Of a stretch of 64,000 bases of DNA, positions 1 to 64,000 are shown piece by piece. Below the pieces are notes generated by a model that was not told the DNA's origin, made no database searches, and was given only the letters and a program-made list of their open reading frames with translations. This DNA comes from a virus, in the IMG/VR virus record IMGVR_UViG_3300017991_000010, positions 1 to 64,000 of that record, one strand, 5' to 3'. The translations under genes were made by a program, and so were the position numbers. The stretch's first letter is position 1, and every line of letters begins with the position of its first letter.

Positions 1-838
1 CAGCACGGAAGTGGCCAATTGGAGCGTGTCCGATCTCACGCACCCAGTCCCCGACGCCGAAGGGATCTTCGTGGAGGTTCCCGGGATTGGCCTTGAAGAT
101 CCGATCGTCGCTGCCGCCCTCGCACTTCTCGTCCAGGAGGATGGGCAAAAACCCGTCGGTGTCGAGTAGGCCAACCAGGGTGCCCTTGCCGCCGCTGCAC
201 CACACGCGATCCCCGACACGATAGTCGTGATGGTCCATGTACCATTGTGGCGTGGGCTCGGCGCTGCCTGGGGCGACCTTGCGGAGGCCTATCTGGCCGT
301 CTTGGACGCCGATGTCGAGATAGTCGACGACCCAGCCGGCAGGCTCAGCGCGGAGCACCTTGCCTGGCTTGCCCTTCGGTGCGTGCGGGTGCCGCACCCA
401 GTCCCCCACGCCGAAGGGCTCGGGGGTGAGGTTACGGCTCCATGTTTCGCAGGAAAGCTGCGGTATGTTTGGGCGAGAGTCCCACTCGACCAAAGTATCG
501 TTGCCCCTAGACTCCGGTCTGAGGGCTACCTTTTGGACCGTCCCAGCCCACCGATCGTTTACCACCCGATCCCCCACCTGATACTCGCTCATTTGATCCT
601 CCTCTACTAGCTCGAGCCACTCGGGGGCCCAGCCGCATCTGTAGGCTCGCCCCGGACCGAAGCGCTCGCTCTTGGTCTCGACGTAGCGCCCTTGCCCTTC
701 ATCGAGCACATCGCACACGGTGGCGATCGCGCCCACGAACTTGTCGCGCCAGGGGTTCCAGGGGCATATGCCGTCGCCGCGCTTCACATCCCGCCCCTGG
801 ATGATGCACACCTTGTCGCCGATCTTGAACTCGCTCAT
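1..838 (-). CDS. Tandem SH3/KOW-like repeat protein, C-terminus cut off by window edge
   Basis: The reading frame runs off the left edge; 279 residues are visible. It is built of small beta-barrel-like units, each opening with a turn such as IGDKV (about residue 6), VGDRV (about 88), FGVGDWVR (about 142), VGDRV (about 207) and FGVGDWVR (about 260). This spacing is typical of SH3/KOW-like folds that bind nucleic acid or protein, but no family can be named. An in-frame ATG at 592 has a strong GAGGAGG site 7-8 nt before it and starts with the same MSE motif as the ATG at 838, so two genes may have fused by loss of a stop codon, or a short form may also be made. The start at 838 overlaps the upstream stop by 4 nt. 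Confidence 0.75.
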   Translation of the reverse strand, partial: MSEFKIGDKVCIIQGRDVKRGDGICPWNPWRDKFVGAIATVCDVLDEGQGRYVETKSERFGPGRAYRCGWAPEWLELVEEDQMSEYQVGDRVVNDRWAGTVQKVALRPESRGNDTLVEWDSRPNIPQLSCETWSRNLTPEPFGVGDWVRHPHAPKGKPGKVLRAEPAGWVVDYLDIGVQDGQIGLRKVAPGSAEPTPQWYMDHHDYRVGDRVWCSGGKGTLVGLLDTDGFLPILLDEKCEGGSDDRIFKANPGNLHEDPFGVGDWVREIGHAPIGHFRA

Positions 839-1233
839 GACTCGTTCTCGACCGGCTCGAGCCAGGCCACGGGCCACCAGTTGTCCTCCTCGCCGAGGAG
901 GCCCACCGCAGGGTAGCCAGCCGGATGCGCGTCATCGACCTCGAAGACTTGGCCGATGAGTTCGTCTCTATCTGACCACGGCCAGAAGTGGCACGCGCCC
1001 TCGGGCCTGATCCGGCGCCCGTCCAGGATGCGCACGCGCTGGCCTGTGCGAAGCCCCCCCGGCATGGGCCTCTCCTCGGGCTCGGACTCCGCTGGCTCGG
1101 GCTCTGGCATCTCGTCGACGAAGCGTGCTGCAGCCAGCCACGCGTGCTTGGCCGGGGCGCTCCAGTCCCGCTCGATCCCGACGACGTACAGCCGCATGGC
1201 GACCTCGAGCTTGATCTCGTCCTTGGTCTTCAT
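835..1233 (-). CDS. Small protein with C-terminal SH3-like unit
   Basis: 132 residues. The ATG at 1233 follows GGGGAGGACGAAAG and overlaps the upstream stop. The N-terminal half is helical and the middle is acidic and proline-rich. The C-terminal half has a TGQRVRI turn and ends WPVAWLEPVENES, which resembles the APEWLELVEED segment of the next gene, so the two share a module. Function unknown; the repeated modules in adjacent genes suggest local duplication. Confidence 0.75.
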   Translation of the reverse strand: MKTKDEIKLEVAMRLYVVGIERDWSAPAKHAWLAAARFVDEMPEPEPAESEPEERPMPGGLRTGQRVRILDGRRIRPEGACHFWPWSDRDELIGQVFEVDDAHPAGYPAVGLLGEEDNWWPVAWLEPVENES

Positions 1234-1556
1234 CTTTCGTCCTCCCCGCAGACGTGCAGGCAGCAGCGCTCGTGGACTGCCCACGGGCAAAAGTCTGGGC
1301 CTGGGTTTTCGCATGTGTGCTTGGGGCACATGTCGTGCCTTTTATCCTCGCACCAGTGGCACCCTGGATCTGGCACAGCGATCGCGTCCCAATATGCCTC
1401 CACCGTCTCGGCCAGCTCGTCCTGCAGCCTGATGACCCACGCCGCCCAGGCTAGGTCACCAGCCGTAGCCCACAGGAGATCCACCCCCTTGCGCAGCGCA
1501 GCCACTAGCGCGCGGTTGCCGTCGCCGATCGTGCTCGTCGTGACCTTGATGTTCAT
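1230..1556 (-). CDS. Hypothetical protein with cysteine/histidine-rich tail
   Basis: 108 residues, starting at an ATG behind AAGGAGGCCGGGCC. The N-terminal 60 residues look helical. The C-terminal 40 residues hold many cysteines and histidines (CHWCEDKRHDMCPKHTC, then two CC/CxxH clusters), enough for one or two zinc sites. It is coupled to both neighbours by ATGA overlaps. No family recognised. Confidence 0.75.
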   Translation of the reverse strand: MNIKVTTSTIGDGNRALVAALRKGVDLLWATAGDLAWAAWVIRLQDELAETVEAYWDAIAVPDPGCHWCEDKRHDMCPKHTCENPGPDFCPWAVHERCCLHVCGEDER

Positions 1557-1756
1557 GGCCCGGCCTCCTTGACCTCTTCGATCTCGACGTCGCAGCAGTC
1601 CCCGATGTCGATCTCGCCCGAGCAGTGGTAGCACAGGCCCGCCCACCAGTCGCCTTCCTTGTAGGCCTTCTCGACCGCAGCTCCCTCGTCGTCGGCCTCG
1701 AAGGTGCCTATGAACTTGCTCGCGTAGTAGAGTCCGTAGATCCTGAACTTCGGCAT
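1553..1756 (-). CDS. Small acidic protein with CxxC-type motif
   Basis: 67 residues. The start has an AAAGGAGAGTAAG ribosome site that lies partly in the end of the upstream gene. It begins MPKFRIYGLYY and contains CYHC and DCCDVEIEE, so a metal site is possible. It overlaps the downstream start by 4 nt. Function unknown. Confidence 0.75.
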   Translation of the reverse strand: MPKFRIYGLYYASKFIGTFEADDEGAAVEKAYKEGDWWAGLCYHCSGEIDIGDCCDVEIEEVKEAGP

Positions 1757-1757
1757 C

Positions 1758-1967
1758 TTACTCTCCTTTCGGCAGCGCCCCGGCTGCGCGCAGAGCCTCG
1801 TTGATCGCCTCGCTTCTGGATGCAGCGCTGGCTGCGCCGACGTACCATCGGCCCCCAGCGCACCACATACGCAGCTCCGCTACGCCCGTGGGCGCGCGAA
1901 GGACGAGCACGCGGCACGCCTGCCGCTCGCAGCTCACGGTGCCTGGCGCGCGGTACGGCCCCATCAT
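1758..1967 (-). CDS. Hypothetical small protein
   Basis: 69 residues, starting at an ATG that overlaps the stop of the winged-helix gene upstream. It has two cysteines near residues 13 and 18 and a short basic/alanine helix at the end. Its last codons (PKGE) sit in the ribosome site of the next gene, so translation is probably coupled. No family recognised. Confidence 0.7.
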   Translation of the reverse strand: MMGPYRAPGTVSCERQACRVLVLRAPTGVAELRMWCAGGRWYVGAASAASRSEAINEALRAAGALPKGE

Positions 1968-2329
1968 GACTCTCCTTTCGGTAGCGTCCAGCCGCGCCCG
2001 TTCGGGCCACGCGCTACAGCGCCCGTGGTGTGCAGGTCCACGAGTACAGAGCGCAGGCGCCGCATGCCCACACCCAAACGCTTGCGCAAGGTATGCGTCG
2101 CGATGGGCTCGTCCCTGGCTGCTAGCGCGTCTATCACGGCCTGCTCCAGTTCCTCTATGGTCTTGGTCGCTTTGGGCTTGTCGAAGCCCGTAGCGCGATC
2201 CGCGAAGGCGTCGGCAAACGCCCAGGCATCATCAGCAGCCTGCCACGGGCTAAGGCCCTGGTTCGCGCAGTCGATCATGACGGCCTTGGCCACCTGCACG
2301 CGCGCCTTCTCGAGGTCGCTCGGTTTCAT
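1964..2329 (-). CDS. Winged-helix-like DNA-binding protein
   Basis: 121 residues. The start was chosen at MKPSDLEKARV because GGAGGAGTC lies just before it. The N-terminal half is an alanine-rich helical region. Residues about 65-118 have a helix-turn-helix/winged-helix pattern: TIEELEQAVIDAL, then THTLRKRLGVGMRRLRSVLVDL, then a basic wing ending GRGWTLPKG. It may be a small regulator. The fold assignment is from pattern only. Confidence 0.65.
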   Translation of the reverse strand: MKPSDLEKARVQVAKAVMIDCANQGLSPWQAADDAWAFADAFADRATGFDKPKATKTIEELEQAVIDALAARDEPIATHTLRKRLGVGMRRLRSVLVDLHTTGAVARGPNGRGWTLPKGES

Positions 2330-2619
2330 GACTCCTCCAGCCGAGCCAAGCACTGTCGGCAGGTCAAGTAGTTGCCCCCGCTCAGCCCCTGCAGCGTGTT
2401 CACCAGGTGAGGGGCGATGCGGTCGACGTGCCTGGACAGGGCCGGACCCTCCATGTAGTCGTCCGCGTCGCTAGGTACCACTCGCCCGCAAAGGGTGAAG
2501 TAGCCCCCAAGCGCCGAAACGTCCACGGCGTCTGCGCCCACCACGTAGTGTCGCGTGCTCCAGCGCCCTTGGCGCTTCCACGACACATAGCCTCCGCTGA
2601 TTCGATCGTCCTCCGGCAT
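2326..2619 (-). CDS. Small zinc-binding protein
   Basis: 97 residues. The start overlaps the helicase stop as TGATG. The core reads YFTLCGRVVPSD and later YLTCRQCLARLEES, so a C-x(n)-CxxC site could bind zinc; phages often carry small proteins of this type. Tight coupling to the helicase suggests it is made with it, but nothing shows a joint role. Confidence 0.75.
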   Translation of the reverse strand: MPEDDRISGGYVSWKRQGRWSTRHYVVGADAVDVSALGGYFTLCGRVVPSDADDYMEGPALSRHVDRIAPHLVNTLQGLSGGNYLTCRQCLARLEES

Positions 2620-4094
2620 CAGTCGTCCTCCCCTAGCCAAGCGCGCAGCTCGGCCAGCACGGTCTCCTCGTCTCGCATCTCGTCCAGGGCAGCGCGCCCG
2701 GCGCCTCCGCCCTCGGTGTCGGCCCCGACGTCCTCGACCACCGCGAGCTTGTCGAGTAGTGAACGCCGAACCTGCTCGTCGATAGTCCCTTCGGCGACCA
2801 GATAGTGGATCGTGACGGGCTTGCCCCCTAGTCGTCCCACGCGCCCCTCCATCTGCACGAGGTCGTGGGGTGTCCACGGGAGCGCGCACCACACGAGCCC
2901 GTCGGCCTGGTGCAGGTCCATCGAGGTCCTGACGCTGTCCGCCGTGGCGATGAGCGCGGCCGGGCCCTCGTAGCGCTGGAACTCCTCGGCGATCGCGCTG
3001 CGCGGCCTCGAGTCGATGTCCCCGGTCACGCTGCGCAGCCACACGCCGTCGCGCACTGCCTCGCGGCACTCCTTCTCGACTACCTTGCCCAGGGCCAGCG
3101 TGAGGTGCGCCACGAGCTTCTTGCGCGAGGTCACGAGCACGACCTTGCAGCCCTGGTTGAGGTACTCGAGCGCCGTCTCGCACGCGAAGGGCTCCTTGGC
3201 CTCAGCAGCGCGCGAGATCGCCATCTCGACGCCCCCGCCCATGTAGCGGCACTGGCTGTAGTCCGGGGTCACGAGGCGTACGTCGCGCTGGACGGCAGGC
3301 AGCTCGTGCGCCACGTCCGCGCGGGACGCGACCATGAAGAGGTGCCCACAGCGCGTCCCCAGCTCGCCCAGGTTGCTCGAGCCCGTGGTGCAGAGGCCGC
3401 CCCAGTCGTTTCGGTAGGCGGCACAGTAGCGCTCGAGCCACTGGAGGCGCCCCAGGCGCTCGTCGCTCTTGCGCGTCCACATGGGGTAGCGTGACGGCGA
3501 GGCGATGTGCATCTGGGCCCAGAGGTCGCGGACGCGATCGCGCACCGGCGTGGCCGTGAGCTGGATCACGCGCCCCCTACGCCTGCGCACCTGACGCGCC
3601 AGCTCGACAGCGTGCTCGAAGCGGCGCTTCTTGTACCCGCCGCTCTGGAGCTTGCGGGGCGGCCTGTGCCCCATCTTCAGCTCGTGCGCCTCGTCGAGGA
3701 TGAGCCATTGCCAGGGCACGTGCGCCAGCTCTTGAGCGCGCCGTCCGATGACCTCATAGTTCGTGACGACCATCGAGGCGTTTTCCAGCGCGCGCTCGAG
3801 GCTCGAGAACGTGCCATCACGATGCACGCCCTTTTTGCTGTACTGCTTGCCGCCCCAGAGGACGGACACAGGCTGCTCGAGCATCCACTCCGCGTCCCTG
3901 GGCCAGACGTGGCGGCCGATCGCGCGCGTCACGATCAGCACGGGCGCGCGCTCGTCCTGAGACCACGCCGCGAGGGTCGTGGCTGTCTTGCCAAGGCCCG
4001 CAGCCCACCAGAGCCCTGCCCACCGCGGATCGGCCAACGCCAACGCGGCGCGCTCTTGGTAGGCACGTAGCTTATGCCAACCGGGGCAGGTCAC
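2619..4094 (-). CDS. SNF2-type superfamily 2 helicase/translocase
   Basis: 491 residues from a GTG at 4094 that overlaps the upstream TGA and follows GGAGGGAG. All core motifs are visible: Walker A WWAAGLGKTATT (residues about 29-40), DEAH at 134-137, QLTATPV for motif III, and a C-terminal RecA-like domain ending in MEGRVGRLGGK (the arginine-finger motif VI). This is the usual SNF2-like phage helicase, an ATP-driven dsDNA translocase used in replication, recombination or repair. No nuclease or primase domain is fused to it. It is the only large enzyme in this minus-strand operon. Confidence 0.92.
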   Translation of the reverse strand: MTCPGWHKLRAYQERAALALADPRWAGLWWAAGLGKTATTLAAWSQDERAPVLIVTRAIGRHVWPRDAEWMLEQPVSVLWGGKQYSKKGVHRDGTFSSLERALENASMVVTNYEVIGRRAQELAHVPWQWLILDEAHELKMGHRPPRKLQSGGYKKRRFEHAVELARQVRRRRGRVIQLTATPVRDRVRDLWAQMHIASPSRYPMWTRKSDERLGRLQWLERYCAAYRNDWGGLCTTGSSNLGELGTRCGHLFMVASRADVAHELPAVQRDVRLVTPDYSQCRYMGGGVEMAISRAAEAKEPFACETALEYLNQGCKVVLVTSRKKLVAHLTLALGKVVEKECREAVRDGVWLRSVTGDIDSRPRSAIAEEFQRYEGPAALIATADSVRTSMDLHQADGLVWCALPWTPHDLVQMEGRVGRLGGKPVTIHYLVAEGTIDEQVRRSLLDKLAVVEDVGADTEGGGAGRAALDEMRDEETVLAELRAWLGEDD

Positions 4095-4279
4095 CGATCC
4101 AGCTCCCTCCGCCCGACCACGTGTGAGATCCACGCTAGCAGCATGACGGCCGCGCCTATCAGCAGCCCGCAGATGAACGACGCTCCATCGTAGGTCTCGA
4201 TCGCGTTCATGGCGATGAGCGGCCCTGCGATGGCCAACAAGGTGTACGCGAGTCTGAGGACGATCTCTACACTCAGCAT
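4091..4279 (-). CDS. Two-helix membrane protein
   Basis: 62 residues with two hydrophobic segments (about 5-22 and 33-52) and a charged C-terminal tail RRELDR. It starts behind GGGGGAGTAGAAGACC and its stop overlaps the helicase GTG. A small inner-membrane protein of unknown role. Confidence 0.75.
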   Translation of the reverse strand: MLSVEIVLRLAYTLLAIAGPLIAMNAIETYDGASFICGLLIGAAVMLLAWISHVVGRRELDR

Positions 4280-4285
4280 GGTCTT

Positions 4286-4843
4286 CTACTCCCCCGGCCA
4301 CTCCGGGATCACGCGCCGGATCTCTCGCGCTTGGAGCAGGCGTTCGTGCGCCAGCTTATCTATGGGCGCGGCAGCCTCGGCATGGTCCATGGCGGTCAGA
4401 GCGAAGCTGCTCGCTTCCTCTGGGGTTGCTAGGCACGGGGTTGCTAGGCACAATGTCTCCGCTGCGCGTGTGGCCCAGCCGACGCCAACGCGAGGCCCCT
4501 GGGCAACTGCAACCCACCGGGGATCGGGCATCTGGTGCTTGCCGTCCAGCCACTCACGCGCCCAGCGCCGCCAAACAGTAGCTCTCGGGTCGCGCACGCC
4601 CCGCATGATCTTCTGTGCGCGTCGGATCGCTCTCGCTACCGCACTTTGGGCCGCGCCAATCAGGACCTGCCCATGCGCAACGATCAACTCGTGCGACAGT
4701 CGCTCGAATTGCCAACCCATCCAGTCCCCGCGCTTGCACAGCCGCCACGCGTCTGCTTGCGTCGCTTTGGGCCCGAGCGACCTGCGCCACTCCATGGCCT
4801 CCTCGCACGAGCCGTGCTCCTCCCCGAACTCGACTGCTAGCAT
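4286..4843 (-). CDS. Trp-rich RGDW family protein (Imm-5-like), copy A
   Basis: 185 residues; start ATG after GGAGGAGTAGC. It shows the signature of a family common in phage and bacterial genomes: ACxxAxEW-like N-terminus, RLCKRGDWMGW (about residue 45), VRDPRATVWRRWAREW in the middle, and LLQAREIRRVIPEWP at the end. The product of 59805-60611 has the same order of motifs, so they are paralogues. Databases often call such proteins Imm-5-like, but no function is established. A 15-bp tandem duplication gives the repeated CLATP peptide. Confidence 0.75.
   Translation of the reverse strand: MLAVEFGEEHGSCEEAMEWRRSLGPKATQADAWRLCKRGDWMGWQFERLSHELIVAHGQVLIGAAQSAVARAIRRAQKIMRGVRDPRATVWRRWAREWLDGKHQMPDPRWVAVAQGPRVGVGWATRAAETLCLATPCLATPEEASSFALTAMDHAEAAAPIDKLAHERLLQAREIRRVIPEWPGE
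4422..4451. repeat. 15-bp perfect tandem duplication inside a gene
   Basis: GGGGTTGCTAGGCAC occurs twice without a gap (4422-4436 and 4437-4451). It lies inside the RGDW family gene and adds five residues in frame. It looks like a recent slippage event. Confidence 0.9.
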
Positions 4844-4844
4844 G

Positions 4845-5201
4845 CTACTCCTCCTTGATCCCCAGGGCTTCGGCGCAGGAGGTGCAGTAGGCCACGGCGT
4901 GCGTCTTGGGCAGCGTTCGTCGTCTGTAGTCCACCGGAGTCTCGTCCCACGAATAGAGGACTTCGGGGGCTTCACCACATTCGTGGCAGGCCTTCATGTG
5001 CTGGCTCAGGAACCGCGTCGGATCGATCCTGAGCGCCCGATACGTCCCCCGCTCTGGCGCCCAGCGCGCGGGGTCTAGAAGGGTGCCGTCGGTGGCGGTT
5101 GTGAGGGAATGGTGACGCCGCCGAGTGCTGTTCCCCTCAGCAGCGCGATCCCACAGGGCCTCCAGGCGCTCTTGCAGCTCGGCGTCGGTCTCGTCTCTCA
5201 T
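4845..5201 (-). CDS. Small zinc-binding protein
   Basis: 118 residues; the ATG at 5201 overlaps the upstream stop. The N-terminal 25 residues are a charged helix. The C-terminal half holds CHEC (about residue 72) and CTSC (about 108), spaced as in a zinc ribbon. Function unknown. Confidence 0.75.
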   Translation of the reverse strand: MRDETDAELQERLEALWDRAAEGNSTRRRHHSLTTATDGTLLDPARWAPERGTYRALRIDPTRFLSQHMKACHECGEAPEVLYSWDETPVDYRRRTLPKTHAVAYCTSCAEALGIKEE

Positions 5202-5551
5202 GCGTCTTGCCCTTCCCGGGCGCGCCACTGGGGGCAGCAGGATGTCTCGCCCCTGAGCCGACCGACGTGGCGGTTCCATCCAGCTCTGGCTGCATCCTGA
5301 TCGCGGCAGCGCCCGTACAGGCCGCCCGGCAACTTCCTCTCGTCGTACCAGGCGGCGCAGCCGATGCAGCGCTTTCCTGGCATCGCCTCCCTGAGGAACT
5401 CGTCCAGCCGGATGAATACGTCGTCGTGCAGGCGCGGGTCGCGTAACGTCTCCGCGTGCTCCTCGTCGGTCAACATCTCCATCTCTGGATCGTCATAGGG
5501 TCCGACCGACGGACAGTACAGTGTAGGCACCTTGGGCGGTGTGTCTCTCAT
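5198..5551 (-). CDS. Cysteine-rich hypothetical protein, first gene of left minus operon
   Basis: 117 residues; start ATG behind GGGAGAGACAC. The N-terminal half is acidic. The C-terminal half holds RCIGCAAWYDE and GRCRDQ plus a CC pair, a likely metal site. It is the first gene after the minus-strand promoter at 5570-5599 and is coupled to the next gene by ATGA. Confidence 0.75.
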   Translation of the reverse strand: MRDTPPKVPTLYCPSVGPYDDPEMEMLTDEEHAETLRDPRLHDDVFIRLDEFLREAMPGKRCIGCAAWYDERKLPGGLYGRCRDQDAARAGWNRHVGRLRGETSCCPQWRAREGQDA

Positions 5552-5569
5552 GTGTCTCTCCCGAAACTC

Positions 5570-5599
5570 AGCCTACGACAGCGCGATCGCCTGGGTCAA
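5570..5599 (-). promoter_or_regulatory. Promoter of left minus-strand operon
   Basis: On the minus strand TTGACC (5599-5594) is followed after 18 nt by TAGGCT (5575-5570). The expected start leaves a leader of about 20 nt that contains the GGGAGAG site of the gene starting at 5551. Confidence 0.6.
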
Positions 5600-5638
5600 G
5601 CGAAATCGACCCCGAGCGCGAAAGCGGGATCACTCCCC

Positions 5639-5668
5639 TTGCGCCGCGCCCCCGCACCGTGGTATCAC
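5639..5668 (+). promoter_or_regulatory. Leaderless promoter of repA
   Basis: TTGCGC (5639-5644), an 18-nt spacer, then TATCAC (5663-5668). The A of the repA ATG is 7 nt after the -10 box, where transcription should start, and no ribosome site lies before it. The mRNA is therefore probably leaderless. Confidence 0.6.
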
Positions 5669-5674
5669 AGATCC

Positions 5675-6700
5675 ATGGGAGAAGATGGGGCGCTCTCGGC
5701 CGAAGAGCGAAAACGAAGACTAGCCCAACGCGCCAAGAGCCTACCGCGCATGGTTCAGGCGGCCACGCCCGTCGAGTGGCTGATCGAGGGCATGCTCGCC
5801 AAGGGTGCGCTGACCGTCGTTGCGGGGCCGGCGAAGAAGGGCGCGAAGTCGATCATCACGATGCAGCTTGCCGTGTGCACGGCCTACGGGCAGCCGTTCC
5901 TGGGCAGGCCAGTCCCTAAAGGTAAAGTGATCTACGCGAACCTTGAGGACGGCGCCGGACGCGTGGGCAGGCGGCTGAAGCTCCACGGCGTGACCGCAGA
6001 GAACCCCGAGGGCGGCGAGATGCTCGGGCTGTACTACCAGGAGGACGTCCGCACGATGCTCGAGGTCATGCCCCGGGACTCCGCGTGCGACCTCTTCGTA
6101 ATCGATCCCCTCGCGCACATCGCTGCTGCCTACGGCGTCGAGTCCGAGAATGACAGCGTGCAGATGACCCCGTTCATGGCAACGCTCCGCGAGTTCGCTC
6201 AGCGACAGCGCTGCGCCGTCGTGCTCGTGCACCACTACCGCAAGGCCGGGGACATGATGCGCGGCTCGACGGCCATCGAAGCGGGCTCAGACGGCTGGTG
6301 GGACGTGGCGCCAGACATCGAGGACCCGAACAAGAAGCTGATCAAGTGGACGCTGCGCGATGGCCCGCCGGGCGAGCAAGGCGCCCTAGTCGAGTTCGGC
6401 GAGGGGACGTCGCTCAAGGCGATCGACGCCGACGAGGTCAAGCCCAAGATCGAGAAGGAGAAGCGCAAGCGCGAGAGCGATGAGGAGCTGCAGGAGCGCC
6501 TCGCTGGGTGGTGGAAGGACAACCCCGGGTGTTACTCGCAGAGCAACCTCCGCGCAGTCATGAGCGTCGGCCAGGAGAAGATCCGGCGCGTACTGACCGC
6601 CATGGAGGTGGTCGGACTGGTAGTCCGGGGGGAGGACAAACAGGGCTGGCGCTTCGTGGGACATAACTCCTTCGAGGGAGATAACTCACATGAAGGGTAG
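5675..6700 (+). CDS. repA: RepA-like AAA_25/RecA-fold replicative ATPase
   Basis: 341 residues. The start at 5675 follows the promoter directly; an upstream in-frame extension lies in promoter DNA and was rejected. Walker A is GPAKKGAKS (51-59), Walker B DLFVIDPL (Asp144), then LVHHYRK (His186-His187) and RGSTAI (about 196), the order seen in RepA/AAA_25 hexameric helicases of plasmids and phages. The C-terminal 90 residues contain a charged linker and a winged-helix-like domain (LRAVMSVGQEKIRRVLTAME) that could bind the adjacent repeats. It probably initiates replication at the array just downstream. Two repeat-like half-sites lie inside its own 3' end. Confidence 0.85.
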   Translation: MGEDGALSAEERKRRLAQRAKSLPRMVQAATPVEWLIEGMLAKGALTVVAGPAKKGAKSIITMQLAVCTAYGQPFLGRPVPKGKVIYANLEDGAGRVGRRLKLHGVTAENPEGGEMLGLYYQEDVRTMLEVMPRDSACDLFVIDPLAHIAAAYGVESENDSVQMTPFMATLREFAQRQRCAVVLVHHYRKAGDMMRGSTAIEAGSDGWWDVAPDIEDPNKKLIKWTLRDGPPGEQGALVEFGEGTSLKAIDADEVKPKIEKEKRKRESDEELQERLAGWWKDNPGCYSQSNLRAVMSVGQEKIRRVLTAMEVVGLVVRGEDKQGWRFVGHNSFEGDNSHEG

Positions 6701-6860
6701 TCCGGACTGTTTGCGTAAGTATGCGAAAGCTGGGTCGGACCGGTCCGACGGACTGGTAGTCCGGACTGATAACGCCCGTACCCCGACCAGTCCGGACTGA
6801 TAGGGCCCCCTACGTAGTAGGGGCCCCAGTCCAGTCCGGTCTAGGGCAGGGGCAGTCCGA
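6611..6860. repeat. Palindromic repeat array, candidate replication origin
   Basis: The core AGTCCGGACTG occurs intact at 6699-6709, within 6757-6768 and at 6789-6799. Degenerate copies lie near 6833-6841 and 6853-6860. CGGACTGGTAGTCCGG occurs both in the repA end (6613-6628) and at 6750-6765. A perfect 16-bp palindrome GTCGGACCGGTCCGAC lies at 6734-6749. Iterons next to a RepA gene are the usual mark of an origin; autoregulation of repA is an alternative or added role. Confidence 0.65.
6803..6827. other. Strong hairpin within the repeat array
   Basis: GGGCCCCCTAC and GTAGGGGCCCC face each other across a GTA loop with one bulged C. It may end the repA transcript or form part of the origin. 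No T-run follows. Confidence 0.5.
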
Positions 6861-6922
6861 TGAGGGGAAGATGAGAGGCTCGAACAACATAACCCCGCTG
6901 AAGCCGCTGTCAAGCGTTACCG

Positions 6923-6936
6923 TATATATAAGGAGG
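6923..6936 (+). promoter_or_regulatory. Putative -10 region and ribosome site before 6944
   Basis: TATATATA at 6923-6930 is followed at once by AGGAGG (6931-6936) and the ATG at 6944. No clear -35 box is seen 16-18 nt upstream. Confidence 0.35.
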
Positions 6937-6943
6937 AAGATCA

Positions 6944-7204
6944 ATGGGCAGTAACACGCAGTGGAGCGAGTACCGGGAGTTCGAGGCCGAGCCCGGAGCG
7001 ACGATCGCGTCGTGGTACGAGGCAGGCCTGGGCGTGGGCATGTCGAGCGGGTGGCGTGCGGCGCTACGCATCTCAGACGTCGTCCACGCCGAGAGCAATC
7101 TGATGCAGGACCGCACCAGCGCGATCGCAATGGTCGAGGCCGAGCTGCACATCATGCGCGAGGAGGGGCTGCGGGATCTGCCCAAGGGGCCGTCTGAGGA
7201 ATAG
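6944..7204 (+). CDS. Hypothetical protein, first gene of the plus-strand accessory operon
   Basis: 86 residues with a strong AGGAGG site. Mixed helix, no cysteines, no family recognised. It begins a long run of coupled small genes that reaches 13399. Confidence 0.75.
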   Translation: MGSNTQWSEYREFEAEPGATIASWYEAGLGVGMSSGWRAALRISDVVHAESNLMQDRTSAIAMVEAELHIMREEGLRDLPKGPSEE

Positions 7205-7243
7205 GCACGCGCCCCGAGGCGTAGACCATAGAGGAGGGACAGC

Positions 7244-7561
7244 ATGAACAAGACAATCACGCGGGACCAGCTCCAGACCACGACCATCAGCAACCTGCTG
7301 ATCGAGTCGTACCGCGAGCGGCTCCAATGCGACCCGTGGATGTTCGACGGCGCCCCCGTGTCGGCCATCGACACAACTCGGTACCGAGCAGTCGCGTGGG
7401 TGTGCGGGTACGAGGTCGCGGTCGGTCGCGGGAGCACGCGCAAGGAAGCAGTGGACGTGGCAGCCCAACGCGCACTCAAGCGGCGCGAGGTCGATCGCGA
7501 GTGGCGCGCTAGCCTGAACATCGAGGAGGACGCGATCGAGGAGGGGCGCGATGACCGGTGA
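7244..7561 (+). CDS. Protein with dsRNA-binding-domain-like fold
   Basis: 105 residues, start behind GAGGAGGGACAGC. Residues about 17-81 follow the dsRBD pattern: an N-terminal helix NLLIESYRERL, beta strands with YRAVAWVCGYEVAVGRG, and the C-terminal helix STRKEAVDVAAQRALKRR. The last corresponds to the GxGxSKKEAKxxAAxxAL core of dsRBD proteins, whose lysine/arginine residues contact RNA. The family link is inferred by eye. It might bind structured viral or host RNA. It overlaps the next gene by 11 nt. Confidence 0.75.
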   Translation: MNKTITRDQLQTTTISNLLIESYRERLQCDPWMFDGAPVSAIDTTRYRAVAWVCGYEVAVGRGSTRKEAVDVAAQRALKRREVDREWRASLNIEEDAIEEGRDDR

Positions 7562-7934
7562 CGAGAAGAAGGTGCTGTGGGAGCTGTGCAAGCGCGCGAC
7601 GCCTGGGCCATGGGAGTGGGACGCGCAGTCGAAGTACATCACGGCTTACGCCGACGGCTCAACGGTCGCGGCTGTGGGCTGCGCTCCTGCCGACCGCGAG
7701 TTCATCGCCATGTCGCGCGAGGCCGTCCCCGAGCTACTCGAGGAGATCGCGCTGACACGCCAGATGTTCGCCGTCGCTGGTGCGCTCGCGCTGCTAGCCC
7801 TGGACGAGCTACCCCCGGCCACTGCGCTCCAGATCGCCAACCTGCCCCTGCGCGATCCCGAGGAGGCGATCAACGCGTACCGGCGGAAGATCCGCCAAGT
7901 GCTGGGCGACACGCCCGAGGAGGATGCGGGATGA
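7551..7934 (+). CDS. Ead/Ea22-like protein
   Basis: 127 residues. The N-terminus LWELCKRATPGPWEWD and the later ADREFIAMSREAVPELLEEI match the signature of the Ead/Ea22 family found in the early regions of many temperate phages. The function of that family is unsettled. The C-terminal 50 residues are helical. Start and stop both overlap neighbours. Confidence 0.75.
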   Translation: MTGDEKKVLWELCKRATPGPWEWDAQSKYITAYADGSTVAAVGCAPADREFIAMSREAVPELLEEIALTRQMFAVAGALALLALDELPPATALQIANLPLRDPEEAINAYRRKIRQVLGDTPEEDAG

Positions 7935-8311
7935 GTCCCTACCGAGGCAGCGCGCCGCCCGAGCCCCCAGCCCGCGAGCCGTTCCGCTTCGTCAAGGGGA
8001 CGTGGCTGTACTACCTGTGGGCGCTGGTGTCCCTGTGGCCCTCGATGATCGCTCGCGTCTACGGCAGGGGCGGCGAGCACCCGTGTTGGGCGCCGGCCAT
8101 GTGCGCCTGGGTGCACGCGCTCATGGGCGTAGGCATAGCGATCGCGTTCTGGGTGGATGGCGTCCCGGTGGCCGTCGCATTGATGGCCGTCGCTGTGGTC
8201 CTGTTCGACACAGGCTGGGCACTGATCGGATGGCCCAGAGGTGCGCCCTTGCTCTACGGCGTGAGAGCGCGTCCGGAGCCGAAGCCCTTGCCATGGGAGG
8301 ACGAGCGATGA
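7931..8311 (+). CDS. Membrane protein with about three helices
   Basis: 126 residues. The ATG overlaps the upstream stop. After a proline-rich N-terminus come hydrophobic stretches around residues 26-44, 60-76 and 80-100, then a proline-rich tail. Possibly a host-envelope modifier; no family recognised. Confidence 0.75.
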   Translation: MSPYRGSAPPEPPAREPFRFVKGTWLYYLWALVSLWPSMIARVYGRGGEHPCWAPAMCAWVHALMGVGIAIAFWVDGVPVAVALMAVAVVLFDTGWALIGWPRGAPLLYGVRARPEPKPLPWEDER

Positions 8312-8475
8312 GCCGGGGGATGTGGCTTGGCGTCGCTATGGTACTGGTGCCCCTGATTGTCACGATCGGGAGCATGGCATACATCGACACGTTCTGCATC
8401 AGGTCCTACCTGGCGGGAGGAGTGTCAACCGGGGCGTACGTCACGCTGCTGGCGTGGATGGGGAGGGAGCGATGA
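8308..8475 (+). CDS. Small two-helix membrane protein
   Basis: 55 residues. Two hydrophobic segments (about 5-25 and 33-50). The ATG overlaps the upstream stop, and its own stop overlaps the next start. Pairs with the membrane gene before it. Confidence 0.7.
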   Translation: MSRGMWLGVAMVLVPLIVTIGSMAYIDTFCIRSYLAGGVSTGAYVTLLAWMGRER

Positions 8476-8855
8476 CCGACGACATCTACCCCGTCCCCGC
8501 ACCAAAGCACAAGGTCATCGGCTCAATCCCAGCGACCATCCGGAGCGACGGCGAGGCCGAGGTGCCGGTGAACGTGGAGGCCGAGCGCCAGCGCAAGATC
8601 AAGCGGCGCATCGCAAGCCTCCTGGCCGAGGAGCGCGAGCTGTGGGCGTTCGTGCGCAAGCATGACGAGGTCGGCGACCTAGCGCGTGACTGGGGCGAGA
8701 CGGTCCAGGTGTTGCGCAAGGTGCTAGGCGCCCTGCGCGAGCACGAGTCGCCCGACATCGGCTCGCTCGCCGCTACGTGCTACCAGGACTTCGGGGACGA
8801 AATCGCGCTGCTCGAGGAGCACCTGGCGCGATACGAGAGGAGGGTACCGAGATGA
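8472..8855 (+). CDS. Charged helical hypothetical protein
   Basis: 127 residues; ATG behind GGGAGGGAGCG. Mostly charged helix with a predicted coiled coil around residues 36-65 and again near the end. No cysteines, no known family. Confidence 0.75.
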   Translation: MTDDIYPVPAPKHKVIGSIPATIRSDGEAEVPVNVEAERQRKIKRRIASLLAEERELWAFVRKHDEVGDLARDWGETVQVLRKVLGALREHESPDIGSLAATCYQDFGDEIALLEEHLARYERRVPR

Positions 8856-9169
8856 TCTGGCTCGTGACGAACGCCAAGGGGCAATCATCACGTGTGATCG
8901 CCGCCGATCGCAAGGCCGCGCGGGCCAACTCCCGGGTCACGAACCCGCACGGGAAGCGCTCCAACCTCGATGTGCGCCCGGTGAGTTGCGAGGCACCTGG
9001 ACACTACGACCGATGGGGGAATGGCGCAGCCAAGCCCCTGCGACAGGCGGTTGCGTACGTGCGTGACGTGCCCATGTGCCCCGTCTGCATAGCGCATCTG
9101 AGCAAGCCCTTGGACGAGCGCGTCGCCGAACTCGAGGCGCGTGTCGCGTCACTGGAGGATCAAGCATGA
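8852..9169 (+). CDS. Hypothetical protein with CxxC motif and C-terminal coiled coil
   Basis: 105 residues; ATG after GAGGAGGGTACCGAG. The N-terminal half is basic. A CPVC pair lies at about residue 76, and the end is a short coiled coil with LEARVASLEDQ. Function unknown. Confidence 0.75.
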   Translation: MIWLVTNAKGQSSRVIAADRKAARANSRVTNPHGKRSNLDVRPVSCEAPGHYDRWGNGAAKPLRQAVAYVRDVPMCPVCIAHLSKPLDERVAELEARVASLEDQA

Positions 9170-9588
9170 GACGCAACCTGTGCAGTACCGAGTGCTACTT
9201 CTGCGGGGACGAGCCCAAGCTGGTCGAGAAGCCTCGACTGATCACCCAGCGGGATGCAGGTCGGTTCTTCGACGAGTACGCCGGGATGCTCGTGGCCGAC
9301 GCCGAGTGCCCAAGCTGCCGCGCCCAGTACCTCGCGTGGGTTGACATGCGGGGGTGCAAATACCGCACGGTTGACCCCTACATCCACGGCGACCCCTACT
9401 TCGACCTGTCGTTCCGCAAGACGTTCAACGACGAGCCGGCCTGTGGCGATCAGCCCCCGTGGTACTGGTGGGAGGAGCGCGAGCGCAAGCTGCACGATGC
9501 ACTGGCCGTAGCGCTGGACTACATCTCGCCCTTCGAAGCACGGCGCGTCGGCTTGGAGAAGTACCGGAGGAACCAAGATGAGCGATAG
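9166..9588 (+). CDS. Zinc-ribbon-like protein
   Basis: 140 residues; ATG after GGAGGATCAAGC and overlapping the upstream stop. CYFCGDEP at residues about 8-15 and CPSCRAQYLAWVD near 47 form a likely zinc ribbon. The second half resembles part of the 54041 product (CSRCGAIYILWVD), so the fold may be shared. The C-terminus is aromatic and then helical. Confidence 0.78.
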   Translation: MRRNLCSTECYFCGDEPKLVEKPRLITQRDAGRFFDEYAGMLVADAECPSCRAQYLAWVDMRGCKYRTVDPYIHGDPYFDLSFRKTFNDEPACGDQPPWYWWEERERKLHDALAVALDYISPFEARRVGLEKYRRNQDER

Positions 9589-9994
9589 ACCGACCAAAGC
9601 GCCGCTACGCAAGATCGTGGAGCGGCACAAGCCCAAGGGCTGGTACGGACGAAGGCGTCCAGAGCGCCAGCGCGTCACTCTCGAGTGCGGGCACGACAGC
9701 GACATCCCGTACGGAGCCCCATCGATGCGGACGCGGTGCTACGGTTGCCTCCGCGAGGAGCAAGCGGCCTGGGAGGGCGAGCACACCTGCGCTCATGGCG
9801 TGCTCGTAGTCGATGGCCGCGTGTGCAAGGACTGCGAGATCGAGCGGCTGCGCGCTGCGCTGTTGAAGTACGGGGGGCACGAGCGACGTTGCCTACGCGC
9901 ACCCGACAGCACCATGACCGTGCTCAGCGGCCCTCCCCCGACGTGCGACTGCGGCTGGGAGGCGTTGTACCGAGAACTCGCGGGGGGATCGTGA
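9578..9994 (+). CDS. Multi-cysteine zinc-binding protein
   Basis: 138 residues with a basic N-terminus (KPKGWYGRRRPERQR). Pairs follow at LECGH/CYGC, CAHG/CKDC and RRC/CDCGW, enough for two or three zinc sites. Possibly DNA- or RNA-binding, but no family is recognised. Confidence 0.75.
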   Translation: MSDRPTKAPLRKIVERHKPKGWYGRRRPERQRVTLECGHDSDIPYGAPSMRTRCYGCLREEQAAWEGEHTCAHGVLVVDGRVCKDCEIERLRAALLKYGGHERRCLRAPDSTMTVLSGPPPTCDCGWEALYRELAGGS

Positions 9995-10332
9995 TGTCCG
10001 GCCCGCACCGCACGCTTGTAGGAGGCCAAACCGCTCGTGTACCAGAGCGCAACATACATCGGTTTGTGAAAGTCGGCGAGCTTGCCATAGGCGCGACAAT
10101 GTTCGCCGAGGAAGGCTCGCTATACGTAGACTCAAGACGCTGCTTGTACATAGCATCAGATGCCCTCTGCCGTCCGTACCGCTTCTATCGCGCCGACGGA
10201 CGCTGCATCCGCGTCGAGCGCCAAGAGCAGGGGATCGTCGTGGCGATCCGCCCCGGCGCCCGCCTCAAGACTGCCTCGCATGTCCCGGGCAGCGCGATCC
10301 CCGTGATCAAGATTTGGTGGGAAAAGCCCTGA
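9994..10332 (+). CDS. Hypothetical beta-rich protein
   Basis: 112 residues. The ATG at 9994 overlaps the upstream stop as TGATG, after GGGGGG; a GTG three bases earlier is an alternative start. The pattern is strand-rich with a basic charge. It closes the first sub-operon before the promoter at 10338. Confidence 0.7.
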   Translation: MSGPHRTLVGGQTARVPERNIHRFVKVGELAIGATMFAEEGSLYVDSRRCLYIASDALCRPYRFYRADGRCIRVERQEQGIVVAIRPGARLKTASHVPGSAIPVIKIWWEKP

Positions 10333-10337
10333 GGGTG

Positions 10338-10346
10338 TGCTATTAT
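10338..10346 (+). promoter_or_regulatory. Extended -10 promoter
   Basis: TGC followed directly by TATTAT (10341-10346) forms an extended -10 box. A weak TTGGTG lies 21 nt upstream. The expected start near 10353 leaves a short leader with GCGGAGAG before the ATG at 10363. Confidence 0.5.
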
Positions 10347-10362
10347 CCCAAGCGGAGAGACC

Positions 10363-10506
10363 ATGAGCCCCGAAGCAATCGCTGACCTGCTAGTCGCTGG
10401 CGCTCAGTACCTAGGCGCTGCGATGGCGCTCTACGCGCTTGTGAGCACGGGCGTGTGGGTCGCGAAAGTGTGGCTGGGACGAAGGAGAAGAGACGATGAA
10501 GGCTGA
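10363..10506 (+). CDS. Very small single-helix membrane protein
   Basis: 47 residues: a 20-residue hydrophobic alanine/leucine segment in the middle and the basic tail RRRRDDEG. A GCGGAGAG ribosome site precedes it and the promoter at 10338 is immediately upstream. It overlaps the next gene by 11 nt. Confidence 0.65.
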   Translation: MSPEAIADLLVAGAQYLGAAMALYALVSTGVWVAKVWLGRRRRDDEG

Positions 10507-10693
10507 CTACGGCTGCAGCGACATCCACTGTGTGCTCAGGGACAACCCCGTCGGCACCAATGGCGGATGCTCGTGCCTCCGGGGCCTCGAGCTGCGCGAC
10601 AGGGTCGTGGTGCGCCGGCGGCTGCTGGAGTGGCGACGGCTGCAGGATCTGCTGCGCACGATTGCCAAAGGAGAGGACGATGAAACCGCGTGA
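10496..10693 (+). CDS. Small cysteine-containing protein
   Basis: 65 residues; ATG after AAGGAGAAGAGACG. Four cysteines (7, 12, 25, 27) lie in the first half and the second half is a basic helix. It may bind zinc. No family recognised. Confidence 0.7.
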   Translation: MKADYGCSDIHCVLRDNPVGTNGGCSCLRGLELRDRVVVRRRLLEWRRLQDLLRTIAKGEDDETA

Positions 10694-11288
10694 GTGCGAG
10701 TTTCGTAGCGAACGTGGCCTGTGTCCGCGTGTCACAGAGGGCGCACCGTGGCACCCCTGCCAGCAGGACGGCTGCCCGCGCCCCTCCATCGACTGGCCCG
10801 AGGCCGAGGGGGACGAGCGGGTGCGGAGGGCCCTGATCACGCTGAAGAAAACGCGCCCGCATGACCTAGCTCTCACCAATGAAATGGTGGACGCGCTGGA
10901 CGACATGCTGACAGTCCAGATCGTTTCCTGCGTGATGGAGCTGCAGCGGGAGGTGGCCAAACAGCTCTCCCTCCGAGACGTTGAGGCCGCTGCGTGGGCG
11001 GCCGAGCGGGAGGCGCTCAAGACCGAGGCGAAGCGGCTGCGGGCCGAGGTGGAGCGCATGAGTGGCGCCTGTCCTTGCGAGCACCGTAGGTCGGCGGAGG
11101 CCGACCGTGACCACTGGCAGGCCGAAGCCCGAGGCCTGCGGACGGCGCTGGACGAGGCGGAGGAGGACGCACTAGACGTCGCGGAGGCGCAGGCCCGGCT
11201 CGCAGATCCCGACCAGGTCACGATCCCCTACAGCGAGGCGCGGAGACTGCTCGGCCTGCGCCAGGAGAACGAGGACGATGAGCGATAG
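10680..11288 (+). CDS. Coiled-coil protein with N-terminal cysteine cluster
   Basis: 202 residues; ATG after AAAGGAGAGGACG. The first 40 residues hold CEF, GLCPRV and CQQDGCP, a possible zinc site. Residues about 75-185 are a long charged coiled coil rich in E, A and R. The C-terminal GL RQENEDDE tail is acidic. Role unknown. Confidence 0.75.
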   Translation: MKPRECEFRSERGLCPRVTEGAPWHPCQQDGCPRPSIDWPEAEGDERVRRALITLKKTRPHDLALTNEMVDALDDMLTVQIVSCVMELQREVAKQLSLRDVEAAAWAAEREALKTEAKRLRAEVERMSGACPCEHRRSAEADRDHWQAEARGLRTALDEAEEDALDVAEAQARLADPDQVTIPYSEARRLLGLRQENEDDER

Positions 11289-11709
11289 GCGAGAGGTGGT
11301 GACAATCACGCGTGAGGACCTGGAGCGTGCGACCAGCCGGCGCATGGACGGCGACGAGCACGAGGTCCTCGAACTGGTACGCAAGCGGCTCGAGAAGGGC
11401 CACGTGGACTACGGCGACCTCGACGTGTGTGATGGGCGTGACTGGGAGGCCGAGGCACTAGACGAGGCGCTGGACGGCGTGGTGTACCTCGCGGCCGCGA
11501 TCTTGGAGATGCAGAAGCGGCGCGAGGCTCCGGAGAACTTCGCGACCCTGACCGCGGGCGCGCCGTTCTGCCCTCTGATGTCCTACGGTGGGTGGTGTCG
11601 GCACCCGCACCGCGCGGGGCACAGGTGCGACCGACGCCCGAACTACTGTCCCCTGCGCCAGGGCAAGAGCGTGCTCGTGAAGTGGAAGGAGATGAGCGAT
11701 GAGCAATAG
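11278..11709 (+). CDS. Helical protein with MazG-like acidic motif and cysteine tail
   Basis: 143 residues. Residues about 38-80 read KGHVDYGDLD, then EAEALDEALDGVVYLAAAIL. This ExxxLDExxD pattern resembles the metal-binding helix of MazG-like NTP pyrophosphohydrolases, but the motif is incomplete and the call is weak. The C-terminal part is cysteine/histidine-rich (CPLMSYGGWCRHPH, CDRRPNYC), perhaps a zinc site. Confidence 0.72.
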   Translation: MSDRREVVTITREDLERATSRRMDGDEHEVLELVRKRLEKGHVDYGDLDVCDGRDWEAEALDEALDGVVYLAAAILEMQKRREAPENFATLTAGAPFCPLMSYGGWCRHPHRAGHRCDRRPNYCPLRQGKSVLVKWKEMSDEQ

Positions 11710-12346
11710 GTACTTGAGTTGCGACGAGATCGCTGAGTTGTTGGCGGAAGACAGCTCGATGTGCTGTAAGACGTGCATTTACGCCGACCCCACCAATGCG
11801 CTGTGCTGCTCGAAGGACGTGGAGTACGCCTACCCTACCGACGTGGGCTTCTGCCCCGAGTGGACGGGCGTCGCGTCGGATGGCTCCCGCGAGTGGGGCT
11901 ACCTCGACGAGCTGCTGCGCCTAGCGCAAGAGCGAGAGGCGGGCGTGTCTACGCTCGAGCAGAAGTACGAGTGCGCCCTGCGCGAGATCGCGGCGCTGAA
12001 GGACGGGTACGAGCGCCTGCAGGATGACTTGCGCTTCCTGAGCAGGCAGAAGCACGACGAGGGCACCGCGGAGCTTGAGCGAGTGCTGACGGACCTCATG
12101 CAGCCCGGACACATGAGCTGCGCCACCTGCTGCCACTGGCAGCGGGCGCACAACCACGCCTCGGGCGACATGAGCGTCGAGGAGCCCGTACCCGAGGGCT
12201 GGTGCGCGCTGATTGGCAAGGACCCGATGCCGCCGGCCACTGGCTGTGCGTCGCTCTGGCCGTACGAGGACAGCGAGATGGAGTTCATGTGCAGCGAGCG
12301 CTTCGGCTGCATCCGCTGGGAGGCGAAGACATGCAAGTCCAAGTAG
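11699..12346 (+). CDS. Cysteine-rich protein with central coiled coil
   Basis: 215 residues. The N-terminal CCKTCIYADPTNALCC and the C-terminal CATCCHW...GWCALIG...CIRWE blocks resemble each other and flank a coiled coil (about 75-145). Similar CxxC...W(C) blocks occur in small phage proteins that bind metal. Overlaps both neighbours. Confidence 0.75.
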   Translation: MSNRYLSCDEIAELLAEDSSMCCKTCIYADPTNALCCSKDVEYAYPTDVGFCPEWTGVASDGSREWGYLDELLRLAQEREAGVSTLEQKYECALREIAALKDGYERLQDDLRFLSRQKHDEGTAELERVLTDLMQPGHMSCATCCHWQRAHNHASGDMSVEEPVPEGWCALIGKDPMPPATGCASLWPYEDSEMEFMCSERFGCIRWEAKTCKSK

Positions 12347-12801
12347 CCGTGTGCCCCAAGTGCCTGCGCGTGTGGTACGTGCCTGACCAGGCGACGCACC
12401 CCGATCTGCACATTCGCAAGGGCGTGTGCTGTGACTGTAGTTTCGGTCAGGCCGTGCGCTACGTGGCGCTGCTCTTCCGCGACCTCGACCTCACCGACAA
12501 GCGCCGCGTCCCCCAGGACGTGATCGACCGGCTGTGCGCCATGGTCCGCGAGATCGTGGGGCCAGACAGGCGCATCGCGTACGGCTACGAGCCCGAGTAC
12601 AGCGACGCTCAGTACCCGGACGTCTTGATAGTGTGCTGGGAGGAAGAGGAGTTCAGCGAAGCCTCATGGGCGCGATGCGTAGCTGTCAAGGAAGCGCGGG
12701 TAGAGCAGGACTTCGAGCCCGAGTGGGCGTCGATCGTCGTGATGGCGCAGCACGGTATCGAGCACGTGCTCGAGAAGGGCTACACGCTCTATGAGCCGTA
12801 G
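12331..12801 (+). CDS. Zinc-ribbon-containing hypothetical protein
   Basis: 156 residues. CPKC at about residue 8 and CCDC at about 32 make a likely zinc ribbon at the N-terminus. The remainder mixes strands and helices with acidic patches (WEEEEFSEASW). No family recognised. Confidence 0.75.
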   Translation: MQVQVAVCPKCLRVWYVPDQATHPDLHIRKGVCCDCSFGQAVRYVALLFRDLDLTDKRRVPQDVIDRLCAMVREIVGPDRRIAYGYEPEYSDAQYPDVLIVCWEEEEFSEASWARCVAVKEARVEQDFEPEWASIVVMAQHGIEHVLEKGYTLYEP

Positions 12802-12976
12802 GCCACTCACCCAGGGCATCGCTGCCGGCGTGCTCCTGTATCTCGGCTGCGTAGGCCTCATGGTCCAGCAGGTAGCAGCCTGGGCAGAGCTGCTCTCGCC
12901 CCTGTGGTGGGTCTTATCGCTCTCGGGCGTGGCTCTCTTCTGCGATGCCGTGCGGCGCACACTGGAGGACGAATGA
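12791..12976 (+). CDS. Small two-helix membrane protein
   Basis: 61 residues. Hydrophobic segments lie at about 9-30 and 36-52, followed by RRTLEDE. It overlaps both neighbours and resembles the other tiny membrane genes in this operon in size only. Confidence 0.7.
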   Translation: MSRRPLTQGIAAGVLLYLGCVGLMVQQVAAWAELLSPLWWVLSLSGVALFCDAVRRTLEDE

Positions 12977-13224
12977 GACTGGGTCAGCTATCAGAGGAGT
13001 GGCTCCTAGCGCTGCGGCGCCACTACCGGGGCGACGTCGATTTCAACGACCGCGTGGTCGAGCTAGCGGAGCGCGAAGAGATCGCTGACCTCGTCGCAGC
13101 CGTCGTGGTCGTCGCCAACCGCCTCATCGGGCGCTACAACCAGGTCGCTCGGGCGCGCACTTACGACGCGATCCTGACGCTCCAGTCGCTCGTGATGCTC
13201 GCCGAGCAGGACGAGGCCAGCTAG
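12973..13224 (+). CDS. Helical hypothetical protein
   Basis: 83 residues, all helix by pattern, with a valine-rich stretch (about 36-52) that could pack as a helical bundle. The ATG overlaps the upstream stop and follows GGAGGACGA. No family recognised. Confidence 0.72.
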   Translation: MRLGQLSEEWLLALRRHYRGDVDFNDRVVELAEREEIADLVAAVVVVANRLIGRYNQVARARTYDAILTLQSLVMLAEQDEAS

Positions 13225-13225
13225 C

Positions 13226-13399
13226 GTGTGGCATGCACTCCAGGCCATCGCAGGCGCGTTCCTGGCAGCCATAGGCGCGACTGGCGTGTTCGTCTACATG
13301 ACCTGGGGGCACTACGGCCACCCCGCCCTGTGGTCCCTGGCGCTCGTGCTGGGCATCATCGCGTACGTGACGGCGGAGTCGTCGCGGCCGGCGGGCTAG
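13226..13399 (+). CDS. Small membrane protein, GTG start
   Basis: 57 residues from a GTG just after the upstream stop, with GAGG about 10 nt before it. Two hydrophobic segments (about 4-25 and 35-49). It is the last gene of the accessory operon. Confidence 0.6.
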   Translation: MWHALQAIAGAFLAAIGATGVFVYMTWGHYGHPALWSLALVLGIIAYVTAESSRPAG

Positions 13400-13435
13400 G
13401 GCAGGTCGCACGTGGCCACCGTTGGTCGCCCGCTT

Positions 13436-13463
13436 TTGCCCCGCCGCGCGGAATGCTTATAAT
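13436..13463 (+). promoter_or_regulatory. Near-leaderless sigma70-type promoter
   Basis: TTGCCC (13436-13441), 16 nt, then a perfect TATAAT (13458-13463). The ATG at 13473 is 10 nt after the -10 box, so the mRNA would carry at most a 3-nt leader. Confidence 0.65.
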
Positions 13464-13472
13464 GTTAGTGAT

Positions 13473-13769
13473 ATGTCGGGTCGCAGACAGCTCGTTATCC
13501 TGCTCCGATCCTATCCAGCCATGGACGGGCTGGACAGCCGACTCGAGCGGGTAGTGGAGCTACGCAAAGCATCCGCGGCGGCTCTGGAAGCGTTTGCCGA
13601 CCTCGCTGCCGCGCTCCGGGAAGTCGACCCGGAAGTCGAGGTCGCTGATCTCAAGAACGCCATATCCCCCACCGTCATGGTGACAACCACCGACGCCGGC
13701 CAACGACTCATCGAGCAAGCCAATATCGTTGAGAGCGTCTCCCCCGCCGTAGAGGCACGCGCGAATTGA
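13473..13769 (+). CDS. Hypothetical helical protein from a leaderless mRNA
   Basis: 98 residues. The start was placed at 13473 rather than 13422 because the upstream codons overlap the promoter. The middle is an alanine/leucine helix (about 30-55). It is a single-gene unit that faces the minus-strand excisionase-like gene, a layout often seen for regulators, but no DNA-binding motif is visible. Confidence 0.7.
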   Translation: MSGRRQLVILLRSYPAMDGLDSRLERVVELRKASAAALEAFADLAAALREVDPEVEVADLKNAISPTVMVTTTDAGQRLIEQANIVESVSPAVEARAN

Positions 13770-13815
13770 GCATCTTCGCGAGGAACAGGTGCGTGCCAAA
13801 CACCCGAGCCGTCCC

Positions 13816-13992
13816 TCACACCCCCTCCCGCAGCACGCGCTCGTACTCCTCGACGGGGATCAGGACGCGCCGGCCGAAGCGCACGCTCTTGATCTTCTCG
13901 CTCCTAATCCAGCCGCGCACGGACGCGGTGCTCATGCCGAGGGCCTCGGCCAGCTCGGCGATGCTCCTGAACTTGATCTTCCTCTGGTCCAT
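13816..13992 (-). CDS. Excisionase/MerR-like helix-turn-helix protein
   Basis: 58 residues. IAELAEALGMSTASVRGWIRS is a clear helix-turn-helix of the HTH_17/excisionase type, followed by the short wing FGRRVLIPVEEYERVL. The ATG is preceded by AGGAGGACTAAAGCG. Proteins of this kind act as excisionases or small operon regulators. It is the last gene of the minus block 13816-15601. Confidence 0.8.
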   Translation of the reverse strand: MDQRKIKFRSIAELAEALGMSTASVRGWIRSEKIKSVRFGRRVLIPVEEYERVLREGV

Positions 13993-14010
13993 CGCTTTAG
14001 TCCTCCTCTA

Positions 14011-14091
14011 CTATGCCCATGCCAGGATTTGCGCCTGGAGCTGAAGCACCAGCTCTACCGCCGCAGTCGAGAGGACACCTGCGGCGGCCAT
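14011..14091 (-). CDS. Possible 26-residue peptide
   Basis: A short frame MAAAGVLSTAA... lies between two genes, 12 nt after one stop and just before the ribosome site of the next. It is hydrophobic and helical. No good ribosome site of its own is visible, so it may be chance. Confidence 0.25.
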   Translation of the reverse strand: MAAAGVLSTAAVELVLQLQAQILAWA

Positions 14092-14103
14092 GGGCGGTTG
14101 GGC

Positions 14104-15036
14104 CTAGTCCTCGTCGTCCACCACTGTAGCCACGCCGTCCACGTCCACGCTCACGCGGTCGCCGACATCGCCGAAGGGCAGGGCGACGATCCGGTCGGGC
14201 GTGGTGTCGGGGTACAGGGCGCGCAGGGCGCTGTCGTCCGTGTCGCAATGCAGCAGCACGATCTCGGTGACCATGTCCTGAGCGTCCAGGATCGCGTAGC
14301 GGCAGAGCTGGCACATCACGCTCTCGAGCGCCTCCTCGTCGCCGTCGATGGCGCGATCGATCAGCATGGCCTGCGCGAAGTCGAAGTGGTTGATGGCATC
14401 CTCACGCGCCCCCTCCAGCTCCTCGCCCTCGGCCGTGACGTCCAGCTCGTAGCGCTCGTCGTCGCGGAGCTGCCTCAGGTAGCTCTCGACGTCGTCCTGG
14501 TCCAGCACGACCTCGGCGTCCTCGACCGCGCGCTTGGCCTCGGACTCGATCTCGGCGTCTGTGCTGTAGGCCGTGAGGCCCAGCTCGGCGAGCACGTCCG
14601 AGACGGGCTCGTAGTAGTCGCAGGCAGCCCAGGGCTCGTAGACCTCGTAGGGCTCGGGCTGCAGGCCCTCGACCGTGCCGTAGACGTCCTCGGCGGCCTC
14701 GCGTGCGACGTAGCTCAGGCGTCCCACGCGATTGCTCCCGTCCCAGTCGACCGTGGCGCTGTCCAGGATGGCCTGGCAGGCGGGCGTGACCTTGCGCATC
14801 AGGTCGGCGAGCGGGGCCATGCGCAGCGGCGGGATCTCCCACTCGATGTCGCGGCCGTAGAAGGCTCGCATCGACTGGCCGCTACCAATGATCGAGGAGT
14901 AGTGCGCGCTCAGCTCTCCCGTCTCGAGGTCGAGGCACAGGAGCGCGGGCTGGCGCTCGGTCTGCCCCTGGTAGTGGCAGTACAGCGCGTCGTCGGACTC
15001 GGTCGCGATCGGCGTGACGGTGGTCTTGTCGGTCAT
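14104..15036 (-). CDS. Acidic hypothetical protein
   Basis: 310 residues, strongly acidic, especially residues about 130-200. The start behind GGGAGAGACGAC is clear. No catalytic motif is visible. The last 35 residues (VALPFGDVGDRVSVDVDGVATVVDDED) look like a small beta-barrel similar to the VGDRV units at the left end. Possible roles include DNA mimicry or protein binding; this is guesswork. Confidence 0.8.
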   Translation of the reverse strand: MTDKTTVTPIATESDDALYCHYQGQTERQPALLCLDLETGELSAHYSSIIGSGQSMRAFYGRDIEWEIPPLRMAPLADLMRKVTPACQAILDSATVDWDGSNRVGRLSYVAREAAEDVYGTVEGLQPEPYEVYEPWAACDYYEPVSDVLAELGLTAYSTDAEIESEAKRAVEDAEVVLDQDDVESYLRQLRDDERYELDVTAEGEELEGAREDAINHFDFAQAMLIDRAIDGDEEALESVMCQLCRYAILDAQDMVTEIVLLHCDTDDSALRALYPDTTPDRIVALPFGDVGDRVSVDVDGVATVVDDED

Positions 15037-15095
15037 GTCGTCTCTCCCTCAGCCGGCGTTGCTCATCAGTGCAGGACTAGCCGGTGTACCTGCAG

Positions 15096-15114
15096 ACGGG
15101 GCGCTGGGCCCCGT
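15096..15114 (-). other. Intercistronic hairpin
   Basis: ACGGGGC and GCCCCGT form a perfect 7-bp stem with a 5-nt loop between two minus-strand genes. No T-run follows on the transcribed strand, so it may tune read-through rather than end transcription. Confidence 0.4.
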
Positions 15115-15124
15115 TTCGCACCGC

Positions 15125-15601
15125 CTACGGGACGACCCTCGCGGACGCGATGGCGTCGTCGTTGCCGTCCTCGTAGTACCGGGCATCCGGCCCGATGTCG
15201 TCGGCGGCGCATCCGGAGTCGTGGACGTCGAGGTCGGCCGGCTCCATGTGGCCGTCGGGGCGGACGGTCTCGAGCGTCTCGGGCAGTTCGTTGACGCCGT
15301 TGTAGACTTCGCGCGCCTCCTTGACGCCCCACCCTGCACCGGTCCACCAGTAGCCGCTCGTGGACTCGATGGCGAGGCGGTGCACCTCCGTGATGACGAG
15401 GTCGTCGCGGTACTCGTCGATGGCCATGATGTCGGCGTTGCTCAAGCACTGGGCGGGGCCCAAGTCGGTGATGACGCTGTGGTAGTAGTCCCGGTAGCCT
15501 GCCGCCTTCGCCATGGCGTCGAGGGCGTCGTCCTCGGTCTCGCCCTCGTAGACGCCGAGGTCCTGGCCGCTGGTCGTGTTTTCGATTCGATAGGGCTTCA
15601 T
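15125..15601 (-). CDS. Acidic hypothetical protein
   Basis: 158 residues; start at MKPYRIEN because GGAGGGACACC precedes it. The first 40 residues (SGQDLGVYEGETEDDALDAM) look like a small alpha/beta domain with repeated acidic residues. No enzyme motif. It is the first gene of the minus block facing the control region. Confidence 0.75.
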   Translation of the reverse strand: MKPYRIENTTSGQDLGVYEGETEDDALDAMAKAAGYRDYYHSVITDLGPAQCLSNADIMAIDEYRDDLVITEVHRLAIESTSGYWWTGAGWGVKEAREVYNGVNELPETLETVRPDGHMEPADLDVHDSGCAADDIGPDARYYEDGNDDAIASARVVP

Positions 15602-15648
15602 GGTGTCCCTCCGTGTTGCCCTAGGGTGATGCACTCTGCGTGCCACTT

Positions 15649-15760
15649 CCTGCGCTGTGTGATACTAGGCACTTACTCCTGCCACCCCCTGCGCCCTGTG
15701 TACTCCCGTTGACACACAGCGTGTCAAATTGTGTTCACACCCGCTCCCTGCGCTGTGTGT
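15649..15760. repeat. Three copies of CCTGCGCTGTGTG-like repeat
   Basis: CCTGCGCTGTGTG at 15649-15661, a variant CCTGCGCCCTGTGT at 15688-15701, and CCTGCGCTGTGTGT at 15747-15760. The first two are also preceded by related GCCAC sequence. Spacing is about 39 and 59 bp, roughly four and six helical turns. Confidence 0.7.
15709..15727. promoter_or_regulatory. TTGACAC-5-GTGTCAA inverted repeat
   Basis: Perfect 7-bp arms around ACAGC. Each arm contains TTGACA on one strand, so it may be an operator or a pair of divergent -35 boxes. No good -10 partner is clear. Confidence 0.5.
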
Positions 15761-15833
15761 CGTGTCGTATACCTCTATAGCGCGTGGCGCGTGCTGGCGG
15801 GCGTAGGGCTCCGGGCGCGCGATGTCGGCGAGC

Positions 15834-15857
15834 GGTGACACTCCAGCCGATGTCACC
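15834..15857. promoter_or_regulatory. GGTGACA-10-TGTCACC inverted repeat
   Basis: Perfect 7-bp arms with a 10-nt spacer, followed by a further GATGTCAC half-site at 15862-15869. Looks like a dimer binding site with an extra half-site. Confidence 0.5.
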
Positions 15858-15907
15858 GAGCGATGTCACTGCCGGGAGCTGCCGGAGGGTGCCGGATACT
15901 GCCACTG

Positions 15908-15992
15908 GATGGCCCGATTCGTGGCCGGATAGCCTCCTGACGCCCCTCAGAGCTGCCGAATCAGGCCATGATGGCCCGATTCGTGGCCGGAT
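15908..15992. repeat. 23-bp perfect direct repeat
   Basis: GATGGCCCGATTCGTGGCC plus GGAT occurs at 15908-15930 and 15970-15992, 62 bp apart (about six helical turns). Confidence 0.85.
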
Positions 15993-15999
15993 GGACGTT

Positions 16000-16033
16000 A
16001 TTCTGCCCACTGCGCCCCCCTAATGGGCAGAAT
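16000..16033. other. ATTCTGCCCA/TGGGCAGAAT hairpin
   Basis: Perfect 10-bp arms with a 14-nt loop. No T-run. May be an operator or a structured RNA upstream of the 16190 promoter. Confidence 0.55.
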
Positions 16034-16147
16034 ATGATCCATGGGTCACTGGGGACCCGGAAATAGGTGACCAGTGGTCCCTTATTGCTCCCGTGTGCGC
16101 TCCCCTCTGCTACGCCCTCCAGGATGCCGGGGGCCGATCGTTAGTGA

Positions 16148-16183
16148 CCGGCGGTTGACAAAGACCGTCGGCCGCGTTACTCT
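16148..16183 (+). promoter_or_regulatory. Leaderless promoter of 16190 with inverted repeat over the -35 box
   Basis: TTGACA (16155-16160), 17 nt, TACTCT (16178-16183); the ATG at 16190 is 7 nt after the -10 box. CCGGCGGT (16148-16155) and ACCGTCGG (16164-16171) form an imperfect inverted repeat across the -35 box, suggesting a repressor site. Confidence 0.65.
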
Positions 16184-16189
16184 CCTGTC

Positions 16190-16678
16190 ATGCCCGATAT
16201 CTCGCACCCCCCCGCAGCAGACGAGCGCGATGAGTTTGAGGAGGCCCGCGACGAGGCTGGTCTGAGCGTCCCGGCGTTCGTTATGGCCCCCGATGGCCTG
16301 CCCATGCCCGACGTCCCCCACGAGGTGCTCGAGGACGAGTCGCTGCCTCCGACGCTCGAGAACCTGATCTGCCAGGCCTGCCTCAACTACTGCGCCGTGC
16401 TCACGAGCAGCCAGGACCTCGGCGGAGGCCGCCAGCTCCGGCGCTACTGCACCCGGCTCCAGGCCGGCTCGGAGCTGATGGAGCTGACCGAGGCTTGCGT
16501 GTTCGCTTGCGACTACTTCGAGTTGGCCGAGTACAACCCGCTGGGCGTGGACCTGGACGAAGCGCGCGAGATCGTAGCGCGGTCCAGCGTGCTGTTGGAG
16601 GAGGCGCACAGGACGCTAGCCAAGCGCGCCAGCCCCGAAGACGCACGCGAGCCCAGCGACGGGATCGTGGAGCTATAG
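16190..16678 (+). CDS. Hypothetical protein, first gene of leaderless operon
   Basis: 162 residues. It starts at the predicted transcription start with no ribosome site. The N-terminal 50 residues are acidic and proline-rich. The rest is helical, with a CQACLNYC cluster at about residue 64. No family recognised. It opens the block that ends at 22297. Confidence 0.75.
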   Translation: MPDISHPPAADERDEFEEARDEAGLSVPAFVMAPDGLPMPDVPHEVLEDESLPPTLENLICQACLNYCAVLTSSQDLGGGRQLRRYCTRLQAGSELMELTEACVFACDYFELAEYNPLGVDLDEAREIVARSSVLLEEAHRTLAKRASPEDAREPSDGIVEL

Positions 16679-16687
16679 GAGGCAAGA

Positions 16688-17086
16688 GTGAGTAGCGAGG
16701 CGCAGAAGACCCTTCCGATCCCGAACGCCCTAGGCAACCGCGAGCGGTTCGATCGGAGCGACATCATCTATGACTGCCGCGAACGGCTGGTTCGCCAGCT
16801 CGTGTACGCCATCGAAACCGAGGACTCGGACCCGCACCTGGCTGGCGGCACCGTCTACGTCTGTCGCGAGAAAGACGTAGCGACGCTTGAGGAGTTGCTC
16901 CAGTTCCACATGCATCTGGACACGTGGCGCTACTTCCCGGGCTCTGGGACGCTCGGCAGGTACGTGCATGACACGGGACGCTACGTCATGCTCAGCACGC
17001 ACATCACCAGGGGGGACGGAGCCTGTGCGGACCTCTATCTCGACCCCGCGTGGCTGCTCGAGCCGGACGAGGCCGAAGAGGCCTGA
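16688..17086 (+). CDS. Hypothetical protein, GTG start
   Basis: 132 residues from a GTG behind GGAGGCAAGA. Mixed alpha/beta, with a TVYVCREKDVATLEELL segment in the middle and an acidic end. No family recognised. Confidence 0.72.
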   Translation: MSSEAQKTLPIPNALGNRERFDRSDIIYDCRERLVRQLVYAIETEDSDPHLAGGTVYVCREKDVATLEELLQFHMHLDTWRYFPGSGTLGRYVHDTGRYVMLSTHITRGDGACADLYLDPAWLLEPDEAEEA

Positions 17087-17205
17087 TGCTCTACCGCATC
17101 CTAGACGCCATACTCTGCTGGCTCCACACCACGTGGCGCCGGCTCGTGCCCGTGAGGCGTGAGGGCCTGGACGTGCCCCCACCGGAGGAGACCGATGAAG
17201 TTTGA
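17086..17205 (+). CDS. Tiny hypothetical protein
   Basis: 39 residues; ATG overlaps the upstream stop as TGATG. An amphipathic/hydrophobic N-terminus (YRILDAILCWLH) is followed by basic and then acidic residues. It overlaps the next gene, which is typical here for coupled genes. Confidence 0.5.
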   Translation: MLYRILDAILCWLHTTWRRLVPVRREGLDVPPPEETDEV

Positions 17206-17932
17206 CCGGGAGGGCTGGAAGCGCGCCAGCGACTCGAAGGTCCTGAAGCACGTTTACCTCCAGCTGGAGAACATCTTCCTGCGTCACGAGGAGCGTGCCG
17301 ACGCCTCCGGCCCCTTCAACCCCGACTCTGGCCCCATGCGCGATCTGATGTTCATCATCAACGGGCTTCACGAGCGCGCCGACGAGAAGGGCTGGAAGCG
17401 TAGCCTCGAAGAGCGCAGCGCGCTGCTGGTGGGGCGCTGCAACGGGCTGGGACTCATGATCGAGGTGCCCTGCGCTGTGGGCCTTCGCTGGCTGTGGGAG
17501 GGGCACCACTCCGAGCTGGCCGAGGAGATGGCCGGGTACCTCCTGGACGAGGGCGCCGAGGTCCGCGTAGAGAAGTTCGACAGCCCCAGCCACGAGGCCG
17601 CCGCCGTATCGGGTGCAGGGGGACCCTACCGTAGCGCTCCCGAGGAGGCGCCTCGTGAGAGCTGGGAGGGCAACTACCGGCTCGTTGTGCGTGACGTGGA
17701 CACCGAGGACTTCGTCACGATCTTCGAGTGGGAGCGGTACATGCGCAAGGGACGCAAGGGGACGACGGCGGGGCAGTCCTCTCAGTTTGTGCTCCGCGCG
17801 CTGGGGCTAGCTGACTGGCTGGGCCCCCTCGACGACCCGCACCGAACAGACCACGAGTTCTCTCGCTGCTACGAGGAGCGTGATAGCGACGCACTCGGCA
17901 AGTGGCCAGGCCTGGGAGGGTCTACGGAATGA
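17195..17932 (+). CDS. Tandem family protein, copy 1
   Basis: 245 residues; ATG after GGAGGAGACCG. It shares a layout with the next two genes: a segment like HSELAEEMAGYLLDEGAEVRVE, then DVDTEDFVTIFEWERYM, and an end KGSTE-like tail at the ATGA junction. Fold unknown. Copies 2 and 3 add cysteines near the end that this one lacks. Confidence 0.78.
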   Translation: MKFDREGWKRASDSKVLKHVYLQLENIFLRHEERADASGPFNPDSGPMRDLMFIINGLHERADEKGWKRSLEERSALLVGRCNGLGLMIEVPCAVGLRWLWEGHHSELAEEMAGYLLDEGAEVRVEKFDSPSHEAAAVSGAGGPYRSAPEEAPRESWEGNYRLVVRDVDTEDFVTIFEWERYMRKGRKGTTAGQSSQFVLRALGLADWLGPLDDPHRTDHEFSRCYEERDSDALGKWPGLGGSTE

Positions 17933-18549
17933 TCCAGGTCCTGCGAGAGTGGGCGAAGCGGCGCGTGGGCGTCCTGATAGATGCTGCCGTGGACGCGATA
18001 GCAGACCGAGTCGAGCAGCGGCAAGCAGCGCGAGAGGACCCCATCGAGGTCGCGCCTGTAGACGCTTGGGAGCCCTCGCTCGACGAGCGGTGGGAGAGCC
18101 TGAACACGCTGATCGAGGACGAGGAGGGCGTGGAGTTCTACTCGTACGGCACGCACGTGGTCGCTTGGCTGGTCCAGCGGGACAACTACGACTTGGCAGC
18201 TCGTGCAGCGGCGCTTGTCATGGAGGCCGGAGGCGAGGCTCGCGTGGAAAGCGACCACGGCGTCAGCCTACACATGCGCGACACGTCAGAGGACAAGTTC
18301 GAGTTCGTCTGCGGCTGGGACCGTTGCCTATCGGTGCCGGACGTGCAGCGGGAGGGCCAGGAGCCCTACTGGTGGTCGCCCAACGCTCCCGCCGGCCTGC
18401 TAGACGCAGTAGGCATTGTGGAGTACTGCGACCAGTGCCCGAAAGTGGAGGAGGCCGAGGGCAGGTGGGGGACGTTCACCCGCTGCTCAGTGACAGGCCA
18501 GAAGATACAAGACCGCGCTATCTGCACAGAGAAGGGACTGACGGAATGA
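17929..18549 (+). CDS. Tandem family protein, copy 2
   Basis: 206 residues; ATG overlaps the upstream stop. Shares with its neighbours VAWLVQRDNYDLAARAAALV, MEAGGEARVE, and DKFEFVCGWDR. The C-terminus carries CDQCPKVEE and RCSVTGQK and ends ICTEKGLTE, a likely zinc site that copy 3 also has. Confidence 0.78.
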   Translation: MIQVLREWAKRRVGVLIDAAVDAIADRVEQRQAAREDPIEVAPVDAWEPSLDERWESLNTLIEDEEGVEFYSYGTHVVAWLVQRDNYDLAARAAALVMEAGGEARVESDHGVSLHMRDTSEDKFEFVCGWDRCLSVPDVQREGQEPYWWSPNAPAGLLDAVGIVEYCDQCPKVEEAEGRWGTFTRCSVTGQKIQDRAICTEKGLTE

Positions 18550-19346
18550 CCGTGTTTGGATTTGACGACGACAGAGCGATCCTCCCCGAGTTCGAGGCAT
18601 CCTTCGGTTGGATCGAGGACGACGAGGGCGATCCTGAGGTCCCTTGGGCCGAGCTGTCGCCTGGCGAGGCTATGGCACGCATGCGTGATCGGCTAGACGC
18701 CATCTTGCGTCCAGCGCCAGTAACGCTCTGTGGCACGCCTATCGAGCCGGTCGACGATGCCGTCCGGCTGCGCGCAGCAATCGCAAGTCTATCCGAAGAG
18801 CTTCCATGTGGCGTGCGGGACTTCACCCAGCGCTGGGAGCTTCTCGCCCGCGAAATCGAGCACGAGGAGCACATTGACGTCGACCGGCCTGCTGCCTACT
18901 ACGTCGGGTGGCTGATGGACCGAGCGCAGGATGAGATGGCCTGTGAGATGGCACGCCTCGTCCTCGAGAGCGGCGGCATGGCGCGCATCGGGTTCGTGCG
19001 CAGCCCGATGACGGGTGTGGTGGTGATGGGCCTCCAGATGCGCGACCACGACGACACGGAGTTCGAGACCGTGTTCGAGTGGAAGCGCACCTTCGCCCAG
19101 TACCCTTACGAGTTCCAGCGTGAGCGAGACCCCACGCCCTTCTGGCAAGAGCGGGGCGCGCCCCATGAGCTGCTAGCAGCTGTAGGGCTATCCGAGGGGT
19201 GTCGACACTGCCCCCACACGAAGGAGGAGCCGCGCGAGTGGAAGCATAGCGGCGGCTCCGGGACGTACAACGCGACCGTCTGCGCCAAGACGGGGCAAGT
19301 GATCCGCGACTACGCGACGTGCACAGAGAAGGGACCAACGGAATGA
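18546..19346 (+). CDS. Tandem family protein, copy 3
   Basis: 266 residues; ATG overlaps the upstream stop. YYVGWLMDRAQDEMACEMA, VLESGGMARIG and DTEFETVFEWKR align with copies 1 and 2, and the end CRHCPHTKEE...TCTEKGPTE aligns with copy 2. The N-terminal 60 residues are extra. Triplication of a gene of unknown role. Confidence 0.78.
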   Translation: MTVFGFDDDRAILPEFEASFGWIEDDEGDPEVPWAELSPGEAMARMRDRLDAILRPAPVTLCGTPIEPVDDAVRLRAAIASLSEELPCGVRDFTQRWELLAREIEHEEHIDVDRPAAYYVGWLMDRAQDEMACEMARLVLESGGMARIGFVRSPMTGVVVMGLQMRDHDDTEFETVFEWKRTFAQYPYEFQRERDPTPFWQERGAPHELLAAVGLSEGCRHCPHTKEEPREWKHSGGSGTYNATVCAKTGQVIRDYATCTEKGPTE

Positions 19347-19882
19347 CAGAGCCGACCATCGACGACAACGAGCTGCTCACCCTGATCGGTGACATCGAGG
19401 CTGCAGGCAAGCGCGTGAGGGCCGCAGGCAAAGCCGGAGGCAAGGCGGTCAACCTGCCCATGCTGATCGGCGGCGACCTGATCCCGATCCTGCTCCAGCT
19501 GGCCAAGCAGCTGCACGAGCGCGACGCAGACCACGACGAGCGGCTCGAGGCGATCGAGGACGCCCTTGGCTACGCGCTCGAGGACGACGAGCAGGGCCAC
19601 CCCTTCGCGGAGGTCCCGGCCCTCGCGGCGCGTGAGCTGCTCCAGATGCTCCAGAGCGTGCTCGGCAAGGTAGCGGCGCTCAAGGGGGCTCCCGACGAGC
19701 AGCTCCTGTACGAGGTCGCGTCCGTCAAGGACATGGTCGAGCACGTGCTCACCGGCGGCGAGTCTTCGACTCCCCAGGCGCCGCCCGAAGAGCCCGAGCC
19801 TGAGCCAGAGGCTGCTGAGCCCGAGGAGACCAAGCCAGAGCCCGAAGATCCCCAGACGGAGGACACAGATGGCGGGAGCTGA
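19343..19882 (+). CDS. Helical protein with acidic proline-rich tail
   Basis: 179 residues. Residues 1-135 are helical, with a central coiled-coil-like stretch. The last 40 residues are a repeated P/E-rich tail (EEPEPEPEAAEPEE). It overlaps the large coiled-coil gene by 14 nt, so they may form one complex. Confidence 0.75.
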   Translation: MTEPTIDDNELLTLIGDIEAAGKRVRAAGKAGGKAVNLPMLIGGDLIPILLQLAKQLHERDADHDERLEAIEDALGYALEDDEQGHPFAEVPALAARELLQMLQSVLGKVAALKGAPDEQLLYEVASVKDMVEHVLTGGESSTPQAPPEEPEPEPEAAEPEETKPEPEDPQTEDTDGGS

Positions 19883-21659
19883 GACCCTAGTACCAGGCGG
19901 CGATGTCGAGGAGGTCTTCGGCGAAGGCGCCTTCATCAACGACGATGACGAGCTGGATCAGTCCGAGGTAGACGACGAGCCCAGGCACGAGGCGTCTGCC
20001 TCCGAGAAACTCGACAGGGCCATGGCGTCGGTCGAGTGGGAGACGGGCGAGTACCACGCTGAGATCAACCGCAAGCAGCCTAGGCAGTACAAGGGGCAGT
20101 CGTGCGGCGGGCAGGTGGCGCAAGTCGATCACCCGGTCGACGTCGCGTGGATCGCCAAGTACTTCGGCGGCGGGACCTACTCGGTCTCGATCAAGGGTCC
20201 AGGCAAGACGGCCAAGTCGCGCAACATGACGAACGTGATCCACAAGAGCGTGTTCGGCATCGTGATCGCAGGCCCGCCGAAGCTTACGGAGCCCTGGCGC
20301 GGCCCCGGCGACGAGCCCGAGGAGGCCAAGGACTCCGCGCCTGAGGCCGGCGGTAACGGCGTGACGCCTCACGTCCTCGAGAAGTTCGTCGACAACTCCA
20401 TTGAGGAGGGGCGCTGGGCGCGCCGCAAGCTCATGGAAGGCCCCAAGCAGGAGAGCGACACGCGGACGCTGCTCGAGTTCCAGCACAAGCAGGCCGCGCT
20501 CGCCCAGAAGCAGAACAGCGAGCTGATGCAAGCAATGCTCATGGGAGCCCAGCGAGACGACGGCACGGGCGCGATTATCGAGAACATGCGCTCGGCCATG
20601 GACCAAGCCACGCGGGATCACGCCCGCGAGGTGCGCGAGCAGGCGGAGCGCCACCGCGACGAGGTCAACCGCCTCCAGCAGGAGTACTCACGCGAGCGCG
20701 AACAGCAGCGTGACATCCTGGCCAAGGCGCAAGCCGACGCGCGTGACGAGATGGCCCGGCGCGAGCAGGCCGTGCGCGACAACATCGCGAGCCAGATCGT
20801 GTCGGTCAAGGAGAACGCCGAGGCGCGCGAGAAAGCGCTCCAGGACCTGATCGCCGACCTGCGCGAACGCTTGCGCTCTGCCGAGGGCAAGCTCGAGGCG
20901 GCCGGCCGTGCCGAGCAGGACGCACGCTTGAAGGCCGTGGGGCTCGAGGCGACGCTGCAGAACCGGCCCGAGCCGAAGGAGCCGCTGACGCACTTGCAAG
21001 AGTTCATCACGCTCGGCACGGAGGTGTCGAAGCTCACTGGCAACGCGCCTGCCGAGCCCACCGTGATCGACCAGGTCACGGGCATCCTCGCCTCCCCCGC
21101 CGCCTCGCGCGTGGGAGAGGGCATCGCAGGCCTGCTGGGCAACCTCGGCTCCCGACTGGGTGGCGGCGGTGCGGCGGCCCCTCCGCCCCCGAGCGTGGGC
21201 ATGGAGGCTTGGCAGCAGCACGTAGGCGCGGGACAGCAGGTCCAGCAACTGCCCCAACCGCCTGCAGCCCCGCCCAAGCGCCGCCGTCGGCGCGTGAAAG
21301 TGGCCCCGGGCTCGGAGCCAGAGCAAGAGGTCGAGCCCGAGATCCCCGAGGGCGTCGAGCAAGAGCCCCCGGTCGAGCAGCCCAGCGAGTTCGACCCGAA
21401 CCAGGTGCTACAGGCTATCGAGCAGGCGGCGATGGAGGAGATGGACCACGACGTGTTCATCGGCCAGTTCGTCGAGATGCAAGGCGTAGAGCCGGCCATC
21501 GCCGACGCCCAGCTCATGATGCTGGCGAGCGCGCCCGCCGACCAGGTCATCGCCGAGATCGAAGGCGCGCTAGGGCAGATGTCCTCGGGCGCGAGGATGT
21601 ACATCCGACACGTGCGGGCGCACCTGCGCCAGCGCTTTCAGCTACCGGCGGAGGAGTAA
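19869..21659 (+). CDS. Large coiled-coil, probably virion-associated protein
   Basis: 596 residues. The N-terminus is acidic. Residues about 92-115 (WIAKYFGGGTYSVSIKGPG) form a small beta unit. Residues about 200-350 are a long coiled coil. A glycine-rich stretch (about 420-435) and PPPP and RRRRRR blocks follow, then an acidic segment and a helical C-terminus. No Walker motif: GPGKTAKS lacks the flanking strand. Possible scaffold or internal core protein; this is inferred from architecture only. Confidence 0.8.
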   Translation: MAGAETLVPGGDVEEVFGEGAFINDDDELDQSEVDDEPRHEASASEKLDRAMASVEWETGEYHAEINRKQPRQYKGQSCGGQVAQVDHPVDVAWIAKYFGGGTYSVSIKGPGKTAKSRNMTNVIHKSVFGIVIAGPPKLTEPWRGPGDEPEEAKDSAPEAGGNGVTPHVLEKFVDNSIEEGRWARRKLMEGPKQESDTRTLLEFQHKQAALAQKQNSELMQAMLMGAQRDDGTGAIIENMRSAMDQATRDHAREVREQAERHRDEVNRLQQEYSREREQQRDILAKAQADARDEMARREQAVRDNIASQIVSVKENAEAREKALQDLIADLRERLRSAEGKLEAAGRAEQDARLKAVGLEATLQNRPEPKEPLTHLQEFITLGTEVSKLTGNAPAEPTVIDQVTGILASPAASRVGEGIAGLLGNLGSRLGGGGAAAPPPPSVGMEAWQQHVGAGQQVQQLPQPPAAPPKRRRRRVKVAPGSEPEQEVEPEIPEGVEQEPPVEQPSEFDPNQVLQAIEQAAMEEMDHDVFIGQFVEMQGVEPAIADAQLMMLASAPADQVIAEIEGALGQMSSGARMYIRHVRAHLRQRFQLPAEE

Positions 21660-21660
21660 G

Positions 21661-21948
21661 ATGATGGAGTACCGATGTAAGGTCGAGAAGGTGCATGCGC
21701 TTTCGACTGACGTGACCGTGAACGGCGAGGGGACCATCCTGCCCGTGAGGTTTCCTAACGAGGCAGAAGGTGCAGCCTTCTACTTCAGACACGAACCTGG
21801 TGAAGAGGAGACGGCCATTTTGCTTGCTGGCACGCTCCCAGGGCAGCTATCGATAGACGACGTCTTGCGTGTCTTCCGTGCGATGCAGGCGGCCATCCAG
21901 GCGGCGCCCGGCCCAATGCGCGCAGTGTGTGAGCAGAGCGATGGATGA
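21661..21948 (+). CDS. Hypothetical protein
   Basis: 95 residues; start behind GGAGGAGTAAG (a second ATG follows at once). Strand-rich first half, helical second half. It is coupled closely to the coiled-coil gene. Confidence 0.72.
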   Translation: MMEYRCKVEKVHALSTDVTVNGEGTILPVRFPNEAEGAAFYFRHEPGEEETAILLAGTLPGQLSIDDVLRVFRAMQAAIQAAPGPMRAVCEQSDG

Positions 21949-22297
21949 GGAGGGCACTTGGAATGCTCTCGTCTACGCTGTCGGCGAGGCGATCCGGGGC
22001 GAGTTCCCCGACAACTTTCGCATCAACATGAGCGTGGAGCGCGGGGACAGCCACGTGACCTACACTCTAGCTATCGACGGTGACGAGGTCCTGACGAGGT
22101 CTGTGCCTAGGCACGAGGGGTCGATGCCTGATGGTTCTGGCGGCAAGATATCGCGATCGATCAGCGAGGACGGGACGCGCGTGCGGCTGGAGATACGTCC
22201 GTCCCCGAGCCCCGGGCCCCTCGCGCTCCCAGGAATGCACCACGTGGTCGAGATGATCACGCATGCGCTCTTGACACTCACCCGTCCCTCGGGGTAG
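21941..22297 (+). CDS. Hypothetical protein, last gene before terminator
   Basis: 118 residues; overlaps the upstream gene by 8 nt. Alternating beta strands in the middle and a hydrophobic C-terminal helix. No family recognised. Its operon ends at the hairpin at 22351. Confidence 0.7.
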   Translation: MDEEGTWNALVYAVGEAIRGEFPDNFRINMSVERGDSHVTYTLAIDGDEVLTRSVPRHEGSMPDGSGGKISRSISEDGTRVRLEIRPSPSPGPLALPGMHHVVEMITHALLTLTRPSG

Positions 22298-22350
22298 TCT
22301 AATACCATCGGCCAGAGCTTCATAGCTCATCTCGATCTCCTTCTTCCAAC

Positions 22351-22390
22351 GAGGCCCCCCGCTGCCCCGTCTCTCCCGGCGGGGGGCCTC
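22351..22390 (+). terminator. GC-rich hairpin terminator
   Basis: GAGGCCCCCCGC (22351-22362) and GCGGGGGGCCTC (22379-22390) form a perfect 12-bp stem with a 16-nt loop. It lies between the 22297 stop and the 22408 promoter. No T-run, as is common at this GC content. Confidence 0.7.
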
Positions 22391-22407
22391 ACCTCCTTCA
22401 ACCGCCC

Positions 22408-22437
22408 TTGACACGCGCACGTAAGACCTGGTACTAC
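22408..22437 (+). promoter_or_regulatory. Promoter of structural operon
   Basis: TTGACA (22408-22413), 18 nt, TACTAC (22432-22437). Expected start near 22444, giving a leader of about 43 nt with CAGGAG before the ATG at 22487. Confidence 0.6.
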
Positions 22438-22486
22438 TAGAGAGCAGTCTCGTGTACCCGGCCGCCTGCCTGCCAGGAGTCTGTGC

Positions 22487-23017
22487 ATGAGACTAGCGGC
22501 GGTCCCCTCGTACCATACCCAGCGATATCAGGGCACAACCAATACCGTCCGTCACATGGACCAGCTGGCGCGAGGGCCCAGGGGCGAGCGCTCCATGAAG
22601 CTGCGCATGACCGTCGAGGACATCGTCTCCGGCGTCGAGCCACGTGATCGCGTCAGCCAGCTCGCGGCCATCTACGCTTGGTTCAACGATCACTTCCACT
22701 ACATCAACGACCCCGTCGAGGTCGAGCTGGTCAAGGACCCTGAGCGCCTGCTCGAGGAGATCGAGCGCCGCAACGTGGCCATGGGCGACTGCGACGACGC
22801 AGCCACCTTTCTGTTCGCCGCGCCGCGCACCATTGGCATCCCTACCGAGTTCCTTCGGGTTGGCTTCAAGGCCAACGCGCCGATGGGGGGGCGCCTGACG
22901 CACGTGCTCGTGTGCGCCACCGACCAGTACGGCCGGCGCGTTCTCCTGGACCCAGTGGCGGGCAAGCGCGTGCCCAACATGGTTGAGCGCGTCAAACACG
23001 CCGTGAGGGGGTACTGA
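22487..23017 (+). CDS. Transglutaminase-like cysteine protease fold protein
   Basis: 176 residues; ATG behind CAGGAGTCTGTGC. The core GDCDDAATFL (Cys102), LTHVLV (His139) and VLLDPVAGK (Asp155) is the Cys-His-Asp triad of the transglutaminase/papain-like family. Family members cleave or cross-link proteins. As the first gene of the structural operon it could process or cross-link virion proteins. An internal MKLRMTVED at residue 37 is a less likely start. Confidence 0.82.
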   Translation: MRLAAVPSYHTQRYQGTTNTVRHMDQLARGPRGERSMKLRMTVEDIVSGVEPRDRVSQLAAIYAWFNDHFHYINDPVEVELVKDPERLLEEIERRNVAMGDCDDAATFLFAAPRTIGIPTEFLRVGFKANAPMGGRLTHVLVCATDQYGRRVLLDPVAGKRVPNMVERVKHAVRGY

Positions 23018-23928
23018 TGCCCACGCTGCTCCGCACCACTGCTGCGCCCGTCGTCCCCGTCCACAAGCCCGAGAAGGCCGAGGCGCCGCCGGACGTGCGC
23101 CAAGTCCGCAGGCCCAAGGTCACCTCGCGCTTTTCAGTCGCGCCAGTAGTCGCGCCAATCCACAAACTGAAGTCCTCCGCGGCGTTGGCTCCGGTCGCGC
23201 CAGTAACCGCGCCAGTTCAGCGAGCGCCGGCCAAGTCGCCCGACCCGCTGCCGCCGGCGATCACGACGAGGACGGCGCTCATGCGAGCGGCACGCGCCGC
23301 GCGCCCCGCTGCCGCGCCCGACCCGCTCCCGCCTGCGATCAGCGTCCAGGCGCCAGCGCGCAAGATCTTTGCCAGAGAGGAACGAGAGATGGTCCCATTC
23401 ATCAGCCAGACCCCGCCGCGCGAGCAGATGGCCCGTGAGGAGCAGTACGCCACCGAGCGCATGCAGAAGGTCCCGGCCACCCCATTCGTCAGCAAGAAGC
23501 AAGCGGCGGCGGCCAAAGCCGAGCGCGAAACGATGCTCGAGAAGCCGCCGGAGGTCTCCCCGGGCGAGAAGGTCCCGATCGTCGAGGTCGAGAAGGCCGA
23601 CCCGGTCCCCGCTGATGTCACGCCGATCAAACAGCCCGTGTACGTCCCGGCGGCGACGATGACCCCCCGCGAGGTGGCGATGGACGCGGCCCGACAGGCT
23701 GCGGCGCGCGGCGAGGGCCTGTTGCAGCAGCCCGAGGCTCCCGTGCAGCGTCGCGGATTCCAGCTCATGCACCTCTTGCCCTTTGCCCTGGGTGGCCTGG
23801 GCGGCTACCTCGGGCATCGTTACGCCAAGAAGCGAAAAGTGGCGGGCGCGGCCGTAGGGGCCGTTGCCGGTCTTGCGCTCCCAACGATCGTGCTGTACCT
23901 GCTGATGACCATCGGCCACCGGCAGTAG
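23017..23928 (+). CDS. Proline/alanine-rich protein with C-terminal membrane hairpin
   Basis: 303 residues. The first 240 are disordered and rich in P, A, V and K, with repeated blocks such as DPLPPAI (twice). Two hydrophobic helices near the end (about 252-272 and 278-300) flank HRYAKKRK, so the tail forms a membrane hairpin with both ends on one side. The long disordered arm resembles a scaffold-like linker. Overlaps the upstream stop. Confidence 0.8.
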   Translation: MPTLLRTTAAPVVPVHKPEKAEAPPDVRQVRRPKVTSRFSVAPVVAPIHKLKSSAALAPVAPVTAPVQRAPAKSPDPLPPAITTRTALMRAARAARPAAAPDPLPPAISVQAPARKIFAREEREMVPFISQTPPREQMAREEQYATERMQKVPATPFVSKKQAAAAKAERETMLEKPPEVSPGEKVPIVEVEKADPVPADVTPIKQPVYVPAATMTPREVAMDAARQAAARGEGLLQQPEAPVQRRGFQLMHLLPFALGGLGGYLGHRYAKKRKVAGAAVGAVAGLALPTIVLYLLMTIGHRQ

Positions 23929-23943
23929 GAAAGGAACAGAGTC

Positions 23944-24171
23944 ATGAAGAAGCAGTTTGAGCTGGGCATCTTCCAGCCCCACCGCAAGAACGGCCCCAAG
24001 TGCGCCATCTGCTACGAGCCCCTCCAGGGCGGCGAAGAGGCAGAGGGCCCGCCCGAGGAGCCCGCCCCCGTCGTGCAGCAGGCTGGCTTCGGCCTGCCGA
24101 GCTGGTCGGTTTGGATCGCCCTGGGCATCGCCGGCTACTTCGGCCTGAAGCACTTCAAGGTGATCAAGTAG
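23944..24171 (+). CDS. Tail-anchored protein with CxxC and LPSW motif
   Basis: 75 residues; start behind GGAAAGGAACAGAGTC. CAIC (residues about 20-23) could bind metal. LPSWSVWIALGIAGYFGL then forms a membrane helix that ends in KHFKVIK. The LPSW motif before the helix recurs in the 24868 and 35294 products. No N-terminal signal peptide. Confidence 0.75.
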   Translation: MKKQFELGIFQPHRKNGPKCAICYEPLQGGEEAEGPPEEPAPVVQQAGFGLPSWSVWIALGIAGYFGLKHFKVIK

Positions 24172-24172
24172 C

Positions 24173-24400
24173 GTGGCCACTCTCGACCAGATCGCCTCGA
24201 CCCTCGAGCGCATAGACGCACGCCTGGACCGGCTCGACGCGCGCCTCCTGGTGATGGAGTCCAACATCACCATGATCCGTGAGGCGTACGTCAAGTGGGG
24301 CCAGCGCATCGCGTCGCTCGAGGTCGAGGCAGAGAAGAGAGCGGACAGGCTCACGCCCGTCCCCGAGCCGGAGGTGCTAGATGTTCGCGCGATTCGCTAA
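24173..24400 (+). CDS. Small coiled-coil protein, GTG start
   Basis: 75 residues from a GTG 2 nt after the upstream stop. A heptad-type coiled coil (about 5-60) is followed by a proline-rich tail. It overlaps the next gene by 20 nt. Could be an internal virion protein. Confidence 0.65.
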   Translation: MATLDQIASTLERIDARLDRLDARLLVMESNITMIREAYVKWGQRIASLEVEAEKRADRLTPVPEPEVLDVRAIR

Positions 24401-24866
24401 CCGCAACGCGCCCTGGAAGCGCTGCTCGCTGTGCGGGCCCTCCTCGGGCATGGGGCTGATCCCGCCGCTCACGAGCACGTCCGACCTGACGCGCATGATC
24501 CGCGACCGGATCGCCATCTACCGCAGCGCCGAGGGCGCCGAGTGGTCGGCGGCGCACGCGTCCTTGCGCGAGGCGGTCCTCGCCGGACGCTCCCGCGTCG
24601 AGGAGGGGCAGCCCCCCGTCGTGCCCGACCAGGAGTGGGCCGCACTCAACGCAGCCCTGCGTGAGGCCTACGCGGCCGGGCGCGAGCAGATGGGCCAGAA
24701 GGGTGAGGCGCCGGGCGTGCAAGCCTACGTCCCGCCCATCCCGGAGCCGCCCGGAGGGGCTGCCGAGGGGGGGAGCGTGACCGGCAGCTCGAGGGCCTGG
24801 ATGCTGGGCGGCGGCCTTGCGCTTGGTGCGCTCGCGCTCGTGTTCCTTGCGACGAGAGGAAAGTGA
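24381..24866 (+). CDS. Tail-anchored structural protein
   Basis: 161 residues. The N-terminus holds RCSLCG. The middle is helical and P/G-rich. The C-terminus is a 20-residue membrane helix followed by FLATRGK. This is the same build as many genes in this block: soluble head, single C-terminal helix, short basic tail. Confidence 0.75.
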   Translation: MFARFANRNAPWKRCSLCGPSSGMGLIPPLTSTSDLTRMIRDRIAIYRSAEGAEWSAAHASLREAVLAGRSRVEEGQPPVVPDQEWAALNAALREAYAAGREQMGQKGEAPGVQAYVPPIPEPPGGAAEGGSVTGSSRAWMLGGGLALGALALVFLATRGK

Positions 24867-24867
24867 C

Positions 24868-25461
24868 ATGCGACGAGGATGGCAGAAATACCCGCGCCGG
24901 CACGTGTTCAGTACGCCGGGACTGAGCGACCTCCCGGCTGCGCTGGCGACTCTGCAGCAGCAGATGAACGGGCGGGCGCACACCGTGACGACGCGCCTTG
25001 CGGCACTGCGCGCAGGCTCGGGCACAGAGGCCTCGGTCGTGCAGGCGCTCCAGAGCCTCGCGTCCGTGCTAGGTCAGGCCCAGACGGCCGCAGACGGGCC
25101 GGCTCCCGCGGGCGCGACTCCGGCCGAGTGGCAGGGCTTCAAGGACACGCTCCGACGCAAGCGCTACACGTACACGTCGGCCTCGGCCGAGCTGGGACGC
25201 ATCTCGGCAGGGCGCCAGGCGGCTGCGGGCGTGACCCCAGCACAGGCGACCGTGACCTCGCCGACCACGGGCAAGCAGGCGACCGTCACGACTCGGACCT
25301 CTGCCGGCGCCGCGATCCCGCCCGAGATCCAGCAGGCAGCTGCCGAGCACCAGACCGCGGGCGTGTTCGCTGGACTCCAGGGCTTGCCCTCGTGGGCGTT
25401 GCCCGTGGGCGCGGGCCTCGCTGTTGCGGCCGTGGCGTACTTCGCGACGAAGAAGAGGTAG
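24868..25461 (+). CDS. Tail-anchored structural protein with LPSW motif
   Basis: 197 residues; ATG after GAGAGGAAAGTGAC. A basic N-terminus, a helical middle and a threonine-rich region (about 128-150) precede LPSWALPVGAGLAVAAV and the tail FATKKR. Nearly the same end is found in the 35294 product. Probably sits in the virion membrane with the head on the outside or inside. Confidence 0.78.
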   Translation: MRRGWQKYPRRHVFSTPGLSDLPAALATLQQQMNGRAHTVTTRLAALRAGSGTEASVVQALQSLASVLGQAQTAADGPAPAGATPAEWQGFKDTLRRKRYTYTSASAELGRISAGRQAAAGVTPAQATVTSPTTGKQATVTTRTSAGAAIPPEIQQAAAEHQTAGVFAGLQGLPSWALPVGAGLAVAAVAYFATKKR

Positions 25462-25464
25462 CAA

Positions 25465-26088
25465 ATGGCCACCGCTGCGTCATGCAAGACGAACATTCAG
25501 GCTGGGATTCTATGGCTCGAGGCAAAGCGCAACGAGTTCATGGAACAGGTGAGCGACTTTGCGCGTCGCACTGGCCGCGTGCTCTCCTACGCGACGATCT
25601 TCCAGTCCCAGAGCTTGGCAGCCGGCCTGGTGGACTACTACACGCGGCTTGAGGCAGCCCGCACCCGACTCTACAACGATGCACAGGCATGCGTGCCTCT
25701 GGCTGGGTCGGACCCAGATGTGGCTGGACTCGTGCGCAGCGCCGTCACGGCAATCCGCGAGGCCGAGACCATCATGGAGGCGTACCGGGGCTCGGCGCTC
25801 TACCAGGGGCGCGCGGATCGCGTGTCAGAGGTAGCTCAGTACGCCATTGAGCGCCCGCAGGAAGTGGCAGCAGCCACAACGGCACGCATCGAGCGCGCCC
25901 GGGTGTACCTTGACGCAGCTGGGAGCGTGTACGGGGGCGTGCAGGACATTGTGCGCGGCGAACAGCCGGAGCCGTCAGGCTGGGACCTGCCAACAAGCGC
26001 GCGCATGGCTCTCATGATCGCAGCCGGCGGCGGCCTCGGGCTCGGTGCGATCTACGTGATGAAGCGATTCGGGCTCCTCGGGGCCTAG
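25465..26088 (+). CDS. Tail-anchored structural protein, YG-RGE family
   Basis: 207 residues; start behind AGGTAGCAA. Helical head. The segment SVYGGVQDIVRGEQPEPSGW matches SIYGSIAGAIRGET in the 34676 product. A C-terminal membrane helix (about 182-200) ends MKRFGLLGA. Likely paralogue of the 34676 protein. Confidence 0.78.
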   Translation: MATAASCKTNIQAGILWLEAKRNEFMEQVSDFARRTGRVLSYATIFQSQSLAAGLVDYYTRLEAARTRLYNDAQACVPLAGSDPDVAGLVRSAVTAIREAETIMEAYRGSALYQGRADRVSEVAQYAIERPQEVAAATTARIERARVYLDAAGSVYGGVQDIVRGEQPEPSGWDLPTSARMALMIAAGGGLGLGAIYVMKRFGLLGA

Positions 26089-26102
26089 AGAGGAATACGG
26101 CA

Positions 26103-26489
26103 ATGATACCGAGATGGGCAAGTGCTCACATCCTGTCCAGGCCAACCGAGGAGCTGATCTACACGATGACGCAGGGCGCGTTGGAGATCAACGCTGGGTT
26201 CGATGGCCCGGTCACTTACACAGCTGGGGGCCGATCGGCGGCTGTACCGAAGGTGGAGCTGGAACGCGCTCGCTACCGAGCACTACGGTCACGAGGAGTC
26301 GACGTGGACGCGGCGCTACGCAGCGGGCTGAGGGCGTCGGGCAGTTTTCAGCAAGGGCCGGTTGACCCAGCGATCCTGCGCCAAGCGGGCATTGTCGCAG
26401 GTCCACTGGGCATCCCGACCCGCTACTACCTGTACGGTGGGCTGGGTCTGGCGGGCCTGGCGCTGTTGCACATGATAACGAGGAGATAG
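26103..26489 (+). CDS. Tail-anchored structural protein
   Basis: 128 residues; start behind GAGAGGAATACGGCA, a site reused at 27045. The head is basic with a helix of arginines. The C-terminus is a membrane helix rich in G and L ending HMITRR. Confidence 0.75.
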   Translation: MIPRWASAHILSRPTEELIYTMTQGALEINAGFDGPVTYTAGGRSAAVPKVELERARYRALRSRGVDVDAALRSGLRASGSFQQGPVDPAILRQAGIVAGPLGIPTRYYLYGGLGLAGLALLHMITRR

Positions 26490-26491
26490 GT

Positions 26492-26851
26492 ATGCCAGGG
26501 ATCACGGACGTACTCAGCCAGGGACCGATCGCGTTCCTGCAGACCTACCGCGGGCCATGCACCGACACTGCCCAATGCTGTGCGTTGGTACGCGCCGCCT
26601 CGGAGGGCGGGCTGCAGCAGATCCTGTCGGGCGAGGCGTCTCCCTCGTTGCCTCCGATCTTCTCTTGCCACACGGCTGCCCGAGAGGCGTTGACAGAGCG
26701 GCAGACCAACAGGAGCATCCGCAACGCCATGATGATCGGGGGGGTTGCTGGCGCGGTTGTTGGCGAGCGTTTGGGCGGCGGGTGGATGCTCGCGATCTGT
26801 GGGATCGCCGGATCACTCGTCGGGCGGGCTCTGGCGTGGCCTAGGGGCTGA
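26492..26851 (+). CDS. Membrane protein of structural block
   Basis: 119 residues. The head contains CTDTAQCC and another cysteine near 59, perhaps disulfides. Two glycine-rich hydrophobic segments (about 80-92 and 98-114) end RALAWPRG. Role in the virion membrane inferred from context. Confidence 0.72.
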   Translation: MPGITDVLSQGPIAFLQTYRGPCTDTAQCCALVRAASEGGLQQILSGEASPSLPPIFSCHTAAREALTERQTNRSIRNAMMIGGVAGAVVGERLGGGWMLAICGIAGSLVGRALAWPRG

Positions 26852-27033
26852 TGATGAACTACGCAGAGCTGATTTGGCGCGCGGCTGGACTCGGTGTGGG
26901 GGCCCTTGCCGGTTGGCTGGTTGCTGGTAGAACGGGCGCTCTAGTGGTAGGCGGCGCGGGGGCGCTCTTTACCCCAGAGTTGATTGCTTACGGAGCACGC
27001 GCGAGTCGTGCGGCTCGCACGATCGCACGATAG
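26851..27033 (+). CDS. Small membrane protein
   Basis: 60 residues; ATG overlaps the upstream stop, with a second ATG at 26854. Glycine/alanine-rich hydrophobic segments fill most of the length and the end is basic (RASRAARTIAR). Confidence 0.7.
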   Translation: MMNYAELIWRAAGLGVGALAGWLVAGRTGALVVGGAGALFTPELIAYGARASRAARTIAR

Positions 27034-27044
27034 AGAGGAATACG

Positions 27045-27614
27045 ATGCCACAGTACGTAAACGGGAAACTCTACAACATGCACGGCGAGGGCTCGGTCCC
27101 GATCGGCCCGGCCATCCCCTGGCGCGGGGGCGTCTTCGGACAGCCGCCGCTCCCCCAGCCGCGCGCGGGCATCTTCACCGCCCACTGGCCCCTGCCCTGG
27201 CAGGCCCAGACCGACAACACGATCGGTCCGCGGCACAACCTCCTGCCCGATCGCTACATGCGCTCGAGCGGCTGGCCCGTCTACGGCTTGGGCGACAACC
27301 AGAACGTCGAGTACGGCGCGGGGCGGGGCATGATCTCGCGTCTCGTCGCAGGTGGCGTGGCGCCCCTGCGCACGGCCATGTCTGTCGAGGGAGCGACCTC
27401 GATGGCCGCAGCCAACCCGGCGATCCTCGGTGCGCTCATCGGCGCGATCGGCGCGGGCAAGGGCAAGCGCCTCAAGGGCGGTCTGCTCGGCGCGTTGCTG
27501 GGCATCGGCGGCAAGATGACCGCGCAGGCGGTCTCGGGCCCCACAGCCATGGGCGCGCAGGCGGGCGGCGCTGCCACGGGCGGCCTCGCTGCGGCGCTGT
27601 TCCTGCGGAGGTAG
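27045..27614 (+). CDS. Membrane protein with glycine-zipper C-terminus
   Basis: 189 residues; start behind GAGAGGAATACG. The first 110 residues are P/G/W-rich and probably folded as loops. From residue about 125 there are glycine-zipper segments (GALIGAIGAGKGK..., LLGALLGIGGK) and a hydrophobic end FLRR. Glycine zippers pack membrane helices together. Confidence 0.75.
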   Translation: MPQYVNGKLYNMHGEGSVPIGPAIPWRGGVFGQPPLPQPRAGIFTAHWPLPWQAQTDNTIGPRHNLLPDRYMRSSGWPVYGLGDNQNVEYGAGRGMISRLVAGGVAPLRTAMSVEGATSMAAANPAILGALIGAIGAGKGKRLKGGLLGALLGIGGKMTAQAVSGPTAMGAQAGGAATGGLAAALFLRR

Positions 27615-27616
27615 TC

Positions 27617-28078
27617 ATGCCCAAGATCACGGCAGGCTCGAACCTGTACAACGCGGACCCGCCGCGCCAGCCCGGCCCAGGCGGCCGTAGCTACCCGGCG
27701 TACGGGCGTGAGTGCCCCCCGGCGGCCCTGCGTCCCATCTCGAGCGGCTACAACACGATGATGTCCACCGGCTACCCCACGCGCTCGGCGTGCCTGAAGT
27801 GCGGCCCTCCTACGGTCGCGCCATACTGGTCGGGCGGGGGGATGGCAGGCATGGGCGTGGGCACGACGATCGCTGCGTTGCTCTTCACGGGCATCGGAGG
27901 CGTGATCGCGGCCTACATGGCCCCAGACGGCCGCCGGCTCGTCGGCGCGCTTGCGGGTGGCATCCTCGGGTGGGGCACCTCCTATGCCGTCAACGAGATG
28001 ACGGGCAGCGTGGGTGCAGCGGCCGTGTCCCAGGTTCCGGCAGGCATCCTGGCGGGCATGCTCGCGAGAAAGCTATGA
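27617..28078 (+). CDS. Membrane protein, partner of the 27045 product
   Basis: 153 residues; start behind GGAGGTAGTC. N-terminal 70 residues are P/G/Y-rich with CPP and CLKCG. Residues about 75-150 contain three hydrophobic glycine-rich segments ending MLARKL. Same build as the previous gene, so they may form a pair. Confidence 0.75.
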   Translation: MPKITAGSNLYNADPPRQPGPGGRSYPAYGRECPPAALRPISSGYNTMMSTGYPTRSACLKCGPPTVAPYWSGGGMAGMGVGTTIAALLFTGIGGVIAAYMAPDGRRLVGALAGGILGWGTSYAVNEMTGSVGAAAVSQVPAGILAGMLARKL

Positions 28079-28248
28079 ACCGCGCCCTCTACAACCCAGC
28101 CCTGAGCGATGGCTTCCGCATCGGAGGAGGCTTCGGCGCAGGCATGATCGCTTTCCTCGTCATCGGAGGCGTGGTAGTCTTGTGGCTACTGGACCACGCG
28201 ATCGGCGATCAGTCGGTCGAGGCGAGATGGAGGAGGACCCACAGATGA
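28075..28248 (+). CDS. Small single-helix membrane protein
   Basis: 57 residues; ATG overlaps the upstream stop. One hydrophobic helix (about 18-40) is followed by a basic tail RWRRTHR. Confidence 0.65.
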   Translation: MNRALYNPALSDGFRIGGGFGAGMIAFLVIGGVVVLWLLDHAIGDQSVEARWRRTHR

Positions 28249-28553
28249 TCCTCTCAGCACGACGACCCGACGGCACGTACGTCTACTACCAGGCCGCCAA
28301 GCACCCTGGCCGCGCCAAGGGCCCCAGGCCCGGCGCTATCGGCCTCGGTGTCGAGCAGGCCGTGCCCACCTGCCCCTGGGGCGCGAAGCGTGTCGGCAGC
28401 GGCAGGCGCGCTCGTGGCGTGGTTTGTCGGCAAGGCGGCCTCGCGGGCCTGGGCGATCTCGCAGGCATGAGCGGCCCCATCGCGGGCATCCTTCTCACAG
28501 CGGCCCTGTTCGGTGCGGTCTGGCTGGCCGGGCCGATCCTGTCGGGGCGCTGA
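28245..28553 (+). CDS. Tail-anchored basic protein
   Basis: 102 residues; ATG behind GGAGGAGGACCCACAG. The head is basic and proline-rich. A C-terminal hydrophobic helix (about 78-98) ends LSGR. Same build as its neighbours. Confidence 0.72.
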   Translation: MILSARRPDGTYVYYQAAKHPGRAKGPRPGAIGLGVEQAVPTCPWGAKRVGSGRRARGVVCRQGGLAGLGDLAGMSGPIAGILLTAALFGAVWLAGPILSGR

Positions 28554-29041
28554 TGACCCTCGCCGCCGTCAAGAACCGCTGGTCGACCTTCCATCAGAAG
28601 GAGCCGCGCGAGCTGATCGAGATCGACGCGCCCTGGCCCAAGGCCTGGGGCTACGTTGGCGAGGCCGTGCGCGTCTACTACCTCAGCGACAAGTGGAACG
28701 AGGACGGCGACTTCATCCCGTACTACCACGACCACGACGGCGGGGTCGAGCTGTGGGAGCCCTGGGGCGCGCAGGACGGCATGACCGACAAGTGCAAGAG
28801 CCCCGCGCGCGGCATCCCCTGCAAGCAGGCAGCGGTCCTGGGCTACTGCCTGGGCTGGTGGCTGCTCGACGAGGACGACCCCAAGAAGGTCGACGCGGTC
28901 GAGTTCGATGAGGACGAGGCGCTCCTGTGCTCGACGGCATCGGGCAAGGCGCTCTTCGTGGTGAGCTTGAGCGATGGCAAGGTCATAGCGGCGTTTACTG
29001 GTGGCAACCTGTCCGTCGAGTCGGCGGGCATCGACGGCTAG
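28553..29041 (+). CDS. Hypothetical soluble protein
   Basis: 162 residues; ATG overlaps the upstream stop as TGATG. Aromatic and acidic, with CKSPARGIPCK in the middle. No membrane segment, unlike the genes before it. No family recognised. Confidence 0.75.
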   Translation: MTLAAVKNRWSTFHQKEPRELIEIDAPWPKAWGYVGEAVRVYYLSDKWNEDGDFIPYYHDHDGGVELWEPWGAQDGMTDKCKSPARGIPCKQAAVLGYCLGWWLLDEDDPKKVDAVEFDEDEALLCSTASGKALFVVSLSDGKVIAAFTGGNLSVESAGIDG

Positions 29042-29051
29042 AGGTGATGAA

Positions 29052-29327
29052 ATGGCGTTCATGATCCCGGTGTATAGCAAGGCGGACTTCGTAGAGGTTG
29101 ATGGCAGCTACGGCGACACGTTCCTGGTTCCGTTCGAGTACTACGACGAGGATTCTGGCGAGATCGTGGAGGAGTACTCGGGCAAGTGGTTCTGTCAGCT
29201 GAGTGCCCCCGGCTACATGGACCAGACCGACTGGATGGGGCCCTTCGACACACTCAAGGAGGCGAAAGCCGAGCTGAGCGACGTCTACGAGGTCGACCCG
29301 GAGACGGGCGAGCAGTTGGAGTACTAG
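29052..29327 (+). CDS. Small acidic protein
   Basis: 91 residues. Start at 29052, after GAGGTGATGA; an ATG at 29047 is in another frame. Beta-rich first half with aromatic residues, then an acidic helix (TLKEAKAELSDVYEV). No family recognised. Confidence 0.7.
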   Translation: MAFMIPVYSKADFVEVDGSYGDTFLVPFEYYDEDSGEIVEEYSGKWFCQLSAPGYMDQTDWMGPFDTLKEAKAELSDVYEVDPETGEQLEY

Positions 29328-29330
29328 ACG

Positions 29331-29870
29331 ATGGCACGGCGATCCGACTATCAGTGGTCCCGCAACTCCTCGGTGGAGGCGCGCGAGCTGGCGATCTTCA
29401 TCGACAACGACGGGCAGCTCTACCGGCAGATGGTGGTGCCCATTCAGAAGAACCTCGTGACCAAGATGGCACGCGGGACGTACGACAGCGAGAAGGCCCA
29501 CAAGGCGTTCTACAACCTCGCCGTCGAGGGCGCCAAGCGCTACACCAATACGCACGGCGGACGAGGGGCCGTGTGGCACGAGATGTTCTCCGTAGCCGAC
29601 CGCAAGGCCGCAGCCGCCGAGCTGCTCGCGGGCTTCGAGGAGGAGGCCGAGCTGGGCAACTACGACGACCTCCTGCCGAAGAAGTACCGGCGAAATGCGG
29701 GCGGATCGGATATGGTCCCCCACCCCAACGTCAACTGGTGGGATCGTGAGGATCTGGAGCGCTACTTGGTGTGGCGTGGGTTTGCGGTGTACGCCAGAGA
29801 GACCGACGACGAGCTGCGGAACGCTGTGCGAGAGGATCTGCCCCAGGCTGAAGCTGACGGCTGGATCTAG
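29331..29870 (+). CDS. Hypothetical protein, last gene of structural operon 1
   Basis: 179 residues. Helical, with RGTYDSEKAHKAFYNLAVE near residue 44, a segment seen in small phage proteins of unknown role. C-terminal half is acidic with a DREDLERYLVWRGFAV motif like short SAP/HeH-type helices. It ends 4 nt inside the end of the minus-strand HTH gene. Confidence 0.75.
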   Translation: MARRSDYQWSRNSSVEARELAIFIDNDGQLYRQMVVPIQKNLVTKMARGTYDSEKAHKAFYNLAVEGAKRYTNTHGGRGAVWHEMFSVADRKAAAAELLAGFEEEAELGNYDDLLPKKYRRNAGGSDMVPHPNVNWWDREDLERYLVWRGFAVYARETDDELRNAVREDLPQAEADGWI

Positions 29871-30106
29871 CCCTCGATCGACCGCCCCTTCAGAGCAGCC
29901 CCCTTCACCTTCTTCGTCCGCGAGTAGCGTATCAGCGCGAGCAGGTCCTTGCGCATGATGCGTGTCGTCCCTCCCACGCGCACGCAAGGCAGCACGCGCT
30001 TCTGCAGCCAGCGCTTGACCGTCGAGACGTCCACGCGCATGTACTGGGCGACCTCGCCGATCGTGAGCAGGTGGTGCGGCGGGAGGCGGGTTTGCAGGGG
30101 GCGCAT
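29867..30106 (-). CDS. Excisionase-like helix-turn-helix regulator
   Basis: 79 residues. LLTIGEVAQYMRVDVSTVKRWLQKR is a clear HTH_17/excisionase helix-turn-helix, with a wing VRVGGTTRIMRKDLLALI. The C-terminus is basic (RTKKVKGAALKGRSIEG). It is divergent from the 30301 capsid operon, so it may regulate that operon or itself. Its start lies 9 nt after a TATGAT box, with no ribosome site. Confidence 0.82.
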   Translation of the reverse strand: MRPLQTRLPPHHLLTIGEVAQYMRVDVSTVKRWLQKRVLPCVRVGGTTRIMRKDLLALIRYSRTKKVKGAALKGRSIEG

Positions 30107-30114
30107 ATGGTAGC

Positions 30115-30143
30115 ATCATACTAGATCGTAGAGCGTCGGTCAA
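30115..30143 (-). promoter_or_regulatory. Promoter of the minus-strand HTH gene
   Basis: On the minus strand TTGACC (30143-30138), 17 nt, TATGAT (30120-30115). The ATG at 30106 begins 9 nt after the -10 box, so the leader is at most 2 nt. Confidence 0.65.
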
Positions 30144-30212
30144 CGCGCGAAGATCATTGCACCCGACCAAGAAGACCACCTTCCTTCTGGGCGCGCACGC
30201 CCGCGAGACGTA

Positions 30213-30242
30213 TTGACTCCCTCCCTCCAGCGCGCGTACTCT
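30213..30242 (+). promoter_or_regulatory. Promoter of capsid operon
   Basis: TTGACT (30213-30218), 18 nt, TACTCT (30237-30242). The expected start near 30249 leaves a leader of about 50 nt. The -10 box is identical to that of the 16190 promoter. Confidence 0.6.
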
Positions 30243-30300
30243 TGATCGCGTACCCACCGATGCGCCGCCCGGCCTCATCGGCCAACGAAAGGGCGGCTCT

Positions 30301-31917
30301 ATGGCTCGAGTGACCTACCGCAGCAGGCGCCGGACGGCCAAACCCAACCCGGGCTTCCTGACCCTGGTCAATCCGGGCAAACCCCCCCGCAAGCGGAAAC
30401 GAGCCAAGCCCAAGAAGCGAACCACGGGGGCCAGCCGGCGCCCGAGAGCAAACAGCACTGGAGGAACAATGCTGAGAAGGAAAAAGCGGCGCGCAGCCCC
30501 GAAGCGTCGGCGCAAGGTCGCCAAGCGCAACCCGATGTCGGCTGCCAAGCGCAAGGCCGCAGCCAAAAAGGCTGCCCGGACCCGCGCTGCCAACAAGCGG
30601 AAGCGGTCCCTCGCGGCCAAGAAGGCCGCCCGGACGCGCAAGCGCAAGTCGCGCAAGCGTGCAGCCCCGAAGCGCTCGTACCGGCGCAATGCTTCCAAAA
30701 AGCGGAAGCTGACCGCGGCGCAGAAAAAGCGGCGCGCAGCTGCCCTCAAGGGCATCCGGCTCAAGAAGGGCCGCAAGGGCAAAAAGCGCAAGGTCACCAA
30801 GGGCGTCAGCCCCCGGCCCAACCGCAGGCGGCGCGTGACCCGTCGGCGTAGGAGCTACATGCGCAACAGGCCCGTCCGTAGGCGGCGCATCAGGCGCAGG
30901 GCCAAGCGGAACGTCGGGCTGGAGATGCTCAAGAGCGTGGGCGCTGGCTTCGCCGGCTTCCTGGCGGGTCGACTGACCGCCAACATGCTTGCTCGGGCGA
31001 CCTTCCTGCCCGCAGCTGTGCAGCCCTACGTGCCCCTCGTCGGAACCGTCGGCGCTGTGGCGCTGGCCTACTACCTCCCGAAGAAGGTCAAGGCCCTCAG
31101 GGTCAAGCCGGCCACGCACACCGCTCTGGTGCTCGGCACCGGCATCGCGGCTGCGGACGTGCTCTTCTCGTCCCTGGCCCCCGCCAGCGTGCGTCAGTAC
31201 GTCGGCGCTCCCCCGCCTGTGGCCATCCCCGGCCTCTCGGGCGACCTGAGCGTCTACGAGGCCTCGCTGCGCGGCTTCGGCACCCCGCCCGCCTTCCTCG
31301 ACGAGAGCGGCGACTGGGGCATGCAGCCCATGTTGCCCGGCCGGAGCTACCCCGTGGGCAAGTCCATGGCCGAGTACGTGCAAGAGCCCCTGGGCGCCAC
31401 CGTACACGAGGCGATGGCCGAGTACATCCAGGAGCCCGGCATGGGCGAGTACGTCGTGGACGAGGATGGCGCAGTCCTCTCCGGCCATGACGAGCTGGAC
31501 GCAGGCGTCGTGAGCGACGGCCTGTTCGGCGACGACGTGGACATCATGGCTCTCGATGGGGACGAACTCCCTTTTGAGGGTAGCGCAGCTGCCGGCGCCG
31601 CCGCGGCTGCAGCGCGTCGCATGGCTCAGATCGGCGCAGCCAACGGCCGCCCCGAGGCTGAGGTCCACCGTGCCGGCTACGGCGCAGCGTGCCAGGCCAT
31701 TGGCGCGGGTCAGCTCTCGAGCGCCCTGCGTGCGATGGTCGAGGCGGAGATCCAGAAGGCCATGGGCCGCGTGCAGGCGTTCACGCCCGTGCAGGACCCG
31801 GCCGCTGGCGCCCCGATGGCCGTCGGCCCGATCCGCGCCCCCCAGCCCGCCAAGTGGACCTACGGGTCCGTGAGCGAGGGCGGAGGCGTCTTCGGGAAGT
31901 CGAGCATCGGCGGCTAG
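30301..31917 (+). CDS. Histone-like basic domain fused to membrane segments, probable virion protein
   Basis: 538 residues. Residues 1-205 are extremely basic, with histone-H1-like AAKKAARTR units repeated at about residues 80-120 and many RRRR and KKRK runs. Hydrophobic helices follow at about 209-228, 241-260 and 268-290. The rest is acidic, with repeated MAEYVQEPLG/MAEYIQEPGMGEYV blocks (about 358-388) and an alanine-rich segment. The likely reading is a virion protein whose N-terminus binds DNA at the inner face of a membrane. It begins the operon that holds the proposed coat proteins. Confidence 0.85.
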   Translation: MARVTYRSRRRTAKPNPGFLTLVNPGKPPRKRKRAKPKKRTTGASRRPRANSTGGTMLRRKKRRAAPKRRRKVAKRNPMSAAKRKAAAKKAARTRAANKRKRSLAAKKAARTRKRKSRKRAAPKRSYRRNASKKRKLTAAQKKRRAAALKGIRLKKGRKGKKRKVTKGVSPRPNRRRRVTRRRRSYMRNRPVRRRRIRRRAKRNVGLEMLKSVGAGFAGFLAGRLTANMLARATFLPAAVQPYVPLVGTVGAVALAYYLPKKVKALRVKPATHTALVLGTGIAAADVLFSSLAPASVRQYVGAPPPVAIPGLSGDLSVYEASLRGFGTPPAFLDESGDWGMQPMLPGRSYPVGKSMAEYVQEPLGATVHEAMAEYIQEPGMGEYVVDEDGAVLSGHDELDAGVVSDGLFGDDVDIMALDGDELPFEGSAAAGAAAAAARRMAQIGAANGRPEAEVHRAGYGAACQAIGAGQLSSALRAMVEAEIQKAMGRVQAFTPVQDPAAGAPMAVGPIRAPQPAKWTYGSVSEGGGVFGKSSIGG

Positions 31918-31992
31918 CAACTGAAACGACCGGCGCCTCTCCTCGCCATGGAGGCTAAAGAAACGGCGTCGGCAAGCATAGAGGAGGCAGTA

Positions 31993-32604
31993 ATGCCTAA
32001 GATTCGCGGAGCAAGAGAGAAGCGCCACCAGCCGTTCTGGGATAGCCTGATTCGCGGCACGGCGGGCAGCTACACGTTCGCATCCGGCGCAAACGCGCTG
32101 GGCGCGACCAACAACCTGTTCCAGACCCAGTCGGGCGGGAACCTGGCGATCACCAACATGGAAGGCAGCGGCGTCTTCCCGTCGGATCAGACCTACCGAA
32201 TCCTCGCGATGCGCGTGGGACTGCACTTCCGCGGGATCACCGGCGGCGGCCTGACCGATCACATCATGTACCACCGAGCCGCCTGCCAGCTCTTCTGGGA
32301 GCTGTTCGTCGCCCAGAAGTCGGCGTTCCAGGCGTACACGCCCTACCTGCCCCTCGGCGGCGGGCTCTTCGGTGACGTCGGCAACGACACGACCGTGTAC
32401 TTCAACAACGGAAACCCGGGCATGGACGCGACCATGGTTCTCGCCCGCAGCATCGCCCTCCCGGCGAGGCAGAACTTCCGCGTCGTGAACACGATCGTGG
32501 CCTGCGGCGCCGCCAACTTCCTCACCGACATCGGCAGCGTGACCGGCGGGGAAATCTGGATCTGGTACACGGTGGACGGCTTGCACGTCCGCGACATCCT
32601 GTAG
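31993..32604 (+). CDS. Beta-rich protein, candidate coat subunit 1
   Basis: 203 residues; start at MPKIRGAR because GAGGAGGCAGTA precedes it (an in-frame ATG at 31948 has none). Alternating strand pattern throughout, such as QTYRILAMRVGLHFRGI and EIWIWYTVDGLHV, and a basic N-terminal arm. No known family is certain. Size, strand content and position beside two similar genes suggest a single-jelly-roll-type coat subunit. Structure prediction would decide. Confidence 0.8.
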   Translation: MPKIRGAREKRHQPFWDSLIRGTAGSYTFASGANALGATNNLFQTQSGGNLAITNMEGSGVFPSDQTYRILAMRVGLHFRGITGGGLTDHIMYHRAACQLFWELFVAQKSAFQAYTPYLPLGGGLFGDVGNDTTVYFNNGNPGMDATMVLARSIALPARQNFRVVNTIVACGAANFLTDIGSVTGGEIWIWYTVDGLHVRDIL

Positions 32605-32655
32605 CAGCTGCTCCCACGCGGGAGTTTCGACTGCAGGATAGTTCGAGTTTCATAC

Positions 32656-32690
32656 CCCCCACCGTCTGGCGTGACGCTGGGCGGTGGGGG
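32656..32690 (+). other. Hairpin between proposed coat genes
   Basis: CCCCCACCG (32656-32664) and CGGTGGGGG (32682-32690), with a 17-nt loop, in the 141-nt gap between the first and second coat-like genes. It may stop part of the transcripts or protect the upstream mRNA, and so set protein ratios. Confidence 0.5.
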
Positions 32691-32745
32691 AGTGCCCCTG
32701 CCAGGGGGCTACCCACTGCCCCGGGCAGTTAGGAGAAAGCAAAAG

Positions 32746-33384
32746 ATGACCATCCCCTCCCTCAACAACCTGGCCAAGGCCATCCGCACGATCGATGGTA
32801 GGTTCAAGGCGCTCCAGCAGAACATCCTCCAGCGCCAGGACAACCTCGACAAGCTCCTCGTAGGGCGCGAGCCCACCGAGTCAGATCGCTTGGTTGCGTG
32901 CGCGGCGAAGATCATCCCCTTCCACTACGTGATCGACATCGACTTCGACGCGGCAGACACGGCCAGAAGGCCCGGCACCGTGACCATCACACAAGAGGGC
33001 TACTTCTTGATGGATCGGCTGTACGCTTGCTGGCGCCCCACTGACGGCGCATTCATCGGTCGTTACCAGCCGATCTCGAGCGACAGTCCTGCTATCGCCA
33101 ACGCCGAGTTAGTCAGCGGTGGTCAGTTCGCAAACAAGGTCGACTTCACCTGGGAACTCGTCGAGGGCGCGGCCCAAAGGGGTCGTCAGGACTTCGCAGT
33201 CCCCGGCGCGATCCTCTACCGGACCGATGACGACGGCTACACCCAGAAGTGCAGCGACATCTTCATGCCGGCCTCGGTCGTCACGCTCTCCTGCACCCCG
33301 CTGTACGCGACGGCCACCGCAGGCACCTTCACCTTCGTGCTCGCTGGCCGCCAGCTCCTCAACGTCGTGGAGGGCGGAGCGTGA
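32746..33384 (+). CDS. Beta-rich protein, candidate coat subunit 2
   Basis: 212 residues; start at MTIPSLNN behind AGGAGAAAGC. An N-terminal helix of about 45 residues (NLAKAIRTIDGRFKALQQNIL) is followed by a beta-rich domain with FHYVIDIDFDA, GTVTITQEGYFLMD and GTFTFVLAGRQLL. The helix plus barrel plan fits a coat protein that reaches the membrane below, but this is inference. Confidence 0.8.
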   Translation: MTIPSLNNLAKAIRTIDGRFKALQQNILQRQDNLDKLLVGREPTESDRLVACAAKIIPFHYVIDIDFDAADTARRPGTVTITQEGYFLMDRLYACWRPTDGAFIGRYQPISSDSPAIANAELVSGGQFANKVDFTWELVEGAAQRGRQDFAVPGAILYRTDDDGYTQKCSDIFMPASVVTLSCTPLYATATAGTFTFVLAGRQLLNVVEGGA

Positions 33385-34019
33385 GTGTGACTCGCCCAAA
33401 CAGGCGGCTGCGCGCGGGAGACCCGGCGCCCGCTGTGGCCGGCAAGCCCTCTGCAGGCGGCATCATCCGCCCCGGCGCGCCCGAGGCGGAGGCATGCGGC
33501 TGCAACTGGAATCGCAACGTCTTCTGGGAGGACTTCCCCTGGGAGAAGGTAAGTTGGTTCAGTCGCGAGGCGCGCGTCAGTATAGCCGCCGGGCCTGGCC
33601 AGTATGTCGTCGACACATTCACGATCCCACGGGGACAAGTGCTTGCCCTGACGTCGGTCTTGTTCCGCGTGGTCGTCCAGCTGGGGGGTGTTGCGGGACC
33701 TTACTTCTTCCTGCCGGATGACGGTGTCTTGTTTCAGTGCGCCTTTGGGTTCATGATCGGCGGCACGTCTCCATTCGATCGCTACTTCAATATGGGGCTA
33801 GGCGACCAGAACCGCTGGGAGGTACTCAACCGGAACATTGCAACCGCTGGCGTTCCGTGGCGCACCTACGCTTTTGAGGGGCAGGATGTCGTCTCGGTCT
33901 TCGACGCGCCTCTCCTTCCAGCCAACGCAACATTTGCGCTTGTCGAGTACCAGGGCGTCTGGATTCCCAAGAGGACCTACGACATGTACCGAGAGAAGTT
34001 CACCGGGGGGCGTGGCTGA
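33381..34019 (+). CDS. Beta-rich protein, candidate coat subunit 3
   Basis: 212 residues from a GTG overlapping the upstream TGA. A 40-residue flexible N-terminus contains CGCNW. The remainder is strand-rich (FTIPRGQVLALTSVLFRVVVQL, FALVEYQGVWIP). Third in a row with similar size and secondary structure. A vertex or minor coat protein is an alternative. Confidence 0.78.
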   Translation: MSVTRPNRRLRAGDPAPAVAGKPSAGGIIRPGAPEAEACGCNWNRNVFWEDFPWEKVSWFSREARVSIAAGPGQYVVDTFTIPRGQVLALTSVLFRVVVQLGGVAGPYFFLPDDGVLFQCAFGFMIGGTSPFDRYFNMGLGDQNRWEVLNRNIATAGVPWRTYAFEGQDVVSVFDAPLLPANATFALVEYQGVWIPKRTYDMYREKFTGGRG

Positions 34020-34672
34020 TGGCTGCTGCTGAACAGGTCGCCGGCCGAGCACCTACCGAAGTCGAGAAGCGCGATGTGGCCGCGCGCCTCGAGCGCCTGC
34101 GCAAGTCCATCAGCGCGTTCCATCGGGCGCGCCTGAAGACCGGCGAGTACCTCATGGGCATGCGCAAGATGCGCTACCCCCAGGCCCAAGGCATCGAGGT
34201 GGCGCGATCGCTCCGTAGCCCCGTGGACGAGGAGCGCGCCGTTGGCGGCCTGCGCTCGCTCAACCAGCTCTTGCTCGGGCGCGATCCTACGGTCGCCGAG
34301 ATGGAGGCTGGCGTAGCGGTCCAGGAGACAGGCCTCGGGATCATCCCTGCGCTGCCTGCCACTTGGGTCGCCGTCACGGCCATCGCAGGCGGGGCCTGGT
34401 CCCTGTCCTCGATCTTCGACGCCCTGACCGAGCGCGAGCGCCGCATCCAGCGCGAGCTGAACCCCTCGGCGGCATTCTGGTCGGACGTAGCCAACACCGC
34501 AGCGACCTGGGTCTTGCCCGTGCTCATCGTGGGGGGCGTGGTCGTGGGCGGCTGGTACCTCTGGTCCAGGATGAAGAAGGGCAAGGGCCGCAAGCGCAAG
34601 GGCAAGCTCCAGAGCAAGCGCCCTGCCAAGAAACTGCCGCCGAAGCCGGCGGAGAAAGAGAAAGAGGAGTAG
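34019..34672 (+). CDS. Two-helix membrane protein with basic tail
   Basis: 217 residues. A charged helical N-terminus (with a conserved-looking ERLRKSISAFHRARLKTGEYL) precedes two hydrophobic helices (about 117-136 and 162-182). The tail is highly basic (KKGKGRKRKGK...KRPAKK) and could touch DNA. It follows the coat-like genes directly. Confidence 0.8.
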   Translation: MAAAEQVAGRAPTEVEKRDVAARLERLRKSISAFHRARLKTGEYLMGMRKMRYPQAQGIEVARSLRSPVDEERAVGGLRSLNQLLLGRDPTVAEMEAGVAVQETGLGIIPALPATWVAVTAIAGGAWSLSSIFDALTERERRIQRELNPSAAFWSDVANTAATWVLPVLIVGGVVVGGWYLWSRMKKGKGRKRKGKLQSKRPAKKLPPKPAEKEKEE

Positions 34673-34675
34673 CCA

Positions 34676-35287
34676 ATGCAGACTCCTGTCAACGACTACA
34701 TCGCCCGGCTTGCGACGCGGCTGGCCAACAGGACCTTGCGCCGGCTCGCGACGATCCCCATGGCGCAGAAGCGCGCGCTCTCTCTCCGCGGCATCCTGCG
34801 CCAGCTGAACGTGGAGAAGGTCTACGAGGCGGCTGTCTCCGGCGGCATGAACCCCAAGACCGCCCTCGTCGCAGCCTACGCCGAGTACCTACGCAGACAG
34901 GGCGGCCTACCCCAAGGCGGCCTTGCTGACTTCGAGGAGGACATGGCCCAGGCCGAGCAGATCATGGGCGCCATCGAACAGGGCGCGGACACGCTGGAGC
35001 ACGTCGTCGACACGGGCACCTCCATCTACGGCTCGATCGCCGGGGCCATCCGCGGCGAGACCACGGGCGAGTCCCCGCCCCAGCTCACCGAGGAGGGCGC
35101 GCGGCGCCTGGCCCAGATCCGCGCGGGCGGTATCGCCGTGGGCCAGCCGGTCGCGGCGCCTGGCGTGCTCGATTCCATACTCGGCGGCGGCCCGGGAGGC
35201 ATGTCGACATCCATCCTGATCGGCGGGGCGGCGGCTGGCGCAGCGCTGCTCTACTTCCTCGCGACCAAAAAGAAGAAGCGGAAGTGA
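34676..35287 (+). CDS. Tail-anchored structural protein, YG-RGE / RLAQIRAGG family
   Basis: 203 residues. Contains SIYGSIAGAIRGET (shared with the 25465 product) and QLTEEGARRLAQIRAGGIA (shared with the 35294 product), then a C-terminal membrane helix and the tail ATKKKKRK. It links the two structural operons by shared modules. Confidence 0.82.
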   Translation: MQTPVNDYIARLATRLANRTLRRLATIPMAQKRALSLRGILRQLNVEKVYEAAVSGGMNPKTALVAAYAEYLRRQGGLPQGGLADFEEDMAQAEQIMGAIEQGADTLEHVVDTGTSIYGSIAGAIRGETTGESPPQLTEEGARRLAQIRAGGIAVGQPVAAPGVLDSILGGGPGGMSTSILIGGAAAGAALLYFLATKKKKRK

Positions 35288-35293
35288 TCACCG

Positions 35294-36574
35294 ATGAACG
35301 CCGGCAACGCCCGCTCGCTCACGTGGCTCGAGTACTACGGCATCCTGCGCGCCCAGGGGAAGTCCCCTCGGGCCGCAGCCGTCTTCTGTGAGCAGCCCTC
35401 CGAGGAGGCAGCCGAGCGCTTCACCCAGCTCTCCGAGATCGCTAGCCTCATGCAGCAGTCGCGCTCGGCCGTCCGCGACGTAGCCTTCACCACCCAGGCC
35501 AACATCATCTCGGCCGTGCCTGTCGTGGGCAACTTTGCCGCGCGCGTGCTCGGCTGGATGCGCGACCTCGTCTCCGCCATCGAGAAGGTGCAGCGTCAGG
35601 CGTGCGAGGACGACTGCCCAGGCATCAACAGCTGGGCGCGACGCAACATCATTGGCATCAACCCGGGCCCCGGTGGCATGGAGGTCATGGGCACGCTCAT
35701 CTGGAGCCTGCACGACGGCCTCGTTGTCGACGGGCTCGGGGGCGGCGCCGACGCGCTGGGGCGGTACGTGGGCGTGATCACGCGCGTGGGCCCGGCCGAC
35801 TCCGGCAGGACGACCTCCGAGGGCGTGTGGTCCACCGACTCGCGCTATGCCTCCCTGCTCGACCCGCGGGTGGCGCGAGAGGGCCGCTACGCCAACTGGC
35901 CGCCGGCTGGCATCCCCGAGGGCAACTACGCCCACCCCGAGGCTGCCCCCGGCAACAACTTCTGGTACAGGGCCTGGCGCGTCCAGCAGATCCTGAACTG
36001 GATGGAGAACAAGATGAGCTGCCGGGACGCCTGGTGCTTCCGCGAGCAGCTGCGCACCTTCTCCATGGCGATCAAGGGCGCGCTCAAGGAGGAGGGCGTC
36101 GCCGCTGAGCAGGCCGACCGCGTCGCGGACCAGGCCACCCGCCGCAAGGGCTCGCGCTGGTACGCGTCGATGTGGCAGCTCCACAAGGACGTCTGGGACC
36201 TCGCCGCCGGCCGCCCCGAGGTCGCAGACGTGGCGCAGGCCCTCGGCGAGACGACCTTCGCGAGCGAGTACCGCGCGGCCATCGCCGGCAAGACGTACCC
36301 CGAGCGCGACCTGCGCATGTGGCCCTGGTGGCCCATCACGAAGAAGCTCTCGTGGGACGGGGCGCGCGCTCTGCTCCTCGAGATCGCTCCCGTGCCCCAG
36401 CTCACGGCAGCGGGCGCGGCGCGCCTTGCTCAGATCCGAGCAGGCGGCATTGCGCTCCAGCAGGCCCAGGCAGCGCGCCCCGTGGCCAGGGACCCCGGAC
36501 TACCCTCCTGGGCGCTCCCGGCCGGTGTGGTTGCCGCTAGCGGCCTTCTCTGGTACCTTCTGAAGGGAAAGTAA
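35294..36574 (+). CDS. Large tail-anchored structural protein with LPSW motif
   Basis: 426 residues. The head is alpha-helical with many tryptophans and two cysteine groups (ACEDDCPGI, CRDAWCF). The end holds QLTAAGAARLAQIRAGGIA, then LPSWALPAGVVAASGLLWYL and KGK. This end combines the modules of the 34676 and 24868 products. No catalytic motif is seen. A membrane-anchored spike or vertex protein is possible. Confidence 0.82.
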   Translation: MNAGNARSLTWLEYYGILRAQGKSPRAAAVFCEQPSEEAAERFTQLSEIASLMQQSRSAVRDVAFTTQANIISAVPVVGNFAARVLGWMRDLVSAIEKVQRQACEDDCPGINSWARRNIIGINPGPGGMEVMGTLIWSLHDGLVVDGLGGGADALGRYVGVITRVGPADSGRTTSEGVWSTDSRYASLLDPRVAREGRYANWPPAGIPEGNYAHPEAAPGNNFWYRAWRVQQILNWMENKMSCRDAWCFREQLRTFSMAIKGALKEEGVAAEQADRVADQATRRKGSRWYASMWQLHKDVWDLAAGRPEVADVAQALGETTFASEYRAAIAGKTYPERDLRMWPWWPITKKLSWDGARALLLEIAPVPQLTAAGAARLAQIRAGGIALQQAQAARPVARDPGLPSWALPAGVVAASGLLWYLLKGK

Positions 36575-36582
36575 GAGGTAGC

Positions 36583-37497
36583 ATGCCTACGTTCGGAAAG
36601 AGTGTCACCGTACAGGCCGCCCCTGGGACGACCACGACCACCACGCAGGCGCCCACGACGGCAGCCGCGCAGTCGGCGTCACTGCCCACAACCTCGGGCA
36701 CCACGGCCCTGCTCGCAGGCGTGGTCACCGTGCCCGACAGCGAGCGCGGCGGCTACATCGCTTGGAAGGGGCGCTACAGCGGTAGGTGGCCGACCCCCGG
36801 CCCTGACGGCAAGGTCACGGCCCAGGCCATCGACCTCTCGGCCTATCGCGTGGCGCGTGATCGCGTCGCAGCCCTCCTGGCGCGCGATGGCGCCGTGGCG
36901 GGCCCTGCGGCTAGCGCCGAACGTGCTGCGCTCGAGGCCCTTTGGCGCGAGGCCGACCCGCACGGGCTGGCCGCCTTCGACCGACGCGTCGTGGCCGCTG
37001 CAACCTTCCAGGGCAACCGGGGCAAGGCGTTGACCTTCGCCCCCCGCGCCTTCAAACAGTGGTTCGACGGCGCCGTGCATCAGGAGGCCGAGCAGCTCGG
37101 GATCAACCGAGACGCCGCCCGCGCGAACATCGTCGCCAAGGGCGTGCCCAACACGGACAAGCAGCGCGTCTTCGGCTTCGACCTGACCGCGGCCCAGCGC
37201 TCCTTCGCTTCGGGCGGCGCGACCACGGGCGGCGAGCCCGAACCCCAGGTGTCGGTGGGCCGGCGCGAGATCTACTCGCCGACCGGGCGCGTGCCCTCGA
37301 CCACGCCCCCTGCCACGGACATGACGATCCCCCCTGGCGCGCCGGCGCCTGATTATGTAGGATACGGAATCTGGGGCGCCCTCGGGGGCGTTCTTGGCGG
37401 TGTGGGCGCAGCAGTGCTCAAACAAGACGCGAAGATCGGGGCGGGCCTGGGCGCGCTCCTTGGCCTCGGCGCGAAGTACGTGACCGGGAGGAGGTAG
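36583..37497 (+). CDS. Tail-anchored protein with threonine-rich N-terminus
   Basis: 304 residues; start behind AAGAGGTAGC. Residues about 12-50 are rich in T and A and disordered, a possible glycan carrier. The middle is a soluble helical domain. Two glycine-rich hydrophobic segments at the end (about 262-280 and 284-300) finish KYVTGRR. Confidence 0.8.
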   Translation: MPTFGKSVTVQAAPGTTTTTTQAPTTAAAQSASLPTTSGTTALLAGVVTVPDSERGGYIAWKGRYSGRWPTPGPDGKVTAQAIDLSAYRVARDRVAALLARDGAVAGPAASAERAALEALWREADPHGLAAFDRRVVAAATFQGNRGKALTFAPRAFKQWFDGAVHQEAEQLGINRDAARANIVAKGVPNTDKQRVFGFDLTAAQRSFASGGATTGGEPEPQVSVGRREIYSPTGRVPSTTPPATDMTIPPGAPAPDYVGYGIWGALGGVLGGVGAAVLKQDAKIGAGLGALLGLGAKYVTGRR

Positions 37498-37500
37498 ATC

Positions 37501-37815
37501 ATGAACATCAGGAACTGGCTACTGTCGCAGGTCGACGAGACCGAGGAGCTTGAGGACCTCGCCTACCACGGCGCGGCCTCCGGCGCGTTCGGTCCACTGA
37601 CTTACTACAGGGACACGATCGCGTTCTACGACGAGCACGAGGACGAGATCTGGGAGCGCGCCTCCGAGATGGCAGACGACATGGGCGCCAGCAGCACGCT
37701 GGAGTTCATCGCGAGCCTCCAGGGCGCGCGGCAGGTAGAGGACGACGCCACCTTCAAAAACCTCATGGCGTGGCTCGCTGCCGAGGAGGTAGCGCGCGAG
37801 ATCGTGGAGGAGTAG
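37501..37815 (+). CDS. Conserved phage protein of DUF7222 type
   Basis: 104 residues. EELEDLAYHGAASG, then YYRDTIAFYDEHEDEIWE, and later FKNLMAWLAAEEVARE follow a pattern I recognise from a widespread family of small phage proteins of unknown role. Soluble, acidic and helical. Confidence 0.78.
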   Translation: MNIRNWLLSQVDETEELEDLAYHGAASGAFGPLTYYRDTIAFYDEHEDEIWERASEMADDMGASSTLEFIASLQGARQVEDDATFKNLMAWLAAEEVAREIVEE

Positions 37816-37819
37816 GATC

Positions 37820-38209
37820 ATGACCAAAGAAGAGCTACTCGAAAAGATCAGCCGCAACGACTTCATGTCGGGGTATTTCGAGGCGATCTTGTGGGCTGAG
37901 ACGGACGACGACGGGGAGCCCTTGGAAACCTACCATGGGATCGAGGACTTCTACGCAGGGGATCTCAAAGAGGCTCACTCCGAAGCGCTGGTGTTCTACC
38001 GTCAAGCCGAGCCCATCCTCGACGAGATCGACGGCGATGACGCGCAGGCTGGGCATGACTTCTGGCTCACGCGCGTAGGACATGGTGCAGGCTTCTGGGA
38101 TGGCGACTGGCCCGAGCCAGCAGCAACGAAGCTCACGGAGCTGGCCGAGGACTTCGGGGAGGTGTGGGTGTACGTAGGGGACGACGGTAAACTCGGATTC
38201 AGCCGCTAA
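37820..38209 (+). CDS. Conserved phage protein with GHDFWLTRxGHGAGFWDGDW motif
   Basis: 129 residues; start behind GTAGGATC. The motif AGHDFWLTRVGHGAGFWDGD (about residues 77-96) is a hallmark of a small phage protein family that often travels with the DUF7222-type gene, as here. Role unknown. Last gene before the 38224 hairpin. Confidence 0.8.
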   Translation: MTKEELLEKISRNDFMSGYFEAILWAETDDDGEPLETYHGIEDFYAGDLKEAHSEALVFYRQAEPILDEIDGDDAQAGHDFWLTRVGHGAGFWDGDWPEPAATKLTELAEDFGEVWVYVGDDGKLGFSR

Positions 38210-38221
38210 CCAACGAGCCCG

Positions 38222-38251
38222 TTGCCAACGCCCCCGTTGGCGTGATATCCT
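38222..38251 (+). promoter_or_regulatory. Leaderless promoter overlapping a hairpin
   Basis: TTGCCA (38222-38227), 18 nt, TATCCT (38246-38251); the ATG at 38258 is 7 nt after the -10 box. GCCAACG-4-CGTTGGC (38224-38241) overlaps it and may end the upstream transcript or serve as an operator. The stretch GCGTGATATC...ATGCCTGG recurs at 47367-47389. Confidence 0.65.
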
Positions 38252-38257
38252 CCCCAC

Positions 38258-38713
38258 ATGCCTGGTCCTTTCGATCGATCCATTCTCGACGCGCTGACCG
38301 GCTCCCTGGTTGACACCGTCAAGGGCGCCGCCTACTCCGCCATCCCCGAGTGCAACTGCTGCGACCAGAAGGCCGTGCCCATCCCGTGCGTGGCCTGCGG
38401 CGAGTACTCCTGCATCGATCATGGGTTCTTCAACAAGCGCCTACAGGCGATCTGCGGCCAGTGCGCCATGGCGCTCGAGGTCGACCTCGACGAGGACGAG
38501 CCCCAGGTGGCCGACGTCGACGCCGAGCGCATCGACTGGGCGTTCTCGATCCTGGGCCTGAGTAAGAGCGCGACAAGCGACGAGATCAAGGCCGCGCACC
38601 GCAAGCTGGCCATGCAGTACCACCCCGACCGTGGGGGCAATGAGACGGACTTCTCGCAGGCGCAGAAGGCCTTCGAGGTCGCGTCGGAGTACGCAAAGCA
38701 GGAGGGACGATAG
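38258..38713 (+). CDS. J-domain protein with N-terminal zinc finger
   Basis: 151 residues. The N-terminal half has CNCCDQKAVPIPCVACGEYSC and CGQC, a double-zinc finger. The C-terminal 65 residues are a J domain: WAFSILGLSKSATSDEIKAAHRKLAMQYHPDRGG, with the HPD triad that activates Hsp70. It could recruit host DnaK for assembly or replication. It has no G/F linker, so it is a type III J protein. Confidence 0.85.
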   Translation: MPGPFDRSILDALTGSLVDTVKGAAYSAIPECNCCDQKAVPIPCVACGEYSCIDHGFFNKRLQAICGQCAMALEVDLDEDEPQVADVDAERIDWAFSILGLSKSATSDEIKAAHRKLAMQYHPDRGGNETDFSQAQKAFEVASEYAKQEGR

Positions 38714-38714
38714 C

Positions 38715-39119
38715 GTGCAGGACTCGTACAAGGGTGTCAACCAGGTCTCGCAGATAGCGCGCGTGCCCGGCCGCAAGGTCTACCTCTACTACCGCACGGG
38801 CCAGGTCTACCTCGAGTGCGAGCTATACGACAAGCCGCACCAGGACAGCGAGGGGAAGGTCCCCCCAGAGCTGCACATCCAGTGCCCGGCCTGCGGCGGC
38901 GAGTCCATCATCCCAGGCTCCAAGGTCAAGAAGACCATCCACGTCGAGTACCTCAAGCCCCCCCGTCGCCTCGAGATGCCCGACAACGGCGAGGTCGTCC
39001 AGCAGACGGCGCGCGTGACGGTTGACGAGGTCTGCCAGTGCGGCTATCCTGACCCGGCTGGAAAGGGGAAATGTGGATGGCGCTTCAAGCTGACGGACAA
39101 CGTGGTCGAGCGAGTGTAG
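38715..39119 (+). CDS. Zinc-binding protein, GTG start
   Basis: 134 residues from a GTG just after the upstream stop. CPACGGES (about residue 55) and CQCGYPD plus CGW near the end make one or two zinc sites within a beta-rich protein. Small phage proteins of this kind are common; function unknown. Confidence 0.72.
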   Translation: MQDSYKGVNQVSQIARVPGRKVYLYYRTGQVYLECELYDKPHQDSEGKVPPELHIQCPACGGESIIPGSKVKKTIHVEYLKPPRRLEMPDNGEVVQQTARVTVDEVCQCGYPDPAGKGKCGWRFKLTDNVVERV

Positions 39120-39194
39120 AGGGTCGATGGGAGCCGGCGGAGGCGCGCCGGAAATACTGGTGGGGGCGCTTTGCGTTCCCGAAAGGAGAGACAC

Positions 39195-40793
39195 ATGATC
39201 TACTTCGTGGCGAGCATCCTAGGCAGGGGCGAGTGGGCGATCAGGGCGAGGGAGTGGGCGCGGGCCCTCTATCCACTCGCCGACTGCAGGCTCTACTCGA
39301 CCGATAGGCAGCCCCTCCAGTCCGCCATCCTGCCGCGCTACAACCCGACCATCACCAAGGAGCACCCCAACGGCAGCTCGCCCTACGACTTCCTGCTCGA
39401 GATGGCGACGCGCGAGCCCAAGGCGGCGCACTGCACGATCCGCTTCGGTCCCATCCAGACCCTGATGAACATCACCGATCGCGCGCCCTACGAGATCGCG
39501 ATCACGGACATCCCCGAGAACCTCACCGGGCGCCAGCGGCGCGTCCTCGAGCGCTTCGACGAGGTCTGGGTTCCCACTCTGGCGATGCAGGAGCTGTACG
39601 GGAGTGGGAACTGCGTGGCGTGGGCCGAGCCACACGCGGGCGGGGGTTTCTGGGGGGCGATCAAGCCGCTCAGCATCGACGACGAGGGGCGCGAGATCAC
39701 GGCCGCATTCGGGACGTGGGAGGAGATCGAGCCGCGTGCCGCGCGCTTCTTTGCTCAGCACCCGCCCGACGGGCCCCACCGCTTCTTGGCCGTGTGCCCC
39801 GACTGTCCGATCACGACCTCGGGGCAGCTCGTCAAGGCCTTTGGCCTGGGCGATGTGCGCCTGCCCTTCTCCCTCAGCCCAGCGCTGCCAACGGACATCG
39901 AGACCCTGATCGCGATCCGCAAGGCGTGCAACAACGTCTCTGAAGTGCCCCGCCCCATGGGCCCCTCCTACTGGGATCGCATGAGCTGCTACGCAACCCC
40001 GCCGGCCTGGAAGGTGCGCAACCGCCTCGCGGAGATCCCCAACGACACCGTCGAGCCCGAGCCTGTGCAGGCGAGCGGCCCGGCCTCGAGCGGCACCGAC
40101 ATCTGCTACGTGATCCCCTTCCGCGACCGGCCTCGGTACATGCTCGAGGACTGCCTGGCTGCGATCCGCGAGGGCGAGCTGCCCAAGGGCGATCGCATTG
40201 TGGTCTCCGACCAGTCGCCCGAATTCGACCCCGAGGTCCTCGCGCTGTGCGCCCAGTTCGATGCGACGCTCGTGCGCGACATGGCGCCTCCGCACCGCTG
40301 GAACGCAGCCAAGTGCCGCAACATTGGCGTCAGGGCGTGCCCCGAGGCGGACTACTATGCGCTCGTGGACGTGGACTGCACCGTGCCGCCCGACTATGGT
40401 GATCGCATCCGCGAAGAGCTGGCCTACGCGCCCGGCACGCCGATCACGCCCATGGTCTCCGACCTCGACGAGGAAGGTGCCCCTGCTGACTCGCGCCCGG
40501 CGCCCGGCTGCACGGTCTACCCGCACCACCTCTACTGGGCGGCGAGCGGCATGGATGAGGGCTTCGAGCGCTGGGGCTCCGAGGACATGGACTTGCTCTG
40601 GCGCCTGCGGCAGGGCGGGATCGAAGCGAGCCTGCTCGAGGACGTGATCCTGGAGCACGCCTACCACCCCCCTCAGGAGGGCAAGGCCGAGAGCGGCGAG
40701 GCGAACCTCGAGCGCATCAACAGGCGCCAGCGCGGCGAGCTAGGCGCAGCCAACCCCGACGGATGGGGCGAGGGCGGGGAGGTGGTGGCGTGA
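39195..40793 (+). CDS. Fused two-domain glycosyltransferase (GT-B-like plus GT2)
   Basis: 532 residues; start behind AAAGGAGAGACAC. Residues about 1-280 look like a GT4-type domain (YEIAITDIPENL, FDEVWVPTLAMQELY). Residues about 300-500 are a GT2/GT-A domain: DICYVIPFRDRP, YYALVDVDCTVPPDY with the DxD-type motif, and GSEDMDLLWRL for the acceptor loop. The end NPDGWGEGG is shared with the 47385 product. It probably adds two sugars in succession. Confidence 0.85.
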   Translation: MIYFVASILGRGEWAIRAREWARALYPLADCRLYSTDRQPLQSAILPRYNPTITKEHPNGSSPYDFLLEMATREPKAAHCTIRFGPIQTLMNITDRAPYEIAITDIPENLTGRQRRVLERFDEVWVPTLAMQELYGSGNCVAWAEPHAGGGFWGAIKPLSIDDEGREITAAFGTWEEIEPRAARFFAQHPPDGPHRFLAVCPDCPITTSGQLVKAFGLGDVRLPFSLSPALPTDIETLIAIRKACNNVSEVPRPMGPSYWDRMSCYATPPAWKVRNRLAEIPNDTVEPEPVQASGPASSGTDICYVIPFRDRPRYMLEDCLAAIREGELPKGDRIVVSDQSPEFDPEVLALCAQFDATLVRDMAPPHRWNAAKCRNIGVRACPEADYYALVDVDCTVPPDYGDRIREELAYAPGTPITPMVSDLDEEGAPADSRPAPGCTVYPHHLYWAASGMDEGFERWGSEDMDLLWRLRQGGIEASLLEDVILEHAYHPPQEGKAESGEANLERINRRQRGELGAANPDGWGEGGEVVA

Positions 40794-41848
40794 TCACCTT
40801 CTACGGCCACTTCAGCGGCTACTCGAGCTACCCGACGGTCTGCCGCGCGATCGCCAACTACTTGCACTCGATCGGCACGAAAGACTTGCAGCTGTGCGAC
40901 CTGCGGCCCCAGGGCGCGTACGACGGCGTCCCCGGCATCTCGCGCGTGCCTTCGAGCACGTGGCGTGCGGTGCAGGAGGGGCGGGCCGACCGATGGAACA
41001 AGCGCCCAGGCACTGCGCTCGTCTTCGGCTTCCCCGAGTGGGTGCGGCGCGTCGCCCAGCACGAGCGCATGGTAGGCTACCACGTGTGCGACGTGGACCG
41101 AATCCCCCGGCACTGGGCGCACATCATAAACACCGAGGACCTCGTCATCACGCCCTCGCAGTGGTGCCACGGCGTGTTCCGCAACTGCGGCGTGACGACC
41201 CCGATCGCGATTGTGCACCACGGCGTCGATGTGGCCTTCGGGGCGGTCAAGCGTCCGAAGCTCCCGCGCGAGCCCCTGACCTTCCTGCACACCTGCTCGG
41301 CGGGAGAGCCCGATCGCAAGGGCACCCTGCAGCTCGTCGAGGCGTGGGAGCGGCTGGCGTCGATGGGCGAGATCGACGCGAAGCTCACGATCCTGTCGTC
41401 CTTCCCCGAGGCGCACGCTCCCCTGGCCAAGAAGAGCTTAGGCATCAAGGTCATCAGCGGCAAGGTGGCCCGGACGCCTGCTGAGATGGCCCAGTGCGTT
41501 GCGGGCTTCCACGGCCTCGTACAGCCGTCCCGCGCCGAGGGCTTCGGCATGCTGCCCCTCGAGTGCGCCGCTGCAGGCCTCCCAACGCTCGCTACGGACT
41601 GCACGGGCCACGCAGAGCATGACAGGTACTCGACCTCCTGGAGCATTCCCACGGGCCCCTTGGCCCCCTGCGGAGGCGCCCAAGCACCTAGCCTTGACCT
41701 TGGCCACGTTGCCAACGCCCTCTTGTACATGATCGAGAACTACGATACACTCCAAGACGAGGCCAATGCCCGGCGCTCAACCATCATGGAGACGTGGGCG
41801 TGGCACAAGGTCCTCGAAAACCTGCCGGAATTGTTGACACCCTCCTGA
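40790..41848 (+). CDS. GT4-family glycosyltransferase
   Basis: 352 residues from a GTG overlapping the upstream stop, behind GGGGAGG. FLHTCSAGEPDRKG at about residue 165 and VQPSRAEGFGMLPLECAAAGLPTLAT (given here in part: EGFGMLPLE) carry the E-x7-E nucleotide-sugar motif of GT4 enzymes. Coupled to the fused glycosyltransferase upstream, so both likely build one glycan. Confidence 0.85.
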   Translation: MITFYGHFSGYSSYPTVCRAIANYLHSIGTKDLQLCDLRPQGAYDGVPGISRVPSSTWRAVQEGRADRWNKRPGTALVFGFPEWVRRVAQHERMVGYHVCDVDRIPRHWAHIINTEDLVITPSQWCHGVFRNCGVTTPIAIVHHGVDVAFGAVKRPKLPREPLTFLHTCSAGEPDRKGTLQLVEAWERLASMGEIDAKLTILSSFPEAHAPLAKKSLGIKVISGKVARTPAEMAQCVAGFHGLVQPSRAEGFGMLPLECAAAGLPTLATDCTGHAEHDRYSTSWSIPTGPLAPCGGAQAPSLDLGHVANALLYMIENYDTLQDEANARRSTIMETWAWHKVLENLPELLTPS

Positions 41849-41898
41849 GCGTCAGCGCCGGTCTGCTCGCCCTCCTCCTCTTTCCTCAGAGGTAGTCA

Positions 41899-42453
41899 AT
41901 GCCCGGTGAGCAGGGATCGCATCCTATCCAGCAACTGGCGCCGATCGTAGCGCAGGAAACGTCCTACTCCGTCTCGGGCGTGGGCGCGAACGAGACCCGT
42001 ACGGTACTGTGTGACGCTACAGGCCGGCTGGTCGTCGTAGCGCCCGCGGCAGGCATCGGCGTCGACATCCAGTTCGTCGATGGCAACCCCGTCCAGAGCG
42101 ATGGCGCCGGCACCATGAACGTCGCAGTCCAGGGCGTCGAGGGCGACGACACGACCCTGACCCCAGTCCCCGCAGCGCGCTTCTCGCCCGTCGACAGCGA
42201 GGGCGGCTCGCAGGCCGTGACGAACGTGAGCGCGCGCATCGGTCCCTTGACGGTCAACAAGGCCATCCAGTTCTTCTGCGACGAGATTTGTTGGTGCGCC
42301 AAGGGGAACAACACCGTGGTAGCGACCAACAACGACACGCCCATCCAGGCTGGCGTGGTCTACGAGTACGTGCCCACGGCGGGGAACGACTATCTCGCGT
42401 TCATCCACGACGCGAACGACGGCGACCTCAAATACGGTCGGGCGGAGGCGTAG
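41899..42453 (+). CDS. Beta-rich probable virion surface protein
   Basis: 184 residues; start behind CAGAGGTAGTCA. Alternating strands throughout, rich in G, V, T and N, without enzyme motifs. It precedes the two fibre genes and may be their base or a decoration protein. Confidence 0.75.
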   Translation: MPGEQGSHPIQQLAPIVAQETSYSVSGVGANETRTVLCDATGRLVVVAPAAGIGVDIQFVDGNPVQSDGAGTMNVAVQGVEGDDTTLTPVPAARFSPVDSEGGSQAVTNVSARIGPLTVNKAIQFFCDEICWCAKGNNTVVATNNDTPIQAGVVYEYVPTAGNDYLAFIHDANDGDLKYGRAEA

Positions 42454-42456
42454 ATC

Positions 42457-44097
42457 ATGGGCTCAACGCTCTGGGGCACGACGCTACCGAGGGGCGGTGG
42501 TGCTGGTGGTGCGCTTTCACTGCCCGACATCCAGCAGATCCTCATCGTGGACAAGACCGCAGGCACTTACGCGCCCGACGGCACGCAGCAGCGTCCCTTC
42601 AACTCGATCGGTGCGGCCGTGACTGCCGCAGTAGCGCTTGCGCCCACGACGACCAATCGCATTCTGATCTACATCCACCCGGGCATCTACGAAGAAGCCG
42701 TAGCCATCACCAACGACTTCATCTACCTCCAGGGCGAGGATCGGGACACGACGATCATCACGAGCGACACGGTGACCCTGGGGATCACGGCCGACGAGGT
42801 CTCGGTTTCGGACCTGACGATCCACAGCGAGGATGCGTTCTACGCGATCGGCCTCAATGGCTCCTTCAACGAGTTCGTCCGGTTCTTCAACTGCCTGATC
42901 GATGTTGGTGACCCTGACGGGTACGTGTTCATCGAGGGCGGCGCCTCTGCGTGGTTCGAGCGCTGCGATTGGATCGTGGACGATGGTGCAGGAGGCGACC
43001 CTGCGCTTGCAACAGACGATGACGCGTCCAACCGCGTGGTCCTCAACGACTGCACCATCTCAGGTGGCTATATCGACTTCGACGGCGGCGCGCTCACAGT
43101 CCGGGACGGCTCGATCTCGTCCGACTCCGCCAACGGCTGTGTGCGCCTGACTGACGCCAACGTAGGCGTAGTCACGCTCGACAGCGTACACTTCATTGGC
43201 TTGGCTGCTGGGGCGCGCAAGATCTACGTGACCGCGGCGCCCACTCAGGGAATCGTGCGCAACTGCCTCTTTGACTCGGGCGCGAACAACCCCGACATCG
43301 ACTCGACCGTAGCACTCACCGGCTGGATCATTGAGGGCAACGTGATGGAGGCAGGGATCGACTCCAATGTCTCGCACGTGGCCCCGACGCGCTACGTGGG
43401 TGCGGCAGGGGACGTCGACTTTTATGCAGCCATCCAGGACGCTCTCGACGCGTGCACCTTCGACGACATCACCGTGCACCTGCTGCAGGACTTCACGATC
43501 GCCGCAGCGCTGACTCCGCCTTCAAGGCCCGTGATCATCGATGGCCATGGGTTCACGATAACGCGCGCGGCAGGCTCTCCGGCCATAACGATCGGCTCCA
43601 GTGACGACCTCGAGACACGGGACGTGAACATCGTTGGCAGCATCGACTTTGCTCCCGCGCAAGGAGGCGCTACGCTGCTCCTGGGCCCCGGCACGGTTCT
43701 TACGGGCATGCTTGACGTGCAGAGCGGTGACGCTACAGCCACAGTTGACCTGGACGGAGCTACCGTGAACGGCGACGCGAGCGACAACTACTGCATCCGT
43801 CTCGCCGACGCAGACCCGGTCGTGACGATCAAGCGCTCCTACCTGAAGGGCAATAGCGGCAACGTGGCCATCTACTGGGATACGGTCACGAACGACGACC
43901 TACAGCTCGCGTGGTCTACGGTGATCCACGGGAGCGTGGGCGCCAACAACCCTTTCGGGAGGTCGGGTGCGCAGACGCCAGACTACAAGTCGCACCACGA
44001 CGCGTACAACAGCGATCCCGAAGCAGGGGCGATCTGGACCAACCTGGTGGCTGCTGGGCAGCGGTTTGACAGCCTAGACGTGAACACGGACTACTAG
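42457..44097 (+). CDS. Parallel beta-helix fibre protein, copy 1
   Basis: 546 residues. After DKTAGTYAPDGTQQRPFNSI, the usual start of pectate-lyase-like beta-helices, repeated strand-turn units run through residues 60-500. Such proteins are phage fibres or depolymerases; no catalytic cluster is clear. The final about 55 residues (NPFGRSGAQTPDYKS...SLDVNTDY) are nearly the same in copy 2, suggesting a shared trimer or attachment tip. Confidence 0.85.
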   Translation: MGSTLWGTTLPRGGGAGGALSLPDIQQILIVDKTAGTYAPDGTQQRPFNSIGAAVTAAVALAPTTTNRILIYIHPGIYEEAVAITNDFIYLQGEDRDTTIITSDTVTLGITADEVSVSDLTIHSEDAFYAIGLNGSFNEFVRFFNCLIDVGDPDGYVFIEGGASAWFERCDWIVDDGAGGDPALATDDDASNRVVLNDCTISGGYIDFDGGALTVRDGSISSDSANGCVRLTDANVGVVTLDSVHFIGLAAGARKIYVTAAPTQGIVRNCLFDSGANNPDIDSTVALTGWIIEGNVMEAGIDSNVSHVAPTRYVGAAGDVDFYAAIQDALDACTFDDITVHLLQDFTIAAALTPPSRPVIIDGHGFTITRAAGSPAITIGSSDDLETRDVNIVGSIDFAPAQGGATLLLGPGTVLTGMLDVQSGDATATVDLDGATVNGDASDNYCIRLADADPVVTIKRSYLKGNSGNVAIYWDTVTNDDLQLAWSTVIHGSVGANNPFGRSGAQTPDYKSHHDAYNSDPEAGAIWTNLVAAGQRFDSLDVNTDY

Positions 44098-44098
44098 C

Positions 44099-45700
44099 AT
44101 GCCTGGAATGCACATCTCGACACTCCCCCGCGGCGCAGTCGGCCTTGGGCGCCTCTCCCTGCCCGACATCACAAACGTTCTCTTCGTGGACAAGTCCTCC
44201 GAGGTGGGCTCGCAGGACGGCACGCAGCAGAACCCCTACCACACGATCCAGGCGGCCATCACGGCAGCCAACGCGCTCGCCGCTGTGGCTACGCCGTACC
44301 TGGTCTACGTGTATCCAGGCATCTACGACGAGGCGATCACGCTCTCGACCGACTACGTGTACCTCGCTGGCGCGAACCGGGACACGACGATCGTAGAGAA
44401 CTCGGGGGCGAACGTCGTCACGATCACCTCTGACCTGACGAGCATCAACGACCTCACGATCAGGGCAAGCAGCACGCGCCGCACGATCAGCATGGGCGTG
44501 GCTGCCAGCAACTACGTCCCGGTCTTCAACTGCATTCTGGCTGGCGCGACAGCGAACAACTACGTCGACGCTTCCCTTGGCGCGATGCTGCGGTTTGTTG
44601 ACTGCGCCTTCGTCAGTGACGTAGACGGCGTGGTCCTCCTGACTCTTACGGCTACTACTGACGTGCTGGTCGAGAACTGCGCCATCACAGGAGGTCTGCA
44701 CCACAGGCAAGGGAGCTTGCTCGTACAGGACTCCAGCATCCTTGCAGAGGCAGTCGACGGCATCCTGATGAACACTGCCGCGGCTTCTTTGTCCGTGCGA
44801 AATAGCCACATTGTGAGCACAAACAACTCGGCGATCATGGTGAACTTCGCGCCGGTGTCGATCGTGCTTCAGAACAACCTGATGTCAGCCAACGCGGCAT
44901 CCTACGCGATCGGAGCGGGGGTAGCGGTCACGGGTGCCGTAGTCGAGGACAACATCCTGACCACAGGGCTCGGCATCGACCCGGACGTCTCCCATGTGGC
45001 GCCCCACCGGAACGTAGGATCTAACGGGATGCGGGACTGGTACGCAACCACACAGAACGCGCTGGACTCCTGCACCTTCGACGGGATCACGGTGCACCTC
45101 CTAAAAGATGAGGCTACTGCTGCGCTGCTTAGGCCGCCTGACTTCTGTGTGATCGTCGACGGACACAACCACACGATCTCGCGCGCTGGGGGCGTGCTCA
45201 CCATACTGTCGGGAGAGTGCATAATAACCAAGCGTTTGGGTTTGGTCGGTAAGATCGTCGTAGCTGGCACCAACGGCCAGTTGTATCTGACAGATAGGAG
45301 TTCAGTTCTTGGTGGGATTCAGTTTGCTGTGACGTCAGCAGGCGCGATGCTAATACAAGACACCGAAATAGTGGGCTCTGCAGTGTGGAACTACCCCGTG
45401 CAGATTGACACTAACCCAGGCTTCTCCATCCTGATCAACCGCTCGAGGCTCGAAGGGGTATCTGGGTCCCCTGCAGTCTACTGGACGAGCGCGAACGACG
45501 ACCTATCGATCAAGTACAGCACACTGTGGCACGGCTCTGGCGCGGGAAACAACCCCTTTGGGCGTAGCGCTGCTCAGACGCCCGACTACAAGAGCTACCA
45601 GAGCGCCTACAACTCAGACCCCGAGGCTGGAGGCATCTGGACAAATCTGGTTGCGGCCGGGCAGCGCTGTGACTCGCTCGACGTCAACACGAACTACTGA
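44099..45700 (+). CDS. Parallel beta-helix fibre protein, copy 2
   Basis: 533 residues; begins 1 nt after copy 1. The N-terminus (LPDITNVLFVDKSSE, DGTQQNPYHTI) and the C-terminus (NPFGRSAAQTPDYKS) match copy 1, while the middle has diverged. The stretch at about 45180-45400 is visibly richer in A and T than its surroundings, which hints at exchange of the receptor-binding part. Confidence 0.85.
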   Translation: MPGMHISTLPRGAVGLGRLSLPDITNVLFVDKSSEVGSQDGTQQNPYHTIQAAITAANALAAVATPYLVYVYPGIYDEAITLSTDYVYLAGANRDTTIVENSGANVVTITSDLTSINDLTIRASSTRRTISMGVAASNYVPVFNCILAGATANNYVDASLGAMLRFVDCAFVSDVDGVVLLTLTATTDVLVENCAITGGLHHRQGSLLVQDSSILAEAVDGILMNTAAASLSVRNSHIVSTNNSAIMVNFAPVSIVLQNNLMSANAASYAIGAGVAVTGAVVEDNILTTGLGIDPDVSHVAPHRNVGSNGMRDWYATTQNALDSCTFDGITVHLLKDEATAALLRPPDFCVIVDGHNHTISRAGGVLTILSGECIITKRLGLVGKIVVAGTNGQLYLTDRSSVLGGIQFAVTSAGAMLIQDTEIVGSAVWNYPVQIDTNPGFSILINRSRLEGVSGSPAVYWTSANDDLSIKYSTLWHGSGAGNNPFGRSAAQTPDYKSYQSAYNSDPEAGGIWTNLVAAGQRCDSLDVNTNY

Positions 45701-45710
45701 GAGGACTCTG

Positions 45711-46355
45711 ATGGCCAACGCTTTCTCCGATTCGTACACCGCGATGATCGATCAGCTGCGCGACATCGAGGAGGCGCTGCGCGGCGTGCAGGAGGTCTGG
45801 GACGACCTAGTAGATGAGCAGGTCCCGCACCTGGCGGCGCTGGACATGGACGGAGACCCCAGCCCCTTCGACGCCAAGCTCGCTGAGATGGGCACGTGGA
45901 CGAACGGAGTAGAGCTACGCCCTGCGGATCTTGCCGCGTCTGCGCGTTCGCGCTTTGCTTCCGAGGCGCTAGGCATTCGCGCAGCGTCGATCGAGGTGAT
46001 GCGAAAGCGCGCTCGCAGCATGGCAGAACGTCTAGCGCGGACGGCGCGGGAGCAAGCAAGAGGCGTCAGCCTTGTGACGCGCGCTCATGCGGACGCAGTA
46101 AAGGACCCGCACGATCTTGCTTGGGTGGCCAAGCTCCTGCTAGGCCTCCACGCGCTTGACCAAACGGGCGTGCCGAAGGGCGTCGAACCTACTGCGGCAG
46201 CCTTGATCGACGACGGGATGAAGCTGTGCGTGACGCGCGGGGCTACCTTGGCTCGCGTGGTCCGCACTCTGCTCCGCCAGTACCCGGATCACGTGCAGTC
46301 CCACGAGGTGCTGAAGGCCGCGCGCTACGCAGCGGGGTTGCAGGATGGTAGCTAA
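45711..46355 (+). CDS. Helical hypothetical protein, possibly fibre chaperone
   Basis: 214 residues; start behind GAGAGGACTCTG. All-helical with a coiled-coil N-terminus (IDQLRDIEEALRGVQEVWDDL). Its place right after the fibres suggests an assembly helper, but no family match is visible. Confidence 0.72.
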   Translation: MANAFSDSYTAMIDQLRDIEEALRGVQEVWDDLVDEQVPHLAALDMDGDPSPFDAKLAEMGTWTNGVELRPADLAASARSRFASEALGIRAASIEVMRKRARSMAERLARTAREQARGVSLVTRAHADAVKDPHDLAWVAKLLLGLHALDQTGVPKGVEPTAAALIDDGMKLCVTRGATLARVVRTLLRQYPDHVQSHEVLKAARYAAGLQDGS

Positions 46356-47262
46356 GCTCAACCACCACATCGGAGCGCATGCGGGAGATGCAGCAGCCAA
46401 CGCGTTCATCGCGGCAGCTGGTTGGACTGTCGAGAGCGGCTGGATGTACGACGACACGTCTTCAGGAAAGCTCAAGACCTGGGACGACCAGCAAAACGCT
46501 TGGCTCTTCTTCGGCGGCGCGTCGGGCGAGTCTGGACAAGAAACGCTTTGGGAGTGGAACGGCAACGACATCTCGCAGTTCGATAGTCCGCTGTCATACG
46601 GCGGAGGAAACGGCACACTCTCGGTGGCGACCTATCCTGCAGGTCTAGACGTGCCGCGCCGCAACCGCTTGGTGTACACCCATGACGGAAGCCCTGCAGT
46701 GCGCGCCGGCCGCCTGTACTGGATCAACGACCTCCCCACGCTGCCTGATGCCTACGTAGTGGAAGCCACGCTGGGCCCGCGCAACGAGCTAACCCTCGGC
46801 GCCAACACGGCCCCAGGTGTAGCTGTCCTGGGGCAGGATACGGCGCACTTCTTGCTGTTTGGCCGAGGGGGTGCCGGCTTCCAGGACGACCTCAACCTGG
46901 AGATCACCAACGGGGTGACATACGACGTTGGCGCACGGTGGACTACCATGCTGACCGGCGCGATGGATCGCACGGACGAAGGGTACCGAGTTCGGATGCT
47001 TGTCGATCTCCGAGACCCCACGGGCTCGACAGACCCTGGCATCAGCCTGTACCTGCTTCGCCCTGGCATGGAGGCCGTAACACGCGCCAGCTCGGTCGGC
47101 TGGACTGGATCTGGCGGTTCTCCGCCCCCAGACCCCTCGTCGTCCTGGGATGCGGGTTGGCAGTCCGGCGGCACATGCAAGAACGTAGGGCTGAACTTCC
47201 TGCATGACGCCACCGCCGCCGGCTCTGCGTACATCACAGACTTCCGTGTTCTAACCGTCTAG
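46345..47262 (+). CDS. Beta-rich, lectin-like probable surface protein
   Basis: 305 residues. Many aromatic strands and a concanavalin/laminin-like pattern (LYWINDLPTLPDAYVVEATL, DEGYRVRMLVDLRDP, SAYITDFRVLTV at the end). Such folds bind glycans. A receptor-binding or accessory fibre role is inferred from its neighbours. Confidence 0.75.
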   Translation: MVAKLNHHIGAHAGDAAANAFIAAAGWTVESGWMYDDTSSGKLKTWDDQQNAWLFFGGASGESGQETLWEWNGNDISQFDSPLSYGGGNGTLSVATYPAGLDVPRRNRLVYTHDGSPAVRAGRLYWINDLPTLPDAYVVEATLGPRNELTLGANTAPGVAVLGQDTAHFLLFGRGGAGFQDDLNLEITNGVTYDVGARWTTMLTGAMDRTDEGYRVRMLVDLRDPTGSTDPGISLYLLRPGMEAVTRASSVGWTGSGGSPPPDPSSSWDAGWQSGGTCKNVGLNFLHDATAAGSAYITDFRVLTV

Positions 47263-47271
47263 GAGCAGATC

Positions 47272-47367
47272 ATGTCAGGACTCATTCCACACTACCTCGG
47301 GCCCTTCGACCGGCACCACCTGGGTCGCGACGGGGTTCTGATGTCCCCTGGACAGCGCCTCGCCTAG
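47272..47367 (+). CDS. Very small protein
   Basis: 31 residues (MSGLIPHYLGPFDRHHLGRD...), behind AGGAGCAGATC, 9 nt after the upstream stop. The strong ribosome site supports translation. It ends just before the 47349 promoter's -10 box. Role unknown. Confidence 0.5.
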   Translation: MSGLIPHYLGPFDRHHLGRDGVLMSPGQRLA

Positions 47368-47378
47368 CGTGATATCAT
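47349..47378 (+). promoter_or_regulatory. Leaderless promoter of glycan island
   Basis: TGGACA (47349-47354), 18 nt, TATCAT (47373-47378); the ATG at 47385 is 7 nt after the -10 box. The block GCGTGATATCATCCCC...ATGCCTGG closely matches that at 38241-38263. Confidence 0.65.
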
Positions 47379-47384
47379 CCCCCC

Positions 47385-48152
47385 ATGCCTGGTTTGACTT
47401 ACGGCGTCATCATCCCTACCAGCGGCAACCGATACGTCCCCTACCTCCAGAACACCCTGGGCGCGATCCGGCGCCAGCGCTCCGAGGTCGGGATCAAGGT
47501 CGTGTGCCTCTACGACGAGCTGGAGGACTTCAAGCCGCTGGCCGACGTGTGCTGCGAGCACGACGCCGACCTGATCGTCACCGCGGGCAAGCACCCCGCC
47601 TTCTGCGCCCCCCGCGCGCGCAACATCGGAACGCGCGCGTCAGAGGCCGACGTGCTCCTCCACATCGACAGCGACATCGTGCTCCACCCGTCCACTTTCG
47701 ATGAGCTGGACGCGCTCTTCACTGCCGAGCAGGGCATCGCGGTCATCCTGTCCGTGTACCTGATGACGGGCTGCTGGCCCGCCGACCCGATCTTCCAGAT
47801 CACCGACCCCGCCGCCTTCGACTCGGTGTGCCGAGGGGGCAAGTTCACCCCTACGGGCTACGGCGCCGTGGCGGTCAAGCGTGCGGACGTTGAGCACATG
47901 CGCGGCCATGACGAGCGCTTCTACGGGCCCTGGGCCGACGACGTGGACTTCGTCCGGCGCCTCGAGCGCATGGGCCGGCGCGTCGTGCGTACGCAGGACG
48001 AGTGCAGGATGAGCATGATGCACCAGCACCACAGCTACCCCGGCGGCAAGATCCCCAACGCCTCGAACCCCTTCACGGCGCGCAACCGCAAGATCCTTGC
48101 CGAGTCGACCGACATCATCCGCAACCCGGACGGGTGGGGGGACCAGGACTGA
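47385..48152 (+). CDS. GT2-family glycosyltransferase
   Basis: 255 residues. YGVIIPTSGNRYVPYLQNTL begins a GT-A fold, ADVLLHIDSDIVLHP carries the DxD motif, and PWADDVDFVRRL is the acidic acceptor loop. The end RNPDGWGDQD is shared in part with the 39195 and 50467 products. First gene of the island. Confidence 0.85.
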   Translation: MPGLTYGVIIPTSGNRYVPYLQNTLGAIRRQRSEVGIKVVCLYDELEDFKPLADVCCEHDADLIVTAGKHPAFCAPRARNIGTRASEADVLLHIDSDIVLHPSTFDELDALFTAEQGIAVILSVYLMTGCWPADPIFQITDPAAFDSVCRGGKFTPTGYGAVAVKRADVEHMRGHDERFYGPWADDVDFVRRLERMGRRVVRTQDECRMSMMHQHHSYPGGKIPNASNPFTARNRKILAESTDIIRNPDGWGDQD

Positions 48153-49012
48153 TGCATCCCACAGTGGCCCGGCGCATCCAGAGCGGCGAGATGAAGGACC
48201 CGCGCACCGGGGGCTTTTGGACCTTCGTACCCTACATGCCCAACCGGCCCGTGAGCTGCCTGACGCGCGCGCTCATCGCGCTGGACCGCGCCGTCGTGGA
48301 CGCACGCCACAGGGTCGAGGTCGTCGTCCAGGGCCCCTGCAAGCACGAGCTGCCCGACCCCGACGTGTTCGACTTCGACCTGCACTACGTCCACAACGAG
48401 CGCAACGAGGGCAACGCCAAGCCCCCCGCGGACTCCATCCGACGCTTCCTCGACAGCGACTGCGCCTGGTGGTGCCGCCTGCAAGACGACATCATCCTCG
48501 CCGATCGCGCTTGGCACCAGCTCGTGCTGATGATCCAGCAGGAGGCAGACAGAGGCGTGCGCATCGCCTGCGCGCAGGTCTCCACCGGCAACGCCAAGTG
48601 GATGAAGCCCTGGTGCTTCGAGATCAAGCCCGTGCCCGGCGGCGTCCCGCATCTAGCCCTCGTCGAGCACGCGCACGCCACCCACTCGGGCGGCTGGATG
48701 CAGTGGCACGTGGCTGAGTGCGTCGGCTTTGGTTCCACCGTGATCCGTCGCGAGCCTCTCGAGGAGGGTTGCATCCCGGACGAGCGCTATTTCGTCGGCG
48801 GCGTTGACACCGACCTCGCGCTGCAGTTCCACGCGGCGGGCTATCGGTCGATCCTGACGGTCGACCCCGTCTGCAAGCACATCCACAGCCAGTGCTCCAC
48901 CGAGGCCTACGACAACGCGCGCTACTCGAAGGAGCGGCACATGGAGGCGTGGCGCGTCTGGCGCGACAAGTGGGGCATGGACTTCGAGTTCCTCAGGACC
49001 TTCGGGAGGTAG
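48152..49012 (+). CDS. Glycosyltransferase-like protein (GT-A type)
   Basis: 286 residues; ATG overlaps the upstream stop. WTFVPYMPNRPVSCLTRALIAL, RLQDDIILADRAW (DD motif) and GGVDTDLALQFHAAGY fit a GT-A transferase of uncertain family. A short helical tail ends the protein. Likely adds one sugar of the same glycan. Confidence 0.75.
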   Translation: MHPTVARRIQSGEMKDPRTGGFWTFVPYMPNRPVSCLTRALIALDRAVVDARHRVEVVVQGPCKHELPDPDVFDFDLHYVHNERNEGNAKPPADSIRRFLDSDCAWWCRLQDDIILADRAWHQLVLMIQQEADRGVRIACAQVSTGNAKWMKPWCFEIKPVPGGVPHLALVEHAHATHSGGWMQWHVAECVGFGSTVIRREPLEEGCIPDERYFVGGVDTDLALQFHAAGYRSILTVDPVCKHIHSQCSTEAYDNARYSKERHMEAWRVWRDKWGMDFEFLRTFGR

Positions 49013-49014
49013 GA

Positions 49015-49683
49015 ATGAACCGCAAGACCCTCGAGTTCGATCGCAGGACGGTCGAGACCAACCAGCGCGAGTGGACCGGCGAAGGCCTCTGGGAGGCGAT
49101 CTGGAGGGACCTGCTGCCCCCCGGCGCCGACGGCCATCTCCTCGACATCGGCTGCGCCGTGCATTGCTGGTCCTGCAGCGACTACAAGGTGATCCGCTGC
49201 GACCAGTACGCCACGCGCGATCAGGGCGGCTGGACCCACTTCAAGACGGGCGACATCAACGGCCGCTGGCCCTACGGAGATCAGTCTTGCGAGGGCGTGA
49301 TCGCTGTCGAGGTGCTCGAGCACATCGAAAACGTCTGGCACTTCTACCGCGAGGCAGCTCGGGTCGCGCGCCGCTTCGTGCTGGTGACCACGCCCAACGT
49401 CGAGTGCCAGATCAGCCGCCGCCTCTTCGCCAAGACCGGACACTTGTTCAACTTCTCGCCCGAGGAGCGCGAACGCCACCGCCACATCAGCCCGATCTTC
49501 GGCTGGCAGATCGAGCACGCGGCCGAGGCTGCAGGCTGGCGGATCGAACACATCGGCTACGAGAGCCCCGACCTCGCGAAGGAGCCCCTCGTCAAGTCGA
49601 CCGTCGATGCGCACCCTGAGCTGTCGCACCTCGCGCCGGCGGGCATCAACCAGAGGACCCTCGTTGCCCTATGCGTACGCTAG
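49015..49683 (+). CDS. Class I SAM-dependent methyltransferase
   Basis: 222 residues; start behind GGGAGGTAGGA. HLLDIGCAVHCWSC is motif I, EVLEHIENV the helix after motif II, and FVLVTTPNVECQ motif IV. It resembles methyltransferases of glycan clusters and may methylate a sugar. It overlaps the sulfotransferase by 13 nt. Confidence 0.85.
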   Translation: MNRKTLEFDRRTVETNQREWTGEGLWEAIWRDLLPPGADGHLLDIGCAVHCWSCSDYKVIRCDQYATRDQGGWTHFKTGDINGRWPYGDQSCEGVIAVEVLEHIENVWHFYREAARVARRFVLVTTPNVECQISRRLFAKTGHLFNFSPEERERHRHISPIFGWQIEHAAEAAGWRIEHIGYESPDLAKEPLVKSTVDAHPELSHLAPAGINQRTLVALCVR

Positions 49684-50513
49684 CGATCATCGGACAGGAC
49701 CGCTGCGGCAGCACGATCCTGGCGCGCATGCTCGACCGAGTCCCGGGCCTAGCGTCCGCGGGCGAAGTCCACTGGCTTGTCGACGCGCCCCCTCACCGCC
49801 CCCTAGCAACGCGCATTCGGGGCTGGCACATCTCGCGACGCTGTATGCGGCACGGCGCGTCCTGCCCCGTCTTCGATGAGCCTTTCATCACGCAGCGCTT
49901 TCCCGAGGGGGACTTGTATGCGATCGTGGCCAAACGGCTCGGGTGCGACACGCTCGTAAGCGCCGACAAGTCGCCCCAGCACTTCGAGCGCTTTACCGAG
50001 CGGGGGCAGCCCTTCGGCGTGATCTTGTACAAGCGGCCCCAGCGCGCGATCTACTCGCACATGGTCGGCGAGGCGAAGACCTTCGAGGAGGCGCTCGAGG
50101 CCTGGCACCGATTCTACGCGCTCGCGATCCGCTGGGCGCCTCAGTGGTGTAAGGAGTACGTCGCGCTCTCCTACGAGGACATCGTGCGGTCGCCGGGCTG
50201 GAGCGTCTACGCGATCACGCGCATGCTGGGCGCGCCCCGCACCGAGATCCCCCTCGCGCTCCCCGACGAGTACCACTTCATCGGCGGCAATCGCAACGCG
50301 CACCTCTGGGGGCGCATCAGCGAGGACCGCCGGTGGGAGAAGAACCTGGCCGCGCATCTGCAGGCCCAGGCAGACAAGGACCCCAGGACCAAGCGGATAC
50401 TGCGCCACCTCGAGCCCCTGCGACGAGAGAGTCTGCATGGCTGGCGACGCGCACAGGAGGAAGCTGATGCTACCGGGCGTGACGATCGTGATCCCGATCA
50501 CGCGACTGACTGA
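49671..50513 (+). CDS. PAPS-dependent sulfotransferase
   Basis: 280 residues. LAIIGQDRCGSTILARML is the 5'-phosphosulfate loop of the sulfotransferase family; VILYKRPQRAIYSHMVGE and SYEDIVRSPGWSVYAITRML correspond to the 3'-phosphate-binding region and the following helix. It would sulfate a sugar hydroxyl with PAPS as donor. Overlaps genes on both sides. Confidence 0.8.
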   Translation: MRTLAIIGQDRCGSTILARMLDRVPGLASAGEVHWLVDAPPHRPLATRIRGWHISRRCMRHGASCPVFDEPFITQRFPEGDLYAIVAKRLGCDTLVSADKSPQHFERFTERGQPFGVILYKRPQRAIYSHMVGEAKTFEEALEAWHRFYALAIRWAPQWCKEYVALSYEDIVRSPGWSVYAITRMLGAPRTEIPLALPDEYHFIGGNRNAHLWGRISEDRRWEKNLAAHLQAQADKDPRTKRILRHLEPLRRESLHGWRRAQEEADATGRDDRDPDHATD

Positions 50514-51330
50514 GGACTATGCGACGCGCCTGGGCTGCTGCCTGCGCTCGATCTCGCGCCAGACGCTAACCCGCGAGCGACGCGACACGATCATCTCGCT
50601 CTGCCTGCAGCCCAGGTCGATCGAGGAGAAGGCAGACGTGCTATCGGCGCTCCTAGGCGAGGCGATCATCCACCAGGCCTCGATCGTCTGCACCAAGCAC
50701 ATGCTCAACACGGACTACCCCACCGCGCTCGTGCGCAACATCGGGGGCAGGTGGGGCCGGCGCGAGTACCTGACCTTCGCCGACGTAGACGGCGTGCTCC
50801 ACCCTGAGGCACTCGAGGTTTCGCTGGAGCGCCTGGACGCAGCCCCCGAGACGTCGCCCCCCGCCGTGACGTGCATCCAGACGGCGATGACCAACTGGCC
50901 CCTGGGCTCGGCTAACTACGAGACGAGCGACCCTGAGGTCTTCGAGCACCGCTGCAACCAGTTCCCTCTAGCCATCGGCACGGGCTGCTGTACCGTGACG
51001 ACCCAGCGCGTCTTCGAGTACGTCCGCGGCTTCGACGAGCGCTACACCTGGTATGGCGCGTCCGACGTCGACTTCACCGACCGACTCGTGCGTGGGGGCT
51101 ACAGAGTCGAGAACCTGACCGAGACCTGTGGCTTGATGAACATGCACCAGCACCATGACAGAGGCGATCGCGACAAGGGCCACAGGCTCAGCGAGAAGCG
51201 CCGGGCCATGCACGACATCCTCGAGTCCTCGAAGGGCCAGCTCGTCCGCAACGAGGGCGAGCCCTGGGGCGGGATCGATTTGGCCGCGGATGCGCTTGAT
51301 GGCTGGCCAAATCCAACGGAAGGATCATGA
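50467..51330 (+). CDS. GT2-family glycosyltransferase
   Basis: 287 residues; ATG behind GGAGGAAGCTG, inside the end of the sulfotransferase. VTIVIPITRL, YLTFADVDGVLHPEAL (DxD-type) and WYGASDVDFTDRLVRGGY define the GT-A fold. The end NEGEPWGG...DGW resembles the tails of the other GT2 enzymes here. Confidence 0.83.
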   Translation: MLPGVTIVIPITRLTEDYATRLGCCLRSISRQTLTRERRDTIISLCLQPRSIEEKADVLSALLGEAIIHQASIVCTKHMLNTDYPTALVRNIGGRWGRREYLTFADVDGVLHPEALEVSLERLDAAPETSPPAVTCIQTAMTNWPLGSANYETSDPEVFEHRCNQFPLAIGTGCCTVTTQRVFEYVRGFDERYTWYGASDVDFTDRLVRGGYRVENLTETCGLMNMHQHHDRGDRDKGHRLSEKRRAMHDILESSKGQLVRNEGEPWGGIDLAADALDGWPNPTEGS

Positions 51331-52475
51331 GAGTCTACATCCTAGGCATCGACGGGTACATCGGCTGGGCGCTGGCCCAGTACCTCTCCTACCACGGGCA
51401 CGACGTCCACGGCATGGACAACGGCGCCAAGCGACGCTGGGCTGCGGGCCTAGGCGCGCGCTCAGTGCTCAAGACGCCGCTAATGTCAGAGCGATTCGCC
51501 GCTCTCGAGAGCGCCACGCAGAACCGCGGCATGCGTCCCTTCTCCGCGCTGAGCTATCACATCCTGCGCAACGAGCTGGCAGCCTTCGCCCCCGACGCGA
51601 TCGTCAACCTCGCGCAGCAGCCGAGCGCGCCCTATTCGATGAAGGGGCCCGAGGAGTGCGCCGAGACCAAGCGCAACAATGAGATCGGCATGACCAACGT
51701 GCTGTGGGCGATGCGCGAGGCCTGCCCCGACGCGCACCTGGTCGCGATCGGAAGCATGGGGGAACTCGGCACCCCTCCCTGCCCGATCCCGGAGCCCCCT
51801 TTCTCGCTCAGCGTCCACGGTGTGGACTGGGAGCCTCAGCACTTCCCGCGCTGTCCCTCGAGCCTGTACCACAGCGCAAAGGTGGCGAGCACCCACGACA
51901 TCGAGCGCGCCTGCGAGTGGTGGGGCCTGAGCGCGACGGACATCATGCAGGGCGTGGTCTACGGCGTCGATCACCCGGGCAGGTTCGGGGGGCTCTCGGG
52001 CAACCCCTCCATCTGGGCAGACGAGTGCTTCGGCACCGCGCTCAACCGCTTCTGCGCCCAGGCTGCGATCGGGATGCCGCTCACCGTCTACGGCGCCGGG
52101 ACGCAGCGGCGCGGCTTCTTGCCCCTGCGCGACAGCCTGCAGTGCCTGCGGCTCGTCCTCGAGAACCCCGCTGAGGGCTACCGCTGCATCCACCAGTTCG
52201 ATCGGGCCTACCATGTCCTCGAGCTGGCCGAGGCGGTCCAGGGCGTAGGCAGGCCGATGGGCCTCAACGTCCGCATCGAGCACCTCGACAACCCCCGCTA
52301 CGAGGCCGAGGAGCACGTCTACTCGCCCGAGGTGCGCTGGCTCCCCGAACACGGCTACGACCCCGCGGGGGACCTGCACGGCGAGATCGAAGAGATGCTG
52401 CGCGTCATGATCGCCAACCGCGAGCGTATCGAGGGGATGCGCGGCGTGCTGGCTCCGACGACGCGCTGGCGCTAG
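51327..52475 (+). CDS. sqdB: UDP-sulfoquinovose synthase (SqdB/SQD1 homologue)
   Basis: 382 residues; ATG overlaps the upstream stop. GIDGYIGWALAQYLS is the NAD loop in the exact SQD1 style. IGSMGELGTP holds Ser143 where SQD1 has a catalytic Thr; SSLYHSAKV gives Tyr181 and Lys185. The C-terminal block FGTALNRFCAQAAIGMPLTV, YGAGTQRRGFLPLRDSLQCL and NPRYEAEEHVYSPE is close to plant and cyanobacterial SQD1. The enzyme turns UDP-glucose and sulfite into UDP-sulfoquinovose, donor of a sulfonated sugar. Its neighbours are glycosyltransferases and a sulfotransferase, so it should feed a sulfur-rich glycan. Confidence 0.88.
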   Translation: MRVYILGIDGYIGWALAQYLSYHGHDVHGMDNGAKRRWAAGLGARSVLKTPLMSERFAALESATQNRGMRPFSALSYHILRNELAAFAPDAIVNLAQQPSAPYSMKGPEECAETKRNNEIGMTNVLWAMREACPDAHLVAIGSMGELGTPPCPIPEPPFSLSVHGVDWEPQHFPRCPSSLYHSAKVASTHDIERACEWWGLSATDIMQGVVYGVDHPGRFGGLSGNPSIWADECFGTALNRFCAQAAIGMPLTVYGAGTQRRGFLPLRDSLQCLRLVLENPAEGYRCIHQFDRAYHVLELAEAVQGVGRPMGLNVRIEHLDNPRYEAEEHVYSPEVRWLPEHGYDPAGDLHGEIEEMLRVMIANRERIEGMRGVLAPTTRWR

Positions 52476-52498
52476 CCGCCTTTCACGCGCACGACACC

Positions 52499-52528
52499 TT
52501 TCGTGATCACGAACAGTCGTGGTACACT
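52499..52528 (+). promoter_or_regulatory. Leaderless promoter with palindromic operator
   Basis: TTTCGT (52499-52504), 18 nt, TACACT (52523-52528); the ATG at 52535 is 7 nt after the -10 box. TTCGTGATCACGAA (52500-52513) is a perfect 14-bp palindrome covering the -35 box, a likely repressor site. Confidence 0.6.
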
Positions 52529-52534
52529 CGGAGC

Positions 52535-52813
52535 ATGGGCGAGCGCCGACTAGCCGTCATCATGATCTACGCACGCAAAGGCGAAGTCCAGGAGGTGCGC
52601 GGGATCGTTGGGCGTGCGATCCGCTCGTCGCTGGGCGTGCGCCGGTGGCTCGAGGACGACCACTGGGTGGCGTACCATCGGCGCGAGGGCGATCAGTCCC
52701 CACGCTACACGCTCTACGTGACCGACGCAGAGATGGATCGACTGGTGGGCGAGATCGAGGACCTGGAGGTCGGGCTGGGCTGGCGCCTCCCCATCGAGAT
52801 CTTCCACGACTGA
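52535..52813 (+). CDS. Hypothetical protein from a leaderless mRNA
   Basis: 92 residues. Alpha/beta pattern with LAVIMIYARKGEVQEVRGIV at the start and TDAEMDRLVGEIEDLEVGLG near the end. No family recognised. Confidence 0.72.
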   Translation: MGERRLAVIMIYARKGEVQEVRGIVGRAIRSSLGVRRWLEDDHWVAYHRREGDQSPRYTLYVTDAEMDRLVGEIEDLEVGLGWRLPIEIFHD

Positions 52814-52821
52814 GGTAAGCG

Positions 52822-53466
52822 ATGGCCAAGTACATCTTTCCGAAGGAGAAGAAGTTCCCCGTCGGGGACAAGGAGCACGAGCGGCGGGCCTACGCCTACG
52901 CGCTCGCTGGCCGCATCTCCGAGGACCAGATCATGCCCGTGTTCCGCTACCTTGCCAAGCACGCCAAGGACGAGGACACGAAGCTCCGGGCCTTGGGCGC
53001 GCTGCTCCAGTGGCGCAACTACCAGACCGGCGACGTCGCCAAGGCCTACGGGGTCGTGCGGCGGAAGGGGGCGCGGCGGAATAGCAGCAAGACCGACTAC
53101 ATGAACTACAAGGCGCGCCTGTGGGACGGCGTAAGAGCCGCGCAGGAGCTGGATCGCTTCACCTTCATCGTCCTGTTCGTCGCTCGCATGACGCGGCGCA
53201 AGGTAGATCGGGACGTGACCGAGGGCTACATGGTGCACCGGACTCGCGGCGGCTGGGTCTACGGTTGGGGCACGCGCCCCGACGATTGGCTCAACCGCCC
53301 CACCAAGGACGCCTACCGCCTGTACGATATGATCCGTAGGACCCCGCTGAACTTCTACGTGCGACAAGCCGAGGAGTTCAGGATCGATGTTCACGAGAGG
53401 CAGCCGTTTGGCACGGCTGACGCGCGGAAGCGGCGCGCGGTCGAACAGGGAACGGAGGGCTGGTGA
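52822..53466 (+). CDS. Protein with DUF6582-like N-terminus
   Basis: 214 residues; start behind GAGGTAAGCG. FPKEKKFPVGDKEHERRAYAYA resembles the short FP..KK.P..D..H motif found in many phage proteins (DUF6582-like). The rest is basic and helical (RRKGARRNSSK) and may bind nucleic acid. It overlaps the hydrolase-like gene. Confidence 0.72.
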   Translation: MAKYIFPKEKKFPVGDKEHERRAYAYALAGRISEDQIMPVFRYLAKHAKDEDTKLRALGALLQWRNYQTGDVAKAYGVVRRKGARRNSSKTDYMNYKARLWDGVRAAQELDRFTFIVLFVARMTRRKVDRDVTEGYMVHRTRGGWVYGWGTRPDDWLNRPTKDAYRLYDMIRRTPLNFYVRQAEEFRIDVHERQPFGTADARKRRAVEQGTEGW

Positions 53467-54044
53467 AACTCCTCTACTCCCTAGGCCTGGGCGCCCTCGT
53501 AGCGGCTTTGCTCTCGCGCCTGCACCGAGCCCGCGTGTCCATCAACAACGGCATCATGGCAGGCCCTGGGGACGTCCGCTACCGCATCACGCCCACGGAC
53601 CTGCTCTGGACCAAGCGCATGCTCGCAGGCGAGGTGGGCGAGAGCCCCCCCGAGCGCTCTGCCGCCGCGTGCCTCTGGGCCATGACCAACTACCACATGC
53701 TCGTGATCGGGCCCCGCGGCGCCCGGCCCAAGTTCAGCACCTTCACCGAGCTGCTCCGCGCGTACTCGCAGCCCATCAACTCCGCTTGGGACTCCGCCTC
53801 CGACAGCAAGTGCCAGGCCTACCCCTCGAGCTGCACGCCCGAGCGCCTGGCCCGGCGCGCCCGTATCACGAGAATGACATTGTTTAGTTCTGTGATAGAG
53901 AGGGTCGTGTCCGAGTGGTACGCTGGCCGCCTGGCCAACCCGGTCCCGGGCTTGACCGACTGGCACGCGCGCCACTGGGAGGGGGCGACGGTCGAGGTCG
54001 GCGGCAACTGGTTCGGCGTCGGATCGACCCGGAGGCTTGCGTGA
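53463..54044 (+). CDS. Probable phage cell-wall hydrolase with N-terminal anchor
   Basis: 193 residues from a GTG overlapping the upstream stop. A hydrophobic N-terminus (LLYSLGLGALVAALLSRL) is followed by LAGEVGESPPERSAAACLWAM, TFTELLRAYSQPINSAWDS and ARRARITRM, then NPVPGLTDWHA. This order is seen in phage proteins annotated as SleB/transglycosylase-like lysis or entry enzymes; the E of GEVGE would be catalytic. Enzyme class not certain. Confidence 0.7.
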   Translation: MKLLYSLGLGALVAALLSRLHRARVSINNGIMAGPGDVRYRITPTDLLWTKRMLAGEVGESPPERSAAACLWAMTNYHMLVIGPRGARPKFSTFTELLRAYSQPINSAWDSASDSKCQAYPSSCTPERLARRARITRMTLFSSVIERVVSEWYAGRLANPVPGLTDWHARHWEGATVEVGGNWFGVGSTRRLA

Positions 54045-54214
54045 CCGAGCTGCAGCACTACCGCTGCCTGACGTGCAGCCACGAATGGGACTGGGCCCCG
54101 CAGAGCGGCGATCCAAAACAGGTCCTCCTGCCCTCTTGCTCCCGGTGTGGCGCCATCTACATCCTGTGGGTGGACTCCGACGGGTGGCGCGAGCGCAACC
54201 CACTCAGGTACTAG
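54041..54214 (+). CDS. Small zinc-ribbon protein, GTG start
   Basis: 57 residues from a GTG behind GGAGGCTTGC, overlapping the upstream stop. CLTC and CSRC flank a 30-residue loop, a classic zinc ribbon. The end AIYILWVDSDGW resembles the 9166 product. Confidence 0.7.
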   Translation: MTELQHYRCLTCSHEWDWAPQSGDPKQVLLPSCSRCGAIYILWVDSDGWRERNPLRY

Positions 54215-54217
54215 TGC

Positions 54218-54246
54218 TTGCGTAGCTGTCTCACCTGGTGTATCAT
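54218..54246 (+). promoter_or_regulatory. Promoter of 54273
   Basis: TTGCGT (54218-54223), 17 nt, TATCAT (54241-54246). Expected start near 54253, giving a 20-nt leader with AGGAAAGGA before the ATG. Confidence 0.6.
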
Positions 54247-54272
54247 CCTGTCTCAGGAAAGGAACCGTGTAC

Positions 54273-54533
54273 ATGCCCGAATCGCCCCTCGTCCCAACCC
54301 TGCGAGCCAACCTCGGAAAGCGCGTCATGATCATGATGCCTGGAGCGCCGCCGGTCGACGTCCTTGTGCTGGAGGAGACGCCAAGTGGCGCCTGGGTCCT
54401 CGAGCTTCAGATCGCAGGCCCCCAGGGCGTCAACAAGACCGCCATGACCTTCGACCCGACATTCATCGGGGGGATCAGCACCAAGGATGACGAGCTGATC
54501 CAAGCCCCTACGGCCCCGCCCCTCATCCAATAG
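54273..54533 (+). CDS. Hypothetical small protein
   Basis: 86 residues; its own promoter and a good ribosome site. Beta-rich (KRVMIMMPGAPPVDVLVLEE, AWVLELQIAG) with a proline-rich end. Last plus-strand gene before the integrase. Confidence 0.72.
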   Translation: MPESPLVPTLRANLGKRVMIMMPGAPPVDVLVLEETPSGAWVLELQIAGPQGVNKTAMTFDPTFIGGISTKDDELIQAPTAPPLIQ

Positions 54534-54534
54534 C

Positions 54535-54598
54535 ACGCCCCCGGGCCCCGTGGTCTGGAGGGGGCGTCGATTTGGCCTGCCGAGAGAAACCGGTAGGC
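54535..54598. terminator. Two hairpins between convergent genes
   Basis: ACGCCCCC (54535-54542)/GGGGGCGT (54560-54567) is a perfect 8-bp stem; GCCTGCCG (54575-54582)/CGGTAGGC (54591-54598) is a second stem with one wobble pair. They lie between the plus-strand 54533 stop and the integrase end and could end both transcripts. The attP core may also lie here, but it cannot be told from one copy. Confidence 0.5.
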
Positions 54599-54623
54599 GC
54601 CGGGCATGAGATCGACGTCCCCT

Positions 54624-55748
54624 TCAGGCCCCGGGGTCCTCCTCGCCCTCCCCCAAGTCCCATAGATCTCCAGCACTTGTAGAGCGGTCCAGCTTGTCCC
54701 CGTGGTACAGGAGCGTCGTCTGGACGTCCCGGTGGCCGTGGTAGCGCTGGACCGAGGGCAGGGGCGCCCCGGCGTCGAGGGCCTCGGTGATGGAGGTCGC
54801 TCGGAGCGCATGGGGCCCGACAGGCCGCCCCAGGGCCGCTGAGACGCGCTTGCGGACGATCTTGGTGACCGAGGACGTCGAGAGCGGGAGCGCTCTGTGG
54901 ACCTTCCCAGCGCCACGGATGACGGGGAACAGCACGTCGTCGAGGTCGAGGGTGGCCATGTACTCCGAGAGGGCTCGCTCGAGGTCGCGGGGGACGAGCA
55001 CGATCTGGCGCTTGTCGCCCTTGCGCCTGAGCGTGACCTGGAGCCCCCCGTCTGGCGCGCGATCGAAGTCGCCCACGGTCATTTCGGCCGCCTCCTCGCG
55101 TCGCAGGCCCATGCGCACGATCGTTCGGATCAGCATCCAGTCGCGGTAGCCGATGGGTGTCGTGCGGTCGATCGCGTCCAGGACCTCGCGCACCTGCTCG
55201 AGCGGGAGCGGCGGCTGGTGGTAGGCGCGATCGGGGCGCTTGCGCGTGATCTTCTCGGTGGGCTCGTCGGTGCGCTTGCCTAGCTCGATAGCCTGGAGGA
55301 ACAGCGAGCGCAGGGCCGAGAGGCGGTTGTTGATCGTCGAGCGCTCGAAGCCAACCTTCTTGTTGCCCCGCTTGTCGACCATGGGCTTGTTCAGCAGCGC
55401 GTTCTCGTAGGCTTGGATCTCGACGGTCGTGATGTCGCCGACGTGATCGTCCAGCCACGCCAGCGCCTGCTCGGTGACCTCGATGCGGAAGGCGCGCTCG
55501 GTGTTGGCCCAGTCGGCCAGGGGGCGCTCCTCGCGGAAGGCCTGCAAGAACAGCGACGCGTCGACCCAGTTGCGCCGGTAGCGCGCCGCGGTGCCCGCGG
55601 GCGCCTGGCCCGTCATGGCCTCCCGGCGCGATCTGCGGCCCACCTGGGCGTGCTCGGCCTGCTTGGTAGCGCTCTCGCGCAGGGGCTTGCGCCGGACGAT
55701 CGCGCCCTGGGCTGGGGCAAGCTTGTCTGTCACTCGGGGAACCTGCAT
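54624..55748 (-). CDS. int: Tyrosine recombinase/integrase
   Basis: 374 residues from the ATG at 55748; an ATG at 55874 in the same frame would add 42 residues but would overlap the upstream gene completely. Catalytic residues are visible: Arg216 (MGLRREE), Lys243 (RRKGDKR), His313 and Arg316 (HALRAT), His339 (YHGHR) and Tyr348 (TLLYHGD). The N-terminal part (about 50-170) is a SAM-like core-binding domain. It should integrate and excise the element; a partner excisionase may be one of the two small HTH proteins. Confidence 0.92.
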   Translation of the reverse strand: MQVPRVTDKLAPAQGAIVRRKPLRESATKQAEHAQVGRRSRREAMTGQAPAGTAARYRRNWVDASLFLQAFREERPLADWANTERAFRIEVTEQALAWLDDHVGDITTVEIQAYENALLNKPMVDKRGNKKVGFERSTINNRLSALRSLFLQAIELGKRTDEPTEKITRKRPDRAYHQPPLPLEQVREVLDAIDRTTPIGYRDWMLIRTIVRMGLRREEAAEMTVGDFDRAPDGGLQVTLRRKGDKRQIVLVPRDLERALSEYMATLDLDDVLFPVIRGAGKVHRALPLSTSSVTKIVRKRVSAALGRPVGPHALRATSITEALDAGAPLPSVQRYHGHRDVQTTLLYHGDKLDRSTSAGDLWDLGEGEEDPGA

Positions 55749-55975
55749 GGGGTCTTCTTGACGACGGGGCGTCCGCTGTGGCGCGCTTGTCGGCTGTTGG
55801 TGACCAGGTTCGGCATCGCCTGAACGTGCCCGGACCAGCGCGCATTCACCCTGGGGCCATCGTTCGGTAGGCATCTACGATCGCGAAGGCCCTTGTAATT
55901 GGGCGATCGCGCAACTGTAACGGCCCGCCGCACCTCTGCTGTGTCCTCCGCCAGCTCCTCGATCTCGTCGAACAT
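55730..55975 (-). CDS. Basic hypothetical protein before integrase
   Basis: 81 residues; ATG overlaps the upstream stop as TGATG. Starts acidic (FDEIEELAEDTAEVRR), then turns basic (NYKGLRDRRCLP, HSGRPVVKK). It overlaps the integrase start by 19 nt. Role unknown. Confidence 0.6.
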   Translation of the reverse strand: MFDEIEELAEDTAEVRRAVTVARSPNYKGLRDRRCLPNDGPRVNARWSGHVQAMPNLVTNSRQARHSGRPVVKKTPCRFPE

Positions 55976-56262
55976 CAGCAGTCCTCCAGCATCACGTCGG
56001 TCTCGTCCGAGCACCACTCCACAGCGGACCAGGCGCAGTTGGGCAAGGCCTCGACGCAGTTGTAGTAGTCCATCGTGGCGTTGCGGCATTGCCAGCTGGC
56101 GGCCTCACGGTACTCCTCGGGGCAGCGTCCGACGCAGCGCGCCTCGTCGATCAGGCCGCAGCTCGCGTCGCGCCTGCAGCGGTCCTCGCACGCGTCGATG
56201 AACGCGGCCTCTGATGCGCACCCCGTGAGCGCGGCTACTAGCAGCAGACTAAAGGCTTTCAT
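55975..56262 (-). CDS. Cysteine-rich lipoprotein
   Basis: 95 residues; start behind GAGGAGATGTATC. MKAFSLLLVAALTGCASEAA is a lipoprotein signal with lipobox LTGC (Cys15 or so). The mature part holds about ten cysteines (CEDRCRRDASC, RCVGRC, NCVEALPNC), likely disulfides in the periplasm. As a lipoprotein beside an integrase it may alter the host surface or block superinfection. Confidence 0.82.
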   Translation of the reverse strand: MKAFSLLLVAALTGCASEAAFIDACEDRCRRDASCGLIDEARCVGRCPEEYREAASWQCRNATMDYYNCVEALPNCAWSAVEWCSDETDVMLEDC

Positions 56263-56788
56263 GATACATCTCCTCAATGATCTCGCGATCGTGATCGGTC
56301 ACCTCGCCCAAAGAGTCAAGCGGACTCGACATGATACTGCGCAGATCGACTGTCACGGGCGGTCCAGGATCGTCGTCGAGGCCGAGGGGGCAGTGGCCCA
56401 GTTCGTGACGCAAGGCCTGCAGGGCCGTTGCGCGATCATACGCGTAGTCGGACGCGATGGTAATGACACACCCGAGGATGGCGCCATCGCGAGCGTAGTC
56501 GATGTCTGCCCGACCCAGCGCGTCCGGGTTGGGAATGTACCCCACACCCACGACAACGTCGGAGGCACCCAACGGGGTGTACTCCATGAGGGGCAGACCT
56601 ACTTGGTCGTTCCACCACTCGGCTGCTTCCTCCGCAAGGGCGTCCGACATCGTGCCGTCGGTAGTTACGTAGCGCGGGAACGTGCCTGAATGTAACTCGA
56701 CACCGTCCCGCACAAGGAGTCCGTTGTCCATCCAGTCGGGGGCACATCCCGCGAGCGCGACGGCTAGAATGATGGCGGCGGTTCGCAT
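56249..56788 (-). CDS. Lipoprotein zinc metalloprotease
   Basis: 179 residues; start behind GGAGGCAAAGCC. The signal ends with lipobox LAGC (Cys15). ALRHELGHCPLGLDDD (His128, Glu129, His132) is the zinc and catalytic motif; RSIMSSPL may give the Met-turn. It resembles matrixin/metzincin proteases, but has one extra residue between the second histidine and the glycine. Overlaps the next lipoprotein gene, so both are made together. Confidence 0.82.
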   Translation of the reverse strand: MRTAAIILAVALAGCAPDWMDNGLLVRDGVELHSGTFPRYVTTDGTMSDALAEEAAEWWNDQVGLPLMEYTPLGASDVVVGVGYIPNPDALGRADIDYARDGAILGCVITIASDYAYDRATALQALRHELGHCPLGLDDDPGPPVTVDLRSIMSSPLDSLGEVTDHDREIIEEMYHESL

Positions 56789-57021
56789 GGCTTTGCCTCC
56801 TCCTCTTTGCGCGGGTCCTCGGCGAGTTCGAGCAGCGCGCGCAGCACATCGGCCAGGTACCCGGCCTTCTGCTTGAAGATCGCTTCCACGCCGTGGCGCT
56901 CGTTGTGCTCGTCGCACATGCCGAGCGCTTGGGTCCACTCCTCGGTCTCCAGGAGCAGCGTGCAGTGCCCCTCCTCCTCGCGGCGGAGCGTGATCGTCCC
57001 GCCCACCCTAGTCCGGCTCAT
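56764..57021 (-). CDS. Hypothetical acidic helical protein
   Basis: 85 residues; start behind AAAGGAGCCAAGG. A beta pair at the start (GGTITLRREEEGHCTLLLE) then helices. Overlaps the metalloprotease start by 25 nt. Confidence 0.7.
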   Translation of the reverse strand: MSRTRVGGTITLRREEEGHCTLLLETEEWTQALGMCDEHNERHGVEAIFKQKAGYLADVLRALLELAEDPRKEEEAKPCEPPPSF

Positions 57022-57212
57022 CCTTGGCTCCTTTCACAGCGCAGCTCCTTCCTGATCTCGGCCTGCAGCAGCTTCCAGTTGCACCAGTCCTTCTTGTCCG
57101 CCTCGAGCACCTGCTGCAGGAGCGCCTGTCGCGTCCCTGCGCACGCCTTCCAGGCTGCAGCGGCCCACCGTGCGCTGTCGGTCTCCGTGCCGTCGGGCAG
57201 CTTGTAGATCAT
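57018..57212 (-). CDS. Small helical protein
   Basis: 64 residues; start at MIYKLPDG because AAGGAGGACGAGGG lies before it. WKACAGTRQALLQQVLEADKKDW is a basic amphipathic helix. No family recognised. Confidence 0.7.
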   Translation of the reverse strand: MIYKLPDGTETDSARWAAAAWKACAGTRQALLQQVLEADKKDWCNWKLLQAEIRKELRCERSQG

Positions 57213-57571
57213 CCCTCGTCCTCCTTGATCAGCCACTCGTCGGCACTGGCCCGAATGGCCCTCGAGATGTTTTTGGTGATCGCGACGTCACGCATGATGA
57301 GGGTGGCGTCCCGAACAAGCCCGGTCAACGCGCGCACCTTGGCGAGGTCCTGGTCATGCCGCTCCAGCAGCGTCCTGCACAGATCTATGGCGTCTCCCCA
57401 CGGACCGGAAGCCCCGAGGCTCGTCTCCAGTCCTCGTAGGACGCGTAGCGTCGGGCGTGCGAGGCGCGCTTCGTTACCGCCGCGAGCCTCCACGAATGCT
57501 ATGCAGTCCCGAACGGCCTCCAAGGCCTGCATGCGCTCTTCTTGCTCTCGGGTCATGTCTGGCTTGCTCAT
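57209..57571 (-). CDS. Helical hypothetical protein
   Basis: 120 residues, all-helical bundle by pattern; ATGA overlaps at both ends. No motif that indicates a role. Confidence 0.72.
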   Translation of the reverse strand: MSKPDMTREQEERMQALEAVRDCIAFVEARGGNEARLARPTLRVLRGLETSLGASGPWGDAIDLCRTLLERHDQDLAKVRALTGLVRDATLIMRDVAITKNISRAIRASADEWLIKEDEG

Positions 57572-57810
57572 CTCCCCTCCAGTCCCTTCTTCGCCTGAAT
57601 CAGGGCGCGATACTCCGGCGCCCCGCCAGCGAGAAACGCGGCCAGCTCGGCCACGGTCGAGTCCTCCTTGAGTAGGCGCTCGATCAGGCGGCGCCGTGCC
57701 CGGTTGACGATCTCCTTGGCGCGCTTGGTCGGGTAGTAGCGCATCAGCACGCGGTCGACGAAGCTCGTGACGCGCAACTCGATCGCCAAGTCAGTCGCCC
57801 TGAGCAGCAT
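57568..57810 (-). CDS. Small basic helical protein
   Basis: 80 residues; start at MLLRATDL behind GAGGGGAGCG. Basic helices (KRAKEIVNRARRRLIERLL) suggest nucleic-acid binding. It overlaps the upstream gene by 20 nt. Confidence 0.68.
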   Translation of the reverse strand: MLLRATDLAIELRVTSFVDRVLMRYYPTKRAKEIVNRARRRLIERLLKEDSTVAELAAFLAGGAPEYRALIQAKKGLEGR

Positions 57811-57988
57811 CGCTCCCCTCCTCTTGCTTGCCATGCACGGGACAGTCGCCTCTGACGTCCCAGCCGTACTTGGTGCCATCGCCCCAGTACCCGCGGCCGT
57901 AGTGGTTGTCCCACACAGCGCAGATGCACCCGGCCTCTACCGCCTCCTGCGAGCCTGGCGCGCCCCTGGGCCACTGCGTCTCAGGCAT
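57791..57988 (-). CDS. Small conserved phage zinc-binding protein
   Basis: 65 residues. AGCICAVWDNHYGRGYW and RGDCPVHGKQ follow the GCxCxxxDNxxG...CPxHG pattern of a small family common in phages. A zinc site is likely; role unknown. Confidence 0.75.
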   Translation of the reverse strand: MPETQWPRGAPGSQEAVEAGCICAVWDNHYGRGYWGDGTKYGWDVRGDCPVHGKQEEGSDAAQGD

Positions 57989-58547
57989 CGCGCACCTCGA
58001 TCACGCCGCTCAGGCCGCGCGCTTGCGTCAGCTCGTCGATGGCGCGTGCCATGCCCTTGTCGACCTCGACCCACACGCCGCGCTTGAGCTTCTCGACACA
58101 CACGCGATCGCGCCCGTAGCGCAGCCGCCGCCGGCCCTCGCCGCGTGTCTTGTCGACGTAGTCGGCCATGGCGTTGACGATGCCCTCGACGTAGTCCATG
58201 GTGCGGTAGGTGCTGCCCTCCCATCTGAGTCCGCGCGTGACGTCGTAGGGGGCCATGTCGCCCGCGTGATGGCAGTCGAAGCCCTCCCAGTTGTACTCGC
58301 AGTCCTCCTCACAGACACCTGCGCCGGGCTTGAGACGGCCGCCGTAGGTGAGCCCCCCATGCGCGATCTCCTCCAGCCCATTGCTGTCGTAGCGCACGCC
58401 CTTGGGGATGCCCACGTAGCCGCAGAGGTGCCCGCCCTTAGGCATGCGGAGGATCAGGCACACCAGCCCGTGACGCACCCACTCCTTGCGGTCGGGCTCG
58501 TCGTCCCAGGGCCCTGCGATCCACTTCCTGGCTTTCTTGACGTTCAT
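57981..58547 (-). CDS. Conserved phage protein with CGYVGIPKG/HGGLTY/FDCxHAGD motifs
   Basis: 188 residues; start at MNVKKARK behind GGGAGAGAGCCA. HLCGYVGIPKG, AHGGLTYGG and GFDCHHAGDMAPY form the signature of a phage family of unknown function, with residues that could bind metal. The C-terminal helix region adds an extra 60 residues. Confidence 0.8.
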   Translation of the reverse strand: MNVKKARKWIAGPWDDEPDRKEWVRHGLVCLILRMPKGGHLCGYVGIPKGVRYDSNGLEEIAHGGLTYGGRLKPGAGVCEEDCEYNWEGFDCHHAGDMAPYDVTRGLRWEGSTYRTMDYVEGIVNAMADYVDKTRGEGRRRLRYGRDRVCVEKLKRGVWVEVDKGMARAIDELTQARGLSGVIEVRDA

Positions 58548-59170
58548 TGGCTCTCTCCCTTCCCCCCGAGCATACCAGCCAGGGCGGCGAGCGTCGAGGG
58601 GCCCAGCTCGATCACCTTGGCGTTGCGCTGCGTCGCTAGCGCCTTGTACTCCTGGCCCCAGCGCGAGAGCAGAGCCAGCGCCTTCTCGACCGTGACCTCC
58701 TTGGCGCCCTCGCACGCGGGGCAGGGCGCGGCGTCGAGGGGCTCGGGGGCCTTGGGCGCGCTTCCCGGCTCGTCGATGATCCAGGGCTGGAACACGGCGT
58801 AGTGCTCGCCCGTGCCGTGGCACCGGGGGCAGGCGATCTTCTGCTTGGCGAGGGGCGTGGCCGCAAGCGGCGCGCTAGGCGGCCCGGAGTGCTCGTCGCA
58901 CTGCATGCAACGGTCCGGCGTGGCCGTGTGCCCCTTCTCGCAGACGCCGTTGTCGGGGCAGTAGTGCGCGCAGCTCTCGGTCCCCGCGTCGAGCGGCAGC
59001 TGCGGCTGGAGCATCGGGTGCTCGGGCTTGAGGTAGAGGAACATGGCGTGCTTGCGCAGGGGGCAGTCCTCCTGGGGCGGATCGCCGGGCTTGATGTCCG
59101 TGTCGTCCCAGGCGCAGTCACACAGCGGGCACTCCCCGCACTTCACGATCTCAATGCTCTTCGTCTTCAT
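58544..59170 (-). CDS. Multi-zinc-finger protein with DnaJ-type CxxCxGxG
   Basis: 208 residues; ATG behind GGAGGTCAGTG (GTG at 59173 is an alternative). CGECPLCDC, CAHYCPDNGVC and CMQC lie in the first half; CPRCHGTGEHY and CPACEGAKEV in the second form a DnaJ-like zinc pair. The C-terminus is helical. No J domain is attached; the J-domain protein is at 38258. Confidence 0.78.
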   Translation of the reverse strand: MKTKSIEIVKCGECPLCDCAWDDTDIKPGDPPQEDCPLRKHAMFLYLKPEHPMLQPQLPLDAGTESCAHYCPDNGVCEKGHTATPDRCMQCDEHSGPPSAPLAATPLAKQKIACPRCHGTGEHYAVFQPWIIDEPGSAPKAPEPLDAAPCPACEGAKEVTVEKALALLSRWGQEYKALATQRNAKVIELGPSTLAALAGMLGGKGESQ

Positions 59171-59381
59171 CACTGACCTCCTCCAGCTCGACAGCCGTTG
59201 CTTCGCCGCATTCGATGTTGACCATTGGCGGGCCTCCGAAGTAGGTCATGTGCGCCAGTTCCTCCCCGGCCACCAGCTCCGCATCGGCCCGGCTCCGCGC
59301 CCAGACTCTGACCTGCACGGTGACGGTGCCCCGGAACTTCCTGAAGCCTCGCTTCCGCCACTCCGTCGCACAGATTGCCAT
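59151..59381 (-). CDS. Small beta-rich protein
   Basis: 76 residues; start behind AAAGGAGGCTAGAG. A basic start (EWRKRGFRKFRGTVTVQVRVWARS) forms strands, then a helix and an acidic end. Role unknown. Confidence 0.72.
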   Translation of the reverse strand: MAICATEWRKRGFRKFRGTVTVQVRVWARSRADAELVAGEELAHMTYFGGPPMVNIECGEATAVELEEVSDEDEEH

Positions 59382-59526
59382 CTCTAGCCTCCTTTCAAAA
59401 GGTGGGCCCCGGGCATCGAGGCGTGAGCGCCCTGCGCGCTATGAACACACGCCGCTCGACCTCGATTCGTCAGGCACTGCGCGAAGGATGGGCACGCAGC
59501 CTGAAGCCCGGGAGCCCTGGGCGCGT

Positions 59527-59808
59527 CTACTCGCCGTCCTCCGCGTACTCCATGATCGTGACCACGATGCGCTCTTCCCCGTCCTGCACCCACACGCGCG
59601 CTGGACCAAGGACGCAGATCTCCTTTCGTGAGCCGCGCTGCACGAACTCGTGCCGGGGCAAGCCCGTCGGCCCGTCGAGTTGGCGCTGGATCTTCTCGAG
59701 CGCGTCGGCGATGTGGCAGTACACGGGCGTGACCGGGAGCGTCTCGGCGAGGCGCCTGATCTCCTGGCAGTGCTCGATGACCTTCTGTCCTGTCGGTGTG
59801 CGGATCAT
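59527..59808 (-). CDS. Hypothetical protein
   Basis: 93 residues; start at MIRTPTGQ behind GGGAGGGACGAA. Helical first half, strand-rich end (EICVLGPARVWVQDGEERIVVTI). The 145 nt downstream, to 59381, hold no convincing gene. Confidence 0.7.
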   Translation of the reverse strand: MIRTPTGQKVIEHCQEIRRLAETLPVTPVYCHIADALEKIQRQLDGPTGLPRHEFVQRGSRKEICVLGPARVWVQDGEERIVVTIMEYAEDGE

Positions 59809-60611
59809 TTCGTCCCTCCCGGCCACTCGGGCAGCTCGCGCCGGGTGTCTCGGGCCTGGAGGCGTAGCTCCGCCGCCGCCGCCGCCGCCCTCGCCGCCGC
59901 CCACGCCGCCTCCCTCGCCGCCCACGCTGCCTCCGCCGCCCACGCCGCCCTCGCCGCCCGCGCCGCTGCCTCCGCCGAGCGGTCCTCGCCGCTGATCCAG
60001 CGCTTAGCCCAGCGCCGCCAGTCAGCAGCCCAAGGCTCACGGACGCCGCAGATCGCGCGCACGCCGCGCTCGATGGCCCGCTCCACGATCCTCTCGATGG
60101 CCACTTTGGGGATCGAGATCCCCTCAGCTCGAAGGGCCCAGATCATCCAATCCCCGCGGGGACAGACTTTCCAAGCGGAGGCCGTCTCGTAGCTCTCCAG
60201 CCACTCGACGGCCTTGCGGCAGGGCTTCCTACCATTGAGGCGAGCAGTTGAGATCCAGTCACTCGGTTTCATCGTCCGCCTCCCGTTCCAGCTCGGCAAC
60301 TCGCGCCGGATGTCACGGGCCTGGAGGCCCAGCTCCGCCTCCCTCGCCGCCCTCGACGCCGCCCACGCCGCCCACGCCTCCGCCTCCCACGCCGCCGCCG
60401 CCGCCGCCGCCCTCACCGCCCACGCCGCCCCCGCCGCCCTCGCCTCCGCCCTCGCCTCTGCCGCCGAGCGGTCCTCCCAGCGACGGGCCCACCGCCGCCA
60501 CTCCGTGGCCCAGAGCTTGCGGACACCGCGCAGCGATTTCAGGCCTCGAGCTACGATCCGCTCGACTGCTGCGGGGGGCACTTCCAGCCCCTTCCACTCG
60601 CTCGGTTTCAT
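59805..60611 (-). CDS. In-frame double RGDW/Ala-rich (Imm-5-like) protein, copies B and C
   Basis: 268 residues made of two related units in one frame. Unit 1 (1-113): MKPSEW, VRKLWATEWRRWARRWEDR, a tract of AWAA-type repeats, LGLQARDIRRELPSW. Unit 2 (114-268) starts MKPSDW, has VCPRGDWMIW, VREPWAADWRRWAKRW, another AWAA tract and LRLQARDTRRELPEWP. Unit 1 lacks the RGDW half. An ATG with GGGAGGCGG at 60272 starts unit 2, so it may also be made alone. The same family is at 4286-4843. Function unknown; the Imm-5 name in databases is not proof of immunity. Confidence 0.75.
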   Translation of the reverse strand: MKPSEWKGLEVPPAAVERIVARGLKSLRGVRKLWATEWRRWARRWEDRSAAEARAEARAAGAAWAVRAAAAAAAWEAEAWAAWAASRAAREAELGLQARDIRRELPSWNGRRTMKPSDWISTARLNGRKPCRKAVEWLESYETASAWKVCPRGDWMIWALRAEGISIPKVAIERIVERAIERGVRAICGVREPWAADWRRWAKRWISGEDRSAEAAARAARAAWAAEAAWAAREAAWAAARAAAAAAELRLQARDTRRELPEWPGGTK

Positions 60612-60823
60612 CGCCACGCCCCCATCCGCTTCAGCTGCAGCTGCGCGAGAGCGCGATCGAGCCGCTGGGCGACCTTGCGCGCCTCCACTGGCCCCTGCCC
60701 GGGGTAGTGCAGCGGGACGTAGTCGCCCTCGGTGTAGTACTGCCCACAGACGCACAGCACAGCTCCGCCGGCTGGGATGCGCGAGCCCGAGCCCGCGCAG
60801 ATGTCCTTGTTCCTGTTGCTCAT
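60608..60823 (-). CDS. Small cysteine-containing protein
   Basis: 71 residues; start at MSNRNKDI behind GGAGGATGGAGGT. IPAGGAVLCVCGQYYTEGDYV looks like a small beta unit with CVC. A basic helix ends it. Coupled on both sides. Confidence 0.7.
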   Translation of the reverse strand: MSNRNKDICAGSGSRIPAGGAVLCVCGQYYTEGDYVPLHYPGQGPVEARKVAQRLDRALAQLQLKRMGAWR

Positions 60824-61314
60824 ACCTCCATCCTCCTTATGGACACAGGCGGGCCCCCACGCAGGTTCTGCTGGGACTGGCTCTCGTGCCCCAACTGCAA
60901 CGCAGTGAGCGCCGCTGTCTTGCCCCCATGTCCGTTGAGTCGGTAGAAGTCCCACTCGAGGTTCTGCTGCAGGAGAAGGCGCAAGGTGACGAAGTGGTCC
61001 GTGGAGTCGAGGGCAAACCAGCACTCGGCATACTCCCGCAGGCGCTCCTCGGAGATGGTCGACGGCTCGTAGCACTCGAACACGAGCCACCAGCGCTCCG
61101 CCTCGTCCTGCTCCCACACCGGGCGGAAGTCCTTCGGCTCGGGCACGTGGTGGGGCATCTCGTCATCGACGAAGGCCTCCCACTCCTCCGGCGTCGTGCC
61201 TTCTTCGATGGGCTCCTGGCGGCAGCACGCTTCGATCGCGCACCAGAGCGCTTCCTCGAGCGTGTCGGCATCCAGGATGGCGTCCACGGTCTTGTCATCA
61301 TCAAGTGGGTTCAT
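60820..61314 (-). CDS. Acidic hypothetical protein, first gene of the lower minus operon
   Basis: 164 residues; start behind GAGAGGAGAGACG. Acidic helical N-terminus, strands in the middle (RWWLVFECYEPSTI, HFVTLRLLLQQNLEWDFYRL). No family recognised. The 184 nt upstream (61315-61498) form its leader and probable promoter region, but no -35/-10 pair stands out. Confidence 0.75.
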   Translation of the reverse strand: MNPLDDDKTVDAILDADTLEEALWCAIEACCRQEPIEEGTTPEEWEAFVDDEMPHHVPEPKDFRPVWEQDEAERWWLVFECYEPSTISEERLREYAECWFALDSTDHFVTLRLLLQQNLEWDFYRLNGHGGKTAALTALQLGHESQSQQNLRGGPPVSIRRMEV

Positions 61315-61498
61315 CTCGTCTCTCCTCTCTCTGATCTACGCCCGGGGGGTGGCGTGGTATTCCCAAAGGTGAAGTGAAACTGGGTTTTTCAGAGCCTACA
61401 CGTGTAAGTACTTGAAATCATTGAGGAATCCCACAATCCGCGTGTGAGATCCCCCTGCAACCTCCCGTAATCACTCAACCGCCGTTCTCGACGGCAGA

Positions 61499-61694
61499 TC
61501 ACCCCCGATCCGCGTGCCGTATGCACACCGGAACGTACTCTCTCAGGCTCGCCAGCATCTGTCGGCGAGCCCGCTCGACAACGCCCTGCGTGGTCTCCGG
61601 ACGCTCCGACGGCCACCTCCCCCCAGGAAGAGGCGCCACAACAGGGCTCGGGCAGCTCGCCCCACATGCCTTCCACGCTACCCCAGCTGATCAT
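61499..61694 (-). pseudogene. Probable frameshifted small gene at a run of six C
   Basis: The ATG at 61694 overlaps the upstream stop and follows GGGAGAGGATCGAAGC, as expected for a real gene. After about 24 residues (MISWGSVEGMWGELPEPCC) the frame loses its coding look, while the +1 frame becomes protein-like (RWPSERPETTQGVVERARRQ...) up to a TGA at 61499. The two join if one base of the C6 run at 61619-61624 is removed, giving 64 residues. It may be a sequencing or assembly error, a true mutation, or a programmed shift. Confidence 0.5.
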
Positions 61695-61951
61695 GCTTCG
61701 ATCCTCTCCCGCTCGAGGTCGACTCGGTACGTGTGGCGCTCTCCCGTCTCCGGGTCGACATACGCGACCTGGCGATCGATCAGCGGCGTGCGGGCCTCCC
61801 ACAGCTCGTTGTAGTCGCGGCACGCCCGGCCGTACATGTGGATCGCCTCGATGGTCATGGCGCGCCAGTGCACCCTCGCGTGGGCGTAGCCGTAGGCGAA
61901 GCCTATCAGGAGCGCCGCTACGACGAAGATGGCGCTGATCAGCAGTGTCAT
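61691..61951 (-). CDS. Small protein with N-terminal membrane helix
   Basis: 86 residues; start behind GAGGAGTGAG. One hydrophobic helix (residues about 2-22) then a soluble part with basic and acidic residues. No lipobox, so a simple membrane anchor is likely. Confidence 0.75.
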   Translation of the reverse strand: MTLLISAIFVVAALLIGFAYGYAHARVHWRAMTIEAIHMYGRACRDYNELWEARTPLIDRQVAYVDPETGERHTYRVDLERERIEA

Positions 61952-61952
61952 C

Positions 61953-62147
61953 TCACTCCTCCTCGCAGATCACGTGGTACTCGGCGCCGTCGGGCAGCAG
62001 GCACACGAGGTGCCCGTCGCACGTCTCGACGACCTCGCCGACGCAGTCCAGCTCGCAGGGCTCGCGGGTCTGCGCCACGCAGTAGCCGAAGCCGAACGCG
62101 GGCGCGAGCAGGACGAGCACGGACGCGATGGCCCTGGCCCAGGTCAT
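61953..62147 (-). CDS. Small exported or membrane-anchored cysteine-rich protein
   Basis: 64 residues; ATG overlaps the upstream stop. A hydrophobic N-terminus (IASVLVLLAPAFGFGYCVA) is followed by CELDC, CDGHLVC and IC, probably disulfides. Its stop lies in the ribosome site of the next gene. Confidence 0.72.
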   Translation of the reverse strand: MTWARAIASVLVLLAPAFGFGYCVAQTREPCELDCVGEVVETCDGHLVCLLPDGAEYHVICEEE

Positions 62148-63103
62148 GACACTCCCCCCACGATCTTGCGCAGCAGGCTCCTGTCCTGCATCTCCTGGGC
62201 GATGACCGCGTCGACCATCACCTGATCGATCAGGTCCCCCAGGCGAGCCTCGATGAGACGCTGGAGCACCTCAGGCCGCAGCGCGTCGACCTCCCAGGAG
62301 TGGTGCCCGTGCTCGGCGATGTACGCCGCCGCGCGCGAGTCCTTGAGCTTGGTCGGGTTGGGAGGCGGCCCATACTTCGCGACCTGCTCGGGCGTGATCG
62401 CGATCTTCTCCACGCGCACCTGGACCGGGAGTGCGTCGCTCACGTCGATGAACCATCCCGTAGGCGAGATGCGCTCGTCGCCGTCCTGGTAGCCCCACAG
62501 GAAGTCGTTCAGCCGGCTGCGCACGTCGCGCACCATGTCCTCGCCCGACGGGTCCAGGTCGCCCAGGTAGAGGATGATGGGCTCAGCCTGCGGCACGCCG
62601 TCTGCGTTGCGGCAGGCGTGGTCGATTCGGCACGCGGCCTCGTACATGGCCGACTGCGAGGAGTACCCCCGGTTGACCATGAGGGTGATGTGCCAGTGCT
62701 TCGCGATGGGGGCGAGCACGCCAGCCAGCGCGTCCTTCTCGACCCACAGCTCGACGTAGTTGGGCTGCCCCTCCATGCGTGGGCGCCGGTAGGAGTCCAG
62801 CGCCACCTTCACAAGCTCGTCGAGGTCGGCGAACTCGTTCGGGCGCTCTGGACGCCTGATGCGATCCTCGATCGCGTCCCAGTCGGTCAGCCCGGCCAGG
62901 CGCGCCTTCGACAAGAGTGACGAGAGCCGCTTGTACTCGCGCTCCTCGTTGGCGATGATGTTCTGTGTCACGAGCTGGTAGTAGAGCTGCCGGAGCGTGA
63001 GCCGCAGCCCCTGCTTCTGGTAGTGCTCCACGACCTCGTTGACCTGAGCCAAGCGCGCGAGCGTGTCCAGGCGCATCCTGGGCGGCTTGTAGCACTGCTT
63101 CAT
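62144..63103 (-). CDS. Topo VI-A/Spo11-like TOPRIM protein (mini-A type)
   Basis: 319 residues; ATG overlaps the upstream stop and follows GGAGGCCGTGTC. RLTLRQLYYQLVTQ places Tyr41/Tyr42 in the TLRxxYY motif that holds the DNA-cleaving tyrosine of Topo VI-A and Spo11. VEKDALAGVL (Glu122) and LYLGDLDPSGEDM (Asp182, Asp184) give the metal site of a TOPRIM domain. RGYSSQSAMYEA lies between them, as in the family. No GHKL ATPase (VI-B) partner gene is in the window, so it may act alone, as suggested for mini-A proteins. It could make double-strand breaks or relieve supercoils in replication or recombination. Confidence 0.85.
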   Translation of the reverse strand: MKQCYKPPRMRLDTLARLAQVNEVVEHYQKQGLRLTLRQLYYQLVTQNIIANEEREYKRLSSLLSKARLAGLTDWDAIEDRIRRPERPNEFADLDELVKVALDSYRRPRMEGQPNYVELWVEKDALAGVLAPIAKHWHITLMVNRGYSSQSAMYEAACRIDHACRNADGVPQAEPIILYLGDLDPSGEDMVRDVRSRLNDFLWGYQDGDERISPTGWFIDVSDALPVQVRVEKIAITPEQVAKYGPPPNPTKLKDSRAAAYIAEHGHHSWEVDALRPEVLQRLIEARLGDLIDQVMVDAVIAQEMQDRSLLRKIVGGVS

Positions 63104-63336
63104 GACACGGCCTCCAACGTCTTCTTCTTGATCGACAGAGCCTTGCCCTCCCAGATCGCGCCCTTGGCCCACGCGGCGCAATCCTCGGTGCGTGCCCACG
63201 GCTTCAGAGGCATGTAGTCGGCGCGCCGCCTGCGCTCGCGCGTCACGCTCTTGTCCTTGTGCTCGGTCTCGACGATCTCCGTGAACCGCTCCCGGTGGGC
63301 ACGGCGCAGGACCTTCATGTTCACGATCAGCAGCAT
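63100..63336 (-). CDS. Small basic hypothetical protein
   Basis: 78 residues; start at MLLIVNMKV behind AAAGGAGGAGAGACA. Basic throughout, with RERRRRADYMPLKPW and KALSIKKKTLEAV. Coupled to the Topo VI-A-like gene. Confidence 0.72.
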   Translation of the reverse strand: MLLIVNMKVLRRAHRERFTEIVETEHKDKSVTRERRRRADYMPLKPWARTEDCAAWAKGAIWEGKALSIKKKTLEAVS

Positions 63337-63527
63337 TGTCTCTCCTCCTTTGCTCGGCGCGAGCATGCGGGACAGTAGTCCGTGACCTTGCCGTCCACTT
63401 TGCTGCACGTCCACCCAAACCTTTTGAGTTCCTGTCTCACATCAGCTACGCGGCTTCCAGAACGCTGCTCCCACCGCCAGCATCCAGAGGCGTCGCACCA
63501 GATGGTTGTCTCTCTGGACCAGCTCAT
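63327..63527 (-). CDS. Small zinc-binding protein
   Basis: 66 residues. CDASGCWRW at about 11, CSKVDG near 41 and CPACSRR near 52 give four to five cysteines for a zinc fold. A basic helix (RVADVRQELKRFGW) lies between. Similar small phage Zn proteins are common. Confidence 0.75.
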   Translation of the reverse strand: MSWSRETTIWCDASGCWRWEQRSGSRVADVRQELKRFGWTCSKVDGKVTDYCPACSRRAKEERQCC

Positions 63528-63703
63528 TCCGTGACCTTGTCCCGCAGCGCGTCACGCACCAGCGCGCCCATGATGTGGAGTGCATCCTCGGCGTCACACA
63601 GCTCTTCCTCCGTCATCTCCGCTAGGCCCTTGTTCTGGACCATGACCATGGCGGATAGCACGTCGTTGAGTGTGGCGACCTCTTTCGGGGTGCGGCTGTT
63701 CAT
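63524..63703 (-). CDS. Small acidic helical protein
   Basis: 59 residues; start at MNSRTPKEV behind GGAGGGACGAC. Two helices with EMTEEELCDAEDALHIM. Role unknown. Confidence 0.68.
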   Translation of the reverse strand: MNSRTPKEVATLNDVLSAMVMVQNKGLAEMTEEELCDAEDALHIMGALVRDALRDKVTE

Positions 63704-63713
63704 GTCGTCCCTC

Positions 63714-64000
63714 CTACAGCAGCGTCCAGTCGCCCACGTACACCTCCTCAAGGATCTCGTGGACCATCTGTCGGGCGCGCCGGGCAAACGTGACTTCCGC
63801 CTCGGCCTCGGAGTACTTCGCTTGCATCCGCAACTCCTCGTCGAGGCTCTGCAGGGCACCGAGCAGGTGGCGTCCGCGCATCAGGAGCAGCATCAGGTCG
63901 TCGTTGCTCCCGTCCTGGGGCAGGTCGAGCGTGACGCGTTTGTCGATGCCCTCGAGACGCGCTAGGCGCTCTTCGAGGTCAGCCAGCTTGGCTGTGATCT
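63714..64000 (-). CDS. Helical/coiled-coil protein, N-terminus outside window
   Basis: The frame enters from the right edge; 94 residues are visible, ending VYVGDWTLL. ADLEERLARLEGIDKRVTLD is a coiled coil, then a helical bundle (DDLMLLLMRGRHLLGALQSL). No start in the window. The frame would continue in phase with the gene at 1-838 if the ends were joined, but that has a one-in-three chance. Confidence 0.7.
   Translation of the reverse strand, partial: ITAKLADLEERLARLEGIDKRVTLDLPQDGSNDDLMLLLMRGRHLLGALQSLDEELRMQAKYSEAEAEVTFARRARQMVHEILEEVYVGDWTLL

Follow-up and report, generated by a model that had tools for sequence, protein, structure and literature searches.

We analysed a window of 64,000 nucleotides, corresponding to bases 1-64000 of a 94,028-bp IMG/VR virus contig; it is two thirds of the probably complete genome of a 94-kb bacterial virus. 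The contig has an exact terminal repeat of 123 bp and is therefore probably circular and complete. An independent genome bearing the same gene block, G001 (IMGVR_UViG_3300035698_019443; 104,264 bp), has a terminal repeat of 127 bp, and exact repeats of this kind are compatible with circular DNA or circular permutation. Diverged versions of the module were found in G003, G004 (35.5 kb, 144-bp repeat), L026, L027 and the cecal contig L029.

Gene content of the block and its surroundings

The block spans positions 22487 to 37497. Tail-anchored proteins were counted using a fixed rule, which asks for a 15-residue window with a mean hydropathy of at least 1.5 within 40 residues of the C-terminus and for net positive charge after it. 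Of the 25 genes of the block, 14 follow this pattern, against 4 of the 135 genes that the 94-kb genome has outside it (Fisher p = 2e-10). In two related contigs, the syntenic blocks likewise differed from the remaining genes (8/24 vs 5/118, p = 2e-4; 11/15 vs 1/48, p = 2e-8). The enrichment in membrane-helix genes that was originally noted was thus confirmed, except that the products of 22487-23017 (transglutaminase-like) and 24173-24400 (coiled coil) are non-membrane proteins. The gene at 22487-23017 and the genes of the window described below are on the plus strand.

By hydropathy, the 303-aa product of 23017-23928 has a C-terminal membrane helix. It is followed by a 75-aa protein (23944-24171), whose C-terminal hydrophobic stretch and basic end fall slightly below the tail-anchor cut-off. 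Next come tail-anchored proteins of 161 aa (24381-24866), 197 aa (24868-25461), 207 aa (25465-26088) and 107 aa (26166-26489). A pair of small hydrophobic proteins (119 and 60 aa; 26492-27033) and four small membrane proteins (189, 153, 57 and 102 aa; 27045-28553) complete this run, and the first and last of the latter are kept in G001 (B081, B080). Downstream, 34019-34672 encodes a 217-aa protein with two helices by hydropathy and a Lys-rich C-terminus (31% identity to B074 of G001), and 34676-37497 encodes three tail-anchored proteins (203, 426 and 304 aa), the first two of which also occur in contig L003. The basic C-terminal ends noted earlier were all present: ATRGK at 24866, ATKKR at 25461, MITRR at 26489, ATKKKKRK at 35287, LLKGK at 36574 and VTGRR at 37497.

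Outside the block, positions 5750 to 6700 encode a RepA/RecA-like ATPase of the AAA_25 family (Pfam, 4e-30), which has an unusual sequence at its Walker A (GPAKKGAKS) and is kept in G001 as B106. Two repeat-rich, beta-helix-like paralogues (42457-45700; 43% identity to each other) are candidate vertex spikes or receptor-binding proteins and gave weak PHROGs matches to 'tail protein' and 'hydrolase'. The 94-kb genome also encodes an integrase and an M23 lysin. G001 shares its DNA polymerase, Cas4-like nuclease, Sak4-like protein, SNF2 helicase and M23 peptidase; the two genomes differ in spike and accessory genes, and their blocks share 26-58% identity.

Relationship to SSIP-1

SSIP-1 (Salisaeta icosahedral phage 1) is a cultured phage of a rare type, which lacks a tail and encloses a lipid membrane within its shell. 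Two genes of the block match its structural proteins in the same order. The first, 22487-23017, encodes a transglutaminase-like protein (Pfam Transglut_core) that keeps C102, H139 and D155 and is a homologue of gp34 at a low identity of 24%. The tblastn E value was 2e-3 (2.3 Gb searched) with a shuffle z of 12.7, and profiles of the transglutaminase family matched gp34 at 5.5e-19 and 7e-25 within a small test set. Transglutaminase-like folds are widespread, which counts against the weight of the gp34 match.

The second, 28553-29041, encodes a soluble protein of 162 aa that matches gp43 at its C-terminus and shares with it the motif G[ES]A..xYxSDK..GD..YxHD. The single-hit strength was moderate (blastp 0.005; shuffle z 9.9; top profile match 0.015). 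Relatives were also found in G001 and G003. The protein is much shorter than gp43, which has 2319 aa in SSIP-1.

The gene order of the block is that of SSIP-1 gp33 to gp48, that is, coiled coil, transglutaminase, tail-anchored run, gp43 C-terminus, hydrophobic protein, beta proteins of about 210 aa and tail-anchored genes, with several positions matched by size and composition only. Directly before the transglutaminase gene, at the gp33 position, 19869-21659 encodes a 596-aa coiled-coil protein with a [FL]G[GS]GxYxV-type motif, common to B103 of G001, C016 of G003 (blast 7e-7), D017 of G004, L027 and L029. It was rejected as a gp33 homologue: position and coiled coil agree, and the similarity is not significant. 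At the gp44 position, 30301-31917 encodes a 538-aa protein with a Lys/Arg-rich N-terminus and, by hydropathy, a hydrophobic middle (33% identity to B078 of G001), which gave no sequence match to gp44. Tail-anchored proteins in the block of SSIP-1 itself are gp34, 36, 39, 41, 42, 50, 53 and 54.

Both viruses also encode an AAA_25-family ATPase, which in SSIP-1 is gp40 (5e-11). Pairwise similarity to gp40 was at chance level (shuffle z 3.4 for B106 and 0.6 for the 5750-6700 protein), and the latter is no more than a weak candidate for a gp40 counterpart. SSIP-1 has a circular genome with no annotated terminase; the 94-kb genome, probably circular, likewise has no terminase annotated. The two differ in genome size, 43.8 kb against 94-104 kb for the large viruses, and SSIP-1 infects a hypersaline Salisaeta. 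A search of GTDB contigs with the 31993-32604 protein gave no match; with the transglutaminase family it yielded one module-bearing cecal contig, binned as Clostridia and too diverged to name a host for the 94-kb virus.

Candidate capsid proteins

The three beta-rich proteins noted amid the membrane genes have lengths of 203, 212 and 210 aa. The 203-aa protein (31993-32604; 58% identity to B077 of G001), at the position of SSIP-1 gp45/gp46, is a candidate major capsid protein. Each large genome has two paralogues of this type; the second copy of the 94-kb genome is outside the window at 69977-70585 (30-34% identity), 37 kb distant, whereas the second capsid-like paralogue of SSIP-1 is adjacent. 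The 212-aa protein (32746-33384; 37% to B076), which has an N-terminal helix, is a candidate second or vertex capsid protein at the gp47 position, and the 210-aa protein (33387-34019; 26-38% to B075 and L003) a candidate minor capsid protein at the gp48 position.

A profile of the 203-aa protein matched its equivalents in the 35-kb group (best 2e-4), and the top matches of the 212-aa profile were the position-equivalent D007 family (0.05, 0.17). No significant direct sequence match linked the beta proteins to capsid proteins, and that to gp45/gp46 was not significant; the capsid-position proteins of the 94-kb virus and SSIP-1 are alike in size and place. For a profile combining the 203-aa protein with the 35-kb group, gp46 was the top-ranked outside sequence (0.78), and the L029 equivalent ranked gp45 first (0.07), each weak alone. 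SSIP-1 encodes two types of major capsid protein (PMC6356626).

Structure prediction, suggested originally as a check, gave models of low and moderate confidence. The AlphaFold2 model of 31993-32604, from a six-row alignment, had a pLDDT of 38.6 and was not used, and that of 32746-33384 was a beta sandwich of moderate confidence (pLDDT 62). Foldseek with the latter returned no confident fold match, all TM scores being below 0.5 by query length; the weak matches included a giant-virus capsid N-terminal domain and a protein of Streptomyces phage Forthebois. Searches of PDB sequences with profiles of the two families, and tblastn of the 31993-32604 protein and its 35-kb-group equivalent against phages, gave no match. 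Position and weak profile links thus make these proteins capsid candidates.

Packaging genes and the nature of the particle

The lack of terminase, portal and tail genes described for the window extends to the whole 94 kb. The Pfam TerL profile found nothing in the whole record and gave matches in known genomes used as controls; no portal match was obtained in this genome or G001. A PHROGs/Pfam scan of 86 proteins of at least 130 aa from the whole record showed no terminase, portal or tail protein among the best 25 families listed. All 'tape measure' matches traced back to a single domain, the M23 peptidase of a 217-aa protein. FtsK/HerA packaging ATPases (PF01935, PF01580), also suggested as a search target, were absent from the 94-kb genome, G001, G003, G004 and SSIP-1.

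These results bear on whether the virus could be a tailed phage (Caudoviricetes) in which terminase, portal and tail proteins have diverged beyond recognition and the membrane proteins serve lysis or host takeover. Its DNA polymerase resembles tailed-phage records such as Rctr197k and Mel-JY34 (24% identity), and an integrase and an M23 lysin are common in tailed phages. Rctr197k (197 kb), whose paper pointed out the lack of an annotated tail gene, was rejected as a large relative because its record has head-morphogenesis and terminase annotations. In L003, the block adjoins tailed-phage portal, MuF-like and protease genes. However, this contig is probably a chimera because the join coincides with a group I intron, where GC falls sharply from 60% to 46% and the genes on both sides are truncated, and its portal was rejected as evidence. 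Given the missing TerL and portal, and the homology and synteny with a tailless phage, we consider a tailed phage unlikely.

Still less likely is a tailless membrane virus of the double-jelly-roll (PRD1/PM2) type. Membrane proteins and the lack of a tail fit it equally well, and the weak matches of the 32746-33384 model speak for it, but the homology points to SSIP-1, no FtsK/HerA-type ATPase was found, and at about 205 aa (203-212 aa) the candidate capsid proteins are short for this fold. Tectiviridae and Corticoviridae (PRD1, PM2) share the internal-membrane, tailless principle but have genomes of 10-15 kb, a double-jelly-roll capsid protein and an FtsK/HerA-type ATPase (PMC6260650, PMC8328091); the PDB sequence search with the candidate capsid proteins gave no match. 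Sphaerolipoviridae/Helvetiavirae (P23-77, HHIV-2, SH1) have the tailless icosahedral internal-membrane architecture expected here and two capsid-like paralogues, but differ in their FtsK/HerA packaging ATPase and far smaller genomes (HHIV-2, 30 kbp; PMC6260650), and gave no sequence match. Neither AlphaFold2 model (pLDDT 38.6 and 62) was linked with confidence to the single vertical jelly roll that marks the capsid proteins of this group. A plasmid, secretion or conjugation system, despite the many membrane proteins, the lack of classical phage structural genes and a probably circular replicon with an integrase, is the least credible reading, given the lack of FtsK/VirD4-type (PF01580) or HerA-type ATPases, the absence of the 31993-32604 protein from PLSDB plasmids and the homologues of a cultured virus's structural proteins in the block.

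The original reading of the block as encoding a virion is thus supported by homology and by a second complete genome, of 104 kb, that repeats the block with no portal match. Most probably, the block is the virion module of a tailless icosahedral phage with an internal membrane, distantly related to SSIP-1 and large, its 94-kb dsDNA genome being probably circular. The 31993-32604 protein and its paralogue would form the shell, with the 32746-33384 and 33387-34019 proteins as additional shell or vertex proteins. At least 14 tail-anchored proteins would each use a single C-terminal helix to insert into the cytoplasmic membrane of the host, and this membrane would be taken into the particle as an inner vesicle; particle shape, taillessness, lipid and the functions of the small membrane proteins are, like the capsid roles, inferred. 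The Arg/Lys-rich hydrophobic protein (30301-31917) may tie membrane to DNA, the beta-helix-like proteins would form spikes at the vertices, and the M23 peptidase, anchored in the membrane, would breach the cell wall.

It was originally stated that known tailless membrane phages span roughly 10-20 kb and that such an element would be new. This does not hold because the range overlooked SSIP-1, with 43,788 bp (PMC6260650); the kind is already known, though an orphan, and the 94-kb virus forms a very large branch of it. The 104-kb virus carries the same gene set, so there is probably a lineage of tailless membrane phages with unusually large genomes. We give about even chances that viruses of 94-104 kb in this lineage package DNA with neither terminase nor FtsK/HerA-type ATPase, by an unrecognised motor or with shell and membrane assembling around the genome. 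If this reading is true, the lineage would have genomes more than twice as large as those of any characterised prokaryotic virus of tailless membrane architecture.

SSIP-1, a near-orphan since 2012, was described in a 2019 review as having a genome with hardly any similarity to GenBank entries (PMC6356626). Its relatives now range from 35 to 104 kb, and the gene module conserved among them can serve to find more. The shell needed for a 94-104-kb genome would be far larger than that of SSIP-1 (100 nm, T=49), and shells of such size are so far found among bacterial viruses only in tailed phages. How DNA is packaged in such viruses becomes a testable question.

The membrane-protein block and its large relative

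The window covers bases 1-64000 of an IMG/VR record that is 94,028 bp long in total, with a G+C content of approximately 66% along its whole length. Its first 123 bp are repeated exactly at its end, as in a circular or circularly permuted genome, so that the 94-kb genome is probably complete.

The open reading frames and C-terminal ends originally described in 22487-37497 were confirmed, and so were the three beta-rich proteins (203, 212, and 210 aa). Tail-anchored genes were counted using a fixed rule that required a hydrophobic segment close to the C-terminus and a net positive charge after it. The run of such genes is real: the rule selected 14 of the 25 genes in the block and 4 of the 135 genes in the rest of the genome (p = 2e-10), and these counts, but not the enrichment, are approximate because some look-alikes are left out (e.g., 23944-24171, at 1.47) and alanine-rich stretches, perhaps not membrane-spanning, are taken in.

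An IMG/VR search with the candidate capsid gene identified G001 (IMGVR_UViG_3300035698_019443), a contig of 104,264 bp with an exact 127-bp terminal repeat. All-against-all comparison showed that the block genes are in the same order in both genomes. The transglutaminase-like gene (22487-23017, 48% to G001) is followed by two membrane-protein genes with G001 counterparts (27045-27614 and 28245-28553), a gene at 28553-29041 (41%), and a hydrophobic protein (30301-31917, 33%). The 203-aa (31993-32604, 58%), 212-aa (32746-33384, 37%), and 210-aa (33387-34019, 26%) proteins and the next gene (34019-34672, 31%) complete the series. After the shared block, a DnaJ-domain gene and then glycosyltransferases are found in both. 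A diverged second copy of the 203-aa protein is located elsewhere, at 69977-70585 here and 99468-100007 in G001.

Glycosyltransferases, a methyltransferase, a sulfotransferase, and an epimerase are clustered around spike-like genes at 39195-52475, several of them also in G001; their products may modify virion or host glycans. A Lys/Arg-rich 729-aa protein is encoded at 65209-67398 (+) of the genome (L001:2209-4398, beyond the window), and its C-terminus is kept in B011 of G001 and C062 of G003, a related contig. HExxH-like motifs (HELGH, HEFGH) in these two relatives suggest that it is perhaps a metalloprotease.

Similarity to SSIP-1

In a tblastn search of 50,697 phage records with the 22487-23017 product, gene 34 of SSIP-1 (Salisaeta icosahedral phage 1) was the sole virus match (E = 2e-3). 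The transglutaminase family profile matched gp34 at 5.5e-19 within a small test set, and direct shuffle z-scores against gp34 were 12.7 for this product and 22 for its G003 relative. The 28553-29041 product matched the C-terminal 100 residues of gp43 (blastp 0.005, z 9.9), with a shared motif. In SSIP-1, a coiled-coil protein (gp33) is followed by the transglutaminase gp34, which has a tail anchor of its own, small tail-anchored proteins, and gp43, gp44, gp45, gp46, gp47, and gp48, in that order; gp34 and all of gp43-gp48 carry a structural annotation. The gene order here is the same, and the beta proteins are comparable in size.

When more distant relatives were sought with the transglutaminase-like gene, two contigs were added: G003, a 41-kb fragment, and G004 (35,552 bp, with a repeat of 144 bp), of which L026 and L027 are close relatives. 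The same type of module is present in this group: a coiled-coil protein with a [FL]G[GS]GxYxV-like motif, a transglutaminase-like protein, and tail-anchored proteins, to which the G004 group adds a hydrophobic protein and then three short beta-rich proteins. An SSIP-1-like module was also found in L029 (JAFNUO010000093.1, 1-11105), from a cattle-cecum bin labelled Clostridia, with a basic hydrophobic protein, four beta-rich proteins, tail-anchored proteins, and a transglutaminase-like gene. This contig is a virus, a provirus, or mis-binned.

The 203-aa family profile matched, at 2e-4, the protein that occupies the equivalent position in the 35-kb group. With a joint profile of both, gp46 ranked first among all outside sequences (0.78, insignificant alone), and gp45 ranked first for the L029 protein at the same position (0.07, likewise insignificant alone). 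As sequence evidence on the capsid proteins, these matches are weak singly, and their convergence on one position is suggestive.

Search for terminase, portal, tail, and packaging genes

The lack of recognisable terminase, portal, and tail genes noted for 64 kb extended to the whole 94 kb in the following searches. TerL models (PF03354, PF03237) and a portal model (PF04860), with positive controls in known genomes, gave no match in the record, and the portal model gave none in G001 either. The 86 proteins in the record that are 130 aa or longer were scanned against PHROGs and Pfam. Replication, recombination, integrase, glycosyltransferase, methyltransferase, and lysin families were detected and, 'tape measure' families aside, no terminase, portal, or tail family among the best 25 listed; a very weak terminase match could lie below these. 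The 'tape measure' families matched only the M23 peptidase domain of a 217-aa protein (69258-69911). The tyrosine integrase (54624-55748 (−), PHROGs 3e-36) suggests that the virus may be temperate.

In L003, a 10.9-kb contig, the block lies directly downstream of a tailed-phage-like region whose portal, MuF-like, and protease genes were named by reading the sequences. This join coincides with a group I intron (Rfam RF00028, 7000-7259) and with a drop in G+C from 60% to 46%. On the upstream side the presumed capsid gene breaks off after codon 89, and on the downstream side the first 63 residues of the 203-aa homologue are missing. L003 is probably a chimera of two contigs joined through related intron copies, which would explain the intron, the truncated genes on both sides, and the G+C drop together; a real recombinant is less likely. 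The intron sits where a tailed-phage capsid gene meets the 31993-32604 homologue, which suggests that it may be able to insert into the capsid genes of viruses that are not related to each other.

Regarding FtsK/HerA-like ATPases and jelly rolls, HerA/DUF87 and FtsK models gave no match in any of the four contigs (this record, G001, G003, and G004) or in SSIP-1, and AF2 folds gave no nameable match. No usable model was obtained for the 203-aa protein. The 212-aa protein was modelled as a helix and a beta sandwich at moderate confidence (pLDDT 62). Its fold matches were too weak for any fold to be assigned, and we did not count it as jelly-roll evidence. SSIP-1 gp40, an AAA_25-family ATPase, is annotated as structural. 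This genome (5750-6700) and G001 each encode an AAA_25 protein, the former with similarity to gp40 at chance level; AAA_25 proteins usually function in replication. No canonical Walker A motif was present among the called proteins of G004.

Two further elements were noticed. A type II hammerhead ribozyme (15053-15121 (−), above the Rfam gathering score) is flanked by genes at 14104-15036 and 15125-15601. A homologue of Tad3, which inhibits the anti-phage system Thoeris, is encoded at 82568-82936 (−) of the genome (L002:2568-2936, beyond the window; PF25185, 4.6e-40) and is absent from G001.

Genome size of a probable member of the SSIP-1 kind

SSIP-1 is tailless with an internal membrane, a circular dsDNA genome of 44 kbp, and a 100-nm particle (T=49) probably built of single jelly rolls (PMC6260650 table 1), with two major capsid protein types (PMC6356626). 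The 10-20 kb range originally given for known tailless membrane phages was thus wrong. The prediction of a membrane-containing virus pointed in the right direction, on the evidence of homology and gene order with SSIP-1, and the virus very probably belongs to the SSIP-1 kind, as a large branch of it. It is not a categorically new element, as had been proposed, but is new in size: prokaryotic viruses of this architecture in the same table are all at most 44 kbp, so that 94 and 104 kb remain exceptional. We found no paper on large SSIP-1-like viruses in a largely open-access literature search. The novelty lies in how large the genome is and how many relatives it brings together.
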